NCBI RefSeq assembly: GCF_902702775.1
Contig: NZ_LR738724.1
Coordinates: 806,001-870,000 of the forward strand
Direction: 5' to 3'
Source of the DNA: Streptococcus suis
GTDB lineage: Bacteria > Bacillota > Bacilli > Lactobacillales > Streptococcaceae
Length of the DNA stretch: 64,000 nucleotides
The notes under the pieces are model-generated. The model saw only the letters and a list, made by a program, of their open reading frames with translations. It made no database searches and had not been told where the DNA came from. Positions 1 through 64,000 of the stretch are shown here, piece after piece. Numbering within the stretch: the first letter of the stretch is position 1; every line of letters starts with the position of its first letter. The position numbers were made by a program, and so were the translations under genes.

Positions 1-1
1 C

Positions 2-190
2 GGTTCCCAAGCTATTTCCTACACAACTGGCGTGCCAGCCATGATTGGAACCAAGCTTGTCATGGACGGAACTTGGAAAAAAACAGGTGTATACAACTTG
101 GAAGAATTGGATCCAGATCCATTTATGGACCTGCTTAACCAATATGGTTTGCCTTGGCAGGTAGTAGAAAATCCAGTTTTGGTGGACTAG
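2..190 (+). CDS. Carboxynorspermidine synthase (saccharopine dehydrogenase family), C-terminal end, cut by window edge
   Basis: The window opens inside this gene; 62 codons and the stop are visible. The readable tail (AISYTTGVPAMIGTKLV, then a DPDPFMDLLNQYGLPWQV ending) is typical of the C-terminal part of saccharopine-dehydrogenase-like proteins. Next to nspC, aguA and aguB the likely role is carboxy(nor)spermidine dehydrogenase, which condenses aspartate semialdehyde with a diamine using NADPH. The next gene starts on the base after the stop, so they are co-transcribed. The family is fairly clear from the tail and context; the exact substrate is inferred. Confidence 0.75.
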   Translation, partial: GSQAISYTTGVPAMIGTKLVMDGTWKKTGVYNLEELDPDPFMDLLNQYGLPWQVVENPVLVD

Positions 191-1318
191 ATGAGAATCG
201 ATCAAGTCCCAACACCAGCCTATGTCATTGACGAAGCTAAGCTGGTCAATAATTTAGAAATTCTCAAGTCTGTCCAAGACCGTACAGGCTGCAAGGTCCT
301 CTTGGCTCAAAAAGCCTTTTCCATGTATGCCACTTACCCCCTCATCAGCCAATACCTAGCTGGAACAACTGCATCAGGACTCTACGAAGCCAAGCTGGGT
401 CGTGAGGAGTTTGGGGGAGAAGTTCATGTTTTCGCCCCTGCCTTTAAGGATGCGGATTTGGAGGAGATTTTGGAAATTGCGGACCATATCGTCTTTAACT
501 CAGAGCGCCAACTCTGCAAGCATATGGACAAATGCCGAGCAGCTGGAGTCAGTGTCGGCCTGCGAATCAATCCAGAATGTTCGACCCAAGGTGAACATGC
601 CCTATATGACCCCTGCGCAGCGGGTTCTCGTTTCGGTGTTCGCATTGACCAGTTTTCAGAAGACCTGCTGGACTTGGTGGATGGCCTGCATTTTCACACC
701 CTCTGTGAGCAAAATTCGGATGATTTGAAAACCACCTTGGAGGCTGTCGAGGCCAAGTTCGGCCCCTACCTTCACAAAGTCAAATGGCTCAATATGGGCG
801 GAGGGCATCATGTGACCAGGGCGGATTATAATCTAGATTTGCTGATTTCCTCTATCCAGTACATGCAGGAAACCTATGGATTAGAAGTCTACATTGAGCC
901 TGGTGAAGCCATTGCCCTCAATGCGGGCTATTTGGTGACAGAGGTTCTGGATATTGTCGAAAATGGCATTGAGACGCTTGTGTTAGACGCATCAGCCACT
1001 TGCCATATGCCGGATGTTTTGGAAATGCCCTATCGCCCACCGCTTCGTCATGGATTTGAGACTGGAGAGAAGGCATTTACTTACAGACTATCTTCCAATA
1101 CCTGTCTGACAGGCGACATCATCGGCGATTATTCCTTTGAAAAGCCTGTGGAGATTGGTGACAAACTCTATTTTGAAGATATGGCCATCTATTCTTTTGT
1201 TAAAAACAATACCTTCAACGGCATCGGTCTGCCAAGTTTGGTCTTGATGGACAAGACTGGTGACTGCCGAATTATCAAAAGCTTTGGCTATGAAGATTTC
1301 AAGGGGAGGTTGTCATGA
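191..1318 (+). CDS. nspC: Carboxynorspermidine/carboxyspermidine decarboxylase
   Basis: 375 aa, full length for this PLP-dependent fold-III decarboxylase. The Schiff-base lysine is Lys41 in VLLAQKAFS; other family motifs are [21 protein letters not shown] (phosphate-binding glycines), [10 protein letters not shown] and [13 protein letters not shown] near the end (active-site Cys and Asp). It removes CO2 from carboxy(nor)spermidine and so completes the aspartate-semialdehyde route to spermidine. It starts directly after the dehydrogenase stop and overlaps aguA by 4 bp, so translation is probably coupled. The protein family is firm; whether the product is spermidine or norspermidine cannot be read from sequence. 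Confidence 0.93.
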
Positions 1319-2418
1319 TAGAAAGTCCAAAAGCGGCTGGCTACCGCATGCCTGCTGAGTATGAGCCCCATCACGGGACACTAATGGTGTGGCCGACCCG
1401 TCCTGGTTCCTGGCCCTTTGATGGTCAGGGGGCAAAAAAAGCCTTCAGCCAGGTCATTAAAACCATTGCTGAAAGCGAGCAGGTCTATCTCTTGGTCGAT
1501 GAGGCACACCGTGAGGAGGCTCAATCCATGCTGGGGGCTGGCATTGCCTACCTGGACATCCCCACCAACGACGCTTGGGCGCGTGATACAGGTCCGACGG
1601 TCTTGGTTCATGAAAATGGCAGAGCTTTATCTGTCGATTGGGCTTTTAACGCTTGGGGTGGAAGCTATGATGGTCTTTATCAGGACTATGAGGCAGATGA
1701 TCAGGTGGCTAGTCGATTTAGTCAGGCCATCGGTCTGCCAGTTCATGATACCCATCCCTTTGTCCTAGAAGGAGGAGCCATTCACAGTGACGGTGAAGGA
1801 ACCATCTTGGTGACCGAATCCTGTTTGCTCAGCCCAGGCCGCAATCCCCATTTAACCAAGGACCAGATTGAGCAAGTGCTTCTAGATACTCTCGGAGCTG
1901 AAAAGGTCCTCTGGCTTCCATACGGAATTTTCAATGATGAAACCAATGAACACGTGGACAATGTTGCGACCTTTGTCGGCCCAGCTGAGATCGTTTTAGC
2001 TTGGACGGATGATGAGGCAGACCCTCAATATGCCATGTCCAAGGCTGATTTGGACTACTTGGAAGAGCAAGTAGATGCCAAAGGCAGAAAGTTAACCATT
2101 CACAAACTGCCTATTCCCAAACATCCTATTCTAATAACAGAGGAGGATTTGCCAGGCTATGTCTATGAAGCGGGGGAGGAAGAAAGAACTGTTGGAGAAC
2201 GCTTGGCGGCTTCCTATGTGAATTTTTACGTCAGCAACGGTGCGGTTCTGGTGCCCCAGTTTGATGACGAGCATGATGCGGTGGCACTGCATCTCCTAGC
2301 GCAGCTTTTTCCAACCAGAAAAGTCGTCGGCATACCAGCCCGCGACATCCTACTTGGAGGTGGGAATATACACTGTATCACCCAGCAAATTCCCCTTTAT
2401 GGGGCTAAATGTCCCTGA
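1315..2418 (+). CDS. aguA: Agmatine deiminase
   Basis: 367 aa. It hydrolyses agmatine to N-carbamoylputrescine and ammonia. Visible family motifs are [26 protein letters not shown], the [10 protein letters not shown] stretch, and [11 protein letters not shown] at the C-terminus, where the Cys (residue 354) is the catalytic nucleophile of this guanidine-modifying superfamily. The ATG overlaps the end of nspC by 4 bp and follows an AAGGGGAGG ribosome site inside nspC. aguB follows 106 bp downstream and takes the next step, so the three genes act in series from agmatine to spermidine. Confidence 0.95.
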
Positions 2419-2524
2419 TATAGCGTCAAGTCGGTTTGGCATACTCTAGTATAGCCTGTACCGCCTTTCCTTATCACAGGTACATTCTATCTTCCATAAA
2501 GAATTTATGAAAAGGATAAATAAT

Positions 2525-3400
2525 ATGAGAAATGTTACTGTAGCAGCTGTCCAGATGCAGTGTAGTCAGGACCTTTGGGAAAATCTGGCGACTGCAGAGC
2601 GTTTGGTCAGACAGGCAGCTGGTCAGGGAGCGCAGATTATTCTCCTGCCTGAACTCTTTGAGCGTCCTTATTTTTGTCAGGAACGCCAGTATGATTATTA
2701 TAACTATGCCAAGTCTGTAGATGAGAATGATGCTGTTCAGCACTTTATTCCTATTGCCAAGGAATTGCAGGTTGTCTTGCCTATTTCTTTCTATGAAAAA
2801 GATGGAAACAGCCTCTACAATTCCATTGCGGTCATTGATGCGGATGGTAGTGTTTTGGGAGTTTACCGTAAGACTCACATTCCTGACGACCATTATTATC
2901 AGGAGAAGTTTTACTTCACGCCTGGAAATACTGGATTCAAGGTCTGGGAAACACGTTACGCTAAGATTGGCATTGGCATCTGCTGGGACCAATGGTTTCC
3001 AGAAACAGCTCGCTGTTTGGCACTGAATGGAGCAGAATTGCTCTTTTATCCAACAGCTATTGGTTCGGAGCCGATTTTGGATACAGATAGTCAAGGTCAT
3101 TGGCAACGAACCATGCAGGGCCATGCGGCGGCCAACATCACGCCGGTCATTGCAGCCAACCGTATCGGCTTGGAAGAAGTGCAGCCTTCTGCAGAAAATG
3201 GCGGTCAATCGTCTAGCTTGCGTTTCTATGGCTCCTCTTTCTTGACAGATGAAACAGGAGACATTTTGACCAAGGCTGGACGTGAGGAAGAGACAATCTT
3301 ACTTGCCACTTATGATTTGGACAAGGGAGCGCGTGAGCGTTTGGATTGGGGACTCTTTAGAGACCGTCGACCGTATATGTATCAGCAGATTGTAGAATAA
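2525..3400 (+). CDS. aguB: N-carbamoylputrescine amidase
   Basis: 291 aa, nitrilase superfamily. It hydrolyses N-carbamoylputrescine to putrescine, CO2 and ammonia. The Glu-Lys-Cys triad is visible: Glu43 in LLPELFERPYF, Lys in YRKTHIPDD and Cys in GIGICWDQWFPE. I chose the ATG at 2525 (MRNVTVAAVQ), because homologues begin there and an AAAGGA lies 8 bases upstream; the ATG at 2507 would only add MKRINN. It is the last gene of the polyamine operon and a terminator follows within 35 bp. Confidence 0.95.
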   Translation: MRNVTVAAVQMQCSQDLWENLATAERLVRQAAGQGAQIILLPELFERPYFCQERQYDYYNYAKSVDENDAVQHFIPIAKELQVVLPISFYEKDGNSLYNSIAVIDADGSVLGVYRKTHIPDDHYYQEKFYFTPGNTGFKVWETRYAKIGIGICWDQWFPETARCLALNGAELLFYPTAIGSEPILDTDSQGHWQRTMQGHAAANITPVIAANRIGLEEVQPSAENGGQSSSLRFYGSSFLTDETGDILTKAGREEETILLATYDLDKGARERLDWGLFRDRRPYMYQQIVE

Positions 3401-3404
3401 ACAA

Positions 3405-3432
3405 AACACCCTTGTCCGAAGATAAGGGTGTT
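3405..3432. terminator. Bidirectional terminator between aguB and the TVP38-type gene
   Basis: Stem AACACCCTT / AAGGGTGTT around a short loop in the 37-bp gap between two convergent genes, with A-rich and T-rich flanks on either side. Confidence 0.75.
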
Positions 3433-3437
3433 CGTCT

Positions 3438-4031
3438 TTATCCTAATAATTGCTGCAACCATTGGCTTCCATAGATCCAAAAGAAGCTATAGGCCACAAC
3501 TGAGAAGGGGCGACAAAGTAAAGTGATAATAATAAATTTCCGATAACTCATGCTTGTTAATCCAGTAATCATCACCACTATGTCAGCTGGAGAAATGGGA
3601 GAAAGCATGCAGAGAATAAAGAAAATTTCATAACTACGTTTATTATCAATTTTGCTTTCATATTTGTAAAACGTATCTTCAGACATGAAGAGGAGACAAA
3701 ATTTCTTTCCATAGCGACGAGCCAACCAGAAAAGGATGATACTACCGATTGAAATTCCAAGATAATTGAGAAAGAATCCCCACCAAAAATGAAATACGAG
3801 GAAACCCACAACAGTCGTAACACCGCCTGGAATAATCGGAAATACAACTTGAATAATCTGAATAGCTAAAAAGGAGAGGCTACCTAAAGCACCTTGGCTT
3901 TTGATTAAATCGCTTAAGACATTTTGGTCGTTCAAAATGCCAATCTTATAGAGCCAAAACAGAAAAATAGCAGTCCCGATAAGGGTCAAAATACTTAATA
4001 CTTGAATGGTTTTTTGCCAAAATTTATACAT
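3438..4031 (-). CDS. TVP38/TMEM64 (VTT-domain) membrane protein
   Basis: 197 aa with about five hydrophobic segments. The core carries the VTT/SNARE-associated pattern: PIIPGGVTTVVGFL, a GISIGSIILFWLARRYG segment and a C-terminal SPADIVVMITGLTSM stretch. Members of this superfamily are membrane proteins linked to lipid scrambling or undecaprenyl-phosphate handling; no specific role can be assigned here. It faces aguB and diverges from ssrA. The start ATG has no Shine-Dalgarno; an extended -10 ends six bases before it, so the mRNA is probably leaderless. Confidence 0.8.
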   Translation of the reverse strand: MYKFWQKTIQVLSILTLIGTAIFLFWLYKIGILNDQNVLSDLIKSQGALGSLSFLAIQIIQVVFPIIPGGVTTVVGFLVFHFWWGFFLNYLGISIGSIILFWLARRYGKKFCLLFMSEDTFYKYESKIDNKRSYEIFFILCMLSPISPADIVVMITGLTSMSYRKFIIITLLCRPFSVVAYSFFWIYGSQWLQQLLG

Positions 4032-4046
4032 ACTTTCATTTTACCA
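4029..4046 (-). promoter_or_regulatory. Extended -10 promoter placed for a leaderless mRNA (TVP38-type gene)
   Basis: Reading the minus strand: TGG-TAAAAT, then GAAAGT, then ATG. The expected +1, seven bases after the -10, is the A of ATG. No purine-rich ribosome site lies between. Confidence 0.5.
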
Positions 4047-4090
4047 TATTTCAAAATTTTTTTAAATTGTAAGGAAAATGTAAAATAATT

Positions 4091-4119
4091 TTGCTATTTA
4101 TAAAAAATTCTGCTATAAT
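4091..4119 (+). promoter_or_regulatory. ssrA promoter
   Basis: TTGCTA at 4091-4096, 17-bp spacer, TATAAT at 4114-4119 preceded by TGC (extended -10). The start of transcription would fall about 15 bases before the mature tmRNA 5' end. Confidence 0.75.
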
Positions 4120-4140
4120 GGTTCCTGTATCAAATCCTAC

Positions 4141-4485
4141 GGGGTTGTTACGGATTCGACAGGCATTATGAGGCTTGTTCTGCAACTCATCGGCAGATGT
4201 AAAAATGCCAGTTAAATATAACTGCAAAAAATACAAACACTTACGCATTAGCAGCTTAATAACCTGCCTGCGTGACCAGTCGCGAATTGCTTGTGTTTGC
4301 TGATTGGTCTTAAAATAGCAAGCTACGTTGGGATTGAGTCAGGCAGTTCCAAAAGAGATTTACTGACTCGCTTGGTCTAGGTTTGAGTTATGTATCGAGT
4401 TCAAGTTAAAGCAAGACATAACCTATGGTTGTAGACGAATAAGTTAGCAGGTGTTTGGACGTGGGTTCGACTCCCACCAGCTCCA
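4141..4485 (+). ncRNA. ssrA: tmRNA
   Basis: Begins GGGGUUGUUACGGAUUCGAC and ends GGUUCGACUCCCACCAGCUCCA, so the tRNA-like acceptor stem pairs (GGGGUUG with CAGCUCC) and CCA is encoded. The tag frame reads (Ala)-KNTNTYALAA-stop at about 4207-4239, the usual streptococcal degradation tag. The middle part holds the pseudoknot domains. It rescues stalled ribosomes with SmpB. It has its own consensus promoter, and tRNA-Ser follows after 5 bp, so the two are probably processed from one transcript. Confidence 0.97.
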
Positions 4486-4490
4486 TATAT

Positions 4491-4578
4491 GGAAGATTAC
4501 TCAAGAGGCTCAAGAGGCCGTGTTGGAAACGCGGTAGGCGTGTAACAGCGTGCGTGGGTTCGAATCCCATGTCTTCCG
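4491..4578 (+). tRNA. tRNA-Ser (anticodon GGA)
   Basis: 88 nt with acceptor stem GGAAGAT/GTCTTCC, anticodon arm CCGTG-TTGGAAA-CGCGG (anticodon GGA at 4525-4527, reads UCC and UCU), a long variable arm typical of tRNA-Ser, and T-loop GGTTCGAATCC. CCA is not encoded. It lies 5 bp after ssrA. Confidence 0.96.
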
Positions 4579-4589
4579 TATGTTATTGA

Positions 4590-4617
4590 AGAACGACTGA
4601 TAGTCGTTCTTTTTTTT
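4590..4617 (+). terminator. Terminator of ssrA-tRNA-Ser transcript
   Basis: Perfect 9-bp stem AGAACGACT / AGTCGTTCT with a GAT loop followed by a run of eight T. Confidence 0.9.
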
Positions 4618-4755
4618 ATGGCTTCGAGCCAGTTTTTCTCGTAGAGAAAAACAAGAAAACCACCAGCTATGCTGGTGGTTGACAAGGCTTTGAGCTTCCA
4701 TTTCTTTTTCCTGATATAATCTAATTGTTCAGGTTAGATAAAGGAGGAAAAAGAA

Positions 4756-5145
4756 ATGGCTAAAACCAGTTACAGTTTATCACATACCAAATGGATGTGC
4801 AAATATCACATAGTTTTCACACCTAAGTACCGTAGAAAATCCATTTACTACAAAATAAGGCAGGGCTTAATTGATATTTTCCGTCATCTATGTCGATACA
4901 AAGGCGTGGAAATTATTGAGGGACACATGCTGCCAGACCATGTTCATATGCTTGTCTTGATACCCCCAAAACTTTCGATTTCCGATTCTATGGGATATTT
5001 GAAAAGTAAAAGTGCTCTAATGATATTTGATAAACACGCTAATTTGAAATATAAGTATGGAAATCGAAAGTTTTGGGCTAGAGGCTACTATGTTAGTACC
5101 GTTGGGCTGAACGAAAAGACAGTTGCGAAATACATTCGCGAGTAA
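4756..5145 (+). pseudogene. tnpA: IS200-type Y1 transposase TnpA, prematurely stopped
   Basis: 129 codons before a TAA. The HUH metal-binding motif is present (HMLPDHVHML, about residues 57-66), as is the KYIRE segment near residue 126, whose Tyr is probably the DNA-linking nucleophile (inferred from the family). Usual IS200 transposases continue about 25 residues further. That missing tail is readable in the same frame at 5176-5250 (DIALDKLSVKEYEDPFSDG..., stop at 5248). The two parts are separated by a perfect palindrome at 5145-5171 that brings two in-frame stops. A strong ribosome site AAAGGAGG precedes the ATG. Confidence 0.8.
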
Positions 5146-5171
5146 ACAACTAATCTGGGAGATTAGTTGTT
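5145..5171. repeat. Perfect 27-bp palindrome disrupting the transposase
   Basis: AACAACTAATCT-GGG-AGATTAGTTGTT, a 12-bp perfect stem. It stands where homologous transposases read on from YIRE toward DIALDKL, and it introduces TAA (5143) and TAG (5164) in frame. Confidence 0.85.
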
Positions 5172-5175
5172 CAAT

Positions 5176-5250
5176 GACATTGCACTTGATAAATTGAGCG
5201 TCAAAGAGTATGAAGATCCATTTTCAGATGGCAGTTTTAGAACAAGATAA
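5176..5250 (+). pseudogene. Detached C-terminal tail of the IS200-type transposase
   Basis: 24 codons in the same frame as tnpA (DIALDKLSVKEYEDPF..., ending RTR-stop). This is the standard C-terminus of IS200 transposases, now cut off by the palindrome. The rest of the gap up to 5499 holds the right-end hairpins of the element and the promoter region of add. Confidence 0.7.
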
Positions 5251-5499
5251 AAGCCCGTTGTTACGGGCATTAGTCAAGCAATTATAGCACTAACCTGAAC
5301 GAAGTTCAGCGAACGTCTTTAGACGTCGCTGGAGAGAAACGGCTTATAGCCGGTGTACAAGCCACCCGTTTTCACGGGTGGTTATGACTGTCTGTGAATG
5401 ATACAACTGAAAACAAGTGAAAGTTCAGGTTTTATGGTAAAATTCTTGTTTTTCTTCAAAAATATGATATGATAGTTAACAATATACCAGACGGAGGTC

Positions 5500-6510
5500 G
5501 TGTTAACAGTGTTGAATGTAAATGAATTGGTCAAAACAGAGTTGCATTGTCATTTGGATGGCTCATTGTCCCTCGGAGTCATTCGACAATTGGCACAGAT
5601 GGCTAAAATCACTGTTCCTGCAGAAGATGAAGCATTAAGAAAATTAGTTAGTGTTCATGGAAAAGTTGATAGTTTAATGGCTTATTTAAAGTTATTTGAT
5701 TTTGTTCGCCCACTCTTACAAACTGCATCAGCTTTAGAATTGGCAGCCTATAATCTTGTACGACAAGCTGCAAGAGATAAGATCATTTACATTGAGGTTC
5801 GTTTTGCACCAGAACTGTCGACGGATCAAGACTTGACTATTTTAGAAGCGGTTTCAGCAGTTTTAGTTGGACTAAACAGGGGGCAGGAAGATTTTGGAGT
5901 GGTTGCTAAACTTTTGGTTTGTGGTTTAAAGCAAACGAAACCGAGTCAAACGAAGGAACTTTTTTCGGCTATTGCTGATTTGGCACCAAAAGGACTTGTG
6001 GGATTTGATTTCGCAGGAAATGAAGCAGACTATCCTACGGAAGAACTTCGGGATATTATTCAATTTACTCAGGCACTAGGTTATCCCATGACTTTCCATG
6101 CCGGAGAATGTGGATGTGTGACCAATGTGATTCAAGCTCTTGAACTTGGGATTAGAAGGATTGGTCATGGCACAGCACTTACTCGCAATCCTGAAGCTAT
6201 CCAAGCTTTTGTCAATAGCGGAGCAACACTTGAAATGTGCCTAACATCGAATCTTCAAACTGGTGCAGCTGATTCGATTGAGTATTTTCCATATCATGAG
6301 CTAGTTGAGGCAGGAGCAAACATCACAATCAACACAGATAATCGTACAGTTTCTAATACTACACTTAATAGAGAATATCAATTATTTGTAGAATATTTTG
6401 GGACTAGCAAGGCTGATTTTTATCGCTTCAATCAAAACGCAATTCAGGCAAGTTTTGCCAGCGAAGAAGAAAAGAAAGTTTTGTTGGAACTCCTAGACCA
6501 ACAGTATTAA
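5500..6510 (+). CDS. add: Adenosine deaminase
   Basis: About 333-336 aa. It deaminates adenosine and deoxyadenosine to inosine in purine salvage. Zinc and catalytic motifs of the amidohydrolase barrel are visible: HCHLDGS near the start, FHAGECG, IGHGTAL and TINTDNRTVS. The start is not certain: GGAGG at 5493-5497 leaves only 2 bases to the GTG at 5500 but 11 to the GTG at 5509, which I consider more likely. It is monocistronic, and a bidirectional terminator follows. Confidence 0.93.
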   Translation: MLTVLNVNELVKTELHCHLDGSLSLGVIRQLAQMAKITVPAEDEALRKLVSVHGKVDSLMAYLKLFDFVRPLLQTASALELAAYNLVRQAARDKIIYIEVRFAPELSTDQDLTILEAVSAVLVGLNRGQEDFGVVAKLLVCGLKQTKPSQTKELFSAIADLAPKGLVGFDFAGNEADYPTEELRDIIQFTQALGYPMTFHAGECGCVTNVIQALELGIRRIGHGTALTRNPEAIQAFVNSGATLEMCLTSNLQTGAADSIEYFPYHELVEAGANITINTDNRTVSNTTLNREYQLFVEYFGTSKADFYRFNQNAIQASFASEEEKKVLLELLDQQY

Positions 6511-6511
6511 G

Positions 6512-6555
6512 AAAAAAGCTCTATACCAGTCGATTAGACCAGTAAAGAGCTTTTT
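6512..6555. terminator. Bidirectional terminator between add and the ABC permease gene
   Basis: AAAAAGCTCT and AGAGCTTTTT pair around a loop of about 23 nt; both sides carry A/T runs. It serves two convergent genes and overlaps the permease stop codon. Confidence 0.75.
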
Positions 6556-7336
6556 ATTGTAGATTTAATTTCTTTGTCATAATGAAGTGGGTTCCAAAGT
6601 AGTAAGCAAAAGCTAGGATAATATTGACTAATGCTAAGACTGGACTTGGATAGAGAGAAAATGGTGTAGAATAAGTTGTTACTAGGTTGCTTAGGACAAA
6701 GAAAGTGCTAAATACTCCAGTAACGATGAGAATGCCGATATACGTCAAGATTGCAAAGAGGAAGCGATGATCCTTGAATAATTGACCGACAGATATAGAG
6801 AAGTAGATCAAAAGGATACCAGTAGTAATTTCAATTAAATAATAGACAATCTGACTGAATAGAACTGTCCAGTCGATATCTTGAACAAAAGTTTGTATTT
6901 CTGGCATAATAGCCTCTTCGCTTGCTACTAGAATGACTGCAAGGATGATTCCGATTGAAAGTAAACAAGTAATCCCTGCCAAGACATACCAAACAATAGA
7001 TGCAAGCAGTTTGCTTAAGATGATTTGATGGCTAGATACGGGCAAGGTCATAGTGAGATAACCTTGTCGGCCATAAACATTTTTTCTAAAACGATTGATG
7101 ACTAGGACAAATGTTGATAGGAAGAGTGCCGCAATCAAAACTCCGAAAGTCATAAAGGAGGTTCCCAATAAGACCATCTCTCCACCACCAGGTTCAGTAT
7201 TACCAGCCTGTGCACGGAGGGTCAATGCTTGTAGCCAAAAACCAAGTACTGCTGATAGGGCTAGAGCTGCAATATAAATTCCCAAATACCATTTACCTAC
7301 GGATTGAAATTCGTATTTCAATAATTTTTTAAACAT
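6554..7336 (-). CDS. ABC transporter permease (YtrC/D-like export type)
   Basis: 260 aa with six predicted membrane spans (for example IYIAALALSAVLGFWL, VLIAALFLSTFVLVI, LAGITCLLSIGIILAVILV). It is the membrane partner of the ATPase encoded just upstream (16 bp apart) and the last gene of a GntR-ABC operon. Such regulator-ATPase-permease sets (ytr-like) answer cell-envelope stress or expel antimicrobial compounds; the substrate cannot be told from sequence. Confidence 0.8.
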   Translation of the reverse strand: MFKKLLKYEFQSVGKWYLGIYIAALALSAVLGFWLQALTLRAQAGNTEPGGGEMVLLGTSFMTFGVLIAALFLSTFVLVINRFRKNVYGRQGYLTMTLPVSSHQIILSKLLASIVWYVLAGITCLLSIGIILAVILVASEEAIMPEIQTFVQDIDWTVLFSQIVYYLIEITTGILLIYFSISVGQLFKDHRFLFAILTYIGILIVTGVFSTFFVLSNLVTTYSTPFSLYPSPVLALVNIILAFAYYFGTHFIMTKKLNLQ

Positions 7337-7352
7337 AGCAATCTCCTTCTAA

Positions 7353-8060
7353 CTAAGCCTTAAAATCTTGGCGGAAGAGTTCATCAATAGATTCTCCGCT
7401 TTCAATTCGCAAGTCATCTACATTTCCATGGCGAATAACACTTCCGTAGTGTAGGAAAATAACCTCGTCCAAAATTTGCTCGACATCTGAAATTAAGTGA
7501 GTAGAGATAATAACAGAGGCAGTCGGAGAGTAGTTGTTGACGATGGTTTTTAAAATGTAGTCTCGAGCGGCAGGGTCAACACCACCAATTGGCTCATCTA
7601 AAACATACAGCTGCGCTTGACGACTCATCACCAGAATGAGTTGGACTTTTTCCTTATTCCCCTTAGAGAGATGTTTCATACGACTGTTTAAATCAATGCC
7701 CAAATCTTGTAAAAGATGGAGAGCACGCTCCTTATCAAAATCAACGTAAAAATCTTCAAAAAATGTAATTGCTTCGAGCACTTTCATATGCTCATCGAGA
7801 TAAGTCGTATCTGGGAGATAAGACACAATTGCCTTGGTTTCTGGCGATGGGGTACGACCATTGATCAATACTTGACCATATTCTGGTTGCAACAGACCGT
7901 TGATCAATTTAATCATGGTCGTTTTACCCGAACCATTTGGTCCCAAAAGTCCTATGATTTTTCCAGCAGTCAGCTTCAAATTGACATTATTTAGGGCGAC
8001 AGCGCCACCATAAGATTTTGAAACTTGTTGTAGCTCAACCAAAGTATATGCGTTATTCAT
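7353..8060 (-). CDS. ABC transporter ATP-binding protein
   Basis: 235 aa with Walker [11 protein letters not shown], signature HLSKGNKEK, Walker [13 protein letters not shown] and a switch histidine in ISTHLISD. It powers the adjacent permease. The start overlaps the GntR gene by 8 bp, so regulator and ATPase are translationally coupled. The signature SKGNKEK (instead of SGGQ) is common in YtrB/YhcH-type exporters. Confidence 0.88.
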
Positions 8061-8427
8061 AAGTGACTCCTTTCAAATAATCATCTAACTGGCCAGTGAG
8101 GTCGTCGTGTTTGAACCCCAAATCTAACATATTGTTCACAAAATTCTCGAGTTCCTTTTGTGCTAAATGTAGGCGAGTGTGTGTAATCAATTCTTGATTA
8201 TCTGTTACAAAACGACCTGTTGTGCGAACCGAATAAACAAAGCCTTCCGTTTCTAAATCAGACAAAGCGCGCTGAACGGTATTTGGATTGACGCCAGCAA
8301 TTTCGGCTAAGTCACGAACAGTGGGAAGTTTATCTCCAGATTTTAATTGATTAGTCACAATCTGCAATTTAATAGTATTGCTGATTTGAATATAGATGGG
8401 GATGTTATTATCAAATTTCCAAGCCAT
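8053..8427 (-). CDS. GntR-family regulator, YtrA subfamily
   Basis: 124 aa. The N-terminal winged helix is clear (PIYIQISNTIKLQIV, GDKLPTVRDLAEIAGVNPNTVQRALSDLE) with only a short C-terminal tail, as in the YtrA subfamily. I chose the ATG at 8425-8427, which follows GAAAGGAAACGATT; the frame is open further upstream but without a ribosome site. As first gene of the operon it probably represses itself and the ABC genes. Confidence 0.85.
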   Translation of the reverse strand: MAWKFDNNIPIYIQISNTIKLQIVTNQLKSGDKLPTVRDLAEIAGVNPNTVQRALSDLETEGFVYSVRTTGRFVTDNQELITHTRLHLAQKELENFVNNMLDLGFKHDDLTGQLDDYLKGVTYE

Positions 8428-8581
8428 AATCGTTTCCTTTCTAGGATGACACCCGTGTGCATGTCTTATCTTAATAATACAACAAACTATATAAATTAGC
8501 AAGAAAAATGTTTTGAATTTTTAAAAAATATTTTTGGATAAATATTTGATATAATAGAAGAAACATAAAAAGGAGAATACC

Positions 8582-11500
8582 ATGCTGGCACAATTAGATA
8601 CAAAGACAGTTTATACCTTTATGGATAGCATGGTGACGATAGAAAATTATGTAGGCAGGGCTAAAGAGCTTGGTTATCACGCATTGGGGATAATGGATAA
8701 AAACAGTCTTTATGCAGCCTATAGTTTTATGGAATCCTGTAACAAAATGGGGCTTCAACCAATTATTGGTTGTGAACTGGACTGGAAATTACAGGGAGGG
8801 GAGCAGGACGTCACTACTCAATTGATTGCTCTGACAACCAGAGGTTATCGCAATCTATTGAAAATTTCGACTGCTAAGATGACAGGGCAAGATGATTTTG
8901 AAACCATTCGTCAATATTTAGTCGACATAGCAGTGGTTGTTCCTTATTTTTCTGGCATTGAGCACCTTGAGTTAGGTGTTAACTATTATATCGGAGTGAC
9001 GGTTGACACACCAGTTCAAGACTTTAAGCAAGCAATACTCCCGATTCATACGGTTCGTTTTTTTGAAGAGGAACAATTGGAAAGTCTACAGGTTCTCCAT
9101 GCTATTCGAGATAATATTCCACTTAATCAAGTTGCAGATATAGATAGTCGACAAAAGCTTTTATCGGCTGATAGCTTAACCAATCTATTTTCGAATCGGT
9201 TTCCGCAAGCAGTTGATAATTTACGTGACTTGGTTGCAGGGATTTCTTATCAATTAAATACAGATTTAAAATTGCCGCGTTTTAATCGTGACAGACCTGC
9301 AGTGGAAGAATTATACGAGCGCTCCTATCAAGGATTAGAAGAGAAGGGCTTGACTAATTCACTGTATAAGGAACGCTTGGAAAAGGAATTATCCATTATT
9401 CATCAAATGGGATTTGATGATTATTTCTTGATTGTATGGGACCTACTTCGTTTTGGACGTAGCCAAGGGTACTACATGGGAATGGGGCGTGGTTCAGCTG
9501 TTGGAAGCCTAGTTGCCTACGCCTTAAATATCACAGGTATTGATCCAGTTAAGCATAATCTTCTCTTTGAACGCTTTCTCAATGCTGAACGTTATTCAAT
9601 GCCCGATATTGATATTGATATTCCAGATATTCATCGAGCAGATTTTATTCGTTATGTACGAGATCGTTATGGTTCAACCCATGCTGCTCAAATTGTAACC
9701 TACTCGACATTTGGAGCTAAGCAGGCCATTCGTGATGTATTTAAGCGTTTCGGAACACCTGAATATGAGTTAAGTAATATTACCAAGAAAATTTCATTTA
9801 GAGATAGTCTTACTTCTGCCTATCAGCGAAATGCCGCTTTTCGTCAGATTATCAATAGTAAGATAGAGTACCAAAAAGCTTTTGCGATTGCTCAACAAAT
9901 TGAAGGGCAACCCCGACAGACTTCTATCCATGCGGCAGGGATAGTGATGAGTGATGAGGATTTGACAGATACCATCCCTCTTAAAATAGGGGATGACATG
10001 CTGGTAACCCAATATGATGCACATGCTGTTGAGGAGAATGGTCTGTTGAAGATGGATTTCCTTGGCTTACGAAATCTGACCTTTGTACAAAAAATGGCAG
10101 AAGGGGTACGTGAACGTTATCAGCAGGAAATTGATATTGCCAAGATAGATTTAGAAGACAAGAAAACCTTGGAACTTTTTGCTGCTGGTCGGACTAAGGG
10201 AATTTTTCAATTTGAACAGCCTGGTGCGATTAGCCTGCTTCGAAGGGTCAAACCTGGTCGATTTGAAGATATAGTTGCAACAACGAGTTTGAATAGACCG
10301 GGGGCTAGTGATTATTCGGATAACTTTGTAAAACGCAAGCATGGACAAGAGACAGTTGATTTGTTGGACCCAACCATTGCACCTATTTTACAACCGACTT
10401 ATGGTATCATGCTTTATCAGGAACAGGTCATGCAGATTGCACAGGTCTATGCAGGCTTTACGCTTGGAAAGGCGGATTTACTCCGCAGGGCGATGTCTAA
10501 AAAGAATGCCCAAGAAATGCAGGCAATGGAAGCGGAATTTTTACAGGGAGCACTGAAAAACGGACATGCTGAAGAGAATGCAAGGGAAATATTTGGCATG
10601 ATGGCTAAGTTCGCTGGATATGGTTTTAACCGTAGCCACGCCTATGCTTATTCAGCCTTAGCCTTTCAAATGGCTTATTTCAAGAGTCACTATACGGATG
10701 TCTTTTTTGATGTCATGCTCAATCATTCTAGCAGTGCTTATATTGAAGATGCGATGCAGTTTGACTTTGAGGTGGCTCGACTCACGATTAACAATATTCC
10801 TTATCACGATAAGTTTGATAAAAGTAAGGTATACCTAGGATTAAAAACACTAAAAGGTTTGCCTAAAGATTTAGCTTTATGGATATTGGATCATCGTCCC
10901 TATAAGTCTGTAGAAGATTTTATTTTGCGCTTGCCAGATAATTTCAAGAAAAAAGATTTACTGATCCCTCTTATTCAGATTGGTTTATTTGATGATTTTG
11001 ACGCCAATCGTAAAAAGATTATTGAAAATCTAGACAATCTCTTTGTCTTTGCAGAGGCGATTGGTACATTTTTTGCAGAGGAGAGTTATAGTTGGACAGA
11101 TGTAGAAGATTACAGTGACAGCGAAAAATTTATGCTAGAGCAGGAATTGCTAGGTGTTGGTATTAGTCCGCATCCTTTAGTCACTATTTGTCGAGAGTCT
11201 AAGCGTAGTTTTACAGATTTGGCAGATTTAGCGGTTGGCAATCGAGCGACCGTTCTTGTGCAGATTCAAGCTATTCGATTGATTCGTACCAAAAAGACTG
11301 GGGAGCAGATGGCATTTCTTCGAGTGACAGATACCAAGGGGACGCTTGACGTGACTCTTTTCCCAGAATCTTATCGCCAATATGCTTCTATTTTGGAAGA
11401 AGGGGAAATGGGCTACATCACAGGTAGAGTGCAAGAGCGCGATGGACAGTTGCAATTGGTTCTAGAAAAATTAGAGCCTGTCAGTTTGGAGAAATTTTGG

Positions 11501-11692
11501 ATTCTTTTGGAAAATCGAGAACACGATTATGCCGTTGCTCGTATTTTGGATAAATATAGAGGAAGCATTCCAGTAGTACTTCATTATCAAGATAGTAATC
11601 AGACAATTCAGGCTGAGCATCACATGGTTATGAAAACGCCTCAATTAGAAGAAGAGTTAAGTGAATTTGTTATGAAAACGATTTTTCGATAA
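8582..11692 (+). CDS. dnaE: DNA polymerase III subunit alpha (DnaE)
   Basis: 1036 aa, the short Gram-positive DnaE type. In order: an N-terminal PHP-like domain, the palm with GMGRGSAVGSLVAY and the catalytic PDIDIDIPD, the thumb/fingers (TSIHAAGIVMSD, LNRPGASDY, YGIMLYQEQVMQIA, GYGFNRSHAYAYS), and an OB-fold near the C-terminus (ATVLVQIQAIRLIRTKKTG...VTLFPESY). The PHP metal ligands usually seen at the start (HLHxHS) read QLDTKTV here, so the PHP site is probably inactive. A ribosome site AAAAGGAG and an extended -10 TGATATAAT lie upstream. It works with PolC at the fork, extending primers on the lagging strand. Confidence 0.96.
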   Translation: MLAQLDTKTVYTFMDSMVTIENYVGRAKELGYHALGIMDKNSLYAAYSFMESCNKMGLQPIIGCELDWKLQGGEQDVTTQLIALTTRGYRNLLKISTAKMTGQDDFETIRQYLVDIAVVVPYFSGIEHLELGVNYYIGVTVDTPVQDFKQAILPIHTVRFFEEEQLESLQVLHAIRDNIPLNQVADIDSRQKLLSADSLTNLFSNRFPQAVDNLRDLVAGISYQLNTDLKLPRFNRDRPAVEELYERSYQGLEEKGLTNSLYKERLEKELSIIHQMGFDDYFLIVWDLLRFGRSQGYYMGMGRGSAVGSLVAYALNITGIDPVKHNLLFERFLNAERYSMPDIDIDIPDIHRADFIRYVRDRYGSTHAAQIVTYSTFGAKQAIRDVFKRFGTPEYELSNITKKISFRDSLTSAYQRNAAFRQIINSKIEYQKAFAIAQQIEGQPRQTSIHAAGIVMSDEDLTDTIPLKIGDDMLVTQYDAHAVEENGLLKMDFLGLRNLTFVQKMAEGVRERYQQEIDIAKIDLEDKKTLELFAAGRTKGIFQFEQPGAISLLRRVKPGRFEDIVATTSLNRPGASDYSDNFVKRKHGQETVDLLDPTIAPILQPTYGIMLYQEQVMQIAQVYAGFTLGKADLLRRAMSKKNAQEMQAMEAEFLQGALKNGHAEENAREIFGMMAKFAGYGFNRSHAYAYSALAFQMAYFKSHYTDVFFDVMLNHSSSAYIEDAMQFDFEVARLTINNIPYHDKFDKSKVYLGLKTLKGLPKDLALWILDHRPYKSVEDFILRLPDNFKKKDLLIPLIQIGLFDDFDANRKKIIENLDNLFVFAEAIGTFFAEESYSWTDVEDYSDSEKFMLEQELLGVGISPHPLVTICRESKRSFTDLADLAVGNRATVLVQIQAIRLIRTKKTGEQMAFLRVTDTKGTLDVTLFPESYRQYASILEEGEMGYITGRVQERDGQLQLVLEKLEPVSLEKFWILLENREHDYAVARILDKYRGSIPVVLHYQDSNQTIQAEHHMVMKTPQLEEELSEFVMKTIFR

Positions 11693-11773
11693 AAAAATAG
11701 CAAAAAGTCAAGCAAGTTTAGGTTAAGTATGTTATAATAGGGCAGTTAAAATGAAAAGTTAAAGGAGCATTAA

Positions 11774-12787
<1,014 letters not shown>

Positions 12788-12853
12788 GCATCGTTGTTTT
12801 AAAGTGTTAATTAAGGGTCATAAGACCATTGAAATAAAAGGAGTTTTGTTAAG

Positions 12854-14359
12854 ATGAACAAACGTGTTAAAATTGTTGCAACCCTTGGTCCAGCGGTAGA
12901 AATCCGCGGTGGTAAAAAATTCGGTGACGATGGTTACTGGGGTGAAAAATTGGATGTTGAGGCATCAGCACAGAAAATCGCTGCTTTGATTACAGAAGGC
13001 GCTAATGTTTTCCGTTTCAACTTCTCACACGGTGACCACCAAGAGCAAGGTGACCGTATGGCAACAGTTCGTCGTGCAGAAGAAATCGCTGGCAAAAAAG
13101 TAGGTTTCTTGTTGGATACAAAAGGTCCAGAAATCCGTACAGAATTGTTTGAAGATGATGCAAAAGAATATGCATATACAACTGGTGACAAATTGCGTGT
13201 TGCTACAAAACAAGGTATCAAATCTACCAAAGAAGTGATTGCTTTGAACGTTGCAGGTGGTTTGGATGTCTTTGACGATGTTGAAGTTGGTAAACAAATC
13301 CTTGTTGACGACGGTAAACTTGGCTTGACTGTTGTTGAAAAAGATGCTGTAAACCGTGAATTTGTTGTTTTGGTTGAAAACGATGGCGTTATCGCAAAAC
13401 AAAAAGGTGTGAACATTCCTTACACTAAAATTCCTTTCCCAGCTCTTGCAGAGCGTGATAACGCAGATATCCGATTCGGTCTTGAGCAAGGTTTGAACTT
13501 CATTGCCATCTCATTTGTACGTACTGCAAAAGATGTAGAAGTTGTTCGTAACATCTGTAAAGAAACTGGTAACGATCACGTTCAATTGTTTGCGAAAATC
13601 GAAAACCAACAAGGTATCGACAACATCGACGAAATCATCGAAGCAGCAGATGGTATCATGATTGCTCGTGGTGACATGGGTATCGAAGTACCATTTGAAA
13701 TGGTTCCAGTTTACCAAAAAATGATTATCACTAAAGTGAATGCAGCTGGTAAAGCAGTTATCACAGCAACAAACATGTTGGAAACAATGACTGAAAAACC
13801 ACGTGCAACTCGTTCAGAAGTATCAGACGTATTCAACGCAGTTATCGATGGTACTGACGCAACAATGCTTTCAGGTGAGTCTGCAAACGGTAAATATCCA
13901 GTTGAATCAGTTCGTACAATGGCAACTATTGCTAAAAACGCACAAACTCTTCTTAACGAATACGGTCGTTTGAACTCTGATCACTTTAACCGTGCATCTA
14001 AAACAGAAGTTATTGCATCTGCAGTAAAAGATGCTTGTCACTCAATGAACATCAAGTTGGTTGTAACAGTTACTGAAACTGGTTACTCAGCTCGTTCAAT
14101 CTCTAAATACCGTCCAGATGCTGACATCTTGGCAGTAACATTTACTGAGAAAGTACAAAAATCATTGATGCTTAACTGGGGTGTTATCCCAGTTGTAACA
14201 AAACGTCCAGATTCAACTGACGATATGTTTGATTTGGCTGAACGTATTGCCAAAGAGCAAGGTCTTGTTGAAGCAGGAGATGATATTGTTATCGTTGCTG
14301 GTGTGCCTGTAGGTGTTGCAGGTTCAACAAACACTATGCGTGTTCGTACAGTAAAATAA
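12854..14359 (+). CDS. pyk: Pyruvate kinase
   Basis: 501 aa. It makes pyruvate and ATP from phosphoenolpyruvate. Motifs: KIVATLGPA, FRFNFSHGDH, LLDTKGPEIRT, IARGDMGIEVP and ATNMLETM, with the C-terminal allosteric domain (VTVTETGYSARSISKYRP). There is a short insertion near the N-terminus (EIRGGKKFGDDGYWGEKLD) that is usual in streptococcal enzymes. It is second gene of the pfkA-pyk operon, highly codon-biased, and ends at a strong terminator. Confidence 0.97.
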   Translation: MNKRVKIVATLGPAVEIRGGKKFGDDGYWGEKLDVEASAQKIAALITEGANVFRFNFSHGDHQEQGDRMATVRRAEEIAGKKVGFLLDTKGPEIRTELFEDDAKEYAYTTGDKLRVATKQGIKSTKEVIALNVAGGLDVFDDVEVGKQILVDDGKLGLTVVEKDAVNREFVVLVENDGVIAKQKGVNIPYTKIPFPALAERDNADIRFGLEQGLNFIAISFVRTAKDVEVVRNICKETGNDHVQLFAKIENQQGIDNIDEIIEAADGIMIARGDMGIEVPFEMVPVYQKMIITKVNAAGKAVITATNMLETMTEKPRATRSEVSDVFNAVIDGTDATMLSGESANGKYPVESVRTMATIAKNAQTLLNEYGRLNSDHFNRASKTEVIASAVKDACHSMNIKLVVTVTETGYSARSISKYRPDADILAVTFTEKVQKSLMLNWGVIPVVTKRPDSTDDMFDLAERIAKEQGLVEAGDDIVIVAGVPVGVAGSTNTMRVRTVK

Positions 14360-14361
14360 TC

Positions 14362-14385
14362 AAAAAGGTCCTCTTGGACCTTTTT
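14362..14385 (+). terminator. pfkA-pyk terminator
   Basis: AAAAAGGTCC-TCTT-GGACCTTTTT, perfect 10-bp stem ending in T5, directly after the pyk stop. Confidence 0.92.
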
Positions 14386-14519
14386 GTTGTGATTATGGAA
14401 ATAGACTATGAATTTCTTTCAAACGCTTGTTTATAAATATTTTCTTGGGGGATGTGGAAATAAAAATAAGTCGTAAATAGAATAGTTTATTCAAATTTTT
14501 GATGATAAACGGAGGAAAG

Positions 14520-17500
14520 ATGAACATTCAAGAACGATTTTCTTTGAGAAAATCAGCGGTTGGCTTGGTCTCAGTCTCTTTGCTATGTGCTATTCATACA
14601 TCCACTGTTGCTGCAGATACAGTTGTTACAGGAGTGAATGAAATAATTGAAGAATCACAAGTCAAGGATGAGGCATCTATTGAATCAGAAAAAAATGAAT
14701 CCCTAGATGGTTCTAATCTTGAAATTGTAGAGGAAATAGCAGACAACATCCCATCACCTGTTATCGCTGAAGGAGAAATAGCTGTAGAGATGAAAGTTGA
14801 CGGAGGGACCGAGAATGTAGTTTCTAGAAATGATACAGAAGTTACGACGAGTGAGCAAAATCAGATAGAGGTTGCTGAGACAAAAGAAATTTTGAATCAG
14901 ACCAGTTATCAAACGGAGAGTGGCGAGCAACGACAAATTATATGGGCTCATGGAATTACTCCTCCTGCAATGGAACAAAGCGGTGGTTTTGTAAAGGAAA
15001 AGTATGGAGACTATTTAAACTATACAGCACCATTTGAGGCAGGAAAAGGCTATTATGATACCAATAAAAGTCTCAATGCTTCATTTATTGACCTTAACCT
15101 ATGTTTTGCGGCCGTGTCTTCCAACATGGTACATTGGTGGTTGGAACAGAATAGTTCCTATGTTGAGCGATATCTCAAAGAGAAAAATGGTACAGTAAAT
15201 GTTGGGGAAAACTATGCAATAACGGACTTACGTCGCTATATTGATTCGTTCCAGGATCAGCAAAATAGTCGAGTCTTTGATATGTTCAAAACTTACTACG
15301 GTTATCGTACAAATGGTTTTGTGTCAGATGCCTTAGTTGACTTGTTTATTAACGGATATAAACCTAAGGTACAGGGTGGTGTCAATCTGGAAGATAGCCA
15401 GTTAGTACCAGATAGTAGGGGTGGCTTTTTCTACGACGTTTTCAAAGAGAAAAAACTGACAAATCGTATTTTCAGTGGTAGCTATGAGCGTTTTGGTGAG
15501 GATGTTCGAACTGTTTTGGAGAGCAAAGGATTACTCGGTCTAACTTATAGAACATTAGGCTATGCAACGCATATTGTGACGGTATGGGGTGCTGAGTACG
15601 ATAATCAAGGTAAGATTAGGGCTGTCTATATCACTGATTCTGATGATCAACAAGAACAAATTGGTTTGAAGCGTATGGGAATCACTCGTGACGCTTCTGG
15701 AAATCCACGTTTGAATAATCATGTGAAAAATAATTCAGCTGGGGCGCTTTTGGATTATGTTCATACGATTCGTCTTGGTCAAGACTTATGGGAAGAATAT
15801 TTCAATCCGCTCGCAAAAGCCAAAGAAATAGCTAGTCAGATACTAGCTGATACAAAGAAGGCGTTGGTTCTGTCTATTCAAGGACAATCTGAATTATCCG
15901 AATCGGCACGTGTAACATATCTTGAAAAGTTAGATAGGCTATATGATCAAGGTGTGTTAGCCATTCAAAAAGCAGAAAGCTCCGAGCTACTTAATGTTGC
16001 GTTAGAGGATAGTTTAAAAAGTTTAGACTTCCCTATGTCAGCAGTTGGAGAAGCTTTGACAGCAGAGTTGCAGGCAGGCGAGCTTCCGCCCAATGCAGAT
16101 GAAAATTCTCAGCTATCTCCAGAAATCTGCTCTGCAGATGGGAAAGAAGAAAAAGGGGATGTTGCCCTTGTTGTAGATAGTATCAATCAACCCGTCTTAC
16201 CAGTAGACGACCAGGCGATATTGCCTGTTGCAGTCATTGGTGAACCAGTAAATGATGAACAGTTAGTTGCTAATGAAAACCAGAGCCAGTCAACTATAGC
16301 TTTAGGGGAGGAAACTCAAGTAGAGGGGAGCGATCTACCAGTAGTAGTTGCTCAAGATGCTGTGAAAAATGATGAGGTAGTCCCTGTGGAAGAACTTCGT
16401 GAATCAGAAACAGTTGAGAATCAGAGGTCAGAACTTCTATCAGGTCCCATAGGCATGGAGGGGGTAAATGTAAAAGAAGAAGATCAAGTTGCGACGACCG
16501 CTACTGAACAACCAGCCACCTCTAAAACCACAACTGTCCAAGCCTCTCTCGACGAACCAGCTGGTTCAGAAAGCGAACCAGTCTTCCAACCAGCCTCGAT
16601 TTCGTCTCCAGACAGGTCAGCTATTCCCGTTCAACCAGAAGTTACAGAAGTCGCTTCTCAGGAAGAAAGTCAAGTTGCGACGACTGTTACTGAACAACCC
16701 GCCACCGCAAAAACCACAACAGTCGAAGTATCTCTCGACGAACCAGCTGGTTCAGAAAGCGAACCAGTCTTCCAACCAGCCTCGATTTCGTCTCCAGACA
16801 GGTCAGCTATTCCCGTTCAACCAGAAGTCACAGAAGTCGCTTCTCAGGAAGAAATTCAAGATGAGAGGACTGTTACTGAACAACTAGCCACCACCAAAAC
16901 CACAACAGTTGAAGCCTCTCTCGACGAACCAGCTAGTGCAGAAAGTGAAACCGTCTTCCAACCAGCCCCGATTTCGTCTCCAGACAGGTCAGATATTTCC
17001 GTTCAACCAGAAGTCACAGAAGTCTCTGTGGAGGTAGGAGAAACAGCTATTTCTCCTGTTGCATTGCCCGACACGGTCTCTGCCCCAGTAGTCGAAGCCT
17101 CTCTCGACGAACCAGCTAGTGCAGAAAGTGAAACCGTCTCCCAACCAGCCCCGATTTCGTCTCCAGACAGGTCAGATGTTCCCGTTCAACCAGAAGTCCC
17201 AGAAGTCTCTGTGGAGGTAGGAGAAACAGCTATTCCTCCTGTTGCATTGCCCGACACGGTCTCTGCCCCAGTAGTTGAAGCCTCTCTCGACGAATCAGCT
17301 AGTACAGAAAGTGAAACGGTCATCCAAACTGAAACAACTTTAGTTCCTGTTGCTGAGGATATTCCAGTTTTACCTGGGCATTCAGCAATTCGTGTGGTCG
17401 AATCAGTAGCTACATCATCTACTATTTCTGAAAAACACAAGTTTGTAGATGGCGGAGTTTCTTCCGCATTAAAAGTGGATTCTGAGGGGGTTACTAATGA

Positions 17501-18023
17501 GTCGAATGCTCCTCGAGTTGAATTTCTGACAGAAGTAACGACAGAAAGCGTCTTGGCTGAAGCAGATAGGTCTTCAATCTTAACAGAAACAAAGGTGATT
17601 CAACCGAATACATTGATGAATGATTTGGAGAGTAAAGAAAAAATCTTGGTCCCTAAATCCAAATCATTGGACAGTGTTAAAATGGATATGAGTTCTCAGG
17701 AGATTGTATTGCCAGAAGTTCCAGAGAGAGAGCCTCAGATGTTCAGAAGAGAAATGGATGAAGAACGCAAAGAAACCGAGCTATTTGAGATGGTTGGATC
17801 TGTGGCAATTGTAGGAAGCACCTCTCAATCCTCAAATAATATGAGGGAATATGGTCAGAATCCGGCTCTTCACTCCAAAACGGATACAAAGCAAGTTTTA
17901 AGTGTGGAACAATCTTCAAAATCAGGTACAAATGCTTCTGGGCAGATTATTGGAGTTAGCCTATTAACTCTCTTACTTGGTAGTGTTTGGGGACTATTAA
18001 AAAAAGCAAGTAGAAAGCAATAA
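14520..18023 (+). CDS. ide: IgM-degrading cysteine protease Ide_Ssuis (IdeS family, peptidase C66)
   Basis: 1167 aa from the ATG at 14520 (GGAGG four bases upstream; an in-frame ATG at 14499 lacks a ribosome site). The N-terminus has a YSIRK-like signal (RFSLRKSAVGLVSVSLL). Residues about 138-427 match the IdeS fold: Cys195 in DLNLCFAAVSSNMVHWW is the nucleophile, His351 in THIVTVWGAEYD and the Asp in ITDSDDQ complete the site. The known S. suis enzyme cleaves porcine IgM and its inactive mutant is C195S, which agrees with the count here. Residues about 656-935 are Pro/Ser/Glu-rich repeats. A hydrophobic segment and a basic tail (LLKKASRKQ) close the protein without an LPXTG motif. Confidence 0.95.
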   Translation: MNIQERFSLRKSAVGLVSVSLLCAIHTSTVAADTVVTGVNEIIEESQVKDEASIESEKNESLDGSNLEIVEEIADNIPSPVIAEGEIAVEMKVDGGTENVVSRNDTEVTTSEQNQIEVAETKEILNQTSYQTESGEQRQIIWAHGITPPAMEQSGGFVKEKYGDYLNYTAPFEAGKGYYDTNKSLNASFIDLNLCFAAVSSNMVHWWLEQNSSYVERYLKEKNGTVNVGENYAITDLRRYIDSFQDQQNSRVFDMFKTYYGYRTNGFVSDALVDLFINGYKPKVQGGVNLEDSQLVPDSRGGFFYDVFKEKKLTNRIFSGSYERFGEDVRTVLESKGLLGLTYRTLGYATHIVTVWGAEYDNQGKIRAVYITDSDDQQEQIGLKRMGITRDASGNPRLNNHVKNNSAGALLDYVHTIRLGQDLWEEYFNPLAKAKEIASQILADTKKALVLSIQGQSELSESARVTYLEKLDRLYDQGVLAIQKAESSELLNVALEDSLKSLDFPMSAVGEALTAELQAGELPPNADENSQLSPEICSADGKEEKGDVALVVDSINQPVLPVDDQAILPVAVIGEPVNDEQLVANENQSQSTIALGEETQVEGSDLPVVVAQDAVKNDEVVPVEELRESETVENQRSELLSGPIGMEGVNVKEEDQVATTATEQPATSKTTTVQASLDEPAGSESEPVFQPASISSPDRSAIPVQPEVTEVASQEESQVATTVTEQPATAKTTTVEVSLDEPAGSESEPVFQPASISSPDRSAIPVQPEVTEVASQEEIQDERTVTEQLATTKTTTVEASLDEPASAESETVFQPAPISSPDRSDISVQPEVTEVSVEVGETAISPVALPDTVSAPVVEASLDEPASAESETVSQPAPISSPDRSDVPVQPEVPEVSVEVGETAIPPVALPDTVSAPVVEASLDESASTESETVIQTETTLVPVAEDIPVLPGHSAIRVVESVATSSTISEKHKFVDGGVSSALKVDSEGVTNESNAPRVEFLTEVTTESVLAEADRSSILTETKVIQPNTLMNDLESKEKILVPKSKSLDSVKMDMSSQEIVLPEVPEREPQMFRREMDEERKETELFEMVGSVAIVGSTSQSSNNMREYGQNPALHSKTDTKQVLSVEQSSKSGTNASGQIIGVSLLTLLLGSVWGLLKKASRKQ
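16485..17325 (+). repeat. Coding tandem repeats in Ide_Ssuis
   Basis: Two 186-bp units (starting 16485 and 16671) and a third, diverging one (16857) encode 62-residue modules around SLDEPA..ESE..FQPA.ISSPDRS. Two further, shorter units carry the SVEVGETAI.PVALPDTVSAPVV segment. The first two are nearly identical at DNA level, so unit number is likely to vary between strains. Confidence 0.9.
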
Positions 18024-18301
18024 TCGAGGTTTAGAGAGTGAATAATCAGCGATTATCTATTGTAAAATTTACTTCGGAAGTATATTAAGACTCATGAAAA
18101 ATAGATAAAAAGCTGGGAAAATCCATTGCTATAAGTGGGGAGTTCAATTAAAATTATCTTGTAACAATCAATCGAATGCATTCAAAAAATTTGTTACGGA
18201 CGAAAGAAACTATTCCAGTCGGATTAGTTCATCATATTGCTATTTTATAGTTTGAGTTTAAGCGATATGAACACAAGATAATAGAAATTGGAGACAATGT
18301 T
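18024..18301 (+). promoter_or_regulatory. Long leader of the first secreted paralogue, with nested palindromes
   Basis: No gene. From about 18090 the sequence is almost the same as 19190-19398 before the second paralogue. It holds GTAACAA (18161-18167) and TTGTTAC (18191-18197) as an inverted pair around the perfect palindrome GAATGCATTC (18174-18183); all are conserved in both copies. This looks like a regulator binding site or an mRNA leader structure; which of the two is not clear. Confidence 0.5.
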
Positions 18302-18754
18302 ATGAACTTTTCAAAGAAAATGAAAAATTTTGCCATGCTTTCAGTAGCCTGCATGAGTACAGGTCTTACAGCGCTTGCTCCTGTTGTTAGCGCCAATACA
18401 TCTGAATCAAATACTTACGTAAAATATAATACAAAAGAGACGGTTACTTACCGTCGCAGCTCAGCTGTGGATGTGACATTATCACAAAAAACAGGTATTC
18501 CAGGTGCACGAGTAGAGGTAAAACTAAAACAGAAGTATGCAGAAGCACCAGATGTTTACTTCATTTTGGGTGAAAACTATGTTATCCCACTCGATCAAAC
18601 ACCATCTGGCGACTATGCAGCTAATTTGACAGATGCAGATTTGAAAGGTGCAAAAAGATTCCGCTTAGAAATTATTAGTAAAATTCCACACGGTTCAGCA
18701 AAGAACATTGTAGAGAATAAATCATTCAAATTAGAGCCAAGTTTCCGTCGCTAG
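18302..18754 (+). CDS. Small secreted protein, paralogue 1 (unknown function)
   Basis: 150 aa. The signal peptide (KKMKNFAMLSVACMSTGLTALAPVVSA, cleavage after VSA near residue 31) leaves a mature protein of about 119 residues, probably beta-rich (YVKYNTKETVTYRRSSAVDVTLSQKTGIPGARVEVKLK...). It has no Cys in the mature part and no anchor motif. The neighbouring gene at 19399 is a paralogue with an almost identical signal peptide. I do not recognise the family. Position directly behind Ide_Ssuis suggests, but does not prove, a host-interaction role. A strong terminator follows. Confidence 0.8.
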   Translation: MNFSKKMKNFAMLSVACMSTGLTALAPVVSANTSESNTYVKYNTKETVTYRRSSAVDVTLSQKTGIPGARVEVKLKQKYAEAPDVYFILGENYVIPLDQTPSGDYAANLTDADLKGAKRFRLEIISKIPHGSAKNIVENKSFKLEPSFRR

Positions 18755-18807
18755 GATAAGGTTTAAAATTTGTTAAAAATTAGCTCATTTTAATATGATT
18801 GTTAATG

Positions 18808-18842
18808 GAAACGAGGCTGGGCATAAAGTCCAGCCTCGTTTC
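18808..18842 (+). terminator. Terminator after secreted paralogue 1
   Basis: GAAACGAGGCTGG / CCAGCCTCGTTTC, a 13-bp perfect stem with a 9-nt loop, followed by a short T-rich stretch. It is also the left border of the repeat at 18843-19140. Confidence 0.8.
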
Positions 18843-19140
18843 TTAGAGTTTGCGTCAACATCTCAGCGCATTGGTTGATTGTCAGATTTGTTCGTGTTTT
18901 ACACTTCAAATCTGATCTCTACGACTGATGCGAACTTTGTTCGCTATATCTCCAAGCTCCAAAAGTTCGGGGAACCTTTGGAAGTAGGAGATATAGGCTG
19001 ACGGTAGTCAGCTCACATCATTCACAGTCTGGGAATAGACCGTTTCAGCTCAACAACTAGAAATAAAGACTTGTTGACGAACTCTTTTGTCAAGTCAACT
19101 TCTTTTCCACTCCTGTTTCTCATAGTCTCAGAGCTGTGGA
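18843..19140. repeat. Dispersed intergenic repeat with several hairpins
   Basis: No gene. It contains CGAAC-TTT-GTTCG (18940-18954), a long imperfect stem CTATATCTCC...GGAGATATAG (18954-18996) and GCTGAC-GGTA-GTCAGC (18997-19012). The segment around CGAACTTTGTTCGCT.TAT.TCCA and the following hairpin order recur at about 34080-34240 in the PadR leader, so this is a multi-copy non-coding element of the genome. Confidence 0.6.
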
Positions 19141-19182
19141 TATGAAGAAATCTGATATAGTAAATTATCTAAGGACAGTCAT

Positions 19183-19398
19183 AAAAACTCATGAAAAATA
19201 GATAAAAAGCTGGGAAAATCTATTGCTATAAACAGAAATTTCAATTAGGATTATCTTGTAACAACCAATAGAATGCATTCAAAAAATTTGTTACGGACGA
19301 AAGAAACTATTCCAGTCGGATTAGTTCATCATATTGCTATTTTATAGTTTGAGTTTAAGCAATATGAATACAAGATAATAGAAATTGGAGAAAATGTT
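19183..19398 (+). promoter_or_regulatory. Duplicated leader of the second secreted paralogue
   Basis: Near-copy of 18090-18301: GTAACAA (19258-19264), GAATGCATTC (19271-19280) and TTGTTAC (19288-19294) are all kept, as is the long stretch from there to the ATG. Only scattered substitutions separate the two leaders, while the coding parts downstream have drifted more. Confidence 0.55.
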
Positions 19399-19863
19399 AT
19401 GAACTTTTCAAAGAAAATGAAGAATTTTGCCATGCTTTCAGTAGCCTGCATGAGTACAGGTCTTACAGCGCTTGCTCCTGTTGTTAGCGCTAATACAGCT
19501 GAATCAAATACTTACGTAAAATATAAGACAAGAGAAACAGCCAAATACACTCGCAATTCATTTGTGGATGTAAAATTGACACAACAAACAGGTGTTCCAG
19601 GTGCACAAGTAGAAGTTTTTCTAAAAACACCGTATGTAGAAGCACCAGATGTTTATTTTGTTTTAGGTGAATACAACATTATTCCACTTGTACGCACAGA
19701 ATCAGGCTCCTATGTCGCTAATTTGACAGATGAGGATTTGGTTGGCTCAGAAGATTTCCATGTTGAAATTATTAGCAAAATTCCTCACGGAACACACAAG
19801 CATATTGTAGAGAGTAAATCATTCAAATTAGAATCAAGTTTCCTTCGTAGTTTTGTTCGTTAA
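19399..19863 (+). CDS. Small secreted protein, paralogue 2 (unknown function)
   Basis: 154 aa, collinear with the protein at 18302 over its full length. The first 30 residues are the same; the mature part differs at roughly four of ten positions (for example TRETAKYTRNSFVDVKLTQQTGVPGAQVEVFLK) and has a short extra tail SFVR. A tandem duplication of gene plus leader explains the arrangement. The selective pattern, conserved signal and leader with drifting mature part, is typical of exposed proteins. Function unknown. Confidence 0.8.
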   Translation: MNFSKKMKNFAMLSVACMSTGLTALAPVVSANTAESNTYVKYKTRETAKYTRNSFVDVKLTQQTGVPGAQVEVFLKTPYVEAPDVYFVLGEYNIIPLVRTESGSYVANLTDEDLVGSEDFHVEIISKIPHGTHKHIVESKSFKLESSFLRSFVR

Positions 19864-19890
19864 GATAATATTTAAAATTTGTCGAAATAA

Positions 19891-20199
19891 ACCTTTTTAA
19901 TAGATTGTTTTTGTAAAGCAACGATATCAGAAATAGCGGAAGACTGGACTCAGGTTCAGTCTTTTCATATTCAACCAATCTCGAGGATAGGAGAATTTGT
20001 AGTTTATAGTGCTAAATCATATAATAGATTAAAATCAGAAAAAGTTGACGGTGACTTTAGGGGTGTTGTTTATAATAATAGTGTAGTGGCTGGTATACTA
20101 GATAGAAGTATTCTAGTTATTACAAAAGAAAAAATTTGTGATGCGCACCACAAAGGTAATAATTCTATCAAATCTTATGTTATATTTGAAGAGAGGTAA
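19891..20199 (+). pseudogene. Open reading frame without a start codon, probably a 5'-truncated gene
   Basis: An open frame of 102 sense codons runs from the stop at 19888 to TAA at 20199 with no ATG; the only GTG is late (20086-20088). The translation includes ISEIAEDWTQVQSFHIQPIS, then GEFVVYSAKSYNRLKSEKV and ends KSYVIFEER. An uninterrupted frame this long in AT-rich DNA is unlikely by chance, and it ends where the ribosome site of the next gene begins. The tandem duplication upstream may have replaced its 5' end. Family not recognised. Confidence 0.45.
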
Positions 20200-20203
20200 T
20201 AAT

Positions 20204-20527
20204 ATGAATAAACTCGGTAAAGCAGTTTTGGGTCTAGCCCTTGCTGGAGGCTTAGCTTTTCCTATGGCTTCTGCTTCGGCGCAAGCAATCTGTTCGTATG
20301 ATGATGTTTTACTTCATCAGAATCTGACTGAAGTTCAGCGGAAAGTACTATTAGATGAAAAAGACGTCTGTCTTGCTTCGCAAAAAGCGGAGGCTGCAAG
20401 TCTCATCAATAAGAGTGATTTGTCTCCACGTCAGAAAGCCAAGTACTTATCACTGGTCGAATTTGGCAGTAGCACAGAAGTTTTAGCTCTCATAAATCAC
20501 TTTTCTGAGCTCCCTAGTCAGTTCTGA
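20204..20527 (+). CDS. Small secreted helical protein, possibly a single GA-type module
   Basis: 107 aa from the ATG at 20204 (GAGAGG seven bases upstream; a start at 20138 would add a non-signal-like extension). A signal peptide (MNKLGKAVLGLALAGGLAFPMASASAQA) is followed by about 80 helical residues with two Cys (AICSYDD, DVCLAS) that could form a disulfide. The segment AEAASLINKSDLSPRQKAKYLSLV and following STEVLALINHF resembles the three-helix GA/FIVAR modules of albumin- or matrix-binding surface proteins, but there is one module only and no wall anchor. The resemblance is by eye. A terminator follows. Confidence 0.7.
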   Translation: MNKLGKAVLGLALAGGLAFPMASASAQAICSYDDVLLHQNLTEVQRKVLLDEKDVCLASQKAEAASLINKSDLSPRQKAKYLSLVEFGSSTEVLALINHFSELPSQF

Positions 20528-20616
20528 TATGATGTATCTAATATAGAGATAGTATTTGAATTGATATAGTCGCATGTTAAATTGTTTGAAACTAGGACAG
20601 TAGCATCCTAGATAGA

Positions 20617-20648
20617 AATAAGCAACGAGGTTCCCCCGTTGCTTATTG
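20617..20648. terminator. Terminator after the small helical protein
   Basis: AATAAGCAACG / CGTTGCTTATT, an 11-bp perfect stem with a 9-nt loop. The flanks suit either direction; the oppositely oriented oxidoreductase gene ends at 20723. Confidence 0.75.
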
Positions 20649-20722
20649 TATTTATTGATTGGATAACAACTAGTCTTAGTATCTACATTTAAAGGGTTAG
20701 TAGAATCTAAACTTATTGTATC

Positions 20723-21832
20723 TTATTTTTTGAGAATATATCTATTTGGAGAATATGGTGTACGGTCAAAGTTTGTTTCTTGATTGAGAATTTCTTTAGC
20801 AATTTGCCAACCGATAATTGGGCCATTTGTCAGGCCGGTAGAGCCTAGACCACTAGCTACCCAGACATTAGGCATATCCTCAATATTTCCGTAGAATGGT
20901 GAATAAGTTGAAGTGTAGGCGCGCGTTCCAATGCGAGTTCTGGCTACAGGATAGTTTGCCAAATCAGGCATGAATTCAGCTATTTTATCATGCATGGCTT
21001 GGATTTTTTCAGGGTCTAGTTCTAAATCGTACCCCATATCATCTTCATGAGTTGCACCAATAATGATTTTTCCATTTTCAAATGGTAGGATGTCAATCTC
21101 TCCGTAAGGCATACAAACTGGCCAATTATCAGTATCGAATTCTGTATCTAATTCTAACAATTGTCCTTTTTGTGGTCGAACATCCACTTGATAACCAAGA
21201 GGTTCAAGAATATGTGGCAACCAGGCCCCTGTGGCTAAGATAATATGGTCAGCAGTAAGCACTTGATTATCTACTTCGACAGTATGGTTGTCGAGCAGTT
21301 TTGCTTGTCCGTAGATACGTGTACCACCATTTTTCAAAAATTGTTCCTGAAGAATATCAATCAAACGCCCACCATCAATACGACCGCCACCTTCTAAATG
21401 GATACCAAAATAGTCTGGTTTAAGTAGTGGCAAGTACTGGTTAATTTCCGAGCCTACAAGCGGAGTAATTTCGCCAATAGTCGGAGTATCTACGCGACGT
21501 TCCTCGGCAATTTTTTGGATTTTATCAAGTAGTTCAGGCTTACTTTTTAGGCCGATGGTTCCAGTCTGTTTGAATGGAATTTCAGTAGCACCCGATTTTT
21601 CCAAATCGGCTACCAATTGACGGTAGAAAACAGCACCATCGGAAGTCAGCTTGTACCAGTCTTTATTTTTTTTCTGAGCCATCCATGGGCAGATGATACC
21701 TGCGGCAGCTCGTGTGGCTGTTCCAATACCTGAATCAATGAGAGTAAGATTGACTTGTTCTTCTTGGGAGAGATAAAAGGCTGCAGTAGAGCCAACAATT
21801 CCTCCGCCTATAATAATAACTTGTTTTTTCAT
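20723..21832 (-). CDS. FAD-dependent oxidoreductase (DAO / glycine oxidase-like)
   Basis: 369 aa. The N-terminal Rossmann motif IIIGGGIVGSTAAFYLSQ binds FAD; GTATRAAAGIICPW, the ILATGAWLP segment and the C-terminal GLGSTGLTNGPIIGWQIAKEI follow the D-amino-acid/glycine oxidase fold. The likely reaction is flavin-dependent oxidation of a secondary or D-amino acid; substrate unknown. The gene stands alone and diverges from the SGNH hydrolase. Its ATG lacks a ribosome site and lies six bases after an extended -10, so the mRNA is probably leaderless. Confidence 0.87.
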   Translation of the reverse strand: MKKQVIIIGGGIVGSTAAFYLSQEEQVNLTLIDSGIGTATRAAAGIICPWMAQKKNKDWYKLTSDGAVFYRQLVADLEKSGATEIPFKQTGTIGLKSKPELLDKIQKIAEERRVDTPTIGEITPLVGSEINQYLPLLKPDYFGIHLEGGGRIDGGRLIDILQEQFLKNGGTRIYGQAKLLDNHTVEVDNQVLTADHIILATGAWLPHILEPLGYQVDVRPQKGQLLELDTEFDTDNWPVCMPYGEIDILPFENGKIIIGATHEDDMGYDLELDPEKIQAMHDKIAEFMPDLANYPVARTRIGTRAYTSTYSPFYGNIEDMPNVWVASGLGSTGLTNGPIIGWQIAKEILNQETNFDRTPYSPNRYILKK

Positions 21833-21847
21833 AAGTTAATTATATCA
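21830..21847 (-). promoter_or_regulatory. Extended -10 promoter placed for a leaderless mRNA (FAD oxidoreductase)
   Basis: Minus strand: TGA-TATAAT, TAACTT, ATG. The expected start of transcription coincides with the start codon. No ribosome site is present. Confidence 0.6.
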
Positions 21848-21916
21848 CAAATTCAGAAGTTTATTTATTTTTTTCAACATGATACAATAGAAAATAAGAA
21901 AAATTGAGGAGTTCGT

Positions 21917-22534
21917 GTGTCAGATATAATGTATCCTGAGGTCCTAACCGTTGGAAGTGGGGCCGTAAAAGTTGCAACAGTCGGAGATAGTTTGACTTAT
22001 GGATATGGCTTGGAGAATCGTGAAAAAGATGCCTATCCTTGTATTCTAGCTGAGAAACTTGGGCATCACTATCAAGTTTCAAATTACGGATTGAGTGGGC
22101 GTTCACTTCAGTCAACTGCAGATTTTCCTTACTTTAAAGAGAAGAATGCCCAACTTTCACTTGAGAGTGAAGCAGATATTGTCATCATCATGATTGGTAG
22201 TAACGACAGCCGAGGACCATATTGGAATAGGGAGAGATTTATTCGAGAGTATAGGGAAATGGCCGAGCAGTATATGGCTTTAGCAAGCCAGCCGGATGTT
22301 TATTTAGTCATCCCGCCTTATGTACCAACCAGTCGTTTTGGATTGAATAATCAAATTATTGAAGATGAATTACAAAAGATTATCCCAGCTATCGGAAATG
22401 AACTTGGTTTACCAGTTATTAACCTTTACACTGTGACGGAGGGACATCTTGAATACTATAGCGATGGTCTTCATTTGACACCGCTAGGAAACCAAGTTAT
22501 TGCTGAAGAGATTTACCAGCATCTCAGACACTAA
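21917..22534 (+). CDS. SGNH/GDSL-family hydrolase
   Basis: 205 aa. GDSL blocks are clear: block I TVGDSLTYGYG (catalytic Ser), block III GSNDSRG and block V DGLHLTPLG (Asp and His). It should be an esterase or acyl hydrolase; no signal peptide, so cytoplasmic. The start is GTG at 21917 with GAGGAG five bases upstream. A promoter (TATAAT at about 22551) separates it from the signal-peptidase-like gene. Confidence 0.85.
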   Translation: MSDIMYPEVLTVGSGAVKVATVGDSLTYGYGLENREKDAYPCILAEKLGHHYQVSNYGLSGRSLQSTADFPYFKEKNAQLSLESEADIVIIMIGSNDSRGPYWNRERFIREYREMAEQYMALASQPDVYLVIPPYVPTSRFGLNNQIIEDELQKIIPAIGNELGLPVINLYTVTEGHLEYYSDGLHLTPLGNQVIAEEIYQHLRH

Positions 22535-22576
22535 TAGCTCTAAATTGTGGTATAATACTAGTGAAATGGAGAGATT

Positions 22577-23119
22577 ATGGTAAAAAGAGATTTAATAAAA
22601 CAAATCAGTTTATTGGTCTTATTGATTTTTGGAATCATTGGCCTACGATTTTGGTTACTTGAGCCAGTCACGATTACCCCTGAGATGGCAAATAGTTATT
22701 TGAAGGAAAACGACTTTATCATGACGGTGCGAAATGTCCGCCCGATTCATGGAGATTTTATTTTGTATAACCATGAGGGAAAAGAGTATGTGAGTCGTGT
22801 GATTGCATTGGAAAACGAGACGGTTACCTATATGGATGATGTTCTCTATCGTAATGATATTATTGTTACAGAGAACTATTTAAAAACGCCTCATTCACAA
22901 GAAAGTTATACAGATGACTTTACATTGGAAACCTTGACAAATGGAAAGTACAACGTCATTCCAGAGGGGCACTATTTGGTGTTGAATGATGTACGAACGA
23001 ATCAACAGGATAGTCGTAGTTTTGGTTTGATTTCTAGTGAGGATATTGTTGGTAGACTGACTTTTCGGATTAGTCCACTTTCAGAATTTGGTTTTATTAA
23101 GACAGGGCTGGTTCAGTAG
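22577..23119 (+). CDS. Signal peptidase I-like protein lacking the Ser-Lys dyad
   Basis: 180 aa. One N-terminal membrane anchor (ISLLVLLIFGIIGLRFWLL) is followed by an S26 domain: box D region HEGKEYVSRVIALENETV and box E GHYLVLNDVRTNQQDSRSFGLI fit signal peptidase I well. In active enzymes the nucleophile stands in a G.SM.PT motif and the general base in YVKR. Here these read TPEMANSYL and YVSR, so both catalytic residues seem absent. Inactive homologues are known, such as SipA of streptococcal pilus loci and SpsA of staphylococci. The stop codon lies inside the terminator hairpin. Confidence 0.8.
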   Translation: MVKRDLIKQISLLVLLIFGIIGLRFWLLEPVTITPEMANSYLKENDFIMTVRNVRPIHGDFILYNHEGKEYVSRVIALENETVTYMDDVLYRNDIIVTENYLKTPHSQESYTDDFTLETLTNGKYNVIPEGHYLVLNDVRTNQQDSRSFGLISSEDIVGRLTFRISPLSEFGFIKTGLVQ

Positions 23120-23133
23120 AATCAGCTTTTTTT
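23107..23133 (+). terminator. Terminator overlapping the end of the signal-peptidase-like gene
   Basis: GCTGGTTC-AGTA-GAATCAGC followed by T7; the TAG stop (23117-23119) is part of the loop and stem. Confidence 0.8.
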
Positions 23134-23142
23134 ATTGTGTTG

Positions 23143-23246
23143 ATACTCTTCGAAAATCAAAATTATCCGTTGTCAACTTGCCTTGATGAACTCCAGTTCT
23201 ATCTTCGGCTTCGTTTCCTAGGCTACTTTTGATTTTCATTGAGTAT
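23143..23246. repeat. 104-bp streptococcal intergenic repeat, copy 1 (MITE-like)
   Basis: Starts ATACTCTTCGAAAATCAAAA and ends TTTTGATTTTCATTGAGTAT, imperfect terminal inverted repeats (17 of 20 positions). It is the same as 27555-27658 except for one base near the middle. The ATACTCTTCGAAAATC end is widespread in streptococcal intergenic regions. It is non-coding and lies right behind a terminator. Confidence 0.85.
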
Positions 23247-23270
23247 GAGATGACTGGATCTGTATTTTGA

Positions 23271-23288
23271 AATTAGACTAGACCAATT
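23271..23288 (+). promoter_or_regulatory. NagR-type operator (dre) 1 upstream of glmS
   Basis: AATTAGACTAGACCAATT, just before the -35 of the glmS promoter. The sequence fits the ATTGGTCTAGACCAAT-like sites bound by the GntR-family amino-sugar regulator NagR in streptococci. An identical copy lies 78 bp downstream. Confidence 0.65.
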
Positions 23289-23294
23289 AAAATG

Positions 23295-23323
23295 TTGACA
23301 AGGATGAAATCTTGTTATATACT
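23295..23323 (+). promoter_or_regulatory. glmS promoter
   Basis: TTGACA (23295-23300), 17-bp spacer, TATACT (23318-23323): near-perfect vegetative promoter bracketed by two identical operator sequences. Confidence 0.85.
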
Positions 23324-23348
23324 GATTTCACTGGTCTTTTTAGATATA

Positions 23349-23366
23349 AATTAGACTAGACCAATT
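23349..23366 (+). promoter_or_regulatory. NagR-type operator (dre) 2 downstream of the glmS start of transcription
   Basis: Identical 18-bp sequence to the site at 23271. Its place after the expected +1 (about 23330) fits repression by roadblock or looping between two sites. Confidence 0.65.
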
Positions 23367-23413
23367 TTTAAAGAAATGAAAGCCGATGTTAACAAACATC
23401 GTAGGTGATATGT

Positions 23414-25225
23414 ATGTGTGGAATCGTTGGTGTTGTAGGAAATACAAACGCAACTGATATTTTGATTCAAGGACTTGAAAAATTAGAATACCGTGGTTAT
23501 GATTCAGCAGGTATTTTTGTGACGGGTGGTGAGCAAGCTCATCTTGTGAAAGCTGTTGGTCGCATTGCAGAATTGTCTGCAAAAGTTGGCGATAAGACCG
23601 AAGGGACAACAGGGATCGGTCATACTCGTTGGGCGACTCATGGTAAGCCAACTGAGAACAACGCTCACCCTCACACTTCTCAAACTGCTGGACATATCCT
23701 TGTTCACAACGGTGTGATTGAAAACTATGCAGAAATCAAGGAAGAGTATCTTGCAGGTCATGACTTGAAAGGTCAGACAGATACAGAAATTGCTGTGCAT
23801 TTGATTGGTCAATTTGCAGAAGAAGGTTTATCAACTCTAGAAGCCTTCAAAAAAGCATTGAAGATTATTCAAGGTTCATATGCCTTTGCCTTGATTGATG
23901 CCACGGATGCAGATACTATCTACGTTGCCAAAAATAAATCTCCACTTTTGATTGGTTTGGGCGATGGCTATAACATGGTCTGCTCAGATGCCATGGCTAT
24001 GATTCGTGAGACAAGTGAATACATGGAAATTCACGATAAGGAATTAGTTATCGTGAAAAAAGATAGTGTTGAAGTCATGGACTATGATGGCAATGCGATT
24101 GAACGTGGTAGCTATACAGCTGAGCTTGATTTATCAGATATTGGTAAGGGAACTTATCCATACTACATGCTCAAGGAAATTGATGAGCAACCAACTGTTA
24201 TGCGTAAATTGATTAGCGCCTATACAAATGAAGCTGGTCAGGTAACAGTCGATGCGGATATTATTAAGGCAGTACAAGAAGCTGACCGTATCTATATCTT
24301 GGCTGCTGGAACTTCCTATCACGCAGGATTTGCTGCAAAAGACTTCTTGGAAAAATTGACAGATACACCAGTGGAATTGGGAATTTCATCTGAGTGGGGC
24401 TACAATATGCCGCTTTTGAGCAAAAAGCCACTCTTTGTCATGATTAGCCAGTCAGGTGAAACTGCTGATAGCCGTCAGGTATTGGTTAAAGCTAATGAAA
24501 TGGGCATTCCAAGTCTGACCGTAACCAACGTTCCTGGTTCTACCCTATCACGTGAGGCAACTTACACCATGTTGCTCCATGCAGGACCAGAAATTGCGGT
24601 AGCTTCTACAAAAGCCTACACTGCACAGATTGCGACTTTGGCAATCTTGGCTAAGGCTGTCGGTGATGCAAATGACAATGCCTACGCGAAAGAATTTGAC
24701 TTGGTGCATGAATTGTCCATCGTAGCTCAATCTATCGAGGCCAGCTTGTCAGAAAAAGATGTGATTGCTGAAAAAGTTGAAAAACTCTTATCAACCACTC
24801 GCAACGCATTCTATATCGGTCGTGGTAGTGACTACTACGTTTCGATGGAAGCCAGCTTGAAATTGAAAGAAATTTCATATATCCAATGTGAAGGCTTTGC
24901 GGCTGGTGAATTGAAACACGGTACCATTTCCTTGATTGAAGATGGTGTTCCAGTCTTGGCCTTGATTTCAAATCATCCACACCTTGCAAGCCATACTCGA
25001 GGCAATATTCAGGAAGTAGTGGCGCGTGGTGCCAATGTCTTGACAATTGTAGATGAAGCAGTAGCTAAGGAAGAAGATGACATCACTGTTACAACTGTTC
25101 ATCCATTCTTGTCAGCGATTGCTATGGTCGTTCCGACACAGTTGATTGCATACTATGCGACATTGCAACGCGGTTTGGATGTTGATAAACCACGTAACTT
25201 GGCTAAGTCTGTTACTGTTGAATAA
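23414..25225 (+). CDS. glmS: Glutamine--fructose-6-phosphate aminotransferase
   Basis: 603 aa. It makes glucosamine 6-phosphate for peptidoglycan. The ATG at 23414 puts the catalytic Cys directly after Met ([10 protein letters not shown]), as required for the N-terminal nucleophile glutaminase domain; the earlier in-frame GTG would not. Glutaminase motifs are HTRWATHG and HNGVIENY. Two SIS isomerase domains follow ([28 protein letters not shown]), and the conserved C-terminus is NLAKSVTVE. It is monocistronic, with a terminator behind. No glmS ribozyme is visible; control is instead suggested by two NagR-type operators. Confidence 0.97.
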
Positions 25226-25232
25226 GAAGAAG

Positions 25233-25261
25233 GAAGGCATGGATTTCCAGCCTTCTTTTTG
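25233..25261 (+). terminator. glmS terminator
   Basis: GAAGGC-A-TGGA / TCCA-GCCTTC with one bulged base, then T5. Confidence 0.8.
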
Positions 25262-25301
25262 TACTATTGAAAAAATATACAAAATTTTGTTAAATTTATT
25301 A

Positions 25302-25348
25302 AAAATTCTGAAAAATTCTTTGAAATTAAAGATATTTTTTGATATACT
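25302..25348 (+). promoter_or_regulatory. Promoter of the amino acid ABC operon with an upstream CodY-like box
   Basis: TTGAAA (25320-25325), 17-bp spacer, TATACT (25343-25348). Just upstream, 25302-25316 reads AAAATTCTGAAAAAT, 12 of 15 matches to the CodY consensus AATTTTCWGAAAATT. In AT-rich DNA this match is suggestive only, but amino acid importers are typical CodY targets. Confidence 0.6.
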
Positions 25349-25378
25349 AGAACCTAATAATTCTTTTAGGAGAGCTCT

Positions 25379-26020
25379 ATGGATTATGTTTTGGAAGTTC
25401 TGCCCAGTCTACTAAATGGTGCAGCAGTCTCCTTGCAAGTATTTTTTCTAGTATTGATATTATCCTTGCCATTAGGAGCTGTTTTCGCTTTTTTAATGCA
25501 GATTAAATTTAAACCCTTACAATGGTTATTGCATTTCTATGTATTAATTATGCGAGGAACCCCCTTGCTTTTACAATTAATTTTTGTTTATTACGTTTTA
25601 CCAAGTGTGGGTATTACATTTGACCGAATGCCTGCTGTGATTCTGGCCTTTACGCTCAACTATGCGGCCTATTTCTCTGAAATTTTCCGTGGTGGTATTG
25701 AAGCTATTCCAAAAGGTCAGTATGAAGCGGCTAAGGTATTGAAATTTACCCCTGTTCAGACCATTCGCTATATTGTCTTACCACAGGTCGTGAAAATTGT
25801 CCTGCCAAGTGTTTTCAATGAAGTCATGACTTTGGTAAAGGATACTTCTTTGGTCTATGCACTTGGGGTTAGCGATTTGTTGTTGGCTAGTCGTACTGCT
25901 GCCAATCGTGATGCCAGCTTGGCGCCTATGTTTATCGCAGGTGCAATCTACCTATTGATGATCGGTGCGGTAACACTGATTTCGAAACAAGTAGAAAAGA
26001 AATTTGATTATTATAGATAG
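25379..26020 (+). CDS. Polar amino acid ABC transporter permease
   Basis: 213 aa with five or so membrane spans. The HisM/GlnP family signature is plain: RGTPLLLQLIFVYYVLP near the N-terminus, the EAA loop FRGGIEAIPKGQYEAAKVL, and VKDTSLVYALGVSDLL. It forms the channel of an amino acid importer with the ATPase (9 bp downstream) and the binding lipoprotein. The ATG follows TTTTAGGAGAG. It is first gene of a three-gene operon. Confidence 0.92.
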   Translation: MDYVLEVLPSLLNGAAVSLQVFFLVLILSLPLGAVFAFLMQIKFKPLQWLLHFYVLIMRGTPLLLQLIFVYYVLPSVGITFDRMPAVILAFTLNYAAYFSEIFRGGIEAIPKGQYEAAKVLKFTPVQTIRYIVLPQVVKIVLPSVFNEVMTLVKDTSLVYALGVSDLLLASRTAANRDASLAPMFIAGAIYLLMIGAVTLISKQVEKKFDYYR

Positions 26021-26029
26021 GAGGAAGTC

Positions 26030-26662
26030 ATGTTAGAGTTACGCAATTTGTCAAAACGCTTTGAAGATAAACAGATTTTCTCCAACTATGATTTGGTCAT
26101 TCCAGAAGGGAAAATTGTTGCCATCGTTGGTCAATCTGGCGGTGGTAAGACAACTCTTTTACGGATGTTGGCTGGTTTAGAGACTATTGATTCAGGAACT
26201 TTGATGTATAACGGTCAAGAACTGCCATTAGAGGAGTTGGGAAAACGACATTTGCTGGGCTTTGTCTTCCAGGACTTCCAGCTTTTCCCGCACCTATCCG
26301 TATTGGAAAACTTGGTTCTCTCTCCTATGAAAACGCAAAATATGTCGCGTTCAGAGGCGGAAGACAAGGCCCTTAAACTCTTGGATACTCTTGGACTTGC
26401 TAACCACGCAACTGCCTACCCATTTTCATTATCGGGTGGACAGAAACAACGTGTGGCTTTGGCGCGTGCGATGATGATTGATCCTGAGATTATCGGCTAT
26501 GATGAACCAACTTCGGCCCTAGACCCTGAATTAAGAAAAGAAGTTGAGAAACTGATTCTTGAAAATAGGGCTACTGGAATCACGCAAATTGTGGTCACCC
26601 ATGATATGCAGTTTGCTGAGAATATCGCAGATGAAATCATCAAAATTGAACCGAAACACTAA
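26030..26662 (+). CDS. Polar amino acid ABC transporter ATP-binding protein
   Basis: 210 aa with Walker A GQSGGGKTTL, Q-loop FVFQDFQLFPHLSV, signature LSGGQKQRVALARA, Walker [14 protein letters not shown] and switch His in VVTHDMQF. It is rather short for the family (usual about 240) because the C-terminal end after the H-loop is trimmed. It energises uptake with the flanking permease and binding protein; GAGGAAG precedes the ATG. Confidence 0.93.
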   Translation: MLELRNLSKRFEDKQIFSNYDLVIPEGKIVAIVGQSGGGKTTLLRMLAGLETIDSGTLMYNGQELPLEELGKRHLLGFVFQDFQLFPHLSVLENLVLSPMKTQNMSRSEAEDKALKLLDTLGLANHATAYPFSLSGGQKQRVALARAMMIDPEIIGYDEPTSALDPELRKEVEKLILENRATGITQIVVTHDMQFAENIADEIIKIEPKH

Positions 26663-26676
26663 GAAAAGGAACAAAT

Positions 26677-27519
26677 ATGATGATGAATATTAAAAAAATG
26701 ATGCTTGGAGCTCTTGCTCTTGTAACTTCTTTAACTCTTGCTGCTTGTGGCTCCAATGATTCGGCTACTAAGTCTGATAATTGGACAGCCTACGAGTCTG
26801 AAAAATCCGTTACGATTGGCTTTGATAAGACCTTTGTTCCAATGGGATTTGAACAGACAGATGGTTCTTACACAGGTTTCGATATTGACTTGGCTAATGC
26901 AGTCTTTGAAAAATATGGAATTACTGTAAAATGGCAACCAATTGACTGGGACTTGAAAGAAACCGAATTGAATAACGGGAATATTGATTTAATTTGGAAT
27001 GGTTATTCTATTACTGATGAGCGTAAGGAAAAAGTTCTCTTCACAAACCCCTACATGGATAACCAACAAGTTCTTGTAACCAAAAAATCTTCCAATATTA
27101 GCCAAGTATCTGATATGAAGGATAAGATTTTAGGTGCGCAAGCAGGTTCATCTGGCTATTCAGTATTTGAATCACAACCAGCTATTTTGAAAGATATTGT
27201 TCAAAATAACGATGCAAGTCAGTATGCGACCTTCAATGAAGCCTTGATTGACTTGAAAAACGATCGTATTGATGGCCTCTTGATTGACCGTGTATATGCA
27301 AATTATTACTTGCAACAAGAGGGAATTATTGCAGATTACAACATCATTGATGCAGGTTTTGAAAATGAAGCCTTCGCAGTCGGTGCTCGTAAATCAGATA
27401 CTACACTCGTAGAAAACATTAATAAGGCATTTGCTGAATTATATAAAGAAGGTAAATTTCAAGAAATCTCCCAAAAATGGTTTGGTGAGGATGTTGCAAC
27501 CGATGTAGTAAAAAACTAA
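26677..27519 (+). CDS. Amino acid ABC transporter substrate-binding lipoprotein
   Basis: 280 aa. The signal peptide ends in a lipobox, SLTLAACGSN (Cys lipidated). The SBP_bac_3 fold shows in VTIGFDKTFVPMGFEQTDGSYTGFDIDLA, the NNGNIDLIWNGYSIT region and DRIDGLLIDRVYANYY. It captures a polar amino acid outside the membrane and feeds the permease encoded two genes upstream; the exact ligand (for example Gln, His or cystine) cannot be decided. Three ATG codons stand in row; the first has the best distance to AAAGGA. Confidence 0.92.
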   Translation: MMMNIKKMMLGALALVTSLTLAACGSNDSATKSDNWTAYESEKSVTIGFDKTFVPMGFEQTDGSYTGFDIDLANAVFEKYGITVKWQPIDWDLKETELNNGNIDLIWNGYSITDERKEKVLFTNPYMDNQQVLVTKKSSNISQVSDMKDKILGAQAGSSGYSVFESQPAILKDIVQNNDASQYATFNEALIDLKNDRIDGLLIDRVYANYYLQQEGIIADYNIIDAGFENEAFAVGARKSDTTLVENINKAFAELYKEGKFQEISQKWFGEDVATDVVKN

Positions 27520-27530
27520 TAATATAAAGA

Positions 27531-27553
27531 AAAAGAGCCATGCGCTCTTTTTT
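27531..27553 (+). terminator. Terminator of the amino acid ABC operon
   Basis: AAAGAGC-CATGC-GCTCTTT followed by T-run; directly abuts the second copy of the 104-bp repeat. Confidence 0.85.
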
Positions 27554-27554
27554 A

Positions 27555-27658
27555 ATACTCTTCGAAAATCAAAATTATCCGTTGTCACCTTGCCTTGATG
27601 AACTCCAGTTCTATCTTCGGCTTCGTTTCCTAGGCTACTTTTGATTTTCATTGAGTAT
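27555..27658. repeat. 104-bp streptococcal intergenic repeat, copy 2 (MITE-like)
   Basis: Same orientation and length as 23143-23246, with one substitution. It lies between two terminated, unrelated genes. With copy 1 it brackets glmS and the amino acid ABC operon as direct repeats. Confidence 0.85.
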
Positions 27659-27698
27659 AAAACCAAAATTTAAGGTAAAGGAAAAGCCAGTCATTCGA

Positions 27699-28892
27699 CT
27701 AGGCTTGTTTTTTTGAAATCTGGTGGAAAATAACAGTCCAATTTTCATGACGGCGCCAAAGTGACGTATGAACATAATCACCAATTTCAAACGTAACTAA
27801 TTTTGATTTTTGGCTAATGGAGGTCATTTGGTAATTGGATAAATACGTCGTTTGGATGGGGTGGCCGGCAAGCATCTGAGTTTTATTTCGATAGCGGCCT
27901 TTGGCATCAATTAAGAGATACTGGTCGTCAATCAATTCTTCATACCCATTAGCATGCGCTTGTATCTCTGTTTCAAAACGGAAGAGTTTATCGCACACAT
28001 GCTCATACATCTCATCGTGTGGAATTTCAGATGGTTCTACGTGAATATCCACATCAAAAACTCCATGTTTGAGTGTTAGGAGTTGCTCAACCTGCTCAGT
28101 CACTTCATGACTTTCATAAACGGATAAGTCTGGGTTCATTTCTAAAACAACATCAAGATAGATATTGGCTCCATAAGTCCGACCACGTTGTGATTTGACA
28201 GAAACGATTTTTGGGAGTTTGAGAATATCTTCCTCGTACTTTTTCAATAAGTTTTCATCAAATCCATCAGATAGGGTAAAGAAGCTTTCCATAAAAATAT
28301 CGTAGGCTGTTTTTAGGATAAAGAAGGTAATGATGATGGCTGCAATTTTATCGACAATAGGGAAGTTGAAAGCCGCAGCAAAGATTGCGATAGAAGTTCC
28401 TATGGAAGTGACTGCATCGGATAGATTATCCTTGGCAGCTGCTTCTAAGGCCTTGGAACGTACTTTTTTTGCCAAGCGGTTATTATATAAATAAACAGCT
28501 AACATAACTAGTGCAGAAAAGATTCCGACAATAGCCCCCATAATGTCTACTTCGATAGAAGAATTGCTGATTAGTTTTTGGAGGGTATCATAGAGTACTT
28601 GGAAACCAACGACAAACATGATGAAGGATGTAATCAAGCTTGCTAAATCTTCCATTTTCCAGTGTCCAAATTTATGATCGGTATCAGCTGGTTTCTGTGC
28701 CATTTTTAGTCCAATAAGTACAGCGATATTACCGATAATATCAGAAATATTATTGAAGGCATCTGCTCGTAAGGCATCTGAATGAAAGAGCTGTCCTGCA
28801 ACGAGTTTGATACCTGATAAGATAATATAGGCACCGATAGATAGCAAGGCACCACGTTCAGCAAGTTTTAAATTGGTTACGTTTTGGTTCAT
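27699..28892 (-). CDS. mntE: Cation diffusion facilitator, manganese-exporter type
   Basis: 397 aa. Six membrane spans are followed by a cytoplasmic CDF dimerisation domain (VSVKSQRGRTYGANIYLDVVLEMNPDLSVYESHEV). Metal-site motifs read DAFNNISD in span 2 and AKDNLSD in span 5; zinc CDFs have HxxxD at the latter, while Asn in place of His is found in manganese exporters. The protein closely fits streptococcal MntE, including a C-terminal extension of about 100 residues beyond the usual CDF length. It should export Mn(II) and protect against Mn excess. The ribosome site is AAAGGAGATG. It is probably independent of the ThrE pair upstream, since a terminator separates them. Confidence 0.82.
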   Translation of the reverse strand: MNQNVTNLKLAERGALLSIGAYIILSGIKLVAGQLFHSDALRADAFNNISDIIGNIAVLIGLKMAQKPADTDHKFGHWKMEDLASLITSFIMFVVGFQVLYDTLQKLISNSSIEVDIMGAIVGIFSALVMLAVYLYNNRLAKKVRSKALEAAAKDNLSDAVTSIGTSIAIFAAAFNFPIVDKIAAIIITFFILKTAYDIFMESFFTLSDGFDENLLKKYEEDILKLPKIVSVKSQRGRTYGANIYLDVVLEMNPDLSVYESHEVTEQVEQLLTLKHGVFDVDIHVEPSEIPHDEMYEHVCDKLFRFETEIQAHANGYEELIDDQYLLIDAKGRYRNKTQMLAGHPIQTTYLSNYQMTSISQKSKLVTFEIGDYVHTSLWRRHENWTVIFHQISKKQA

Positions 28893-28921
28893 AGCATCTC
28901 CTTTGATAAGTTTTCATTTTA

Positions 28922-28948
28922 ACAAAAAGGCCCCTTATTTTCAAGGGG
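28922..28948 (-). terminator. Terminator after the ThrE pair
   Basis: On the minus strand: AACCCCTT-GAAAAT-AAGGGG followed by CCTTTTTG, immediately behind the stop at 28949. Confidence 0.75.
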
Positions 28949-29401
28949 TTAGGCTGTTTTTTTGCCTGTTCGAAGAACCTTATAAAGGCGTAATAATATT
29001 GTTCCGCTGGCCATACCGATGGGAATGACTAAGGCTAAAGTTAAGACGGTAGTGATATTGGTTAGGGCTTGAGCGTGGTCACCAGAAACGAAATAAGTCG
29101 TGGTCATGTAGGCTCGATAGCCTGGAACAAGCGGTGCTAGGATAGCAAGTGAAAAAATAACAGATGGTGTTTTAAGTAAAATACTCATGATTTGACTAAT
29201 GCAAGATCCGATAATTGCTGCAAGGAAGGTTGCAATCAGTACATTAGTTGGTCCTAATAATGAAAGATAGATGAGCCAGACTAGCATGCCTAGGAGTCCA
29301 CCAGGGACCAGCATTTTTCTTTGAACATTGAGAACAATTAAGAAGGCTGCGATAGCGATATAAGAGGCGAGTGCCTGTAATAAGAAGTTAACTAGTGTCA
29401 T
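28949..29401 (-). CDS. Threonine/serine exporter, ThrE C-terminal half (DUF3815/ThrE_2)
   Basis: 150 aa with four or five membrane spans (ALASYIAIAAFLIVLNV, LVPGGLLGMLVWLIYLSL, LATFLAAIIGSCISQIMSIL). ALVPGYRAYMTTTYFVSGD fits the ThrE C-terminal domain. In ThrE of actinobacteria both halves are one polypeptide; here, as in many Firmicutes, they are two genes 3 bp apart. The pair should form an amino acid exporter. Confidence 0.85.
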   Translation of the reverse strand: MTLVNFLLQALASYIAIAAFLIVLNVQRKMLVPGGLLGMLVWLIYLSLLGPTNVLIATFLAAIIGSCISQIMSILLKTPSVIFSLAILAPLVPGYRAYMTTTYFVSGDHAQALTNITTVLTLALVIPIGMASGTILLRLYKVLRTGKKTA

Positions 29402-29404
29402 AGA

Positions 29405-30163
29405 TTACCTCACAAGCATAAAGGCCACAGTTGTACCTGCACCGAGCGATAAGATAATAAGCGCTGTTTGGAAAAATTTGGTCATCCCTGTATTGATATG
29501 ATTGGTCATAAGGTCTCTTACAGCATTTGTAAAAGCAATCCCTGGTACAAAAGGCATGACTGCCCCTGCGTTAATTAAGTTGGGATTAATAGGGAGAGTA
29601 GTGGTTGCGCTTAATAAGTAAGAGGTAAGTGAGAAGATAAAGGCGCCAACGAAGGTGGTAACAAAATCAATTCCAACGTAGCGATCGACAATCAGTGAGA
29701 TAGGGAAAGCCAAAGCCGTTGCGAGGACAGCACCTGCTGCATCTAAAAGAGAACCTCCGAACATAATGGTAAAAAATGGTGCGGCTACTACGGCAGCTAA
29801 GGTTATTTGCATATTGTTATAAGGTGGCTTTTGTTGTTTGATTGCATTTAATTGGATCCAAGCGTCTTCTAGGCTGATTTCTTTATTGGCTAGGGAACGG
29901 GAGATTTGGTTGACGTCACAAACTTTCTGCATGTCGTAATTTGAATTTACGATGCGTTTCATACGCGAAATATTCGTATGGTCGATGGAGAAAAAGATAG
30001 CAGCAGGGATGGCAAGGACATTGGCCTGTTCAATTCCTTGTGAATGTGCAATCCGAATCATGGTATCTTCAACTCGGTGAATTTCTGCACCGCTTTGTGC
30101 CAAAATGGCACCAGCGAGCATGAGCACATCTATGACCAAGTTTAGTCTAGGAGTGTTTTCCAT
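29405..30163 (-). CDS. Threonine/serine exporter, ThrE N-terminal half (DUF1212)
   Basis: 252 aa. A soluble hydrolase-like part comes first (MLAGAILAQSGAEIHRVEDTMIRIAHSQG, the DUF1212 hallmark), then five membrane spans (ITLAAVVAAPFFTIMFGGS, FVTTFVGAFIFSLTSYLL, PGIAFTNAVRDLMTNHINTG). It partners the 150-aa protein encoded next. First gene of the pair; its promoter faces that of the MarR regulator. Confidence 0.85.
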   Translation of the reverse strand: MENTPRLNLVIDVLMLAGAILAQSGAEIHRVEDTMIRIAHSQGIEQANVLAIPAAIFFSIDHTNISRMKRIVNSNYDMQKVCDVNQISRSLANKEISLEDAWIQLNAIKQQKPPYNNMQITLAAVVAAPFFTIMFGGSLLDAAGAVLATALAFPISLIVDRYVGIDFVTTFVGAFIFSLTSYLLSATTTLPINPNLINAGAVMPFVPGIAFTNAVRDLMTNHINTGMTKFFQTALIILSLGAGTTVAFMLVR

Positions 30164-30254
30164 AAGTAAGTCCCATCCCTCTGCTAGTTATTTTCTTAAT
30201 TATAACAAAATATAGGTGTAGACAACATATTTTTTAAATAGTTAGGCAAAATAG

Positions 30255-30308
30255 TTGAAAATTGTTCGGATTGTAGTATAATTGATTTATCAACGGTTGA
30301 TTAATCAA
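30255..30308 (+). promoter_or_regulatory. MarR-gene promoter with overlapping palindromic operators
   Basis: TTGAAA (30255-30260), 16-bp spacer, TATAAT (30277-30282). Right after the -10 two perfect palindromes overlap: ATCAAC-G-GTTGAT (30289-30301) and TTGATTAATCAA (30297-30308). A further half site TTGAT lies at 30283-30287. This is a good autorepressor operator for the MarR protein. Confidence 0.65.
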
Positions 30309-30321
30309 TCAAAAGAGGTAG

Positions 30322-30750
<429 letters not shown>

Positions 30751-30768
30751 TTTTTGAGAGGAGACATT

Positions 30769-31128
30769 ATGTCTATTTTTACCACTATTCTAGCTAGTAT
30801 CGTAGCTATTGAGCACCTATATATCATGTACTTGGAAACCTTTGCGACCCACTCAGACTCTACTAGTCGTGTCTTTAATATGACAAAGGATGAATTGCAA
30901 CGTAAGTCTGTGACGACACTTTTCAAAAACCAAGGTATTTACAATGGTTTGTTGGCTATTTTCCTCTTATATGGAATTTTCACAGGAAACCTTGAAATTA
31001 CAACTATTTTTGTCTTGTTTGTTATTGGAGCAGCAGGTTATGGAGCTGTGACATCTAGTCCAAAAATTATCTTGACCCAAGGTGGACCAGCCATCTTGGC
31101 ACTGATCTCTATTTTGTTGTTTAAATAA
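30769..31128 (+). CDS. DUF1304 membrane protein
   Basis: 119 aa with four membrane spans (TTILASIVAIEHLYIMYLETF, GLLAIFLLYGIF, TIFVLFVIGAAGYGAV, PAILALISILLF). The EHLYIMYLE and NQGIYNGLLA motifs are typical of DUF1304. I took the ATG at 30769 after GAGAGGAGAC; an upstream ATG at 30754 gives only MRGDI. It is often found behind MarR-type regulators; molecular function unknown. Second gene of the operon. Confidence 0.82.
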   Translation: MSIFTTILASIVAIEHLYIMYLETFATHSDSTSRVFNMTKDELQRKSVTTLFKNQGIYNGLLAIFLLYGIFTGNLEITTIFVLFVIGAAGYGAVTSSPKIILTQGGPAILALISILLFK

Positions 31129-31131
31129 GTT

Positions 31132-31159
31132 AAAAAGCCTTCCGTGAGGAGGGCTTTTT
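31132..31159. terminator. Terminator after the MarR-DUF1304 operon
   Basis: AAAAAGCCTTCC-GTGA-GGAGGGCTTTTT, a 12-bp stem with one G-T pair. It lies between convergent genes and probably works in both directions. Confidence 0.88.
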
Positions 31160-31163
31160 GCAA

Positions 31164-32018
31164 TTACCGAATATTTAGTTCCCCATCTAGTGTAGAGATA
31201 TCGAGGTAATTTGTAGCTTTGGGATTAATATAGTTTGGAAGGTCAATCCCGCTATTATTTTGACTGGCATCTATGTAGATGTCCTTTTTTGTTTGTGAAT
31301 GAAGAGAAATGTCGATTGAGCCATCGTAATTACTGATACTATGTCTTCCCTCTAGTTTTAGGTTTTCAGCTTTAAAATCACCATCTTCAATCCTTAGGCT
31401 ACTGCCAACAGTATTGGAAATGTCTTTCGGACTTGTTAATGTGGAATGATTGATTGCTACTTCTCCATTGAGGTGTGATAAATGAGTAGAGCTGATGTGA
31501 CTGTTTTCAATCAACATGTCCCCATCTTCTATAGTGAGATCAAGATTTTGAATAGTCACTTTATCCAGATAGACATCTCCTTGAAGGTTGCCTGAAAGTG
31601 TTTCGATTGTGCTATTTTTAGGGACCTCTAAAACAGGTTGGTGGTAGGCAATATTTTGGTCATTGATAAGATTTAATATAGGTTCGAGTAAACCATCATA
31701 AGAAACGATACCTTGAAATGCACTAGAAATGGTTAACTTTCCATCTTGAACTTGGTGGCTGAGGAGGTCGATGTCTTTATGCTGATTTCGATAGTAGTGG
31801 AGGTGGAATTGGTTGTCAGGCGAAGGCATGATGGACAGTCGTTCATTAACTTCTATTTCCCTAATGTCACTAAAACTGGCTGTTTGGGGCTGAAAATAGT
31901 TTTCTGCAACAAGTTTCATATTTGTCCAACCGCCAGCAAAGTAGCCGATGAGGCTTAGAATGGCTCCAAGACCTAGCAGGCTCAGACTAATTTTCGTAAA
32001 TGGCTTAAGCTGTTTCAT
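31164..32018 (-). CDS. DUF4097-type membrane-anchored protein
   Basis: 284 aa from the ATG at 32016-32018 (ribosome site AAAGGAGGC). One N-terminal membrane span (ISLSLLGLGAILSLIGYFAGG) precedes a repetitive, beta-rich region where short strands alternate (NLQGDVYLDKVTIQNLDLTIEDGDMLIENSHI...), as in the parallel beta-helix of DUF4097 'putative adhesin' proteins. The topology suggests the helix lies outside the cell. It is last of four overlapping genes led by a PadR regulator. Function in the family is unproven. Confidence 0.75.
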   Translation of the reverse strand: MKQLKPFTKISLSLLGLGAILSLIGYFAGGWTNMKLVAENYFQPQTASFSDIREIEVNERLSIMPSPDNQFHLHYYRNQHKDIDLLSHQVQDGKLTISSAFQGIVSYDGLLEPILNLINDQNIAYHQPVLEVPKNSTIETLSGNLQGDVYLDKVTIQNLDLTIEDGDMLIENSHISSTHLSHLNGEVAINHSTLTSPKDISNTVGSSLRIEDGDFKAENLKLEGRHSISNYDGSIDISLHSQTKKDIYIDASQNNSGIDLPNYINPKATNYLDISTLDGELNIR

Positions 32019-32583
32019 GATAGCCTCCTTTGCGGATCGTTCTTTGTATCCAGTGTAAAACAAGCAAGAAGGTTTTGCTTCCAAGGTCTAGAGTGAATTT
32101 ACTACCCAAGAGGGTGAGTGCCAAACAGATGAAGGCGAGGCCTGTGAAGAGGAGAGAGGAGGACCATGAGAGCGTGAAGAGGTCAAAGGCGAGGAGCATC
32201 TGGGCGATTGCGAGGCTGAGGAGGACAATCCAGAGTGAGATAAGGAGCAGAAAGAGGCTAAAGATGATTAGGAGAAGGGTGATGAAGAGGGCGACCAAAG
32301 TGATTGCTAGGGGGACGCCGATTGGTGCGGCAAGGATAGCGAGGATGGTCAACCAGACCATATTGCTTGTATTTGGCTTATCTTCAATCCTCTCTTTATC
32401 ATAGAGATTTGCTAGGATTTCGCGGGCTGCTTCTTTTGGACTGCCTAGCTCTTGAATAGCTTGCTCATCGTTTTCCTTTTCGTCAAAATATTCATTGAAA
32501 TAGTCTAAGGTATCCTGAAAATCTTCTTTTGGTAGATACTTTAGCTGTTTCTCGAGTTTCTGTAAATATTCCTTTCGGTTCAT
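32005..32583 (-). CDS. DUF1700 membrane protein
   Basis: 192 aa from the ATG at 32581-32583 (AAAGGAG upstream). The N-terminal helical DUF1700 domain (MNRKEYLQKLEKQLKYLP..DTLDYFNEYFDEKENDEQAIQELGSPKEAAREILANL) is followed by four or five membrane spans. Its end overlaps the next gene by 14 bp. The same DUF1700 motif recurs at the start of the neighbouring 370-aa protein, so one arose from the other by duplication. DUF1700 proteins usually accompany PadR regulators. Confidence 0.8.
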   Translation of the reverse strand: MNRKEYLQKLEKQLKYLPKEDFQDTLDYFNEYFDEKENDEQAIQELGSPKEAAREILANLYDKERIEDKPNTSNMVWLTILAILAAPIGVPLAITLVALFITLLLIIFSLFLLLISLWIVLLSLAIAQMLLAFDLFTLSWSSSLLFTGLAFICLALTLLGSKFTLDLGSKTFLLVLHWIQRTIRKGGYHETA

Positions 32584-32594
32584 GATAAACTCCT

Positions 32595-33707
32595 TTATCC
32601 CACATTTAGCTGGCAGTCTTGACAATGAATAACTAGCTGAGCAGGGATATTTTCTTGCTTGTAGCTGAGATGAGTGATGTCCCCCTCTTTCATCATTGTA
32701 AACGCCTTATCCTTTGGAAGTTTAAGGCTAGAATCTTCCTCCCAGATGTCCAAACTGATGTCCGTACTTGGTTGATAGGTTAAGACAGAATCTTCAGCCT
32801 GACAGATAAGGCTCTTTTCAAGGACAAAATCCTTCAACTTCCAGACACAGTCTTCTAATGTTATCCTTGCATCTGAAAGGCTCATGCTTGAGAGAGTAAT
32901 AACGGCATCGCTGGCTTCCAATTTTAACTCGCTGAGCTGTCCATCTGAGATAGTTAGTGTAGAGTCTTCTAACCGTAGAGCAGATCTTGGACAGCTCACT
33001 TTCGTCATGCTGATGCTGCTATCTTCTACATTGATGACTAGCTGTTCGCTCGCCTGCACAGCTGCCATCGTCAGACTGCTATCTGTCGTTTTCAGATTGA
33101 GACTAGTAAGGGGCAGGAGTCTTTTAGGGATTTTGAGAATAGCAGAGCTGGTTTGCTGGTTGGAAAAGTAGAGGTGGTCTGGGAGTGGCTTGCTAGATAG
33201 GTACAAACTATCTTGGACTAGTTGATAGTCAAAAGCCTGGTAGCTGCCATCTTCTGAAACAGGATTGTGCAATAAGACAACTTCTCCGTCGTAACTTTGA
33301 ACACTAAGAGCCTGGTCTTCGAGAATAATCTGTAGATTTGAAAAATCAGGTAATTCTTCAATCTTCGCCGTCAATTCAATTCTTTCCCTAGCTTGATAGG
33401 CTGAATGTTTGAAATTGTTGAAAAAATTCTCCCAGTCAAATTGAAAATCAAAATCAAAGTTGAAATCAAATGGTTTAGATGAATGTGGACTTGCTTGGTC
33501 TTTCTCGGTGATTAGGGCATCTTCAGGTAGATTGGCAATGATTTCTTTTGCTGCTTCATCAGGTGTTCCTAGCTCTATAATAGCTTCCTCATCGTTATCC
33601 TTTTCGTCAAAATATTCATTGAAGTAGTCTAAAGCCTCCTGTCTGGCACTTGGATGAAGTTGAAATAATGCTTGTTCCAGTTGGTTCAAATAATCTGCGC
33701 GTGTCAT
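32595..33707 (-). CDS. DUF1700-DUF4097 fusion protein
   Basis: 370 aa. Residues 1-60 are a DUF1700 domain (ADYLNQLEQALFQLHPSARQEALDYFNEYFDEKDNDEEAIIELGTPDEAAKEIIANL), then a low-complexity FDFNFDFDFQFDWENFFNNF linker, then about 250 residues of repetitive beta strands (SLYLSSKPL, SLTMAAVQASEQLVINVEDSSISMTKV, STLTISDGQLSELKLEASDAVITLSSM) that fit DUF4097. It has no membrane span or signal peptide, unlike its neighbour. It overlaps padR by 4 bp. Confidence 0.75.
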   Translation of the reverse strand: MTRADYLNQLEQALFQLHPSARQEALDYFNEYFDEKDNDEEAIIELGTPDEAAKEIIANLPEDALITEKDQASPHSSKPFDFNFDFDFQFDWENFFNNFKHSAYQARERIELTAKIEELPDFSNLQIILEDQALSVQSYDGEVVLLHNPVSEDGSYQAFDYQLVQDSLYLSSKPLPDHLYFSNQQTSSAILKIPKRLLPLTSLNLKTTDSSLTMAAVQASEQLVINVEDSSISMTKVSCPRSALRLEDSTLTISDGQLSELKLEASDAVITLSSMSLSDARITLEDCVWKLKDFVLEKSLICQAEDSVLTYQPSTDISLDIWEEDSSLKLPKDKAFTMMKEGDITHLSYKQENIPAQLVIHCQDCQLNVG

Positions 33708-34021
33708 TTTCGTAAGCTCCCTTCTATAATTCCGTCAATATGGTCTTTGTAGCTATTCCATTCACCCTGCAGGAAGGGGATGTGCTCACGTCCAGCAGGA
33801 GTGATGGTATAGTATTTCCGCTTTCTCCCTTGAAATTCTTGGGTATAGGTGGTGACATAGCCAGCCTTTTCCAATTTTTTCAAGATAGGGTAAAGCGTGG
33901 ACTCCTTTATGTCAGCAACTATCTTGATGGTCTGACTGATTTCATAGCCATAGGAATCTTGCTTTTCTACAATGGCTAAGACCAGAAATTCTATCAAGAT
34001 AGAGGATACGGGGTAGTACAT
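33704..34021 (-). CDS. PadR-family transcriptional regulator
   Basis: 105 aa. The PadR winged helix is clear: ILIEFLVLAIVEKQDSYGYEISQTIK, STLYPILKKLEKAGYVTTYTQEFQGRKRKYYTITPAGREHI. The short C-terminus puts it in the small PadR (subfamily 2) group. It heads the DUF1700/DUF4097 operon and should repress it in the absence of an envelope or drug signal. The transcript probably starts about 255 nt upstream, so it has a long leader made largely of a dispersed repeat. Confidence 0.88.
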   Translation of the reverse strand: MYYPVSSILIEFLVLAIVEKQDSYGYEISQTIKIVADIKESTLYPILKKLEKAGYVTTYTQEFQGRKRKYYTITPAGREHIPFLQGEWNSYKDHIDGIIEGSLRK

Positions 34022-34079
34022 AAACTCACCTCTTTATCTTTATAGCCATCCAGTTTATCTTTTACTACTTTGTTAACTT

Positions 34080-34240
34080 GCTTTGCCGTACGCTACGAGC
34101 GTCACTTACTAATGTAAGTATGATTTCCAACCTTCAACAGTCACTAAACTGACTGTTGAAGCAGCCTACAGAAATTGACACGAACTTTGTTCGCTTTATT
34201 TCCAGCCTCCAACTATCTCCCAGATAGTTGGAGCGAGTAT
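34080..34240. repeat. Dispersed intergenic repeat within the PadR leader
   Basis: Contains CAACAGTCA-CTAAAC-TGACTGTTG, CGAAC-TTT-GTTCG and CCAACTATCT-CCC-AGATAGTTGG stem-loops. The CGAACTTTGTTCGCT block and its surroundings match the element at 18940-18970. No coding frame is present. Confidence 0.6.
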
Positions 34241-34272
34241 TAAAAGCAAACTGAAAGGCTATGTATAATTAT

Positions 34273-34312
34273 TTTATATATAAATTATATACCTATTATT
34301 TGGTAAAATCAA
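34273..34312 (-). promoter_or_regulatory. Promoter and probable PadR operator
   Basis: Minus strand: TTGATT (34307-34312), 17-bp spacer, TATAAT (34284-34289). The perfect palindrome TTTATATATAAA (34273-34284) covers the -10 end and the expected start of transcription. Confidence 0.6.
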
Positions 34313-34357
34313 GCGATTATATAAAATTTTTATATATCATCAAAATTCTTTTCTATG

Positions 34358-34375
34358 TGCTATACTAGTTTCATG
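34358..34375 (+). promoter_or_regulatory. Extended -10 promoter placed for a leaderless mRNA (AEC transporter)
   Basis: TGC-TATACT (34358-34366), AGTTTC, ATG (34373). No ribosome site; predicted +1 is the A of ATG. Confidence 0.6.
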
Positions 34376-35287
34376 AATGAACTTGAATTATTAGCTCGTG
34401 CTCTTGGTTTTATCTTTGTTATCGGTTTAGGTTATACATTAAAAGCCAAAGGGATTGTTCGAAGGGAGGATGCGACAATCTTTTCTAGCTTAGTGATGAA
34501 TATTACGCTACCAGCCTCTCTCCTTGTAGCTTCAGCGACAGCCCAAGTATCTATAGATTTATATGTTCCCTTCATATTAGGAATTCTTTGTAATCTTTTT
34601 TTGGATATGGTGGGATACTGGGAGGCAAAGAAGTCTGGTCAACAGACTTCCGTCGGTCTTATGCAGTTATCAGGCTATAATATCGGAACCTTTACACTCC
34701 CATTTGTACAAGCTTTTTTTCCGCTATCTAGTCTACTAAGCGTCATCGTATTTGATGCGGGGAATGCAATCATGGTTTTAGGTGGGAATTACAGTATCGC
34801 AGCTGGTGTGGATGAAGAGCAGGAAAGAATGACCGTTGCAACTTTTATAAAGAATCTTTCACGCTCAGTTCCACTAGTAGTCTATCTAGTTAGCCTATCG
34901 TTAGCAATCTGTTCTATCAAACTTCCACGCGAACTTATCTCTGCGCTGACGATAGCCAGTAACGCCAATCCTTTTTTAGCCATGCTCATGTTGGGAATCT
35001 TGCTTGATTTAAAATTGAATTGGAAAGAAATTAGTCGATTGGCCTATCTTCTCTCTTTGAGGCTAGGTGCGAATATTCTAATAGCAGGGGTCATTTATTT
35101 TCTTCTACCTATTGATAAAACGATGAAAATCATGTTACTGGTCTGTCTAGTCTCTCCGATTTCAGTCATGTCCCCAATATATGCATTAAAGTTAGGTAGT
35201 CGCTCAGCTGAACCTGCCAATGTTAACTCCTTATCTATTTTGGTCAGTCTAGTCATGATGGTTCTTCTTATTTTTCTATTCGTTTAA
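34373..35287 (+). CDS. AEC-family (auxin efflux carrier-like) transporter
   Basis: 304 aa with about ten membrane spans. Family features: N-terminal GFIFVIGLGYTLKAKGIV, LVMNITLPASLLVASA, SGYNIGTFTLPFVQAFF and the C-terminal VCLVSPISVMSPIYALKLG. Such carriers move small organic acids (malate, for example) or amino acids; the substrate is unknown. I start at 34373 because homologues begin there, although the frame has an upstream ATG at 34355 within the promoter. Stands alone, with a terminator behind. Confidence 0.85.
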   Translation: MNELELLARALGFIFVIGLGYTLKAKGIVRREDATIFSSLVMNITLPASLLVASATAQVSIDLYVPFILGILCNLFLDMVGYWEAKKSGQQTSVGLMQLSGYNIGTFTLPFVQAFFPLSSLLSVIVFDAGNAIMVLGGNYSIAAGVDEEQERMTVATFIKNLSRSVPLVVYLVSLSLAICSIKLPRELISALTIASNANPFLAMLMLGILLDLKLNWKEISRLAYLLSLRLGANILIAGVIYFLLPIDKTMKIMLLVCLVSPISVMSPIYALKLGSRSAEPANVNSLSILVSLVMMVLLIFLFV

Positions 35288-35289
35288 AA

Positions 35290-35313
35290 AAGCCTCCGCG
35301 TGTGCGGGGGCTT
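35290..35313. terminator. Bidirectional terminator between AEC and DUF5684-like genes
   Basis: AAGCCTCCGC-GTGT-GCGGGGGCTT, preceded by A5 on the left side. Confidence 0.85.
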
Positions 35314-35322
35314 GATTGTATA

Positions 35323-35721
35323 TTAATCAATAAAGAATTCTTGTGGACCTTGGTAACGACTTCCATCATTAAAGGCGATGTAGAGGTTAAAGATAGGTGT
35401 AAGAAGAACATAGAAGATAGCTTGTACAGCTGATAAACCGAAGCTACGACCAAAATTGTAAACGAGATAGATGCCATATAATGGCCCTGCTAGTGGAATC
35501 AGTAAGAATAGAATGAACCATCTTTTTTCATAGCCAAAGGCGATGCATTGTTGGATATAGAGATTGTAGATTGGAATCAATGATTTCCAACCAGCGTAGC
35601 CTGCTTTTTTGAAGAGGATGTAGTTGGAAATAGCAACAAGAATATACCAAATAAATGAAAATAGTAGTGTTGTACCCCAAATGCCAATGAGAATTCCCTG
35701 TGCTAATGTTTCTTCTGTCAT
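35323..35721 (-). CDS. Small membrane protein (DUF5684-like)
   Basis: 132 aa with four membrane spans (LIGIWGTTLLFSFIWYILVAI, WFILFLLIPLAGPLYGIYLVY, AVQAIFYVLLTPIFNLYIAF). The AGYAGWKSLIPIYNLYIQQCIAFG segment and the closing NDGSRYQGP are typical of DUF5684. Function unknown. It is a single gene with a GGAG ribosome site. Confidence 0.7.
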   Translation of the reverse strand: MTEETLAQGILIGIWGTTLLFSFIWYILVAISNYILFKKAGYAGWKSLIPIYNLYIQQCIAFGYEKRWFILFLLIPLAGPLYGIYLVYNFGRSFGLSAVQAIFYVLLTPIFNLYIAFNDGSRYQGPQEFFID

Positions 35722-35816
35722 AATAAAACTCCATTTCTTTTTTTATAGTTCTATTATACCAGTATTAGTTCAATAACACAATATAAAATTGCATTTTTTT
35801 AAAATTTTTTCAGAAA

Positions 35817-35843
35817 AAAACGACTTTCTATTGAAAGCCGTTT
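35817..35843 (-). terminator. pepT terminator
   Basis: Minus strand: AAACGGCTTTC-AATAG-AAAGTCGTTT with one G-T pair, followed by a T-run. Confidence 0.75.
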
Positions 35844-35849
35844 GAAATT

Positions 35850-37070
35850 TTATTTGTAAGAGACGATTCCGAGAATGACATCGACAGCTTTTTCCATGGT
35901 TTGCAGGCTGACAAACTCAAAGCGGCCATGCATGTTTTCGCCACCTGCGAAGATATTTGGCGTTGGAATGCCCATGAAGGAAATCTTAGAGCCGTCTGTT
36001 CCGCCGCGAACAGGCTCAATCAGTGGCTTGATGCCTAGATTTTCCATGACGTCCTTAGCGATATTGATTGGGGTCATGTCTTTTTCGATGATTTTCTTCA
36101 TGTTGTAGTACTGATCATGTAGGTTGACAATGACACGTGGAGTGTCAAAATTGGCATTCATTTTTTCAGCAATATCTAACATGAGCTGTTTGCGGGCAAG
36201 GAAATCCTCTTCCTCAAAGTCACGGATGATGTAGGTAGTAGAAGCAGTATCGACACTGCCTTCCATGTTCATCAAATGGAAGAAACCCTCATACCCTTCA
36301 GTTTTTTCTGGGCGGTCTGTTTCAGGAAGGGCATTGTGGAAGTCAATAGCCAATTGGAAGGCATTAATCATCTGGTCTTTTGCTGAACCTGGGTGGACAT
36401 TGCGTCCAAGGAAATCAATCTTGGCACCTGCTGCTGAGAAGGTTTCGTACTGGAGTTCGCCCAGCGGTCCACCGTCCATAGTGTAGGCAAAGTCCACATC
36501 GAAGTCTTCTACATCAAACTTGTCTGCACCGACACCGATTTCTTCGTCAGGACCAAAGCCCACACGGATTTCGCAGTGCTTGATGTCAGGGTTTTGGACT
36601 AGGAATTCAACCGCTGTCATGATTTCTGCAATGCCTGACTTGTCATCAGAGCCTAGCAAGGTGGTACCGTCTGTGGTAATCAGTGTTTGACCCTGGTAGT
36701 TGGCGAGTTGTGGGAAGTCTTTTGGATGCAATTGGTAGCCAGAAGTTCCCAAGGCAATTGGGTTGCCGTCGTAGTTTTCGATGATCTGAGGATTCACACC
36801 TTCTGCGTTGAAATCCGCCGTATCCATGTGGGCGATGAAGCCAATCTTACGCGTCAAACTTGGGTCGTTGGCAGGTAGTGTTCCCACAGCAAAACCATTT
36901 GGCAGGTAGTGGACATTCTGTAAGCCGATACGTTTCATTTCAGGCAGAAGGATATTCTGTGCAAATTCGACTTGGTTCTGGGTAGAAGGAGTGGTTGTCG
37001 AATTTTCATCTGAGCGAGTATTTTCTTTGACATAGACCAAGAAACGGTCTAAGAGTGTTGGGTATTTCAT
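35850..37070 (-). CDS. pepT: Peptidase T (tripeptide aminopeptidase)
   Basis: 406 aa, M20B zinc metallopeptidase. It removes N-terminal residues from tripeptides in the cytoplasm. Zinc and catalytic motifs: [45 protein letters not shown] and [14 protein letters not shown]; the closing [34 protein letters not shown] segment holds the last His ligand. AAGGAGAC precedes the ATG. The HAD gene lies 9 bp upstream in the same direction and they probably share a transcript. Confidence 0.95.
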
Positions 37071-37079
37071 ATTGTCTCC

Positions 37080-37895
37080 TTATTTGTTCAAAATATGTTT
37101 TTCAATGGCTTTGGCAACGCCGTTGTTTTCATTGGTGTCTGTGATGTCCTGGGCGATCGCCTTGACCTGCTCGTTAGCGTTGCCCATGGCAATACCAAGT
37201 CCAGCAAATTCAATCATTTCCAGGTCGTTGTTGGCATCTCCCATAGCCATGATTTCTTCTGGAAGGATACCGAGGCGGTCTGCCAGTTTTTTCAAACCAG
37301 TGGCCTTGCTTGCACCGTTTGGTAAAATTTCCAAGAGATAGTCCTGTGAACGAACGGTGGAATAGCCTTGGCTGAGTACAGGATTGTGTTGATTTTCAAA
37401 GGCATCAATATGCTCTTTTTCACCGACGAACATGGCTTCAAAGAAGCGATGCTGACCTGACTTGGCTTCTTTTAAATCAATTGGTTGAGGAGTCATTCCT
37501 ACCAAACCTGCGTCTAAATTAACGCGTGCATTGGCTTTTTCTGCAAGAACGAAGTAGTCTTCCTCATCAAAGAGAGAAATTTGCACATCATCATTTTCAA
37601 TAAAAGTAGAAAGATAATCAATATCAGAGATAGATAGTTCTTCCCAGTCAATCAGGCTCCAATCCTTTGTCGAATGGGTTGAACAGCCGTTATTGACAAT
37701 GATAAATTCTTCCTCGGTGTCAAAGCCGAGCTGCTCTATGAAAGGCTTCACACCAGCCAAGGGTCGACCAGTACAGAGAACAATCTTGACGCCCGCTTCA
37801 ACAGCCTGATGAATAGCATCAATCTGTGGCTGCATCAGCTCTTTTTTCTCGTTTAAGAGGGTTCCGTCCATATCAAGAGCGATTAGTTTAATCAT
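37080..37895 (-). CDS. Cof-type HAD hydrolase (sugar-phosphate/flavin phosphatase-like)
   Basis: 271 aa. HAD motifs: LIALDMDGTLLN (Asp nucleophile), VLCTGRPL, Lys in GASKATGLKKLADRLG and MGDANNDLEMIEFAGLGIAMGNA. The IIB cap lies between. Substrates of this group are broad (phosphosugars, FMN, PLP). It precedes pepT by 9 bp; AGGAGG lies before the ATG. Confidence 0.9.
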   Translation of the reverse strand: MIKLIALDMDGTLLNEKKELMQPQIDAIHQAVEAGVKIVLCTGRPLAGVKPFIEQLGFDTEEEFIIVNNGCSTHSTKDWSLIDWEELSISDIDYLSTFIENDDVQISLFDEEDYFVLAEKANARVNLDAGLVGMTPQPIDLKEAKSGQHRFFEAMFVGEKEHIDAFENQHNPVLSQGYSTVRSQDYLLEILPNGASKATGLKKLADRLGILPEEIMAMGDANNDLEMIEFAGLGIAMGNANEQVKAIAQDITDTNENNGVAKAIEKHILNK

Positions 37896-38300
37896 ATAAA
37901 CCTCCTTGTTTTCAATACATCTAGTATAGCATAAAATGAGAAAGGAATGATTGAAATACTAAACTCTATTCTATATGATAAAATAAATTAGGTAGCAGAT
38001 AGTTGAAATGAAAGTATAAAAAATAGAAGTGTTTCAAAAATGACAATGTTCATTATGTGGCAGGAAAGTCTAACATTGCTAAGGGATACAAAACATGGAG
38101 TATGAGCCAGATAAACAAAGGTAAGGACTGTCTATGAAAGATGTTATAAAAAATAATTCAGATTTCAAGATACCGTTTTTCGATCCTCTGGAATGAATGG
38201 CACTCATGCTTGATTATGATTAAAGAATAGAGACAATGGAAATATCGGTTATGGACCAGTATTTTTTGGTATAATAGGGGAATAGAAGAGGAGTTATGGT
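37896..38300. other. 405-bp gap with no convincing gene
   Basis: The left part holds the HAD-gene promoter region. Short frames in it are broken by stops; the best, a 20-codon ATG frame at 38134-38196, has no homologue I can name and a poor ribosome site. The right end carries TATAAT (about 38270) and GAGGAG for the SRPBCC gene. Possibly a decayed gene. Confidence 0.4.
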
Positions 38301-38771
38301 ATGAAGATTAGTGTTCAGAAAGAGTCCGAGATATACCTGCTAACTATTTCCTATACTGTTCCAACTAGTTTGGCAGAAGCTTGGGACTTGTTGGCGACAG
38401 ATAGTGGTTTTGCCCGCTGGTTTCCACAGTTAAACATTGTAGGAAATACGCTGGTTTTTGAAATGGAAGGATTCCGTGAAGTTATGGATTTACTGGAATA
38501 CCGAAAAAATGAGAAAATTGCCTACAGGTGGGATTCAGCAACAGTTTCATTTACACTGTCCCAGTTAGAAAATCAGACCTTGATTACTTTTGAAGAACGA
38601 ATTCCAGAAGATTTTGGTAATGGATTTGCGAATGCTCAAAAAGACATGACAGGCTGGTTGGTGCAAAATGAATGTATCAAAAAAGTCTTAGAAGGTCAGG
38701 AGTCGCCTGTACGTCAACCCTTGCAGGAAAAGTGGAGGACTTTTCTGGAGCTTGAATTAGAAGGTCTGTGA
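38301..38771 (+). CDS. SRPBCC/AHSA1-domain protein
   Basis: 156 aa. The START-like fold is indicated by VPTSLAEAWDLLATDSGFARWFPQLNIVGN near the N-terminus and a GNGFANAQKDMTGWLVQNE..L..LL helix at the end. Members bind small hydrophobic ligands; no activity can be assigned. GAGGAG precedes the ATG. First of a tightly packed row of genes up to 42370. Confidence 0.75.
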   Translation: MKISVQKESEIYLLTISYTVPTSLAEAWDLLATDSGFARWFPQLNIVGNTLVFEMEGFREVMDLLEYRKNEKIAYRWDSATVSFTLSQLENQTLITFEERIPEDFGNGFANAQKDMTGWLVQNECIKKVLEGQESPVRQPLQEKWRTFLELELEGL

Positions 38772-38788
38772 TTTGAAAGGAGGCTACT

Positions 38789-39046
38789 ATGAAAAAGTGG
38801 TGGGAACAATTGAAAGAAGAATATTATGAAACACGGTTTGATTCTAATGAAGATTGGATGGAATGGTTTATCAAACGGAAGATGACCTGGGGATGGAGAT
38901 GGCCGACTGCCATAACGATTTTTGTCCTTTGGGCTCTATCACTTCCAGATGCTAGAAATGCGGTTCGTTTCTTTTATTTTTTATTGGCGCTGGGAGTAGC
39001 TACGGTTTTACATAAATTAATATCTTATTTGAAAAGAAGAAAGTGA
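38789..39046 (+). CDS. Small membrane protein of unknown function
   Basis: 85 aa. A charged N-terminal half (KKWWEQLKEEYYETRFDSNEDWMEWFIKRKM) is followed by two hydrophobic segments (WPTAITIFVLWALSL and FFYFLLALGVATVL) and a basic tail. AAAGGAGGC lies ahead of the ATG. It lies 17 bp after the SRPBCC gene and 6 bp before the DUF2130 gene. Not recognised. Confidence 0.65.
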   Translation: MKKWWEQLKEEYYETRFDSNEDWMEWFIKRKMTWGWRWPTAITIFVLWALSLPDARNAVRFFYFLLALGVATVLHKLISYLKRRK

Positions 39047-39052
39047 GAGCAT

Positions 39053-40306
39053 ATGCATCAAATTACTTGTCCCCATTGTGGGACGGCCTTTCAGGTCAAT
39101 GAAACAGAATATAGTCAGCTTTTAGCCCAGGTGCGTGGTGCGGAGTTTGACAAGGAAATCCATGAACGATTGGAGCGGGAACGAGAATTATTAAGCCAGA
39201 AGGCTGAAAATGATTTGCAGGCTAGATTGAGTGATAAGGATAAGGAGATTCTGGAACTGACCGCAAAACTTGATAAATTTGCTAGTCAGACGGAACTGGA
39301 AATCAGCTCTGCTATTTCCCAAAAAGACCAAGAAATCCAAGAGCTTAAGGCTCAGTTGGGGCAAATCGGTCTTGCCAAGGACTTGGAGTTGCAGCAGGCG
39401 GTAGCTCAGGTGGAAAAAGAGCGGGATGCGGCACAAAATGCTTTGGTTTTGCAGGAACAAAAGCAAGAGTTAGCCCTGGCGACCACTCGTCAGGAGTACG
39501 AAGTACGGCTCAAGGCGGCGGATGAGCAGGTGGAATTTTACAAAAATTTCAAGGCCCAGCAGTCTACTAAGGCAATTGGTGAGAGCTTGGAGCAGTTTGC
39601 TGAGGCGGAGTTTAACAAGGTTCGCTCCTATGCTTTTCCACGTGCCAAATTTGCGAAGGACAACGAAGTATCAGCGTCCGGTTCAAAAGGAGATTTCATC
39701 TTCCGTGATTTTGACGAGTCGGGCTTGGAATTTATTTCCATCATGTTCGAAATGAAAAACGAGGCAGATACGACCAAGACCAAGCATAAAAACGCTGATT
39801 TCTTTAAGGAGTTGGATAAGGACCGTCGGGAGAAAAAATGCGAATATGCTGTATTAGTCAGCATGCTAGAGGCGGACAATGACTATTACAATACAGGGAT
39901 TGTGGATGTTAGTCATGAATATGAGAAGATGTATGTTATCCGACCACAGTTCTTTATCCAATTAATCGGAATTTTACGAAATGCTGCGCTTAATAGTCTG
40001 CAATACAAGCAGGAGTTAGCCTTGGTTAAGGAGCAGAATATCGATATTACTCATTTTGAAGAAGATTTGGAAATTTTCAAGAATGCTTTTGCAAAAAACT
40101 ATCAATCGGCCAGCAACAATTTCCAAAAGGCTATTGATGAAATCGACAAGGCAATCAAGCGGATGGAAGCTGTCAAGGCAGCCCTGACCACCAGCGAAAA
40201 CCAGCTTCGCCTAGCCAATAATAAATTAGACGATGTCTCCGTCAAAAAACTAACCCGCAATAACCCAACCATGAAAGCCAAGTTTGAGGCGTTGAGGGAG
40301 GATTGA
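39053..40306 (+). CDS. DUF2130 domain protein with long coiled coil
   Basis: 417 aa. It begins with a zinc-ribbon-like ITCPHCGTAFQVNE, then about 130 residues of charged coiled coil, then the DUF2130 core (GESLEQFAEAEFNKVRSYAFPRAKFAKDN..GSKGDFIFRD..FEMKNE..TTKTKHKNADFFKELDKDR), which resembles a restriction-endonuclease-like fold (acidic residue and FEMK). A second coiled coil closes it. The cellular role is unknown. It sits 1 bp ahead of the GNAT gene. Confidence 0.8.
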   Translation: MHQITCPHCGTAFQVNETEYSQLLAQVRGAEFDKEIHERLERERELLSQKAENDLQARLSDKDKEILELTAKLDKFASQTELEISSAISQKDQEIQELKAQLGQIGLAKDLELQQAVAQVEKERDAAQNALVLQEQKQELALATTRQEYEVRLKAADEQVEFYKNFKAQQSTKAIGESLEQFAEAEFNKVRSYAFPRAKFAKDNEVSASGSKGDFIFRDFDESGLEFISIMFEMKNEADTTKTKHKNADFFKELDKDRREKKCEYAVLVSMLEADNDYYNTGIVDVSHEYEKMYVIRPQFFIQLIGILRNAALNSLQYKQELALVKEQNIDITHFEEDLEIFKNAFAKNYQSASNNFQKAIDEIDKAIKRMEAVKAALTTSENQLRLANNKLDDVSVKKLTRNNPTMKAKFEALRED

Positions 40307-40307
40307 G

Positions 40308-40802
40308 ATGATTGTTCCGCTACAATTTGAGCATATACTTCAACTTGATGAGGCCTTCCAGAAGCAAGGTTGGCCCTCCCGCAAAGAGATTTTAACCAAC
40401 TATCTAAGGGAACAAGAAAAGGGAGAACGTATCGTCCTAGTTGCCGAAGAAGCAGGAGTTTGCAAGGGCTACATTACCTTGATTAAGCAAGTGAAGGAGG
40501 GGCCGTTTTACCAATCTGGAATACCTGAAATTGCTGATTTCAATGTTTTTGAAGACTTTCAAAAACAGGGGATAGGTTGGCAACTATTAGATGCTATCTG
40601 TCAGCTTGCCTCAGAATTCACGGATATAGTAGGTATTGGAGTTGGTTTGAATGCAAATTATGGAAAGGCTCAACGGCTCTATGTAAAACATGGTTTTATA
40701 CCAGACGGAAGCGGTGTCTGGTACCGAGGGCGCTCTTTGCCGGTAGGTGCTAAAGCCTATAACGATGATGAATTGGCCTTGTATTTTACAAAAAAGTTAT
40801 AG
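40308..40802 (+). CDS. GNAT-family N-acetyltransferase
   Basis: 164 aa. The acetyl-CoA site is at EDFQKQGIGWQLLDAICQLA (motif A, Q..G.G); the C-terminal RLYVKHGFIPDGSGVWYRG completes the fold. Acceptor unknown; the gene is in the packed row between DUF2130 and DUF1858. Confidence 0.83.
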   Translation: MIVPLQFEHILQLDEAFQKQGWPSRKEILTNYLREQEKGERIVLVAEEAGVCKGYITLIKQVKEGPFYQSGIPEIADFNVFEDFQKQGIGWQLLDAICQLASEFTDIVGIGVGLNANYGKAQRLYVKHGFIPDGSGVWYRGRSLPVGAKAYNDDELALYFTKKL

Positions 40803-40814
40803 AGGAAAAGTAAA

Positions 40815-41048
40815 ATGAACACCATCGACCTAAATCTGCCTGTTGCAGAGATTATCAACCAGCACCCAGAAGTCAAGGAGATTCTGGTGGAGCTTGGTTT
40901 CAAACCTTTGGCAAATCCAGCCATGCTGAACACAGTTGGCAAGGTGACCAGTCTGAAGACAGGCTCCAAGATGACCAAGATTCCATTAGACCGTATTCAA
41001 CAGGTCTTGGAATGCAACGGCTACGAGGTAATAGGAGGAGAAGCATGA
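40815..41048 (+). CDS. DUF1858 domain protein
   Basis: 77 aa. The whole protein is one DUF1858 domain (LPVAEIINQHPEVKEILVELGFKPLANPAMLNTVGKVTSL), the module found at the N-terminus of ScdA/RIC-type iron-cluster repair proteins. Its stop overlaps the start of the DUF438 gene (ATGA), so the two products are made together and probably act together. Confidence 0.85.
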   Translation: MNTIDLNLPVAEIINQHPEVKEILVELGFKPLANPAMLNTVGKVTSLKTGSKMTKIPLDRIQQVLECNGYEVIGGEA

Positions 41049-42370
41049 CAGACCAACGGATTGACATTTTGAAGAATATTCTCTTGGACTTGCACAATGG
41101 TGCCAGTCCAGAGTCTGTTCAGGACCAGTTTAATCAGCATTTCACAGGAGTTTCTGCCCTCGAAATCTCCTTAATGGAGCATGAGCTCATGTCCAGCGAC
41201 ACGGGCATCACTTTTGAAGACGTCATGAGCCTTTGCAATATCCACGCTAACCTTTTTAAAGGAGCCATTGCAGATGTGGAAGTGGCGGATATGGACCAGG
41301 AAGGACACCCTGTCTATGTCTTTAAGCAGGAAAACCTAGCACTGCGAGCGGCTCTTTTACGCATCCGCCGTATTCTTGACCAGTATGAGCAGACAGAAGA
41401 TGCGGAACTGCAAGACCAGCTCCAACAAGGCTTGACACGCCAGTTTGGCCTCCTCGGTCAGTTTGAGAACCACTACACGCGCAAGGAAAAGGTCTTCTTT
41501 CCCATTATGGAACGCTACGGTCACGATGCACCGCCCAAGGTCATGTGGGGCGTGGACGACGAGATTCGAGACCTCTTCAAGACGGCTCGCAAGGCACTTG
41601 AAGGAGGTGACCTAGTTGCGACACGTGCTTACTTTGAAAACTTCGCCAAGGAGTTCGAGGAGATGATTTTCAAGGAGGAAGCCATACTTCTCATGATTTT
41701 GCTGGAGACATTCACTCAGGATGATTGGCTTCAAGTGGCAGAGGACAGCGACGCCTACGGTTACGCCATTGTCAAGCCGACAGCCAAGTGGGTGCCTCAT
41801 CGGGAGGCTTTTGGGGAAATAGCAGAGCAGACAGCCGGTAGTCTTGCTCCGCAGCCAGCTGGATCAAACCAGCAGATTATCGATACGCCAGAAGGCCAGT
41901 TCACCATTACCTTCACGCCCAAGGAAAAATCGGAATCTGTTCAGGACAGGACCAGTCCGCAGACCTTTGGCAATGGGTACTTGTCTGTTGAACAGGCCAA
42001 TCTTATTCTCAACCATTTACCGTTGGAACTCACCTTTGTCAACAAGGACGACATTTTCCAATATTATAATGACAGCCACCCTGTTGAAGACATGATTTTC
42101 AAACGGACGCCAAGCCAGATTGGACGTCATGTGGAGCTCTGCCATCCACCCAAAATCTTAGACAAGGTCAAGAAGATTTTTGAATTGCTCCGCACTGGGC
42201 AAAAAGACCAGGTGACCATGTGGTTCAAGTCCGAGAGTATGGGCAAGTTTGTCTATGTGGTCTATAAGGCCGTGCGTGATGACCAGGGAGAGTTTCAGGG
42301 CGTCTTGGAATACGTCCAAAATATCCAACCATTTTTTGAGATTGACAGCGATTTTCATCGGGAAATTTAA
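41045..42370 (+). CDS. DUF438 protein with hemerythrin-like and PAS domains
   Basis: 441 aa. An N-terminal DUF438 part (ISLMEHELMSSDTGITFEDVMSLCNIHANLFKGAI) is followed by a hemerythrin-like helical domain (FENHYTRKEKVFFPIMERYG..., KEFEEMIFKEEAILLMIL), whose His and Glu residues may hold iron, and by a C-terminal PAS-like domain (LELTFVNKDDIFQYYNDS..PSQIGRHVELCHPP) that may hold haem or flavin. With DUF1858 it resembles the ScdA/RIC repair system split in parts; a role in iron or NO stress is inferred. The ATG at 41045 overlaps the previous stop and has GGAGGAG. Confidence 0.85.
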   Translation: MTDQRIDILKNILLDLHNGASPESVQDQFNQHFTGVSALEISLMEHELMSSDTGITFEDVMSLCNIHANLFKGAIADVEVADMDQEGHPVYVFKQENLALRAALLRIRRILDQYEQTEDAELQDQLQQGLTRQFGLLGQFENHYTRKEKVFFPIMERYGHDAPPKVMWGVDDEIRDLFKTARKALEGGDLVATRAYFENFAKEFEEMIFKEEAILLMILLETFTQDDWLQVAEDSDAYGYAIVKPTAKWVPHREAFGEIAEQTAGSLAPQPAGSNQQIIDTPEGQFTITFTPKEKSESVQDRTSPQTFGNGYLSVEQANLILNHLPLELTFVNKDDIFQYYNDSHPVEDMIFKRTPSQIGRHVELCHPPKILDKVKKIFELLRTGQKDQVTMWFKSESMGKFVYVVYKAVRDDQGEFQGVLEYVQNIQPFFEIDSDFHREI

Positions 42371-42410
42371 AGGTCCCCAGTGGATGATAGAGGAAAATAG
42401 AGGATTTTTT

Positions 42411-43055
42411 ATGAAAAATTTGAAAGAAAAAAAGAATCAAGGAACAGTTATTCCGCTTGGAATAGCCAGTTTTAGTTTGTTAATGGGAGTGTCGTTATTA
42501 CTGTTTGCAGGAACAGCAGGTGGACTGAATATTATTTTATCTGTACCGCCTTTAATCGTAGCTGGTCTTGGATTTTTCTATATCAAGTATCGTAGGGAAA
42601 CAACAATTAAGATGTACAATAAAATGTATGACAGGTACCCAGAATTACAGAATAATTTGCAATTATTAGTTGACAAGGCAGATTATTATGATTCTGCAAT
42701 AGGGATAGTCGTTTATAAGCATCTCATTGTTAGCCTCAAAGATGGTATTAAGGTTTTCCATCTCGATGAAGTTGTATGGCTTTACCTCCATATATTAAGG
42801 GGCGGCTTTGCCTCAATTTATTCTCAGACTTTAATGGTCGGTACAGTTTTGAATGATCGCCATACCTTGTTGAGCTTACCAATTTTAGGTACTTCCAGAG
42901 TTGCAGATCCTAATATAGAAAAGTTATTTGAATTTATCGGTGCCAGGCATCCTAAAATTATGTTAGGGTATACCAATGAAAATAACCAATTTTGGGGTGT
43001 TCTTAGGAGCGAGGATAAGAACCAAAAAACAGACTATTTTGATTTTTTACGATGA
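42411..43055 (+). CDS. Membrane protein of unknown function
   Basis: 214 aa from the ATG at 42411 (GAGG seven bases upstream). Two membrane spans near the N-terminus ([39 protein letters not shown]) are followed by a soluble domain of about 140 residues ([36 protein letters not shown]...), possibly PH-like. The frame is open further 5' inside the DUF438 gene but without a start signal. Not recognised. Confidence 0.7.
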
Positions 43056-43093
43056 GTGATTGTTACCGGACCGCCCACAAGAGCGGTCCTTTG

Positions 43094-43111
43094 TGTTATA
43101 ATGAAAACATG
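43094..43111 (+). promoter_or_regulatory. Extended -10 promoter placed for a leaderless mRNA (truB)
   Basis: TGT-TATAAT (43094-43102), GAAAAC, ATG (43109). The hairpin GACCGC-CCACAAGA-GCGGTC just upstream (about 43069-43088) may end the previous transcript. Confidence 0.6.
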
Positions 43112-43987
43112 ATTTCAGGAATTATTAATTTAAAAAAAGAGGCGGGGATGACCTCGCATGATGCAGTTTTTAAACTCCGAAAGATTCTGCAGGAGAAGAA
43201 GATTGGGCACGGTGGGACGCTAGATCCAGATGTGACTGGGGTTCTGCCAATTGCAGTCGGCAAGGCTACTCGTATGATTGAGTACATGCAGGATGAGGGG
43301 AAAATCTACGAGGGGGAGATTACTCTGGGCTACTCGACCACGACCGAAGATGCGTCGGGCGACCTTGTTGAGCGGACACCGGTTTTGGACATAGCAGAGC
43401 AGGTAGTTGATGAGGCTATGGCTAGTTTTGTCGGTACTATTACCCAGATTCCGCCTATGTATTCCGCCGTCAAAGTAAATGGCCGCAAGCTATACGAATA
43501 CGCACGGGCGGGTGAAGAAGTCGAACGTCCCCAACGCCAAATTGACATATATGGTTTTGAACGTACCAGTCCTATTGAATTGGCAGATGACTGTGCACGA
43601 TTTACCTTCCGAGTTCGTTGTGGAAAGGGCACCTACGTCCGTACTCTTTCTGTTGACTTAGGGGCTAAGTTAGGCTACGCCAGCCACATGTCTAAGTTGG
43701 AACGAACTGGGTCAGCAGGAATGGACCTAGCGGACGCCTTAACTTTGGAAGAAATTTCTTTACTGGTAGCAGAAAATGATTTTTCATTTCTCCAACCTAT
43801 TGAACGTGGTATCGGGGATTTACCTGTTGTAGAATTGAAAGAAGAGCAGGTGCAAGATGCTACATTTGGTCGATTTGTAGAATTGGATGCAGAAGCAGAG
43901 CGCTTAGCAGGCTTTCATGATGGTCAGTTGATTGCTATTTTTGAAAAACGCGACCAGCTGTATAAACCGAGCAAGGTTTTGGTCTAA
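43109..43987 (+). CDS. truB: tRNA pseudouridine(55) synthase
   Basis: 292 aa. It makes pseudouridine 55 in the T-loop of tRNAs. Motifs: [17 protein letters not shown] at the N-terminus, [15 protein letters not shown] with the catalytic Asp, [19 protein letters not shown] and [14 protein letters not shown] start at 43109: the conserved [11 protein letters not shown] begins there, although the frame is open to 43052. The ATG has no ribosome site and lies six bases after an extended -10. ribF follows after 34 bp, as is common. Confidence 0.95.
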
Positions 43988-44006
43988 GAAATTTCTCAAT
44001 AACTGT

Positions 44007-44024
44007 GATAAAATAGAAAACATG
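44007..44024 (+). promoter_or_regulatory. Extended -10 promoter placed for a leaderless mRNA (ribF)
   Basis: TGA-TAAAAT (44006-44014), AGAAAAC, ATG (44022). No ribosome site. Spacing is seven bases, one more than in the other cases. Confidence 0.5.
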
Positions 44025-44945
44025 AACATTAGAACAATTAAAGATTATAGTGAATTGAATCAAGAGGAGCCGACGGTTTTAGTACTAGGCTACTTTGATG
44101 GGATTCATCTTGGGCACAAGGCTTTACTTGATCGAGCAAGAAAAGTAGCAGATGAGCAAGGTTTGATAGTAACTGTTCTGACCTTTCCAGAGTCACCTCG
44201 GTTGGCTTTTTCTCGCTTTAGCCCAGAACTTTTACTGCATTTGACTAGTCAAGAGCAACGCTACCTCTTATTGAAAAAATATGGTGTTGATAATCTTATT
44301 TTGACTGATTTTACTAGTGAATTTGCTAACAATACTCCTCAGCAGTTTTTGGAGCGCTATATCAAAGGTCTCAATGCCCAGATTTTGGTCGCAGGTTTCG
44401 ACTATCATTTTGGAAATTGCAGAGCAGATGTCAAAGATTTGGCAGAGCTATTTGATGGCCAGGTAGAAATTGTAAGTGAAGTGAGCCTGGACGGAGAAAA
44501 AGTTTCTTCAACTCGCATTCGTCAGGCTATCCAGTCAGGGGATGTCTCTCTAGCAAATCAACTTTTAGGTTATCCATTTATGACGGAGGGAATTGTTGTT
44601 CATGGAGATGCCAGAGGGCGCACTATTGGTTATCCGACTGCAAATCTGGCTCCTTTTGACCGTGTCCATTTACCATCTGAGGGAGTCTACGTCGCTGATG
44701 TCGAAGTAGATGGAAAACGCTATCGAGCTATGACAAGCGTTGGAAAAAATGTGACCTTTGATGGAACTGAGATGCGGATAGAAGCTCATATTTTTGGGTT
44801 TGACCGCTTTATCTACGGAGAAAAAATAACTATTTTTTGGCTTGAAAAAATTCGAGATATGGTCAAATTTGATGGGATTGAAGGTTTGATGGAGCAGATG
44901 AAATCTGATGAGGAATTTGCCTTGCAATGGGGGAAATATGCTTAA
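44022..44945 (+). CDS. ribF: Bifunctional riboflavin kinase / FAD synthetase
   Basis: 307 aa. The N-terminal nucleotidyltransferase domain has LGYFDGIHLGHKALL (HxGH), AGFDYHFGNCRADV and SSTRIRQAIQSGD; the C-terminal flavokinase domain has GRTIGYPTANL and the TSVGKNVTFDG segment. It converts riboflavin to FMN and FAD. The start at 44022 gives the conserved MNIRTIKDYSEL; the longer frame runs back into truB. It overlaps the next gene by 8 bp. Confidence 0.94.
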   Translation: MNIRTIKDYSELNQEEPTVLVLGYFDGIHLGHKALLDRARKVADEQGLIVTVLTFPESPRLAFSRFSPELLLHLTSQEQRYLLLKKYGVDNLILTDFTSEFANNTPQQFLERYIKGLNAQILVAGFDYHFGNCRADVKDLAELFDGQVEIVSEVSLDGEKVSSTRIRQAIQSGDVSLANQLLGYPFMTEGIVVHGDARGRTIGYPTANLAPFDRVHLPSEGVYVADVEVDGKRYRAMTSVGKNVTFDGTEMRIEAHIFGFDRFIYGEKITIFWLEKIRDMVKFDGIEGLMEQMKSDEEFALQWGKYA

Positions 44946-45675
44946 ACGATTGATTCGTCATCCTTTTTACGAGAAGGCTATGACCTACATAGCTGTAGTC
45001 TATGTATTTCTTATCGTACTTGAATTAATGGATGCTAGTATTGCCAATTCTAGTGGCTATCGGGTACTGGATTGGCTCCTGTGGTTTATCTTTGTCTGCG
45101 ATTATTTTGCTCAGCTTTATTATGCGGATGACATACTTGAATATGTACAGGGGCATATCTTGGAATTAATTGCCATTATTCCATTTGATTCATTCTTCAG
45201 TTTTCTTCGTTTGGGAAGACTTGCACGACTCTTTAGATTGGTCAAAGTAACGAGAATATTTGCCCTGTCTAATCGATTCTGGGATACAATCAACAAGCTT
45301 TTGCATACCAACAGTTTATCCAAAGTGTTGATGTTAAATATCTCAGCGGTGCTAGTTGCAAGTGTCTTATTATCAGTGATTGAAGGGAAATCATTCTTCG
45401 ATGCACTTTGGTGGTCCATTGTAACGATGACAACTGTAGGGTATGGAGATATTGTCCCCCAAGATACGATTTCTAAAATTATGGCCATCCTCCTGATGTT
45501 GGTTGGTATTTGTACTTTTGGTATGGTTACCTCCACGATAACTCGTTTTTTCTCTGAAACAGAGCGAGAAACGAAGTTGGATATCTTGATGGCGAAAATT
45601 GATGAACAAAACGAAACATTATTACGCTTAGAGAAAAAAATAGAATCTTTGGAAAAATTACAGGGAAGAGATTAG
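44938..45675 (+). CDS. Voltage-gated-type potassium/ion channel protein
   Basis: 245 aa. Several membrane spans come first, including a Arg-rich S4-like helix (FLRLGRLARLFRLVKVTRIF). The pore loop is DALWWSIVTMTTVGYGDIVP with the TVGYGD potassium selectivity filter, then the inner helix and a C-terminal coiled coil (DILMAKIDEQNETLLRLEKKIESLEKL) for tetramer assembly. The ATG at 44938 lies in the end of ribF with GGGGGAA upstream. Confidence 0.9.
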   Translation: MLKRLIRHPFYEKAMTYIAVVYVFLIVLELMDASIANSSGYRVLDWLLWFIFVCDYFAQLYYADDILEYVQGHILELIAIIPFDSFFSFLRLGRLARLFRLVKVTRIFALSNRFWDTINKLLHTNSLSKVLMLNISAVLVASVLLSVIEGKSFFDALWWSIVTMTTVGYGDIVPQDTISKIMAILLMLVGICTFGMVTSTITRFFSETERETKLDILMAKIDEQNETLLRLEKKIESLEKLQGRD

Positions 45676-45683
45676 ATTTACTA

Positions 45684-45712
45684 TTGAAAACTCTTTTAAG
45701 TTAGAGTATAAT
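45684..45712 (+). promoter_or_regulatory. spx promoter
   Basis: TTGAAA (45684-45689), 17-bp spacer, TATAAT (45707-45712). Confidence 0.8.
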
Positions 45713-45748
45713 ATAAGAAGAAAAATGTTTTTAGAGGGGATGGAAGAC

Positions 45749-46150
45749 ATGATTACTTTATTTTTGTCACCGAGTTGTACCAGTTGTCGTAAAGCTCGTG
45801 CTTGGCTGACAAGTCACGAAGTCCCTTTTATTGAGCACAATATTATGACTAGCCCTCTAACTGCTGAGGAATTGAAGAACATTTTAGCATTGACAGAAAA
45901 TGGGACAGATGATTTGATTTCTACCCGTTCAAAAGTTTTTCAGAAGCTAGATATTGATGTTGATGAGCTTTCTGTGAAGCAACTTATTGGGTTAATTGAA
46001 ACCTATCCAAGTCTCTTACGACGTCCGATTATTTTGGACGAGAAGCGGATGCAGATTGGTTTTAACGAAGATGAAATTCGTGCATTTCTTCCGCGCAAGT
46101 ACCGTAAACAAGAATTGAGAAATGCCACATTACGAGCAGAAATAGGATAA
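45749..46150 (+). CDS. spx: Spx/ArsC-family transcriptional regulator
   Basis: 133 aa. The redox switch CTSC stands at residues 10-13 ([20 protein letters not shown]), followed by the ArsC-like fold and the RNA-polymerase-binding region around [29 protein letters not shown]. Spx binds the alpha subunit of RNA polymerase and turns on thiol-stress genes. Streptococci usually have two Spx proteins (SpxA1, SpxA2); I do not decide which one this is. I chose the ATG at 45749, with GAGGGG nine bases upstream; ATGs at 45725 and 45740 add only MFLEG MED. Confidence 0.92.
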
Positions 46151-46155
46151 AAGAT

Positions 46156-46434
46156 ATGAACAAAAATTATTCATATCCACTTGATTTTTCGTGGAGCACA
46201 GAGGAGATTTCCTCCGTGCTTTCTTTTTTGAATCAGGTGGAGGCAGCTTATGAAAAAGGAGCAGATGCGGTAGCTATATTAGCTAGTTATAAAAGCTTCA
46301 AAGATGTTGTTAAAAGTAAGGGACAGGAACGTCAAATTGATCGTGACTTTGAAGCAGTTTCTGGTTATTCAACCTATCGAGTTGTTAAGGCTGCTCGAGA
46401 TAAGGGGAAAGGAGTTATTCGTTTTGGAAACTAA
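46156..46434 (+). CDS. UPF0223 family protein
   Basis: 92 aa. The whole protein fits UPF0223 ([31 protein letters not shown].., [33 protein letters not shown]). A small helical protein of unknown role. It lies between spx and the inositol-phosphatase gene, which starts 11 bp before its end. Confidence 0.88.
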
Positions 46435-47182
46435 GTATCACTTTGCCCAAACGATTGTTCTGGAGGCTGGAAATTTTCTCCGACAGCATCTACATGATGA
46501 TCTTCAGATTGAAGAAAAGGGTGACTTTACAGACTTGGTAACGCACCTTGATAAACAAGTGCAAGAAATGCTGACTCAACAGATTCAATCTCGCTATCAA
46601 GGTGATGGGATTTTAGGTGAGGAAGGTGGAGACGTTTCTTCTATTCATGAGGGAAATGTTTGGGTTATTGATCCAATTGATGGCACCACAAATTTTATTG
46701 CTCAGAAAACTGATTTTGCCATTATGATTGCCTATTTTGAAAATGGAGTAGGAAAGTTTGGTATCATTTATGATGTCATGCGAGACAAACTTTTCCATGG
46801 AGGAGATTCGTTCCCTGTTTATTGCAATCAAGAACGCTTAAAGAAACCAGAGCTGCGCCCTCTTCGCCAGAGTTTGATAGGAATCAATGCACAGTTGTAT
46901 GCAGCCAATGCACATGGAGTGGCAGAATTAGCAAATCAAAGTTTAGGTACAAGATCTGTAGGAAGTGCTGGAATTGGTTTCGCCCACGTTCTGGAAGGAA
47001 GATTATTTGCCTATGCTTCTTATCTGTGTCCATGGGACTACGCAGCAGCCAGTATTATTGGTTCCTCTTTAGGCTTAGTCATGTTAAGTTTTGATGGTCC
47101 GAGTCTGGCCTATGATAAGCGAGAGTTTGTCATGCTAGTATCAGAATCCCATCTTGAGGAAGTGAAGGGGTATATATTCTAA
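46424..47182 (+). CDS. Inositol monophosphatase family protein
   Basis: 252 aa from a TTG start at 46424 (AAAGGAG nine bases upstream). No ATG lies between the upstream gene and the conserved domain, and the frame before is the shadow of the UPF0223 gene. Metal-site motifs: [20 protein letters not shown] and the [16 protein letters not shown] segment. It hydrolyses inositol phosphate or a related phosphate such as PAP or fructose bisphosphate. It overlaps rsmF by one base (TAATG). Confidence 0.88.
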
Positions 47183-48483
47183 TGCAATTACCACAGGATT
47201 TTATAGATAAATATAATCATTTGCTTGGTAGTGAAGCCCAAGCATTTTTTGAGAGTTTTGAACAAGACCCAATCTCAGGCTTTCGCACAAATCCTCTTAA
47301 AGAAAGCCAATTGGACTTTGAGCAACCAATCCCTAATATGACTTGGTCATACTATGGTAAGGTCTCAGGAAAGTCTCCAGAACATGTAACTGGCTTAGTC
47401 TACTCACAAGAGCCAGCTGCACAGGTTGTCGGTCAGATTGCAGCTCCGGAAAAAGGGATGAAAGTGCTGGACTTGGCAGCAGCGCCAGGAGGAAAGTCTA
47501 CTCACTTGCTTTCATACTTAGAAAATACGGGGCTCTTGGTTAGTAATGAAATTTCCAACAAACGAGCAAAAATCTTGGCTGAAAATATTGAGCGTTTCGG
47601 AGCGAGGAATGTTGTTGTAACAAATGAATCAGCAGACCGCTTGGAAAAGGTCTTTCCAGGATATTTCGATATGATTGTCCTAGATGCTCCCTGTTCAGGT
47701 GAAGGGATGTTTCGAAAAGACCCCGATGCGATTCAATATTGGTCCAAACATTATCCAGCACAATGTGCAAGCTTACAAAGAGAGATTTTAGAATCGGCCT
47801 TGAATATGTTGGCTCCAGATGGTCAATTGATTTATTCTACTTGCACTTGGTCACCAGAGGAAAATGAAGAAGTAGTGACTTGGCTCTTAGAACAATATGA
47901 TTTGGAACTGATAGACATTCCTAAAATCAATGGAATGGTAGAAGGAATCGGCTATACAGAAGTTGCTCGTATGTATCCGCACCATTTTGCAGGAGAAGGT
48001 CAGTTCGTTGCCAAATTTAGATTTCTAGGTGAAGCCAGTCAGAAAAAATTAAAACCAGGAAAATCCAATTTGAATAGAGAACAGCAAGCTCTCTGGAAAG
48101 AATTTGAACAGAAGCATTTAAAGGTTCAATTGGATGGTTTACTGCAGGTTTTTGGCGACAATCTCTATCTACTGCCACATGGCCTTCCTGATTTATCAAA
48201 AGTAAAGATTGCTCGAAATGGCCTTCACTTGGGGACGTTTAAGAAAAAAAGATTTGAACCAAGTTTTGCTTTAGGTCTAGCACTCCATAGTTCGGAGGTT
48301 AAAAATCGAGTGGAAATCAGCTTAGAAGAATTCTCGTCCTATACTGCTGGACATACAATAGCTGTGTCCAAGGATTTAGCTAATGGCTGGTATCAGGTAG
48401 CAGTTCAGGGGAACGGTCTTGGTTTCGCAAAAATTGTATCTGGAATGCTTAAAAATGGCTTTCCAAAAGGGCTGAGATTTTAA
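47182..48483 (+). CDS. rsmF: 16S rRNA (cytosine) C5-methyltransferase, RsmF/YebU type
   Basis: 433 aa. The SAM-dependent NOL1/NOP2/Sun core has LDLAAAPGGKST (SAM), VLDAPCSGEGMFRK (PCSG with catalytic Cys) and LIYSTCTWSPEENE (TC motif). The C-terminal RsmF-like RNA-binding part follows (NGLHLGTFKKKRFEPSFALGLAL). It starts inside the stop of the preceding gene, so translation is coupled. Exact target base is inferred from family. Confidence 0.88.
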   Translation: MQLPQDFIDKYNHLLGSEAQAFFESFEQDPISGFRTNPLKESQLDFEQPIPNMTWSYYGKVSGKSPEHVTGLVYSQEPAAQVVGQIAAPEKGMKVLDLAAAPGGKSTHLLSYLENTGLLVSNEISNKRAKILAENIERFGARNVVVTNESADRLEKVFPGYFDMIVLDAPCSGEGMFRKDPDAIQYWSKHYPAQCASLQREILESALNMLAPDGQLIYSTCTWSPEENEEVVTWLLEQYDLELIDIPKINGMVEGIGYTEVARMYPHHFAGEGQFVAKFRFLGEASQKKLKPGKSNLNREQQALWKEFEQKHLKVQLDGLLQVFGDNLYLLPHGLPDLSKVKIARNGLHLGTFKKKRFEPSFALGLALHSSEVKNRVEISLEEFSSYTAGHTIAVSKDLANGWYQVAVQGNGLGFAKIVSGMLKNGFPKGLRF

Positions 48484-48539
48484 AATAAATCAGCAGATTT
48501 TTTTTGCAACTTGTCTTTTTATATGATATAGTGGATGAG

Positions 48540-48567
48540 TGGAAATATCTTGTAAATTCTATGTAAA
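48540..48567 (+). promoter_or_regulatory. Pho-box-like direct repeats before pstS
   Basis: TGGAAA (48540), TGTAAA (48551) and TGTAAA (48562) at exact 11-bp steps; on the minus strand this is TTTACA-N5-TTTACA, the form of PhoP boxes. It probably binds the phosphate response regulator (PnpR/PhoP type). A -10-like TAAAAT follows at 48564. Confidence 0.6.
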
Positions 48568-48620
48568 ATACAGAGTTAATTTTAGGAGATTCCACTGAAA
48601 AATGTAAAGGAAAAAACGAA

Positions 48621-49490
48621 ATGAAAAAAAAGCAGAAGCTTGGAATTGCAGCTTTGTTTCTTTTGAGTAGTATGGCTCTTTCTGGTTGTTCTTCTTGGAT
48701 CGATCGAGGAGAGTCTATTACAGCCGTAGGTTCGACAGCGCTTCAACCACTTGTTGAGGCAGCAGCAGATGAATTTGGTAGTGTCAATATCGGTAAATCC
48801 ATCAACGTTCAGGGTGGAGGATCAGGTACTGGCTTGTCACAAGTTCAGTCTGGAGCTGTTCAGATTGGTAACTCTGACGTATTTGCTGAGGAAAAAGATG
48901 GTATTGATGCAAGTAAACTTGTTGACCATCAAGTAGCAGTAGCTGGTTTGGCCGTTATTGTAAATGAGCAAGTATCGGTTAAAGATATTACTACAGAAGA
49001 TCTGCGTAAAATTTTTACTGGTGAGGTTACCAACTGGAAAGAACTGGGTGGTAAGGATTTGGAAATTTCAATCATTAACCGTGCAGCTAGTTCAGGTTCA
49101 CGTGCGACCTTTGATAGTGTTATCATGGATGGACAAACCGCAGCTCAGAGTCAAGAACAAGATTCTAACGGTATGGTAAAATCTATTGTTGCTCAGACAC
49201 CAGGTGCAATTTCCTACCTATCATTTGCTTATATAGATGATTCCGTTAAAACAATTAAGCTAAACGGTTTTGAACCAACTGCTGAAAATGTAGCAACAAA
49301 TGATTGGCCAATTTGGTCCTATGAGCATATGTATACGATGGGAAAAGCGACTGATTTGACAGAAGAATTTTTAGATTACATGATGTCAGATGAAGTTCAA
49401 AATGGTATCGTTGAAAGTATGGGATACATTTCTATCAACGATATGAAAGTTGTGAAAAGTGCTGATGGCACGGTGACTGAGAAGGAGTAA
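48621..49490 (+). CDS. pstS: Phosphate ABC transporter substrate-binding lipoprotein
   Basis: 289 aa. Lipobox ALSGCSS; PstS fold with the phosphate-binding [32 protein letters not shown] and [13 protein letters not shown] segments. It captures inorganic phosphate outside the membrane for PstCAB. First gene of pstSCAB1B2phoU, 2 bp before pstC; AAAGGA lies before the ATG. Expression is probably induced by phosphate shortage through the direct repeats upstream. Confidence 0.96.
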
Positions 49491-49492
49491 GC

Positions 49493-50410
49493 ATGAAAAA
49501 CGAACAACTAGCAAAAGAGTTATCGTCTCCATCTAAAAATTCTCGATTAGAGAAGTTTGGTAAGGTAATTACATTCCTTTGTCTATCATTGATTGTCTTT
49601 ATTGTTGCAATGATTTTGATTTTCGTTGCGCAGCGTGGATTATCGACTTTCTTTGTTGACGGTGTGAGCATCACTGATTTCTTATTTGGAAGCAAGTGGG
49701 AACCAAGCTCGAAAATATTTGGTGCTCTGCCAATGATTTCAGGTTCTTTCATTGTTACGATTCTGTCAGCTGTTGTTGCGACCCCTATCGCAATCGGTGC
49801 AGCGGTCTTCATGACAGAAATATCACCAAAACGTGGTGCAAAAATCTTACAACCTGTTATCGAACTGTTGGTTGGTATTCCATCGGTTGTATATGGTTTC
49901 ATTGGTTTGCAAGTAGTTGTACCATTTGTACGTTCAATCTTCGGTGGAACAGGTTTCGGTATCTTGTCGGGTGTATTTGTACTTTTCGTTATGATTTTGC
50001 CAACAGTAACCTTTATGACGGTTGACAGTTTGCGTGCAGTACCTCGTCACTACCGCGAAGCAAGTTTGGCTATGGGAGCTACCCGCTGGCAGACGATTTG
50101 GCGTGTTATTTTGAACGCGGCTAAGCCAGGTATTTTTACGGCCGTTATCTTTGGTATGGCGCGTGCCTTTGGTGAAGCCTTGGCTATTCAGATGGTAGTG
50201 GGGAACTCTGCGGTTATCCCGACTTCCTTGACAACGCCAGCAGCGACTTTGACTTCTGTTTTGACAATGGGTATCGGTAATACGGTTATGGGAACTGTTC
50301 AGAACAACGTCCTATGGTCCTTGGCCCTAGTCTTGCTCTTGATGAGCCTTATCTTTAACATGATTATGAAATTTATTACGAGAGAGGGTAAGAAAAACTA
50401 TGCACGCTAA
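49493..50410 (+). CDS. pstC: Phosphate ABC transporter permease PstC
   Basis: 305 aa with six membrane spans. PstC features: GLSTFFVDGVSITDFLFGSKWEPSSKIFGALPMISGSFIVT, the IELLVGIPSVVYGFIGL segment and the EAA loop YREASLAMGATRWQTIWRVILNAAKPGI. It forms the phosphate channel with PstA. It overlaps pstA by 11 bp. Confidence 0.95.
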   Translation: MKNEQLAKELSSPSKNSRLEKFGKVITFLCLSLIVFIVAMILIFVAQRGLSTFFVDGVSITDFLFGSKWEPSSKIFGALPMISGSFIVTILSAVVATPIAIGAAVFMTEISPKRGAKILQPVIELLVGIPSVVYGFIGLQVVVPFVRSIFGGTGFGILSGVFVLFVMILPTVTFMTVDSLRAVPRHYREASLAMGATRWQTIWRVILNAAKPGIFTAVIFGMARAFGEALAIQMVVGNSAVIPTSLTTPAATLTSVLTMGIGNTVMGTVQNNVLWSLALVLLLMSLIFNMIMKFITREGKKNYAR

Positions 50411-51287
50411 AAAATTTGATAAATTGGCGACTGGTATTCTTTACTCAATCGCTGGTGTGATTGTCGTTATCTTGACGTCACTGATTCTTTATATCTTGCT
50501 ACGTGGTCTGCCACATGTAAGCTGGGATTTTTTGACAAGTAAATCTTCATCTTACAAAGCTGGCGGAGGTATTGGAATTCAGCTCTACAACTCATTCTTC
50601 CTATTGGTTGTGACGCTCTTGATTTCTGTTCCCTTGTCAACCGGGGCAGGTATTTATTTGGCTGAATATGCTAAAAAAGGTCCATTGACTAACTTTATCC
50701 GTACCTGTATTGAGATTTTGTCATCCCTACCGTCCGTTGTCGTTGGTTTGTTTGGTTACTTGATTTTCGTTGTTCAGTTTGAGTACGGTTTTTCTATCTT
50801 ATCAGGTGCCTTGGCTCTTACAGTCTTCAACTTACCACAGATGACGCGTAACGTAGAGGACAGCCTTCGTCACGTTCACCATACACAACGTGAAGCAGGA
50901 TTGGCTCTTGGTCTATCACGTTGGGAAACTGTTCTCCATGTTGTTATTCCAGAAGCACTTCCAGGGATTGTAACAGGTATCGTCTTGGCATCTGGTCGTA
51001 TCTTCGGTGAAGCAGCAGCTCTTATCTACACGGCTGGTCAGTCAGCTCCAGCTCTTGACTGGTCAAACTGGAATCCATTGAGTGTTACTAGTCCGATTTC
51101 TATCTTCCGTCAATCAGAAACCCTTGCGGTTCATATCTGGAAGGTAAACAGCGAAGGGACAATCCCAGATGCAACCCAAGTTTCTGCTGGTTCAGCAGCA
51201 ATCCTCTTGATTTTCATCTTGATTTTCAACCTTTCTGCACGATATATCGGTAAGAAACTTCATGCGAAAATGACTTCAGCAGCCTAG
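50400..51287 (+). CDS. pstA: Phosphate ABC transporter permease PstA
   Basis: 295 aa with six membrane spans; features GIGIQLYNSFFLLVVTLLISVPLSTGAGIYLAEY, IEILSSLPSVVVGLFGYLIF and the EAA loop TQREAGLALGLSRWETVLHVVIPEALPGI. It pairs with PstC. The ATG lies in the end of pstC after GAGAGGG. Confidence 0.95.
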   Translation: MHAKKFDKLATGILYSIAGVIVVILTSLILYILLRGLPHVSWDFLTSKSSSYKAGGGIGIQLYNSFFLLVVTLLISVPLSTGAGIYLAEYAKKGPLTNFIRTCIEILSSLPSVVVGLFGYLIFVVQFEYGFSILSGALALTVFNLPQMTRNVEDSLRHVHHTQREAGLALGLSRWETVLHVVIPEALPGIVTGIVLASGRIFGEAAALIYTAGQSAPALDWSNWNPLSVTSPISIFRQSETLAVHIWKVNSEGTIPDATQVSAGSAAILLIFILIFNLSARYIGKKLHAKMTSAA

Positions 51288-51311
51288 AAGTCTGACTTAT
51301 AAGGAGAAAAA

Positions 51312-52115
51312 ATGGCAGATTACAACTGGAATGAACGCCATATCATTACTTTTCCAGAGGAGAATATCGCCCTTTCGACAAAAGATGTTCATGTTTACTA
51401 TGGTAAAAATGAAGCGATCAAGGGCATTGATATGCAGTTCGAAAAAAATAAAATTACAGCCTTGATTGGACCATCAGGGTGTGGGAAATCAACCTATCTT
51501 CGCAGTCTTAATCGTATGAATGATACTATTGATATTGCTAAGGTAACCGGTCAAATTCTTTATGAAGGAATCGACATCAATAGACCAGACATGAACGTTT
51601 ACGAAATTCGTAAGCATATCGGAATGGTATTCCAACGTCCCAACCCATTTGCAAAATCTATTTATCGTAACATCACATTCGCACATGAACGTGCAGGCGT
51701 GAAAGATAAGCAGGTTTTGGATGAGATTGTTGAAACTTCTCTGAAACAAGCAGCCCTTTGGGATCAGGTAAAAGATGACTTGCACAAGTCAGCCTTTACC
51801 TTATCAGGTGGACAGCAACAGCGTTTGTGTATTGCACGAGCTATCTCTGTAAAACCACAAATCTTGCTTATGGATGAGCCTGCATCAGCCTTGGACCCGA
51901 TTGCGACTATGCAGTTAGAAGAAACTATGTTTGAATTGAAGAAGGACTACACCATTATCATTGTTACGCACAATATGCAACAAGCAGCTCGTGCAAGTGA
52001 TTACACAGCTTTCTTCTATCTGGGTGACTTGATTGAATATGATAAGACAGCAAACGTCTTCCAGAATGCAAAACTCAAGTCAACTAGTGACTACGTTTCA
52101 GGACATTTTGGATAG
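51312..52115 (+). CDS. pstB1: Phosphate ABC transporter ATP-binding protein PstB (copy 1)
   Basis: 267 aa. Walker [12 protein letters not shown], the PstB-specific [18 protein letters not shown], signature [14 protein letters not shown], Walker [14 protein letters not shown] and an intact switch histidine in [20 protein letters not shown]. An N-terminal extension of about 20 residues ([21 protein letters not shown]) is not found in copy 2. Copy 2 follows after 11 bp. Confidence 0.95.
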
Positions 52116-52126
52116 AAAGGGAACAA

Positions 52127-52885
52127 ATGACAACACCTATTTTACAAGTAAAAGATTTGTCTGTTTACTATAACAAGAAAAAAGCCTTGAATAATGTGTC
52201 AATCGATTTCTATCCAAATGAAATTACTGCTTTGATTGGACCATCTGGTTCTGGTAAGTCAACCCTCTTGCGTTCTATTAACCGTATGGGAGATTTAAAC
52301 CCAGAGGTAACATTGACAGGTGCGATTGATTACAACGGAAAAAACATATACAGTCCTCGTACGGATACTGTTGATCTTCGTAAGGAAATCGGTATGGTCT
52401 TCCAACAACCAAACCCATTCCCTATGTCTATCTATGAAAATGTTGTCTACGGTCTTCGTATCAATGGTATTAAGGACAAGCAACTTCTTGATGAGACTGT
52501 AGAGCGTGCCTTGATTGGTGCTTCTATTTGGAACGAGGTTAAGGATCGTTTGCACGATTCAGCAGTTGGTTTGTCTGGTGGTCAGCAGCAACGTGTATGT
52601 GTGGCCCGCGTATTGGCGACAAGCCCAAAAATTATTTTGTTGGATGAGCCAACTTCAGCCCTTGACCCAATCTCGGCTGGTAAAATTGAGGACACACTTT
52701 ATGGTCTGAAAGATAAGTATACAATGGTGCTAGTAACACGTTCTATGCAACAGGCATCACGTATTTCAGATCGAACAGGTTTCTTCCTTGATGGCGATTT
52801 GATAGAATACAATTTGACAAAAGAAATGTTCATGAACCCTGCAAACAAAGAGACAGAAGATTATATTACAGGTAAGTTTGGTTAG
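52127..52885 (+). CDS. pstB2: Phosphate ABC transporter ATP-binding protein PstB (copy 2, Arg in H-loop)
   Basis: 252 aa. Walker [41 protein letters not shown], signature [14 protein letters not shown] and Walker [14 protein letters not shown] are all intact. The H-loop, normally VTHNMQQ, reads [19 protein letters not shown]: the switch histidine is Arg. Two unequal PstB proteins may thus form a heterodimer with one normal and one altered catalytic site. phoU follows after 26 bp. Confidence 0.94.
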
Positions 52886-52911
52886 GCCTGTTAAAAAGAA
52901 AAGAGGTTTAT

Positions 52912-53568
52912 ATGTTAAGAGCGCAGTTTGAAGAAGAATTAGGAAAACTTCACAATCAATTTTACGCCATGGGAAATGAAGTTTTGGCTCAAATTAATAA
53001 TGCTGTTCGTGCCTTTACAACTCATGATCGTGAATTGGCTAAAGAAGTGATCGAAGCCGATAAAAAAATCAATGATTTTGAAATTAAACTCGAAAAGAAA
53101 TCTTTAGAGATTATTGCTTTGCAACAACCAGTTTCTACAGATTTACGTCGAGTAATCACTGTCTTGAAAGCAACAAGTGACTTAGAACGTATGGGAGACC
53201 ACGCAGTTTCGATCGCAAAAGCTGCTATTCGTATGAAAGGCGAAGTCCGTATTCCAGTAGTTGAAGATGAAGTGAAGAAGATGGGGCGCGAAGTTCGAAA
53301 ACTTGTTGAAGAAACTTTGGAGCTTTATCTTGGTGATGCGGATATGGAAGTCGCATATGAAGTAGCTGCTCGTGATGAGGTTGTTAATGAGTTTTATTCA
53401 AGTATCCAAGAATTGACAACGGAAGAAATCAAGAAGAATCCAGAATCCTTGGTTGCTGGTCGCGACTATTACCAAGTTTTAACCTACTTGGAACGTGTCG
53501 GTGATTATGCTAAAAATATTTGTGAGTGGGTTGTTTATCTACGCACAGGTGATATTACAGAGTTGTAA
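52912..53568 (+). CDS. phoU: Phosphate transport regulator PhoU
   Basis: 218 aa, all-helical. Two PhoU repeats are visible: residues about 10-100 (FYAMGNEVLAQINNAVRAFTTHDRELAKEVIEADKKINDFE...DLRRVITVLKATSDLERMGDHAVSIAKAA) and a second ending LTYLERVGDYAKNICEWVVYL. The E/DxxxD metal motifs are kept in both. It signals phosphate status from the Pst complex to the sensor kinase and limits uptake. Last gene of the pst operon, followed by a terminator. Confidence 0.95.
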   Translation: MLRAQFEEELGKLHNQFYAMGNEVLAQINNAVRAFTTHDRELAKEVIEADKKINDFEIKLEKKSLEIIALQQPVSTDLRRVITVLKATSDLERMGDHAVSIAKAAIRMKGEVRIPVVEDEVKKMGREVRKLVEETLELYLGDADMEVAYEVAARDEVVNEFYSSIQELTTEEIKKNPESLVAGRDYYQVLTYLERVGDYAKNICEWVVYLRTGDITEL

Positions 53569-53571
53569 TTC

Positions 53572-53597
53572 AGAAGTCCGAGAGGGCTTCTTTTTTA
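53572..53597 (+). terminator. pst-phoU terminator
   Basis: AGAAGTCC-GAGA-GGGCTTCT followed by T6. Confidence 0.88.
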
Positions 53598-53628
53598 TGT
53601 AATAAACTTTTATAAAAATGCTGGATTT

Positions 53629-53661
53629 CTTTAGCTTGGTTTAAGTTTTTAGTAATATACT
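53629..53661 (+). promoter_or_regulatory. CiaR-box-like promoter of the MPPGQGG-repeat gene
   Basis: CTTTAG (53629-53634), five bases, TTTAAG (53640-53645), ten bases, TATACT (53656-53661). The CiaR site described for pneumococcus is NTTAAG-N5-WTTAAG placed 10-11 bp before the -10. One position of the first half differs; spacing is exact. Confidence 0.5.
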
Positions 53662-53733
53662 ATTATCATCAGGTAAAGAGGAGTTATTTAGTGGGCCTCA
53701 TTCTGATAATATTCTATTGAAAAGAGGAATTTC

Positions 53734-54273
53734 ATGTCATTTATTAATCAATTTAAGTCACAGTCAAAAACAGTACTAGCTGCTGTTGTGATTTCAGCTG
53801 CTACCTTGGGCTTTGCAGGGGGAATGAGTATTTCGAAAAGCTCAACAGGAGTTTCAACACAAAGTCAGGCAAGTTTGGCGCAAAATAATTCTGCAGCAAC
53901 GAATGGACAGGTAGCCGCATCTGCGAATACCCAAGGTATGCCACCAGGTCAAGGTGGAGCTCCCCAAGACATGCCACCAGGACAGGGTGGAGTACCCCAA
54001 GGCATGCCACCAGGTCAGGGTGGAACTAGCCAAGGTATGCCACCAGGTCAAGGTGGAGCTCCCCAAGACATGCCACCAGGCCAAGGTGGAGCTAGCCAAG
54101 GCATGCCACCAGGTCAAGGAGGTCCTAGCCAAGGTACAACCCCTCCTGATGCAACAAGTGGAGCAACCCAGTCAAACTCGAGTACTTCTTCTGATGAAGT
54201 GAATGCTTTAAAAGAGAAGAATCAAGAAATTAAAGCTCACATTTCAGGGGATAGTAGTTCTTCTAATCAATAA
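53734..54273 (+). CDS. Secreted/anchored protein with six 11-residue MPPGQGG repeats
   Basis: 179 aa. An N-terminal signal or anchor segment (SKTVLAAVVISAATLGFAGGMSI) is followed by a Ser/Ala/Gln-rich stretch, six perfect-length repeats of Q(G/D)MPPGQGG-x-x (about residues 67-132), and a Ser-rich, charged tail (NALKEKNQEIKAHISGDSSS). It has no LPXTG or Cys. AGAGG is found before the ATG. It is placed directly upstream of ciaRH and has a CiaR-box-like promoter, so membership in the CiaR regulon is inferred. Similar Gly/Pro-rich proteins exist in Firmicutes, but I know of no function. Confidence 0.75.
   Translation: MSFINQFKSQSKTVLAAVVISAATLGFAGGMSISKSSTGVSTQSQASLAQNNSAATNGQVAASANTQGMPPGQGGAPQDMPPGQGGVPQGMPPGQGGTSQGMPPGQGGAPQDMPPGQGGASQGMPPGQGGPSQGTTPPDATSGATQSNSSTSSDEVNALKEKNQEIKAHISGDSSSSNQ
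53932..54129 (+). repeat. Six 33-bp tandem repeats in a coding region
   Basis: Units start at 53932, 53965, 53998, 54031, 54064 and 54097; each begins CAAG(G/A). ATGCCACCAGG and encodes 11 residues. Units 2 and 5 share QDMPP, the others QGMPP, which suggests past duplication of blocks. Length variation by slippage is likely. Confidence 0.92.
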
Positions 54274-54303
54274 ACATTGAGATTTTGGTTTCTACTTGTT
54301 CCA

Positions 54304-54466
54304 TGATATAATGAACACGTATCAATAAATAGTTAGCTAAAGCCTACCCGATCATTCATTTTTAAGATGGTCACAACGGGACTTTATCTAACCATTTCTA
54401 TTAAAGACCATGCCCTGTGTCCAGGTCTTTGGTTTGTTTATTAAACCGAAACATAAGGAGTATATG
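54304..54466 (+). ncRNA. ciaR promoter and structured 5' leader RNA candidate
   Basis: TGA-TATAAT ends at 54312, so transcription should start near 54319, about 148 nt before ciaR. The leader can fold into one long interrupted stem: GTTAG (54332) with CTAAC (54388), TAAAG (54338) with CTTTA (54382), CCCG (54347) with CGGG (54377), and ATCAT (54351) with ATGGT (54367). Two more hairpins follow: AAAGACC/GGTCTTT (54403, 54424) and GGTTT/AAACC (54431, 54443), the latter close to the AAGGAG ribosome site. It does not match a riboswitch class I know. Confidence 0.45.
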
Positions 54467-55138
54467 ATGATTAAAATATTGTTAGTGGAAGATGATTTAA
54501 GCCTATCAAATTCTGTTTTCGATTTCTTAGATGATTTTGCGGATGTTATACAGGTTTTTGATGGCGAAGAGGGCGTTTATGAGGCGGAAACAGGCGTTTA
54601 TGATTTGATTCTTTTGGATTTGATGTTGCCTGAAAAAGATGGCTTCCAAGTTTTGAAAGAGTTACGTGAAAAAGGTGTTACGACCCCTGTTCTGATTACA
54701 ACAGCCAAGGAAAGTCTAGAGGATAAAGGCCATGGTTTTGAATTGGGAGCTGATGACTACTTGACAAAACCGTTTTATTTAGAAGAATTGAAGATGCGAA
54801 TTCAAGCTCTATTAAAACGAGCGGGTAAGTTTAATGAAAACACACTAACTTATGGGGACGTGACCGTTGACTTATCGACAAACTCTACAACTGTAAATGG
54901 CGAAGAAGTTGAATTGCTAGGAAAAGAATTCGATCTACTAGTCTACTTCTTGCAAAATCAAAATGTTATCTTGCCAAAAACTCAAATTTTTGACCGTATT
55001 TGGGGATTTGACAGTGACACTACTATTTCAGTAGTAGAAGTATATGTTTCTAAAATTAGGAAAAAGTTGAAAGGAACGACCTTCGGGGAAAATCTTCAAA
55101 CCCTGCGTAGTGTCGGGTACATTCTAAAAAATGCCTAA
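54467..55138 (+). CDS. ciaR: Response regulator CiaR
   Basis: 223 aa, OmpR family. Receiver domain: [23 protein letters not shown], phosphoacceptor Asp in [26 protein letters not shown] and [11 protein letters not shown]-terminal winged helix: [53 protein letters not shown]. It is near-identical along most of its length to pneumococcal CiaR as I remember it. AAGGAG is six bases before the ATG at 54467 (the ATG at 54464 is too close). It controls competence, beta-lactam tolerance and virulence genes and small csRNAs in streptococci. Overlaps ciaH by 8 bp. Confidence 0.95.
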
Positions 55139-56510
55139 GCGAATCAGAAAATTAGTGTATACGGATAAATTTTCCTTCTTTATCCGTTATTTTGCAGTAT
55201 TTACCCTGATTTTTGGCTTGATGACAGCTATCATTTTTCAATTAATGCGTTCAACTATGTATCAAAATTCCGATAATACCTTGAAACGGATTAAGGAAGA
55301 ACCAGCGATGGCTGTTGGTTTTGCAATCGCAAGAACCTATGAGCCCAACTCTGTCTTTATACTTCAAGATAGCCCAACTAGTGAAGAAACGACGAGCTCT
55401 AGCTCAGATAGCATGCCTGTTTCTAAAGATCAAAAAAATACTAGAGATGGAGATCAGCTGAGATTAGGTGTCAATACTCATGTCTTACTCTATAGTAAAA
55501 GTGGAGAAATGGTCAATCCGGATACTTTTACTGGTTTGGCCGACCTACCGTTAGATAAGGAAAAATTGGGCGAAATTAAGGAAGCAACGGTTGAATCAAG
55601 CTTCGGTATGTCTGAAGATTATCGCTATGTGACGATTGAGCTGGCTACAGATGAACTAGGTTATTATTCGTCCTATGATATAAAATATGCGACAATTTTA
55701 GTGAATGTCAGCCAGATAAAATCCTCCATTGAGACCTATGAATCGACAGTTGCTATTGTTATGGTATCAGCTTGGCTCATTTCTATCTTGGCCAGTATTT
55801 ACCTATCAAATCTTAGCATGCGTCCAATTCTAATCAGCTATCAAAAACAAAAGGACTTTGTCGAAAATGCTAGTCATGAGTTGCGTACGCCGCTGGCTGT
55901 TCTCCAAAATCGTTTGGAGAGCCTGTTTCGCCATCCCGAAGCGACGATTTTAGAGAGTAGTGAAAGCATCGGATCTAGTTTGGAAGAAGTTCGAAATATG
56001 CGATTATTGACAACAAACCTGCTCAATTTGGCTCGTCGTGATGATGGCTTAAAAGTCGATATGATCGATGTCCAACCGAATTATTTTGATGAAATCTTTG
56101 CTAATTACCTTATGATTGCCGAAGAAAATGGAAAAACACTAACAGTTAATAATTTGATTCATCAGCCGATTCGAACAGATAAGGTCCTGATTAAACAGTT
56201 ACTTACCATTTTATTTGACAATGCCATGAAGTATACCGACGATGATGGCAGAATTCAAATTACAGCTAATATCAAGGATAAATCTGTCTACTTCACAGTT
56301 ACCGACAATGGTTTGGGAATCAGCGATGCCGATAAGAAGAAAATCTTTGATCGCTTTTATCGAGTTGATAAGGCCAGAACACGTCAAAAAGGTGGTTTCG
56401 GTCTAGGATTATCGTTGGCTCAGCAAATTATTAAGACACTAGGTGGGAAAATCTCTGTTAGAGATAACCAACCGAAAGGAACTATTTTTGAGGTAGGATT
56501 ACCTAAATAA
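55131..56510 (+). CDS. ciaH: Sensor histidine kinase CiaH
   Basis: 459 aa. Two membrane spans ([22 protein letters not shown] and [21 protein letters not shown]) enclose an extracellular sensor domain of about 170 residues. Then H-box [20 protein letters not shown] (His), N-box [13 protein letters not shown], and G boxes [39 protein letters not shown]. It phosphorylates CiaR. It overlaps the end of ciaR. A terminator follows. Confidence 0.95.
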
Positions 56511-56520
56511 AACAATATTA

Positions 56521-56552
56521 TTAGGCTAGGAAAATTCTAGTCTAATTTTTTT
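56521..56552 (+). terminator. ciaRH terminator
   Basis: TTAGGCTAG-GAAAATT-CTAGTCTAA followed by T7. Confidence 0.9.
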
Positions 56553-56610
56553 GTGTAGTTTGTCAGAAGCCTCCTAATTATGTTATACTTAAACAAGAAT
56601 GGAGGTAAAT

Positions 56611-57840
56611 ATGAGGAAAGTTTCTCGTGGCGTTTTAACCATATTATTGTCGGCGACAGTCCTTTCTGCTTGTTCAGGAGGAGGACAAGAGCTGAGTGAA
56701 CGTTTGGAAGCAGCTAAAATTGAATTTTCTAAAGAAAAAAAGCAACTAGAAGCAGAATTAACAGCATTAAAAGAAGAGGTTCAAGGAAATTTCTACTACC
56801 AACAATTGGATACTGATAAGGAACGTCGTGTCTATCTCCAATTTGTTAATGGACTCAGCAAGTGGATGCAAGTGATTGATATTGATTCTGTTAATGATGA
56901 AATATATTCGCGCGTCTATTTTTCTGTCGCTCATGATTATCCAGAATTTTACTGGCTAACAGATGAAGCGGCAATGACTGGCGGAGTGGATATATTGGAT
57001 TTAGAAGAGCCAGCGTATCCGACTGATTTATCTCCGACACGAAATAAAATAGAAGAGGAAGTGAATAAGATACTTGCTCAGGCACCAACAGGGTCGGACT
57101 ATGAGAAGGTTAAATATTTTTACGAGGTGATTATAAAGCAAACGGATTACGACCTTGAAGCCCTACAGACCAACTCTGTCACGTGGAGAAGCCAAGGAAT
57201 TACCAGTGTACTCTTAGATAAGAAATCGGTTTGTGCTGGCTATAGTCGCACCTTCCAATATTTATGTAAAAAAGCAGGCATTGATTGTATCTATGTCACA
57301 GGGCTTGCAAAAAATGGGCAAAACGGTGAGTTTGGGCATGCTTGGAATCTAATCAAGATAAATGGACAATACTATGGAGTTGATACGACTTGGGGAGACC
57401 CAGTTTTTGATCAAGCTATAAGTGGAGAAGCACATACAGATATTTCATACGATTATCTATGTGTCCCTGATGAAATCTTAGAGAGAAGTAGAATTGCTGA
57501 TACCGACCTCCTCGACTACTGGGGAGAAGAACAATATTACGAACCTAGAGCATTGACCTATCCAAAGTGCACAGATAATTCATTGAATTACTATGTTCAA
57601 AAGGGAGTCTATTTCACAAGCTTTGATGAAGCTGCAGTTTTACAGTCCATCACTGATCAGCGACTACAAGGTACGGATAAAGTAGTCTTGCAATTCGGAA
57701 CAGCAGAAGCAATGCAACAAATGATTACATTGGCCTCTACTGAAAATAATGCTATTTTTCAGGCTTTGGGCGATGTAGGAGAGTATCAGTACTATTATAA
57801 TGATCAAACCTATACATTTGAACTGGCAGATTGGTTCTAA
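56611..57840 (+). CDS. Transglutaminase-like lipoprotein
   Basis: 409 aa from the ATG at 56611 (GGAGG five bases upstream; the ATG at 56599 precedes the ribosome site). Lipobox TVLSACSGG. A coiled segment (LSERLEAAKIEFSKEKKQLEAELTALKEEV) leads to a transglutaminase-fold domain with the Cys-His-Asp triad: SVCAGYSRTFQYLCKKAGI, GEFGHAWNLIKINGQYYGVDTTWGDP. Bacterial members act as proteases or cross-linkers in the envelope. Substrate unknown. It has its own promoter (TTATACT near 56584) and stands alone. Confidence 0.85.
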   Translation: MRKVSRGVLTILLSATVLSACSGGGQELSERLEAAKIEFSKEKKQLEAELTALKEEVQGNFYYQQLDTDKERRVYLQFVNGLSKWMQVIDIDSVNDEIYSRVYFSVAHDYPEFYWLTDEAAMTGGVDILDLEEPAYPTDLSPTRNKIEEEVNKILAQAPTGSDYEKVKYFYEVIIKQTDYDLEALQTNSVTWRSQGITSVLLDKKSVCAGYSRTFQYLCKKAGIDCIYVTGLAKNGQNGEFGHAWNLIKINGQYYGVDTTWGDPVFDQAISGEAHTDISYDYLCVPDEILERSRIADTDLLDYWGEEQYYEPRALTYPKCTDNSLNYYVQKGVYFTSFDEAAVLQSITDQRLQGTDKVVLQFGTAEAMQQMITLASTENNAIFQALGDVGEYQYYYNDQTYTFELADWF

Positions 57841-58070
57841 CGAATTAGTTTGAATCTCAAGGAGCGTATTCTTCCCTAATAATAAAAAAATAGGGAGTGG
57901 GAAAGACATCCATGATGGCTCCGCCTCACCCACAGAATAATGAAAACGAACATAAAGCCCTCACTAGGTGTAGAATCTTAGTGAGGGCTTTGTGGTTGAC
58001 GAGTTAATGATGTTATTCATCGAGGGAAAAATTGATCCACTTTGTCTCGCCTCCTTATGGTGGAAAAAAC
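57841..58070. other. Intergenic region with a strong stem-loop
   Basis: No gene seen. AAAGCCCTCACTA (57954-57966) and TAGTGAGGGCTTT (57979-57991) form a perfect 13-bp stem with a 12-nt loop but no T-run behind, so it may be a terminator remnant or a mobile repeat. CCCTA/TAGGG around 57876-57896 gives a weaker stem. Confidence 0.55.
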
Positions 58071-58101
58071 AAAAAAAAGGAAACCCAAAGGTTTCTTTTT
58101 T
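58071..58101 (-). terminator. rpsT terminator
   Basis: Minus strand: GAAACC-TTTG-GGTTTC followed by C and T8; it lies 3 bp behind the rpsT stop. Confidence 0.9.
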
Positions 58102-58103
58102 AA

Positions 58104-58337
58104 TTAAGCAAGTTTTGATGCAAGACGTGCTTTATCGCGGCTTGCTTTGTTTTTGTGAATCAAACCTTTAGTTTCTGCTTTATCGATTGCTGAACTAGCA
58201 GCACGGAAAAGCTCTTCAGATGGGTTAGCTTCAAATGCTTTGATTGCAGTACGCATAGCTGATTTTTGTGCTGAGTTTTTCTCGTTTTGTTTAACGTTCA
58301 ATTCAGCGCGTTTGATAGCTGACTTAATGTTTGCCAA
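58104..58337 (-). CDS. rpsT: 30S ribosomal protein S20
   Basis: 77 aa. The sequence [35 protein letters not shown]...[23 protein letters not shown] is S20 throughout. The start is TTG at 58335-58337: GGAGGTG stands six bases ahead, and S20 proteins begin (M)ANIKSA; an upstream in-frame ATG would lie before the ribosome site. S20 helps assemble the 30S 5' domain. Usual order with coaA upstream, 73 bp away. Confidence 0.95.
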
Positions 58338-58410
58338 TGGTTTCACCTCCACCCTTTCTTGTACTAACTATACCATTATATCTGAAAAGAGTATTTTTGA
58401 CAAGTGAAAT

Positions 58411-59331
58411 TTATTTTTTTAGATAAATTTTATCAATCTCATGGTTTTCGGCCTTATGAAGAATAATATCAGCACGGTTTCTGGTTGGTTCAATGAATTT
58501 TTCTAAGTTAGCTAGATTAATGTTTTTCCAAGTATTCTGGGCAATAGATAGAATCTCAGGGTACGTCATCTGGGTAAAACGATGGTAATAGTTGTTAGGG
58601 TCATTTTTTGCCAATGTCAATAATTTTTGGAATCGCTCCAAGTACCAGGTTTCAATATGCTCCACATCAGCGTCAACGTATATAGATAGGTCAAAATAGT
58701 CACTGACATAGAGGCGTTGGTTTTGTGGATTTTGAAATACATTGATTCCTTCAACAATCAAGAAATCTGGAGACTTAATCTCCTGAGTTTTGTTGGGGAC
58801 AATATCATAGATTTCATGTGAATAGACAGGAATTTGGCAGTCGTAGCCGTTTTTTATCTTATCAAGGAAATCAATCAATTTCTCCATGTCATAGGACTCA
58901 GGAAACCCCTTTTTATTTAACAGTTGCCGTTCTTCTAAAACCGCATTTGGATGGAGAAATCCATCTGTTGTTACTAATTCAACCTTGGCGTGTTTAAATG
59001 TCCGAGCGATAAGAATTTGCAGCAATCTACTAGTTGTTGATTTGCCGACAGCAACACTTCCAGAAACGCCAATGATAAACGGTTGAGGCTTGATAGTTTT
59101 CTGTAGAAATAAACTCTTCGTAAAATTTAGGTCTTTGCGTGCTTTCCGATAGATATGGATAAGATTAACCAAAGGAAGATAGATGTCAGAAACCTCATGT
59201 AATTGGATGCGGTCGTTAAAACTTTTAATAGAATTTAGTTCGCTTTGACTAAGTGGAATGGTAGTCTTACGATGTAGTTGTTGCCAAGTGGCTCGGTCAA
59301 TTTGTTCAAAATTTAAAAATTCATTTTTCAT
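58411..59331 (-). CDS. coaA: Pantothenate kinase (type I)
   Basis: 306 aa. It phosphorylates pantothenate, the first step to coenzyme A. P-loop [18 protein letters not shown], then [36 protein letters not shown] and [12 protein letters not shown] fit the bacterial PRK-like PanK-I. AGGAAG precedes the ATG. It probably shares a transcript with rpsT and diverges from the nucleoside operon. Confidence 0.95.
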
Positions 59332-59404
59332 ACATAATTCTTCCTATAGGTAAGCGTTTCAATATCGATTTCATTTTATCATATTTTTCATGTAAGAAAA
59401 ACTC

Positions 59405-59442
59405 TTGAAAACGTTTTTAGGAAATGTTATAATAAGTACATG
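59405..59442 (+). promoter_or_regulatory. Leaderless-type promoter of the nucleoside operon with overlapping cre-like site
   Basis: TTGAAA (59405-59410), 17-bp spacer, TATAAT (59428-59433) preceded by TGT, then AAGTAC and ATG (59440). The start of transcription should fall on the ATG. TGAAAACGTTTTTA at 59406-59419 fits the CcpA consensus TGWAANCGNTNWCA except at position 13, and covers the -35. Confidence 0.65.
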
Positions 59443-60030
59443 TCCAATATGTATTACGAAAAAAATCCTACAGTAGCACATGATATTCATGAAATCCACG
59501 TAAACTTACTAGACACCCCAATGTCTTTCATGACAGATGCAGGTGTTTTTAGCAAGAAGATGGTTGATTATGGTAGTCAAGTGCTTTTAAAAACCCTTCA
59601 TTTTGAAAAAGGGGCATCGGTGTTGGATGTTGGTTGTGGTTATGGCCCAATTGGTTTGACACTTGCTAAGGTGTTCAGCACCAAGACAACACTGATTGAT
59701 ATTAATAGCAGAGCTTTGGATTTAGCTACAAAAAATGCTGAGAGGAATGGTGTTACCGCTAAAATTTATCAATCCAATATCTACGAAAACGTGGACGAAA
59801 CATTCAATCATATTGTTTCAAATCCACCTATTCGGGCCGGAAAATCGGTTGTACATGAAGTAATTGCTGGAGCCTTTCAACGCTTAGAGGTAAACGGAAC
59901 CTTGACCATTGTCATTCAAAAGAAACAAGGTGCACCGAGTGCCAAGGCTAAGATGGAAGAGGTGTTCGGCAACTGCCAGATTATAAAGAAAGACAAGGGT
60001 TACTACATCCTTGAAAGTGTGAGAGAATGA
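59440..60030 (+). CDS. Class I SAM-dependent methyltransferase (RsmC-like)
   Basis: 196 aa. SAM motif I VLDVGCGYGPIGLTLAK, acidic loop TLIDINSRALDLA and catalytic VSNPPIRAGK (an NPP motif of N-methyltransferases such as RsmC, G1207 of 16S rRNA). It is shorter than E. coli RsmC because only the catalytic half is present, as usual in Firmicutes. First gene of the nucleoside operon; overlaps pdp by 4 bp. The ATG has no ribosome site. Confidence 0.85.
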   Translation: MSNMYYEKNPTVAHDIHEIHVNLLDTPMSFMTDAGVFSKKMVDYGSQVLLKTLHFEKGASVLDVGCGYGPIGLTLAKVFSTKTTLIDINSRALDLATKNAERNGVTAKIYQSNIYENVDETFNHIVSNPPIRAGKSVVHEVIAGAFQRLEVNGTLTIVIQKKQGAPSAKAKMEEVFGNCQIIKKDKGYYILESVRE

Positions 60031-61304
60031 GAGCAGTTGATTTAATTCAAAAAAAGCGTGATGGCTTAGAACTATCGTCTGAAGAAATCAAATGGTTGAT
60101 TGATGGATATGTAGCCGGGACAGTACCGGATTATCAAATGTCAGCCTTGGCGATGGCGATTTATTTCAAAGGGATGTCAACACGTGAGATTTCTGATTTG
60201 ACAATGTCCATGGTTGCAACAGGTGAACAGATTGATTTGTCTGCAATTCCAGGCATCAAGGTAGATAAGCATTCTACAGGTGGTGTCGGAGATAAGGTTA
60301 CACTCATCTTAGCGCCATTGGTAGCAAGTTTTGATATTCCAGTTGCAAAGATGAGCGGTCGTGGACTTGGTCATACTGGCGGAACTTTGGATAAGTTAGA
60401 GTCAATCAAAGGATACCAGATTGAAGTTAGTCAAGAAGATTTCATCAAGCAAGTTCAAGATACTGGTGTTGCAGTTATTGGACAGTCAGACAATCTTGTC
60501 AAAGCTGATAAATTACTCTATGCCCTTCGAGATGTGACAGCAACCGTTGACATTATTCCACTGATTGCCAGCTCGGTAATGTCTAAGAAAATTGCTGCAG
60601 GTGCGGATGCGATTCTTCTAGATGTAACAGTGGGAGAAGGCGCCTTCATGAAGACCGTTGAAGAAGCACGGGTTCTAGCTCAAACCATGGTGGATCTTGG
60701 GAAGGCGGTTGGGCGTAAGACAGTTGCAGTTTTGACTGACATGTCTCAACCAGTTGGAACTTCGATTGGAAATCGTTTGGAAATTTTAGAGGCTATTGAA
60801 ATTTTACAGGGTAAAGGTCGAGAAGATGTTACCGAATTTATCTGTGAACTAGCCCAAATTATGTTGGGGCTTGCAAATGTTGAGAAAAGCATTGAAGAAG
60901 TACGCCAACATATTGACAATGGTGCAGCTTTGAAGAAATTTGAAGAGATGGTCCTTGCCCAAGGTGGTGACTTAGAAGATTTATATCGTCCAGTTCAGGT
61001 TACACAGCAAGTTCCAGTTCTTGCGGAGGAGGATGGATACCTTGTGGGGCTTCCTGCGTTGGAATTCGGTCTCTTTGCAATGAAACTTGGTGCAGGTCGC
61101 GCAGTCAAGACAGACGATTTAGATTATGAAACAGGTATTGTTTTCCATAAGAAAGTAGGGGAAGCTGTTTCTAAGGGTGAACAAATCGCAACGATTTATG
61201 CCAATGAAAATATTTCGGAAAACATGCTTACAAATTTCCAAAAAAATGTTAAAATAGATAAAGAAAGTGTAAAAACGAAAGAAATCATAGAGATTATTTC
61301 TTAA
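60027..61304 (+). CDS. pdp: Pyrimidine-nucleoside phosphorylase
   Basis: 425 aa. It splits (deoxy)uridine and thymidine to base and (deoxy)ribose 1-phosphate. Motifs: the signature KMSGRGLGHTGGTLDKLES, KVDKHSTGGVGDKVTL (phosphate) and LYALRDVTATVDIIPLIASSVMSKK. Both lobes are complete. It overlaps the methyltransferase by 4 bp (ATGA), with GAGAGAA upstream; deoC follows after 15 bp and uses the deoxyribose product. Confidence 0.95.
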   Translation: MRAVDLIQKKRDGLELSSEEIKWLIDGYVAGTVPDYQMSALAMAIYFKGMSTREISDLTMSMVATGEQIDLSAIPGIKVDKHSTGGVGDKVTLILAPLVASFDIPVAKMSGRGLGHTGGTLDKLESIKGYQIEVSQEDFIKQVQDTGVAVIGQSDNLVKADKLLYALRDVTATVDIIPLIASSVMSKKIAAGADAILLDVTVGEGAFMKTVEEARVLAQTMVDLGKAVGRKTVAVLTDMSQPVGTSIGNRLEILEAIEILQGKGREDVTEFICELAQIMLGLANVEKSIEEVRQHIDNGAALKKFEEMVLAQGGDLEDLYRPVQVTQQVPVLAEEDGYLVGLPALEFGLFAMKLGAGRAVKTDDLDYETGIVFHKKVGEAVSKGEQIATIYANENISENMLTNFQKNVKIDKESVKTKEIIEIIS

Positions 61305-61319
61305 TGTACGGAGAAAACC

Positions 61320-61982
61320 ATGAAATTGAATAAATATATTGACCATACAATCTTGAAACCTGAGACAACACAAGAGCAGGTTGAAAAGATTTTGGCAGAA
61401 GCAAAAGAATATGATTTTGCAAGTGTCTGTGTTAACCCAACTTGGGTCGCTTTAGCAGCTGAAAGCTTGAAAGATAGTGATGTAAAAGTGTGTACGGTTA
61501 TTGGTTTCCCTCTCGGAGCAAACACACCTGCTGTAAAAGCATTCGAAACAAAAGATGCAATTTCAAATGGAGCAGATGAGATTGACATGGTTATCAATAT
61601 CGGTGCTCTGAAGACTGGAAATTACGATTTGGTTTTGGAGGATATTAAAGCTGTTGTAGAAGCAAGTGGTGATAAACTAGTCAAAGTTATCATCGAAGCA
61701 TGCCTTCTTACTGATGATGAGAAAGTGAAAGCTTGTCAATTATCTCAAGAAGCTGGTGCGGACTATGTTAAAACATCTACAGGATTTTCTACAGGCGGTG
61801 CTACAGTAGCGGATGTTGCCTTAATGAGAAAAACAGTAGGTCCTGATATGGGAGTGAAGGCTTCAGGTGGTGCACGTTCGTATGAAGATGCTATTGCTTT
61901 TATCGAAGCAGGAGCGTCTCGTATTGGTGCGTCATCAGGCGTGGCAATCATGAATGGAGCACAGGCGGATGGAGACTATTGA
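61320..61982 (+). CDS. deoC: Deoxyribose-phosphate aldolase
   Basis: 220 aa. It cleaves deoxyribose 5-phosphate to acetaldehyde and glyceraldehyde 3-phosphate. The Schiff-base Lys is in [10 protein letters not shown]; a second essential Lys lies in [16 protein letters not shown]; the C-terminus [11 protein letters not shown] is usual. It overlaps cdd by 14 bp. Feeds carbon from nucleosides into glycolysis. Confidence 0.96.
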
Positions 61983-62358
61983 TTTAATTGAATTAGCTGT
62001 AAAAAACAGTCAAAAAGCATACGTACCGTACTCAAAGTTTCCAGTTAGTGCAGTTCTTGTAGCTAAGACAGGGGAAATATTTACGGGTGTAAACATTGAA
62101 AATGCGAGCTTTGGTTTGACCAATTGCGCTGAAAGGACAGCTATTTTCAAGGCCATTTCTGAAGGTGTGAAAGATTTTTCTGAGATCATTATTTATGGTG
62201 AAACAGAAAAGCCAATATCTCCTTGTGGAGCTTGTCGCCAAGTTATGGCAGAATTTTTTGATAAGGATTTAAAAGTGACCTTGGTCGCTAAAGATAAATC
62301 GACAGTCGAGATGACAGTCGGGGAATTACTTCCATATTCCTTTACAGACTTAACCTAG
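61969..62358 (+). CDS. cdd: Cytidine deaminase
   Basis: 129 aa. It turns cytidine and deoxycytidine into uridine forms that pdp can use. Zinc site: [11 protein letters not shown] (Cys and catalytic Glu) and [13 protein letters not shown] (two Cys). The ATG at 61969 lies within deoC after GCGGATGGAG; an upstream start at 61954 would add only five residues. Confidence 0.95.
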
Positions 62359-62438
62359 TCTGTATGACAGTCATTTGACTGTAGCAATATTACTCTGCAA
62401 CAATGTAGTTGCAAAAAGATTTTTAGGAGGGTTCAGAA

Positions 62439-63506
62439 ATGAACAAGAAACTTGTTGGACTTGGTCTAGCAGCTGTTGCGGCTGTATCTTTGGCTGCATG
62501 TGGTAACCGTGCTTCAAAAAGCAGTAGCTCAGAAGCATCTTCATCAGCGGACACATCTGTGAAAGCTGCTATCGTTACTGACATTGGTGGTGTTGATGAC
62601 CGTTCATTTAACCAATCTGCATGGGAAGGTCTTCAAGAATGGGGTAATGCAGCTGGTCTTTCTAAAGGTAATGGCTACGATTACTTCCAATCAGCTAATG
62701 AATCAGAATACATCACAAACCTTGATTCAGCTGTTGCTGGTGGTTACAACCTTGTGTTCGGTATTGGTTTTGCCTTGGAGAGTGCGATTGCTGAGGTTGC
62801 ACCAAATAATCCTGACACACACTATGTAATCGTGGATAGTGTTGTTCCAGATCAAGACAACGTAGTTAGCGTAGGTTTCGCAGACCATGAAGCATCATAT
62901 CTTGCTGGTGTTGCTGCAGCTAAGTCAACTAAAACAAACCACGTAGGTTTCATCGGTGGTATGGAAGGTGTTATCATCGATCGCTTTGAAGCTGGTTTCG
63001 TTGCGGGTGCTAAGTCTGTAAACAAAGATATCAAGATTACAGTTGACTATGCAGGTTCATTTGGTGATGCTGCTAAAGGTCAAACTCTTGCAGCTGCTCA
63101 ATATGCTGCAGGTGCAGATGTTATCTTCCACGCTTCTGGTGGTACTGGTAACGGTGTATTTGCTGCTGCTAAAGCAGAAAATGAAACTCGTAATGAAGCA
63201 GATAAAGTTTGGGTAATCGGTGTTGACCGTGACCAATCAGCAGAAGGTGAATACACTTCTAAAGATGGTAAGTCTTCTAACTTTGTATTGGCTTCAACAT
63301 TGAAACAAGTTGGTACTTCAGTTAAAGATATTGCAACTAAAGCTGTCGCAGGTGAATTCCCTGGTGGTCAAGTACTTCAATTCTCATTGAAAGATAAAGG
63401 TGTTGAATTGGCAGAAACTAACCTTTCAGAAGATGCTTCTAAAGCAGTTGCAGATGCTAAGCAAGCTATCTTGGATGGCAAAGTAGAAGTTCCTGAAAAA
63501 CCTTAA
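62439..63506 (+). CDS. BMP-family nucleoside-binding lipoprotein
   Basis: 355 aa. Lipobox SLAACGNR, a Ser-rich linker (SKSSSSEASSSADTS), then the Bmp/PnrA fold: IVTDIGGVDDRSFNQSAWEGLQ, GVAAAKSTKTNHVGFIGGMEG, FHASGGTGNGVFAAA and VIGVDRDQSAEG. It binds nucleosides (purine or pyrimidine) for the ABC importer encoded next. It is in an operon with pdp, deoC and cdd. Codon use is biased toward high expression. AGGAGG is found before the ATG. Hairpins behind it probably lower expression of the downstream ABC genes. Confidence 0.93.
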   Translation: MNKKLVGLGLAAVAAVSLAACGNRASKSSSSEASSSADTSVKAAIVTDIGGVDDRSFNQSAWEGLQEWGNAAGLSKGNGYDYFQSANESEYITNLDSAVAGGYNLVFGIGFALESAIAEVAPNNPDTHYVIVDSVVPDQDNVVSVGFADHEASYLAGVAAAKSTKTNHVGFIGGMEGVIIDRFEAGFVAGAKSVNKDIKITVDYAGSFGDAAKGQTLAAAQYAAGADVIFHASGGTGNGVFAAAKAENETRNEADKVWVIGVDRDQSAEGEYTSKDGKSSNFVLASTLKQVGTSVKDIATKAVAGEFPGGQVLQFSLKDKGVELAETNLSEDASKAVADAKQAILDGKVEVPEKP

Positions 63507-63534
63507 TGAATTTCTTTTCGACAATTCCGATTCG

Positions 63535-63559
63535 GCGACCCGACGGGGTCGCCGTTTTC
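63535..63559 (+). terminator. Partial terminator after the BMP lipoprotein
   Basis: GGCGACCC-GACG-GGGTCGCC followed by G and T4: a very stable stem with a short T-run, set between the binding protein and its own ATPase. Likely a read-through terminator. Confidence 0.75.
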
Positions 63560-63563
63560 GGGC

Positions 63564-63611
63564 TGAGATTTTTCTCAGTAAAGCCTATCAGCTATGGTAG
63601 GTTTTACTGAC
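63564..63611 (+). promoter_or_regulatory. Two overlapping, mutually exclusive hairpins
   Basis: CTGAGA-TTTT-TCTCAG (63564-63579) shares bases with TCAGTAAAGCCTA / TAGGTTTTACTGA (63576-63611, 13 bp with one G-T pair). Only one can form at a time. An AGTAC/GTACT stem follows at about 63640. Confidence 0.5.
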
Positions 63612-63699
63612 AAAAATGGTATAGTTGATGAAGAATTTTAAGTACTAAAGTGGTACTGAAGAATTTTCAGAAGGCTATAGTCAGAAAGGATAATAGATT

Positions 63700-64000
63700 A
63701 TGACTAAGGATTATGTCATTGAAATGCGCAATATCACTAAGATATTTGGTGAATTTGTAGCAAATGACCACATCAATTTGAATGTCAGACGTGGTGAAAT
63801 CCATGCCCTTCTTGGTGAGAATGGTGCGGGTAAATCTACTCTGATGAACATGCTTGCTGGCTTGTTGGAACCTACAAGCGGTGAAATTGTTATCAACGGT
63901 CAATCCGTGAAGATTGACTCTCCATCCAAAGCAGCCCAATTGGGTATTGGTATGGTGCACCAACACTTTATGTTGGTTGATGCTTTCACAGTTGCTGAGA
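63700..64000 (+). CDS. Nucleoside ABC transporter ATP-binding protein, N-terminal part (cut by window edge)
   Basis: 100 residues visible, MTKDYVIEMRNITKIFGEFVANDHINL..., with Walker A LLGENGAGKSTLMNML and the Q-loop IGMVHQHFMLV typical of the sugar/nucleoside (two-domain, about 510 aa) ATPases that pair with BMP lipoproteins. GAAAGGATAATAGATT leads to the ATG at 63700. Permease genes are expected beyond the window. Confidence 0.9.
   Translation, partial: MTKDYVIEMRNITKIFGEFVANDHINLNVRRGEIHALLGENGAGKSTLMNMLAGLLEPTSGEIVINGQSVKIDSPSKAAQLGIGMVHQHFMLVDAFTVAE

Follow-up and report, generated by a model that had tools for sequence, protein, structure and literature searches.

The window, as we call the whole 64-kb stretch of Streptococcus suis DNA that was analysed, contains six genes with an extended -10 element 6 or 7 nt ahead of the ATG, and one of them has a further site upstream of its promoter:

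4029..4046, minus strand: TGG-TAAAAT, 6 nt and the ATG of a gene for a VTT-domain (TVP38-type) membrane protein (ORF 3438-4031)
21830..21847, minus strand: TGA-TATAAT, 6 nt and the ATG of a gene for a DAO-family FAD oxidoreductase (ORF 20723-21832; Pfam DAO)
34358..34375, plus strand: TGC-TATACT, 6 nt and the ATG of a gene for a membrane protein called AEC in a first-pass annotation (ORF 34373-35287)
43094..43111, plus strand: TGT-TATAAT, 6 nt and the ATG of truB, tRNA pseudouridine 55 synthase (43109-43987)
44006..44024, plus strand: TGA-TAAAAT, 7 nt and the ATG of ribF, riboflavin kinase/FAD synthetase (44022-44945)
59406..59416, plus strand: cre-like TGAAAACGTTT upstream of the promoter of the RsmC-like gene
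59425..59442, plus strand: TGT-TATAAT, 6 nt and the ATG of a gene for an RsmC-like methyltransferase with an MTS domain (59440-60030)

A string check found all six extended -10/ATG strings at these coordinates and on these strands, where the first-pass annotation had placed them, and the TG stands one base ahead of the -10 hexamer at each (6/6). The VTT domain is a family-model match for the protein of the gene at 4029-4046, and RibF was likewise named by a family model. No family model gave a name to the AEC protein; its name rests on the first-pass annotation, and its -10 hexamer, TATACT, departs from TATAAT. The TruB of the window shares 98% identity with its counterpart in S. suis YS161. 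A mechanical ORF list starts truB at 43052 and AEC at 34355, both upstream of the motif. A tmRNA gene (tag AKNTNTYALAA) begins at 4141 on the plus strand, some 95 bp away from the putative leaderless promoter of the VTT gene on the minus strand, and is directly followed by a tRNA-Ser gene (features within 4029-4579). Next to the extended -10 of truB, a strong hairpin (GGACCGC/GCGGTCC, -14 kcal/mol, 43060-43108) abuts the element; it is probably the terminator of the gene upstream of truB, and other truB loci have differing hairpins at the same place, as judged by eye.

Motifs were counted over the single-contig genome of 2,189,829 bp. The strict form TGNTATAAT-N6-ATG (TGNTATAATN6ATG) gave 28 matches and the reversed pattern 1, so the arrangement is not a product of chance. 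ATG is preferred over GTG/TTG at the motif: with the latter in its place the own genome had 3 matches (3 in the control; 28 with ATG) and the 59 genomes of the family sample 1-12. The looser pattern TGNTANNATN{6,7}ATG matched 99 times and its reversed control 31 times, so about 68 of the looser sites are real and about a third of the 99 are expected by chance; scaling of a 464-kb sample gave a total of about 58 leaderless sites. Five of the 99 looser matches fall in the window (P=0.16), which is no hot spot, six sites in 64 kb being close to the expected rate. Of the 28 strict sites, 26 were accepted as gene heads. L002 was dropped with a frame of only 12 aa, as was L028, a transketolase frame in which the family match starts at a second Met, 24 nt further downstream and preceded by AAGGAG. 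In two other streptococci, L259 and L280 were rejected with the motif inside a tRNA gene (L259:1463-1533 and L280:86-156), which contains TGGTATAATN6ATG by chance; since tRNA genes can hold such chance copies, the genome-wide motif counts are slightly inflated.

The distance between the element and the ATG was determined in the 464-kb sample, consisting of the window and 20 stretches with 394 ORFs of at least 100 aa; at least 5 of 6 hexamer matches were required. The spacing was 6 in nine cases and 7 in five (14 sites in all), spacings 2-5 were empty and the 13 spacings from 8 to 20 together held 11 cases. A separate, leadered peak was found at spacing 25-37, the leadered class of the sample beginning at about 25. 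The excess at spacing 6-7 had a Poisson p of 4e-9; when only the 8 sites beyond the window were counted, p was 4e-4.

The anti-SD pairing energy of the six regions from -20 to -1 had a mean of -3.4 kcal/mol (shuffled -2.6), and none of them reached -6 kcal/mol (0/6) compared with 15 of 17 leadered controls, which confirmed the earlier statement that the six lack a Shine-Dalgarno (SD) site. The controls had a mean of -8.5; their own shuffles came to -5.3, because the control regions are purine-rich. Values close to those of shuffled sequence were also found for the 26 strict sites of the own genome (-1.9 vs -1.7) and for 33 sites of two other species (-2.3 vs -2.1), and pairing was low in 37 sites of a sister genus (G445) as well. 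For these sets, 20 of 24 sites were taken in G091, 20 of 25 in G012 and 40 of 59 in G445, and 7/40 (G091/G012) and 3/40 (G445) were dropped with an ORF under 60 aa. The controls were the first 20 in listing order with spacing 25-30 among the matches listed, leaving out 148954 (seemingly inside a frame), the window's own and the last four; 3 of these 20 loci were dropped, having no ORF of 60 aa.

The expected transcription start was taken from leadered strings with a spacing of at least 18 among the matches listed (n=49). Base 7 after the -10 was a purine in 43 and an A in 36 of them, compared with a mean of 67% purine and 47% A at neighbouring bases (p 9e-4 and 1e-4 for the excess), and therefore +1 is expected on the A of the ATG at spacing 6. 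Base 1 after the -10 is also mostly a purine (42/49), so the signal at base 7 is not unique. In the passages of Slager et al. 2018 (PMC6212727) used here, A is given for 63% of the +1 positions of S. pneumoniae. A pyrimidine before the ATG was considered as an initiator mark (89/96 leaderless sites), but leadered starts often have it too, with 36/49 in the same set of spacing at least 18 among the matches listed (Fisher p 0.004) and 29/35 in leadered strings hand-picked by eye for SD-like leaders, a set superseded by the 49 strings; the pyrimidine was not used for +1 because it is mainly a mark of real start codons. The 80 spacers from other families came from the matches listed, with some repeats of G353 collapsed.

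A -35 match of at least 4 bases was found in 27% of the own 26 sites and 21% of the 33 sites of other species, with 14-15% in shuffled sequence and 35% in leadered controls; no clear -35 difference separates the leaderless from the leadered class. Terminator hairpins abutting leaderless promoters were rejected as a class trait, there being no special link: hairpins of -8 kcal/mol or below occurred at 4/26, 4/33 and 1/37 leaderless sites vs 2/17 controls. The conservation profile keeps only rows with TGnTAnnnT at the given spacing, which makes the TG, TA and T invariant by construction; its informative part comprises the three middle hexamer bases (0.78-0.97), the spacer (0.52-0.68) and the upstream bases (0.62-0.68).

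For five of the six genes, orthologues retain the spacing although the flanking bases drift; the spacer too varies in its bases but not in length. Of the 30 loci of the RsmC-like gene, 28 have a spacing of exactly 6, with protein identities as low as about 65%, and the remaining two have an SD-like stretch; these loci are the best-scoring 30 among 59 Streptococcus genomes, which favours nearer relatives. The truB motif was found in 27 of 80 loci (22 at spacing 6, 5 at spacing 7), with TATAAT at 6-7 without the TG in 4 more. The other 49, chiefly around S. mitis, pneumoniae, gordonii and anginosus, are without the motif, many having a G-rich SD-like stretch and some none. With the motif in S. 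suis and many other streptococci but not in these species, the 80 truB loci (L049-L128) point to an apparent switch of the initiation mode within one genus. ribF was found in 34 of 80 loci, with the motif at spacing 6-9 in 22 (7 in 14, 8 in 4, 6 in 3 and 9 in 1) and absent in 12. Ten of the 30 FAD oxidoreductase loci, namely all those with at least 54% identity, have the motif at spacing 6 or 7, and the VTT gene has it at 6 in 11 of 28 scored loci, again the scored relatives with at least 54% identity; two VTT loci, L208 (55% identity) and L217, were unscorable. Remoter relatives of both are mostly arranged otherwise and are perhaps paralogues. For AEC, the motif was found in 4 of 6 loci, near-identical ones only, the other two having an SD and a leader.

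Taken together, we assign a probability of about 0.9 to the reading that the six genes are expressed from leaderless mRNAs of the class known from Streptococcus. The housekeeping RNA polymerase would recognise the extended -10 (TGn-TAnnnT, with a weak -35) of each gene and would start on the A of the ATG; at ribF, with its spacing of 7, the start would be on that A or adjacent to it. Such an mRNA would have neither a 5' leader nor an SD site and would be translated by the leaderless pathway, in which 70S ribosomes probably start on a 5'-terminal AUG. The form of the polymerase, the translation route and the exact 5' ends are deduced here from the DNA. Of the claims of the first-pass annotation, the leaderless class itself holds up as a reading well supported by the spacing, the absent SD, the preference for ATG and the conservation across species; its being striking does not.

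Among the alternatives, the promoters may be real and the true starts lie downstream behind SD sites of their own, so that the mRNAs would have short leaders. L028 is a likely example of such a downstream start, and in the window in-frame ATGs follow at +39 in truB (SD-like pairing energy -8.3) and at +120 in the RsmC-like gene (-6.4), whereas no in-frame downstream start of the other four genes reaches -5 within 150 nt. In TruB, however, the family match, which is above the curated cut-off, begins at residue 3 and the homologues align from residue 1 or 2, which calls for the first ATG, and the spacing conserved in truB and the RsmC-like gene is that to the first ATG and not to a later one. 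We consider downstream starts improbable. Marginally less probable still is transcription from further upstream, with the -10-like box incidental or secondary and leaders without an SD. Read-through could also reach truB and ribF, which lie close behind upstream genes, but the distance from box to ATG is held across species despite changing upstream bases, and in the 464-kb sample the spacings just below and above 6-7 are empty or thin. A chance origin of the six matches, the DNA being AT-rich, draws something from the 31 reversed-control matches for 99 looser ones but is very improbable in view of the strict counts, the spacing peak and the persistence across species; chance is already refuted for the class, AEC being the weakest single case.

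The strict form occurs in all 98 Streptococcus genomes (12-40 matches each); in the family sample of 59 genomes, 22 Streptococcus had 15-32 matches, the sister genera g199, g204 and g205, which we infer to be Lactococcus-like, 41-62, g200 20-24 and g201-g203 0-5. Other families of the order had 0-12 (102 genomes), and among 199 genomes of Bacillota the top count besides the own genome was 13. In G353 and G354, from other families, the pattern recurs in several identical copies (TGGTATAATAGATGCATG; TGGTATAATTAAATCATG), which may belong to a repeated mobile element.

Leaderless transcripts have been described in the genus and in related bacteria. The dpnII operon of S. pneumoniae is said, in work of Sabelnikov et al. 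from 1995, to have a TGn-TATAAT acting without a -35 and, reportedly, an mRNA beginning at the ATG; as a restriction-modification operon it is not among the six genes here. For S. pneumoniae D39V, the parts of Slager, Aprianto and Veening 2018 (PMC6212727) used here state that 70 of 768 operons (9%) start exactly on the first coding base, that a reporter showed efficient leaderless translation of pbp2A and that a stop codon right after the first ATG abolished the product. In our analysis, pbp2A served as positive control: at L252 and L266, from two other streptococci, it has this motif as well. As far as these parts of the paper go, the genus is the same and the number similar (about 58 or 68 estimated here, 70 there), but the species is another and start sites were measured there and inferred from sequence here. 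A second pneumococcal map (PMC6296669) does not have the word 'leaderless' in its main text. In the passages of Zheng et al. 2011 (PMC3160421) used here, TA-led (leaderless) genes of Firmicutes are placed in the Lactococcus-Streptococcus clade and were not found in Enterococcus and Lactobacillus. The signal (TANNNT near the start) and the clade are the same as here and our taxon counts agree, whereas that study is a prediction over 953 bacterial genomes and these passages name neither the six genes nor the extended -10. The idea that six such genes in 64 kb are striking for Firmicutes has therefore to be given up: in Streptococcus and Lactococcus, leaderless genes are known from the literature as a common minority, and there are 12-40 strict matches per Streptococcus genome.

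The RsmC-like gene heads a run of pyrimidine-nucleoside catabolic genes, judging from the predicted products: in the operon at 59440-63506 it is followed by a pyrimidine nucleoside phosphorylase, DeoC, cytidine deaminase and Bmp domains. The site at 59406-59416 is cre-like by comparison with the cre consensus. Of the 30 loci, 28 have TG[TA]AAACGNTT at most 60 nt upstream of the gene, ending 23, 33 or 34 nt before the ATG, and precisely these 28 carry the leaderless motif. Because nucleoside genes follow and the putative cre-like site is conserved, sugar control of the nucleoside operon seems a likelier regulator there than a leaderless-specific one.

Do the leaderless genes share a function? 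Among the 26 strict genes of the own genome, six encode proteins of DNA repair/replication (RuvB, RecG, Nth, UvrC, LigA, PolA) and six of RNA modification (TruB, RsmC-like, RlmI-like, TrmN6-like, RlmB, TadA); the names RsmC-, RlmI- and TrmN6-like are below curated cut-offs, as are RecG and PolA, whose frames are cut by the locus end. In the two other species, 14 of 33 genes belong to the same categories (two RlmB-like ones below the cut-off), and the motif of UvrC, RlmB and the RlmI-like gene was also found in the sister genus G445. The leadered controls had 1 of 17 (XseA), or 2 of 17 with a weak MutT/Nudix match that came from a rescan of unnamed controls, the E-value of the first scan having been stricter than for the own genes. 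Fisher p was 0.006 for 12/26 vs 1/17, 0.004 for 26/59 vs 1/17 and 0.02 for both against 2/17, with categories that were set after the names were seen. This bias to DNA-repair and RNA-modification enzymes is suggestive only, and may merely reflect low, constant expression. The earlier mention of RNA-modification genes among the six holds as a bias, and RNA processing and modification are likewise over-represented among leaderless genes in the passages of Zheng et al. 2011 (PMC3160421) used here.

A common translation control under stress, also put forward in the first-pass annotation, found no support: the promoters share only the -10 and its spacing, the RsmC-like gene has a cre-like site of its own and, according to the same parts of the pneumococcal study (PMC6212727), an RBS added to leaderless pbp2A left its output unchanged in the conditions used. 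It is unlikely in our view that Streptococcaceae retain the leaderless state by preference on low-copy enzymes of genome repair and RNA modification (RuvB, RecG, UvrC, PolA, LigA, Nth, TruB, RlmB, TadA, RsmC-like), which would give these a translational route in common; if true, the set could react jointly to changes in initiation factors or ribosomes.

In sum, leaderless genes are a known class, and the placing of the six genes in it, ordinary for the family, is well supported by the sequence comparisons. For six genes of the S. suis group, the result indicates where promoter and start codon lie. Further, the counts of 12-40 in Streptococcus and 41-62 in three sister genera vs 0-13 in the other Bacillota sampled suggest that sequence data allow leaderless starts to be called in Streptococcaceae, and truB, which has the motif in only part of the streptococci, would be a natural series for the switching of the initiation mode.
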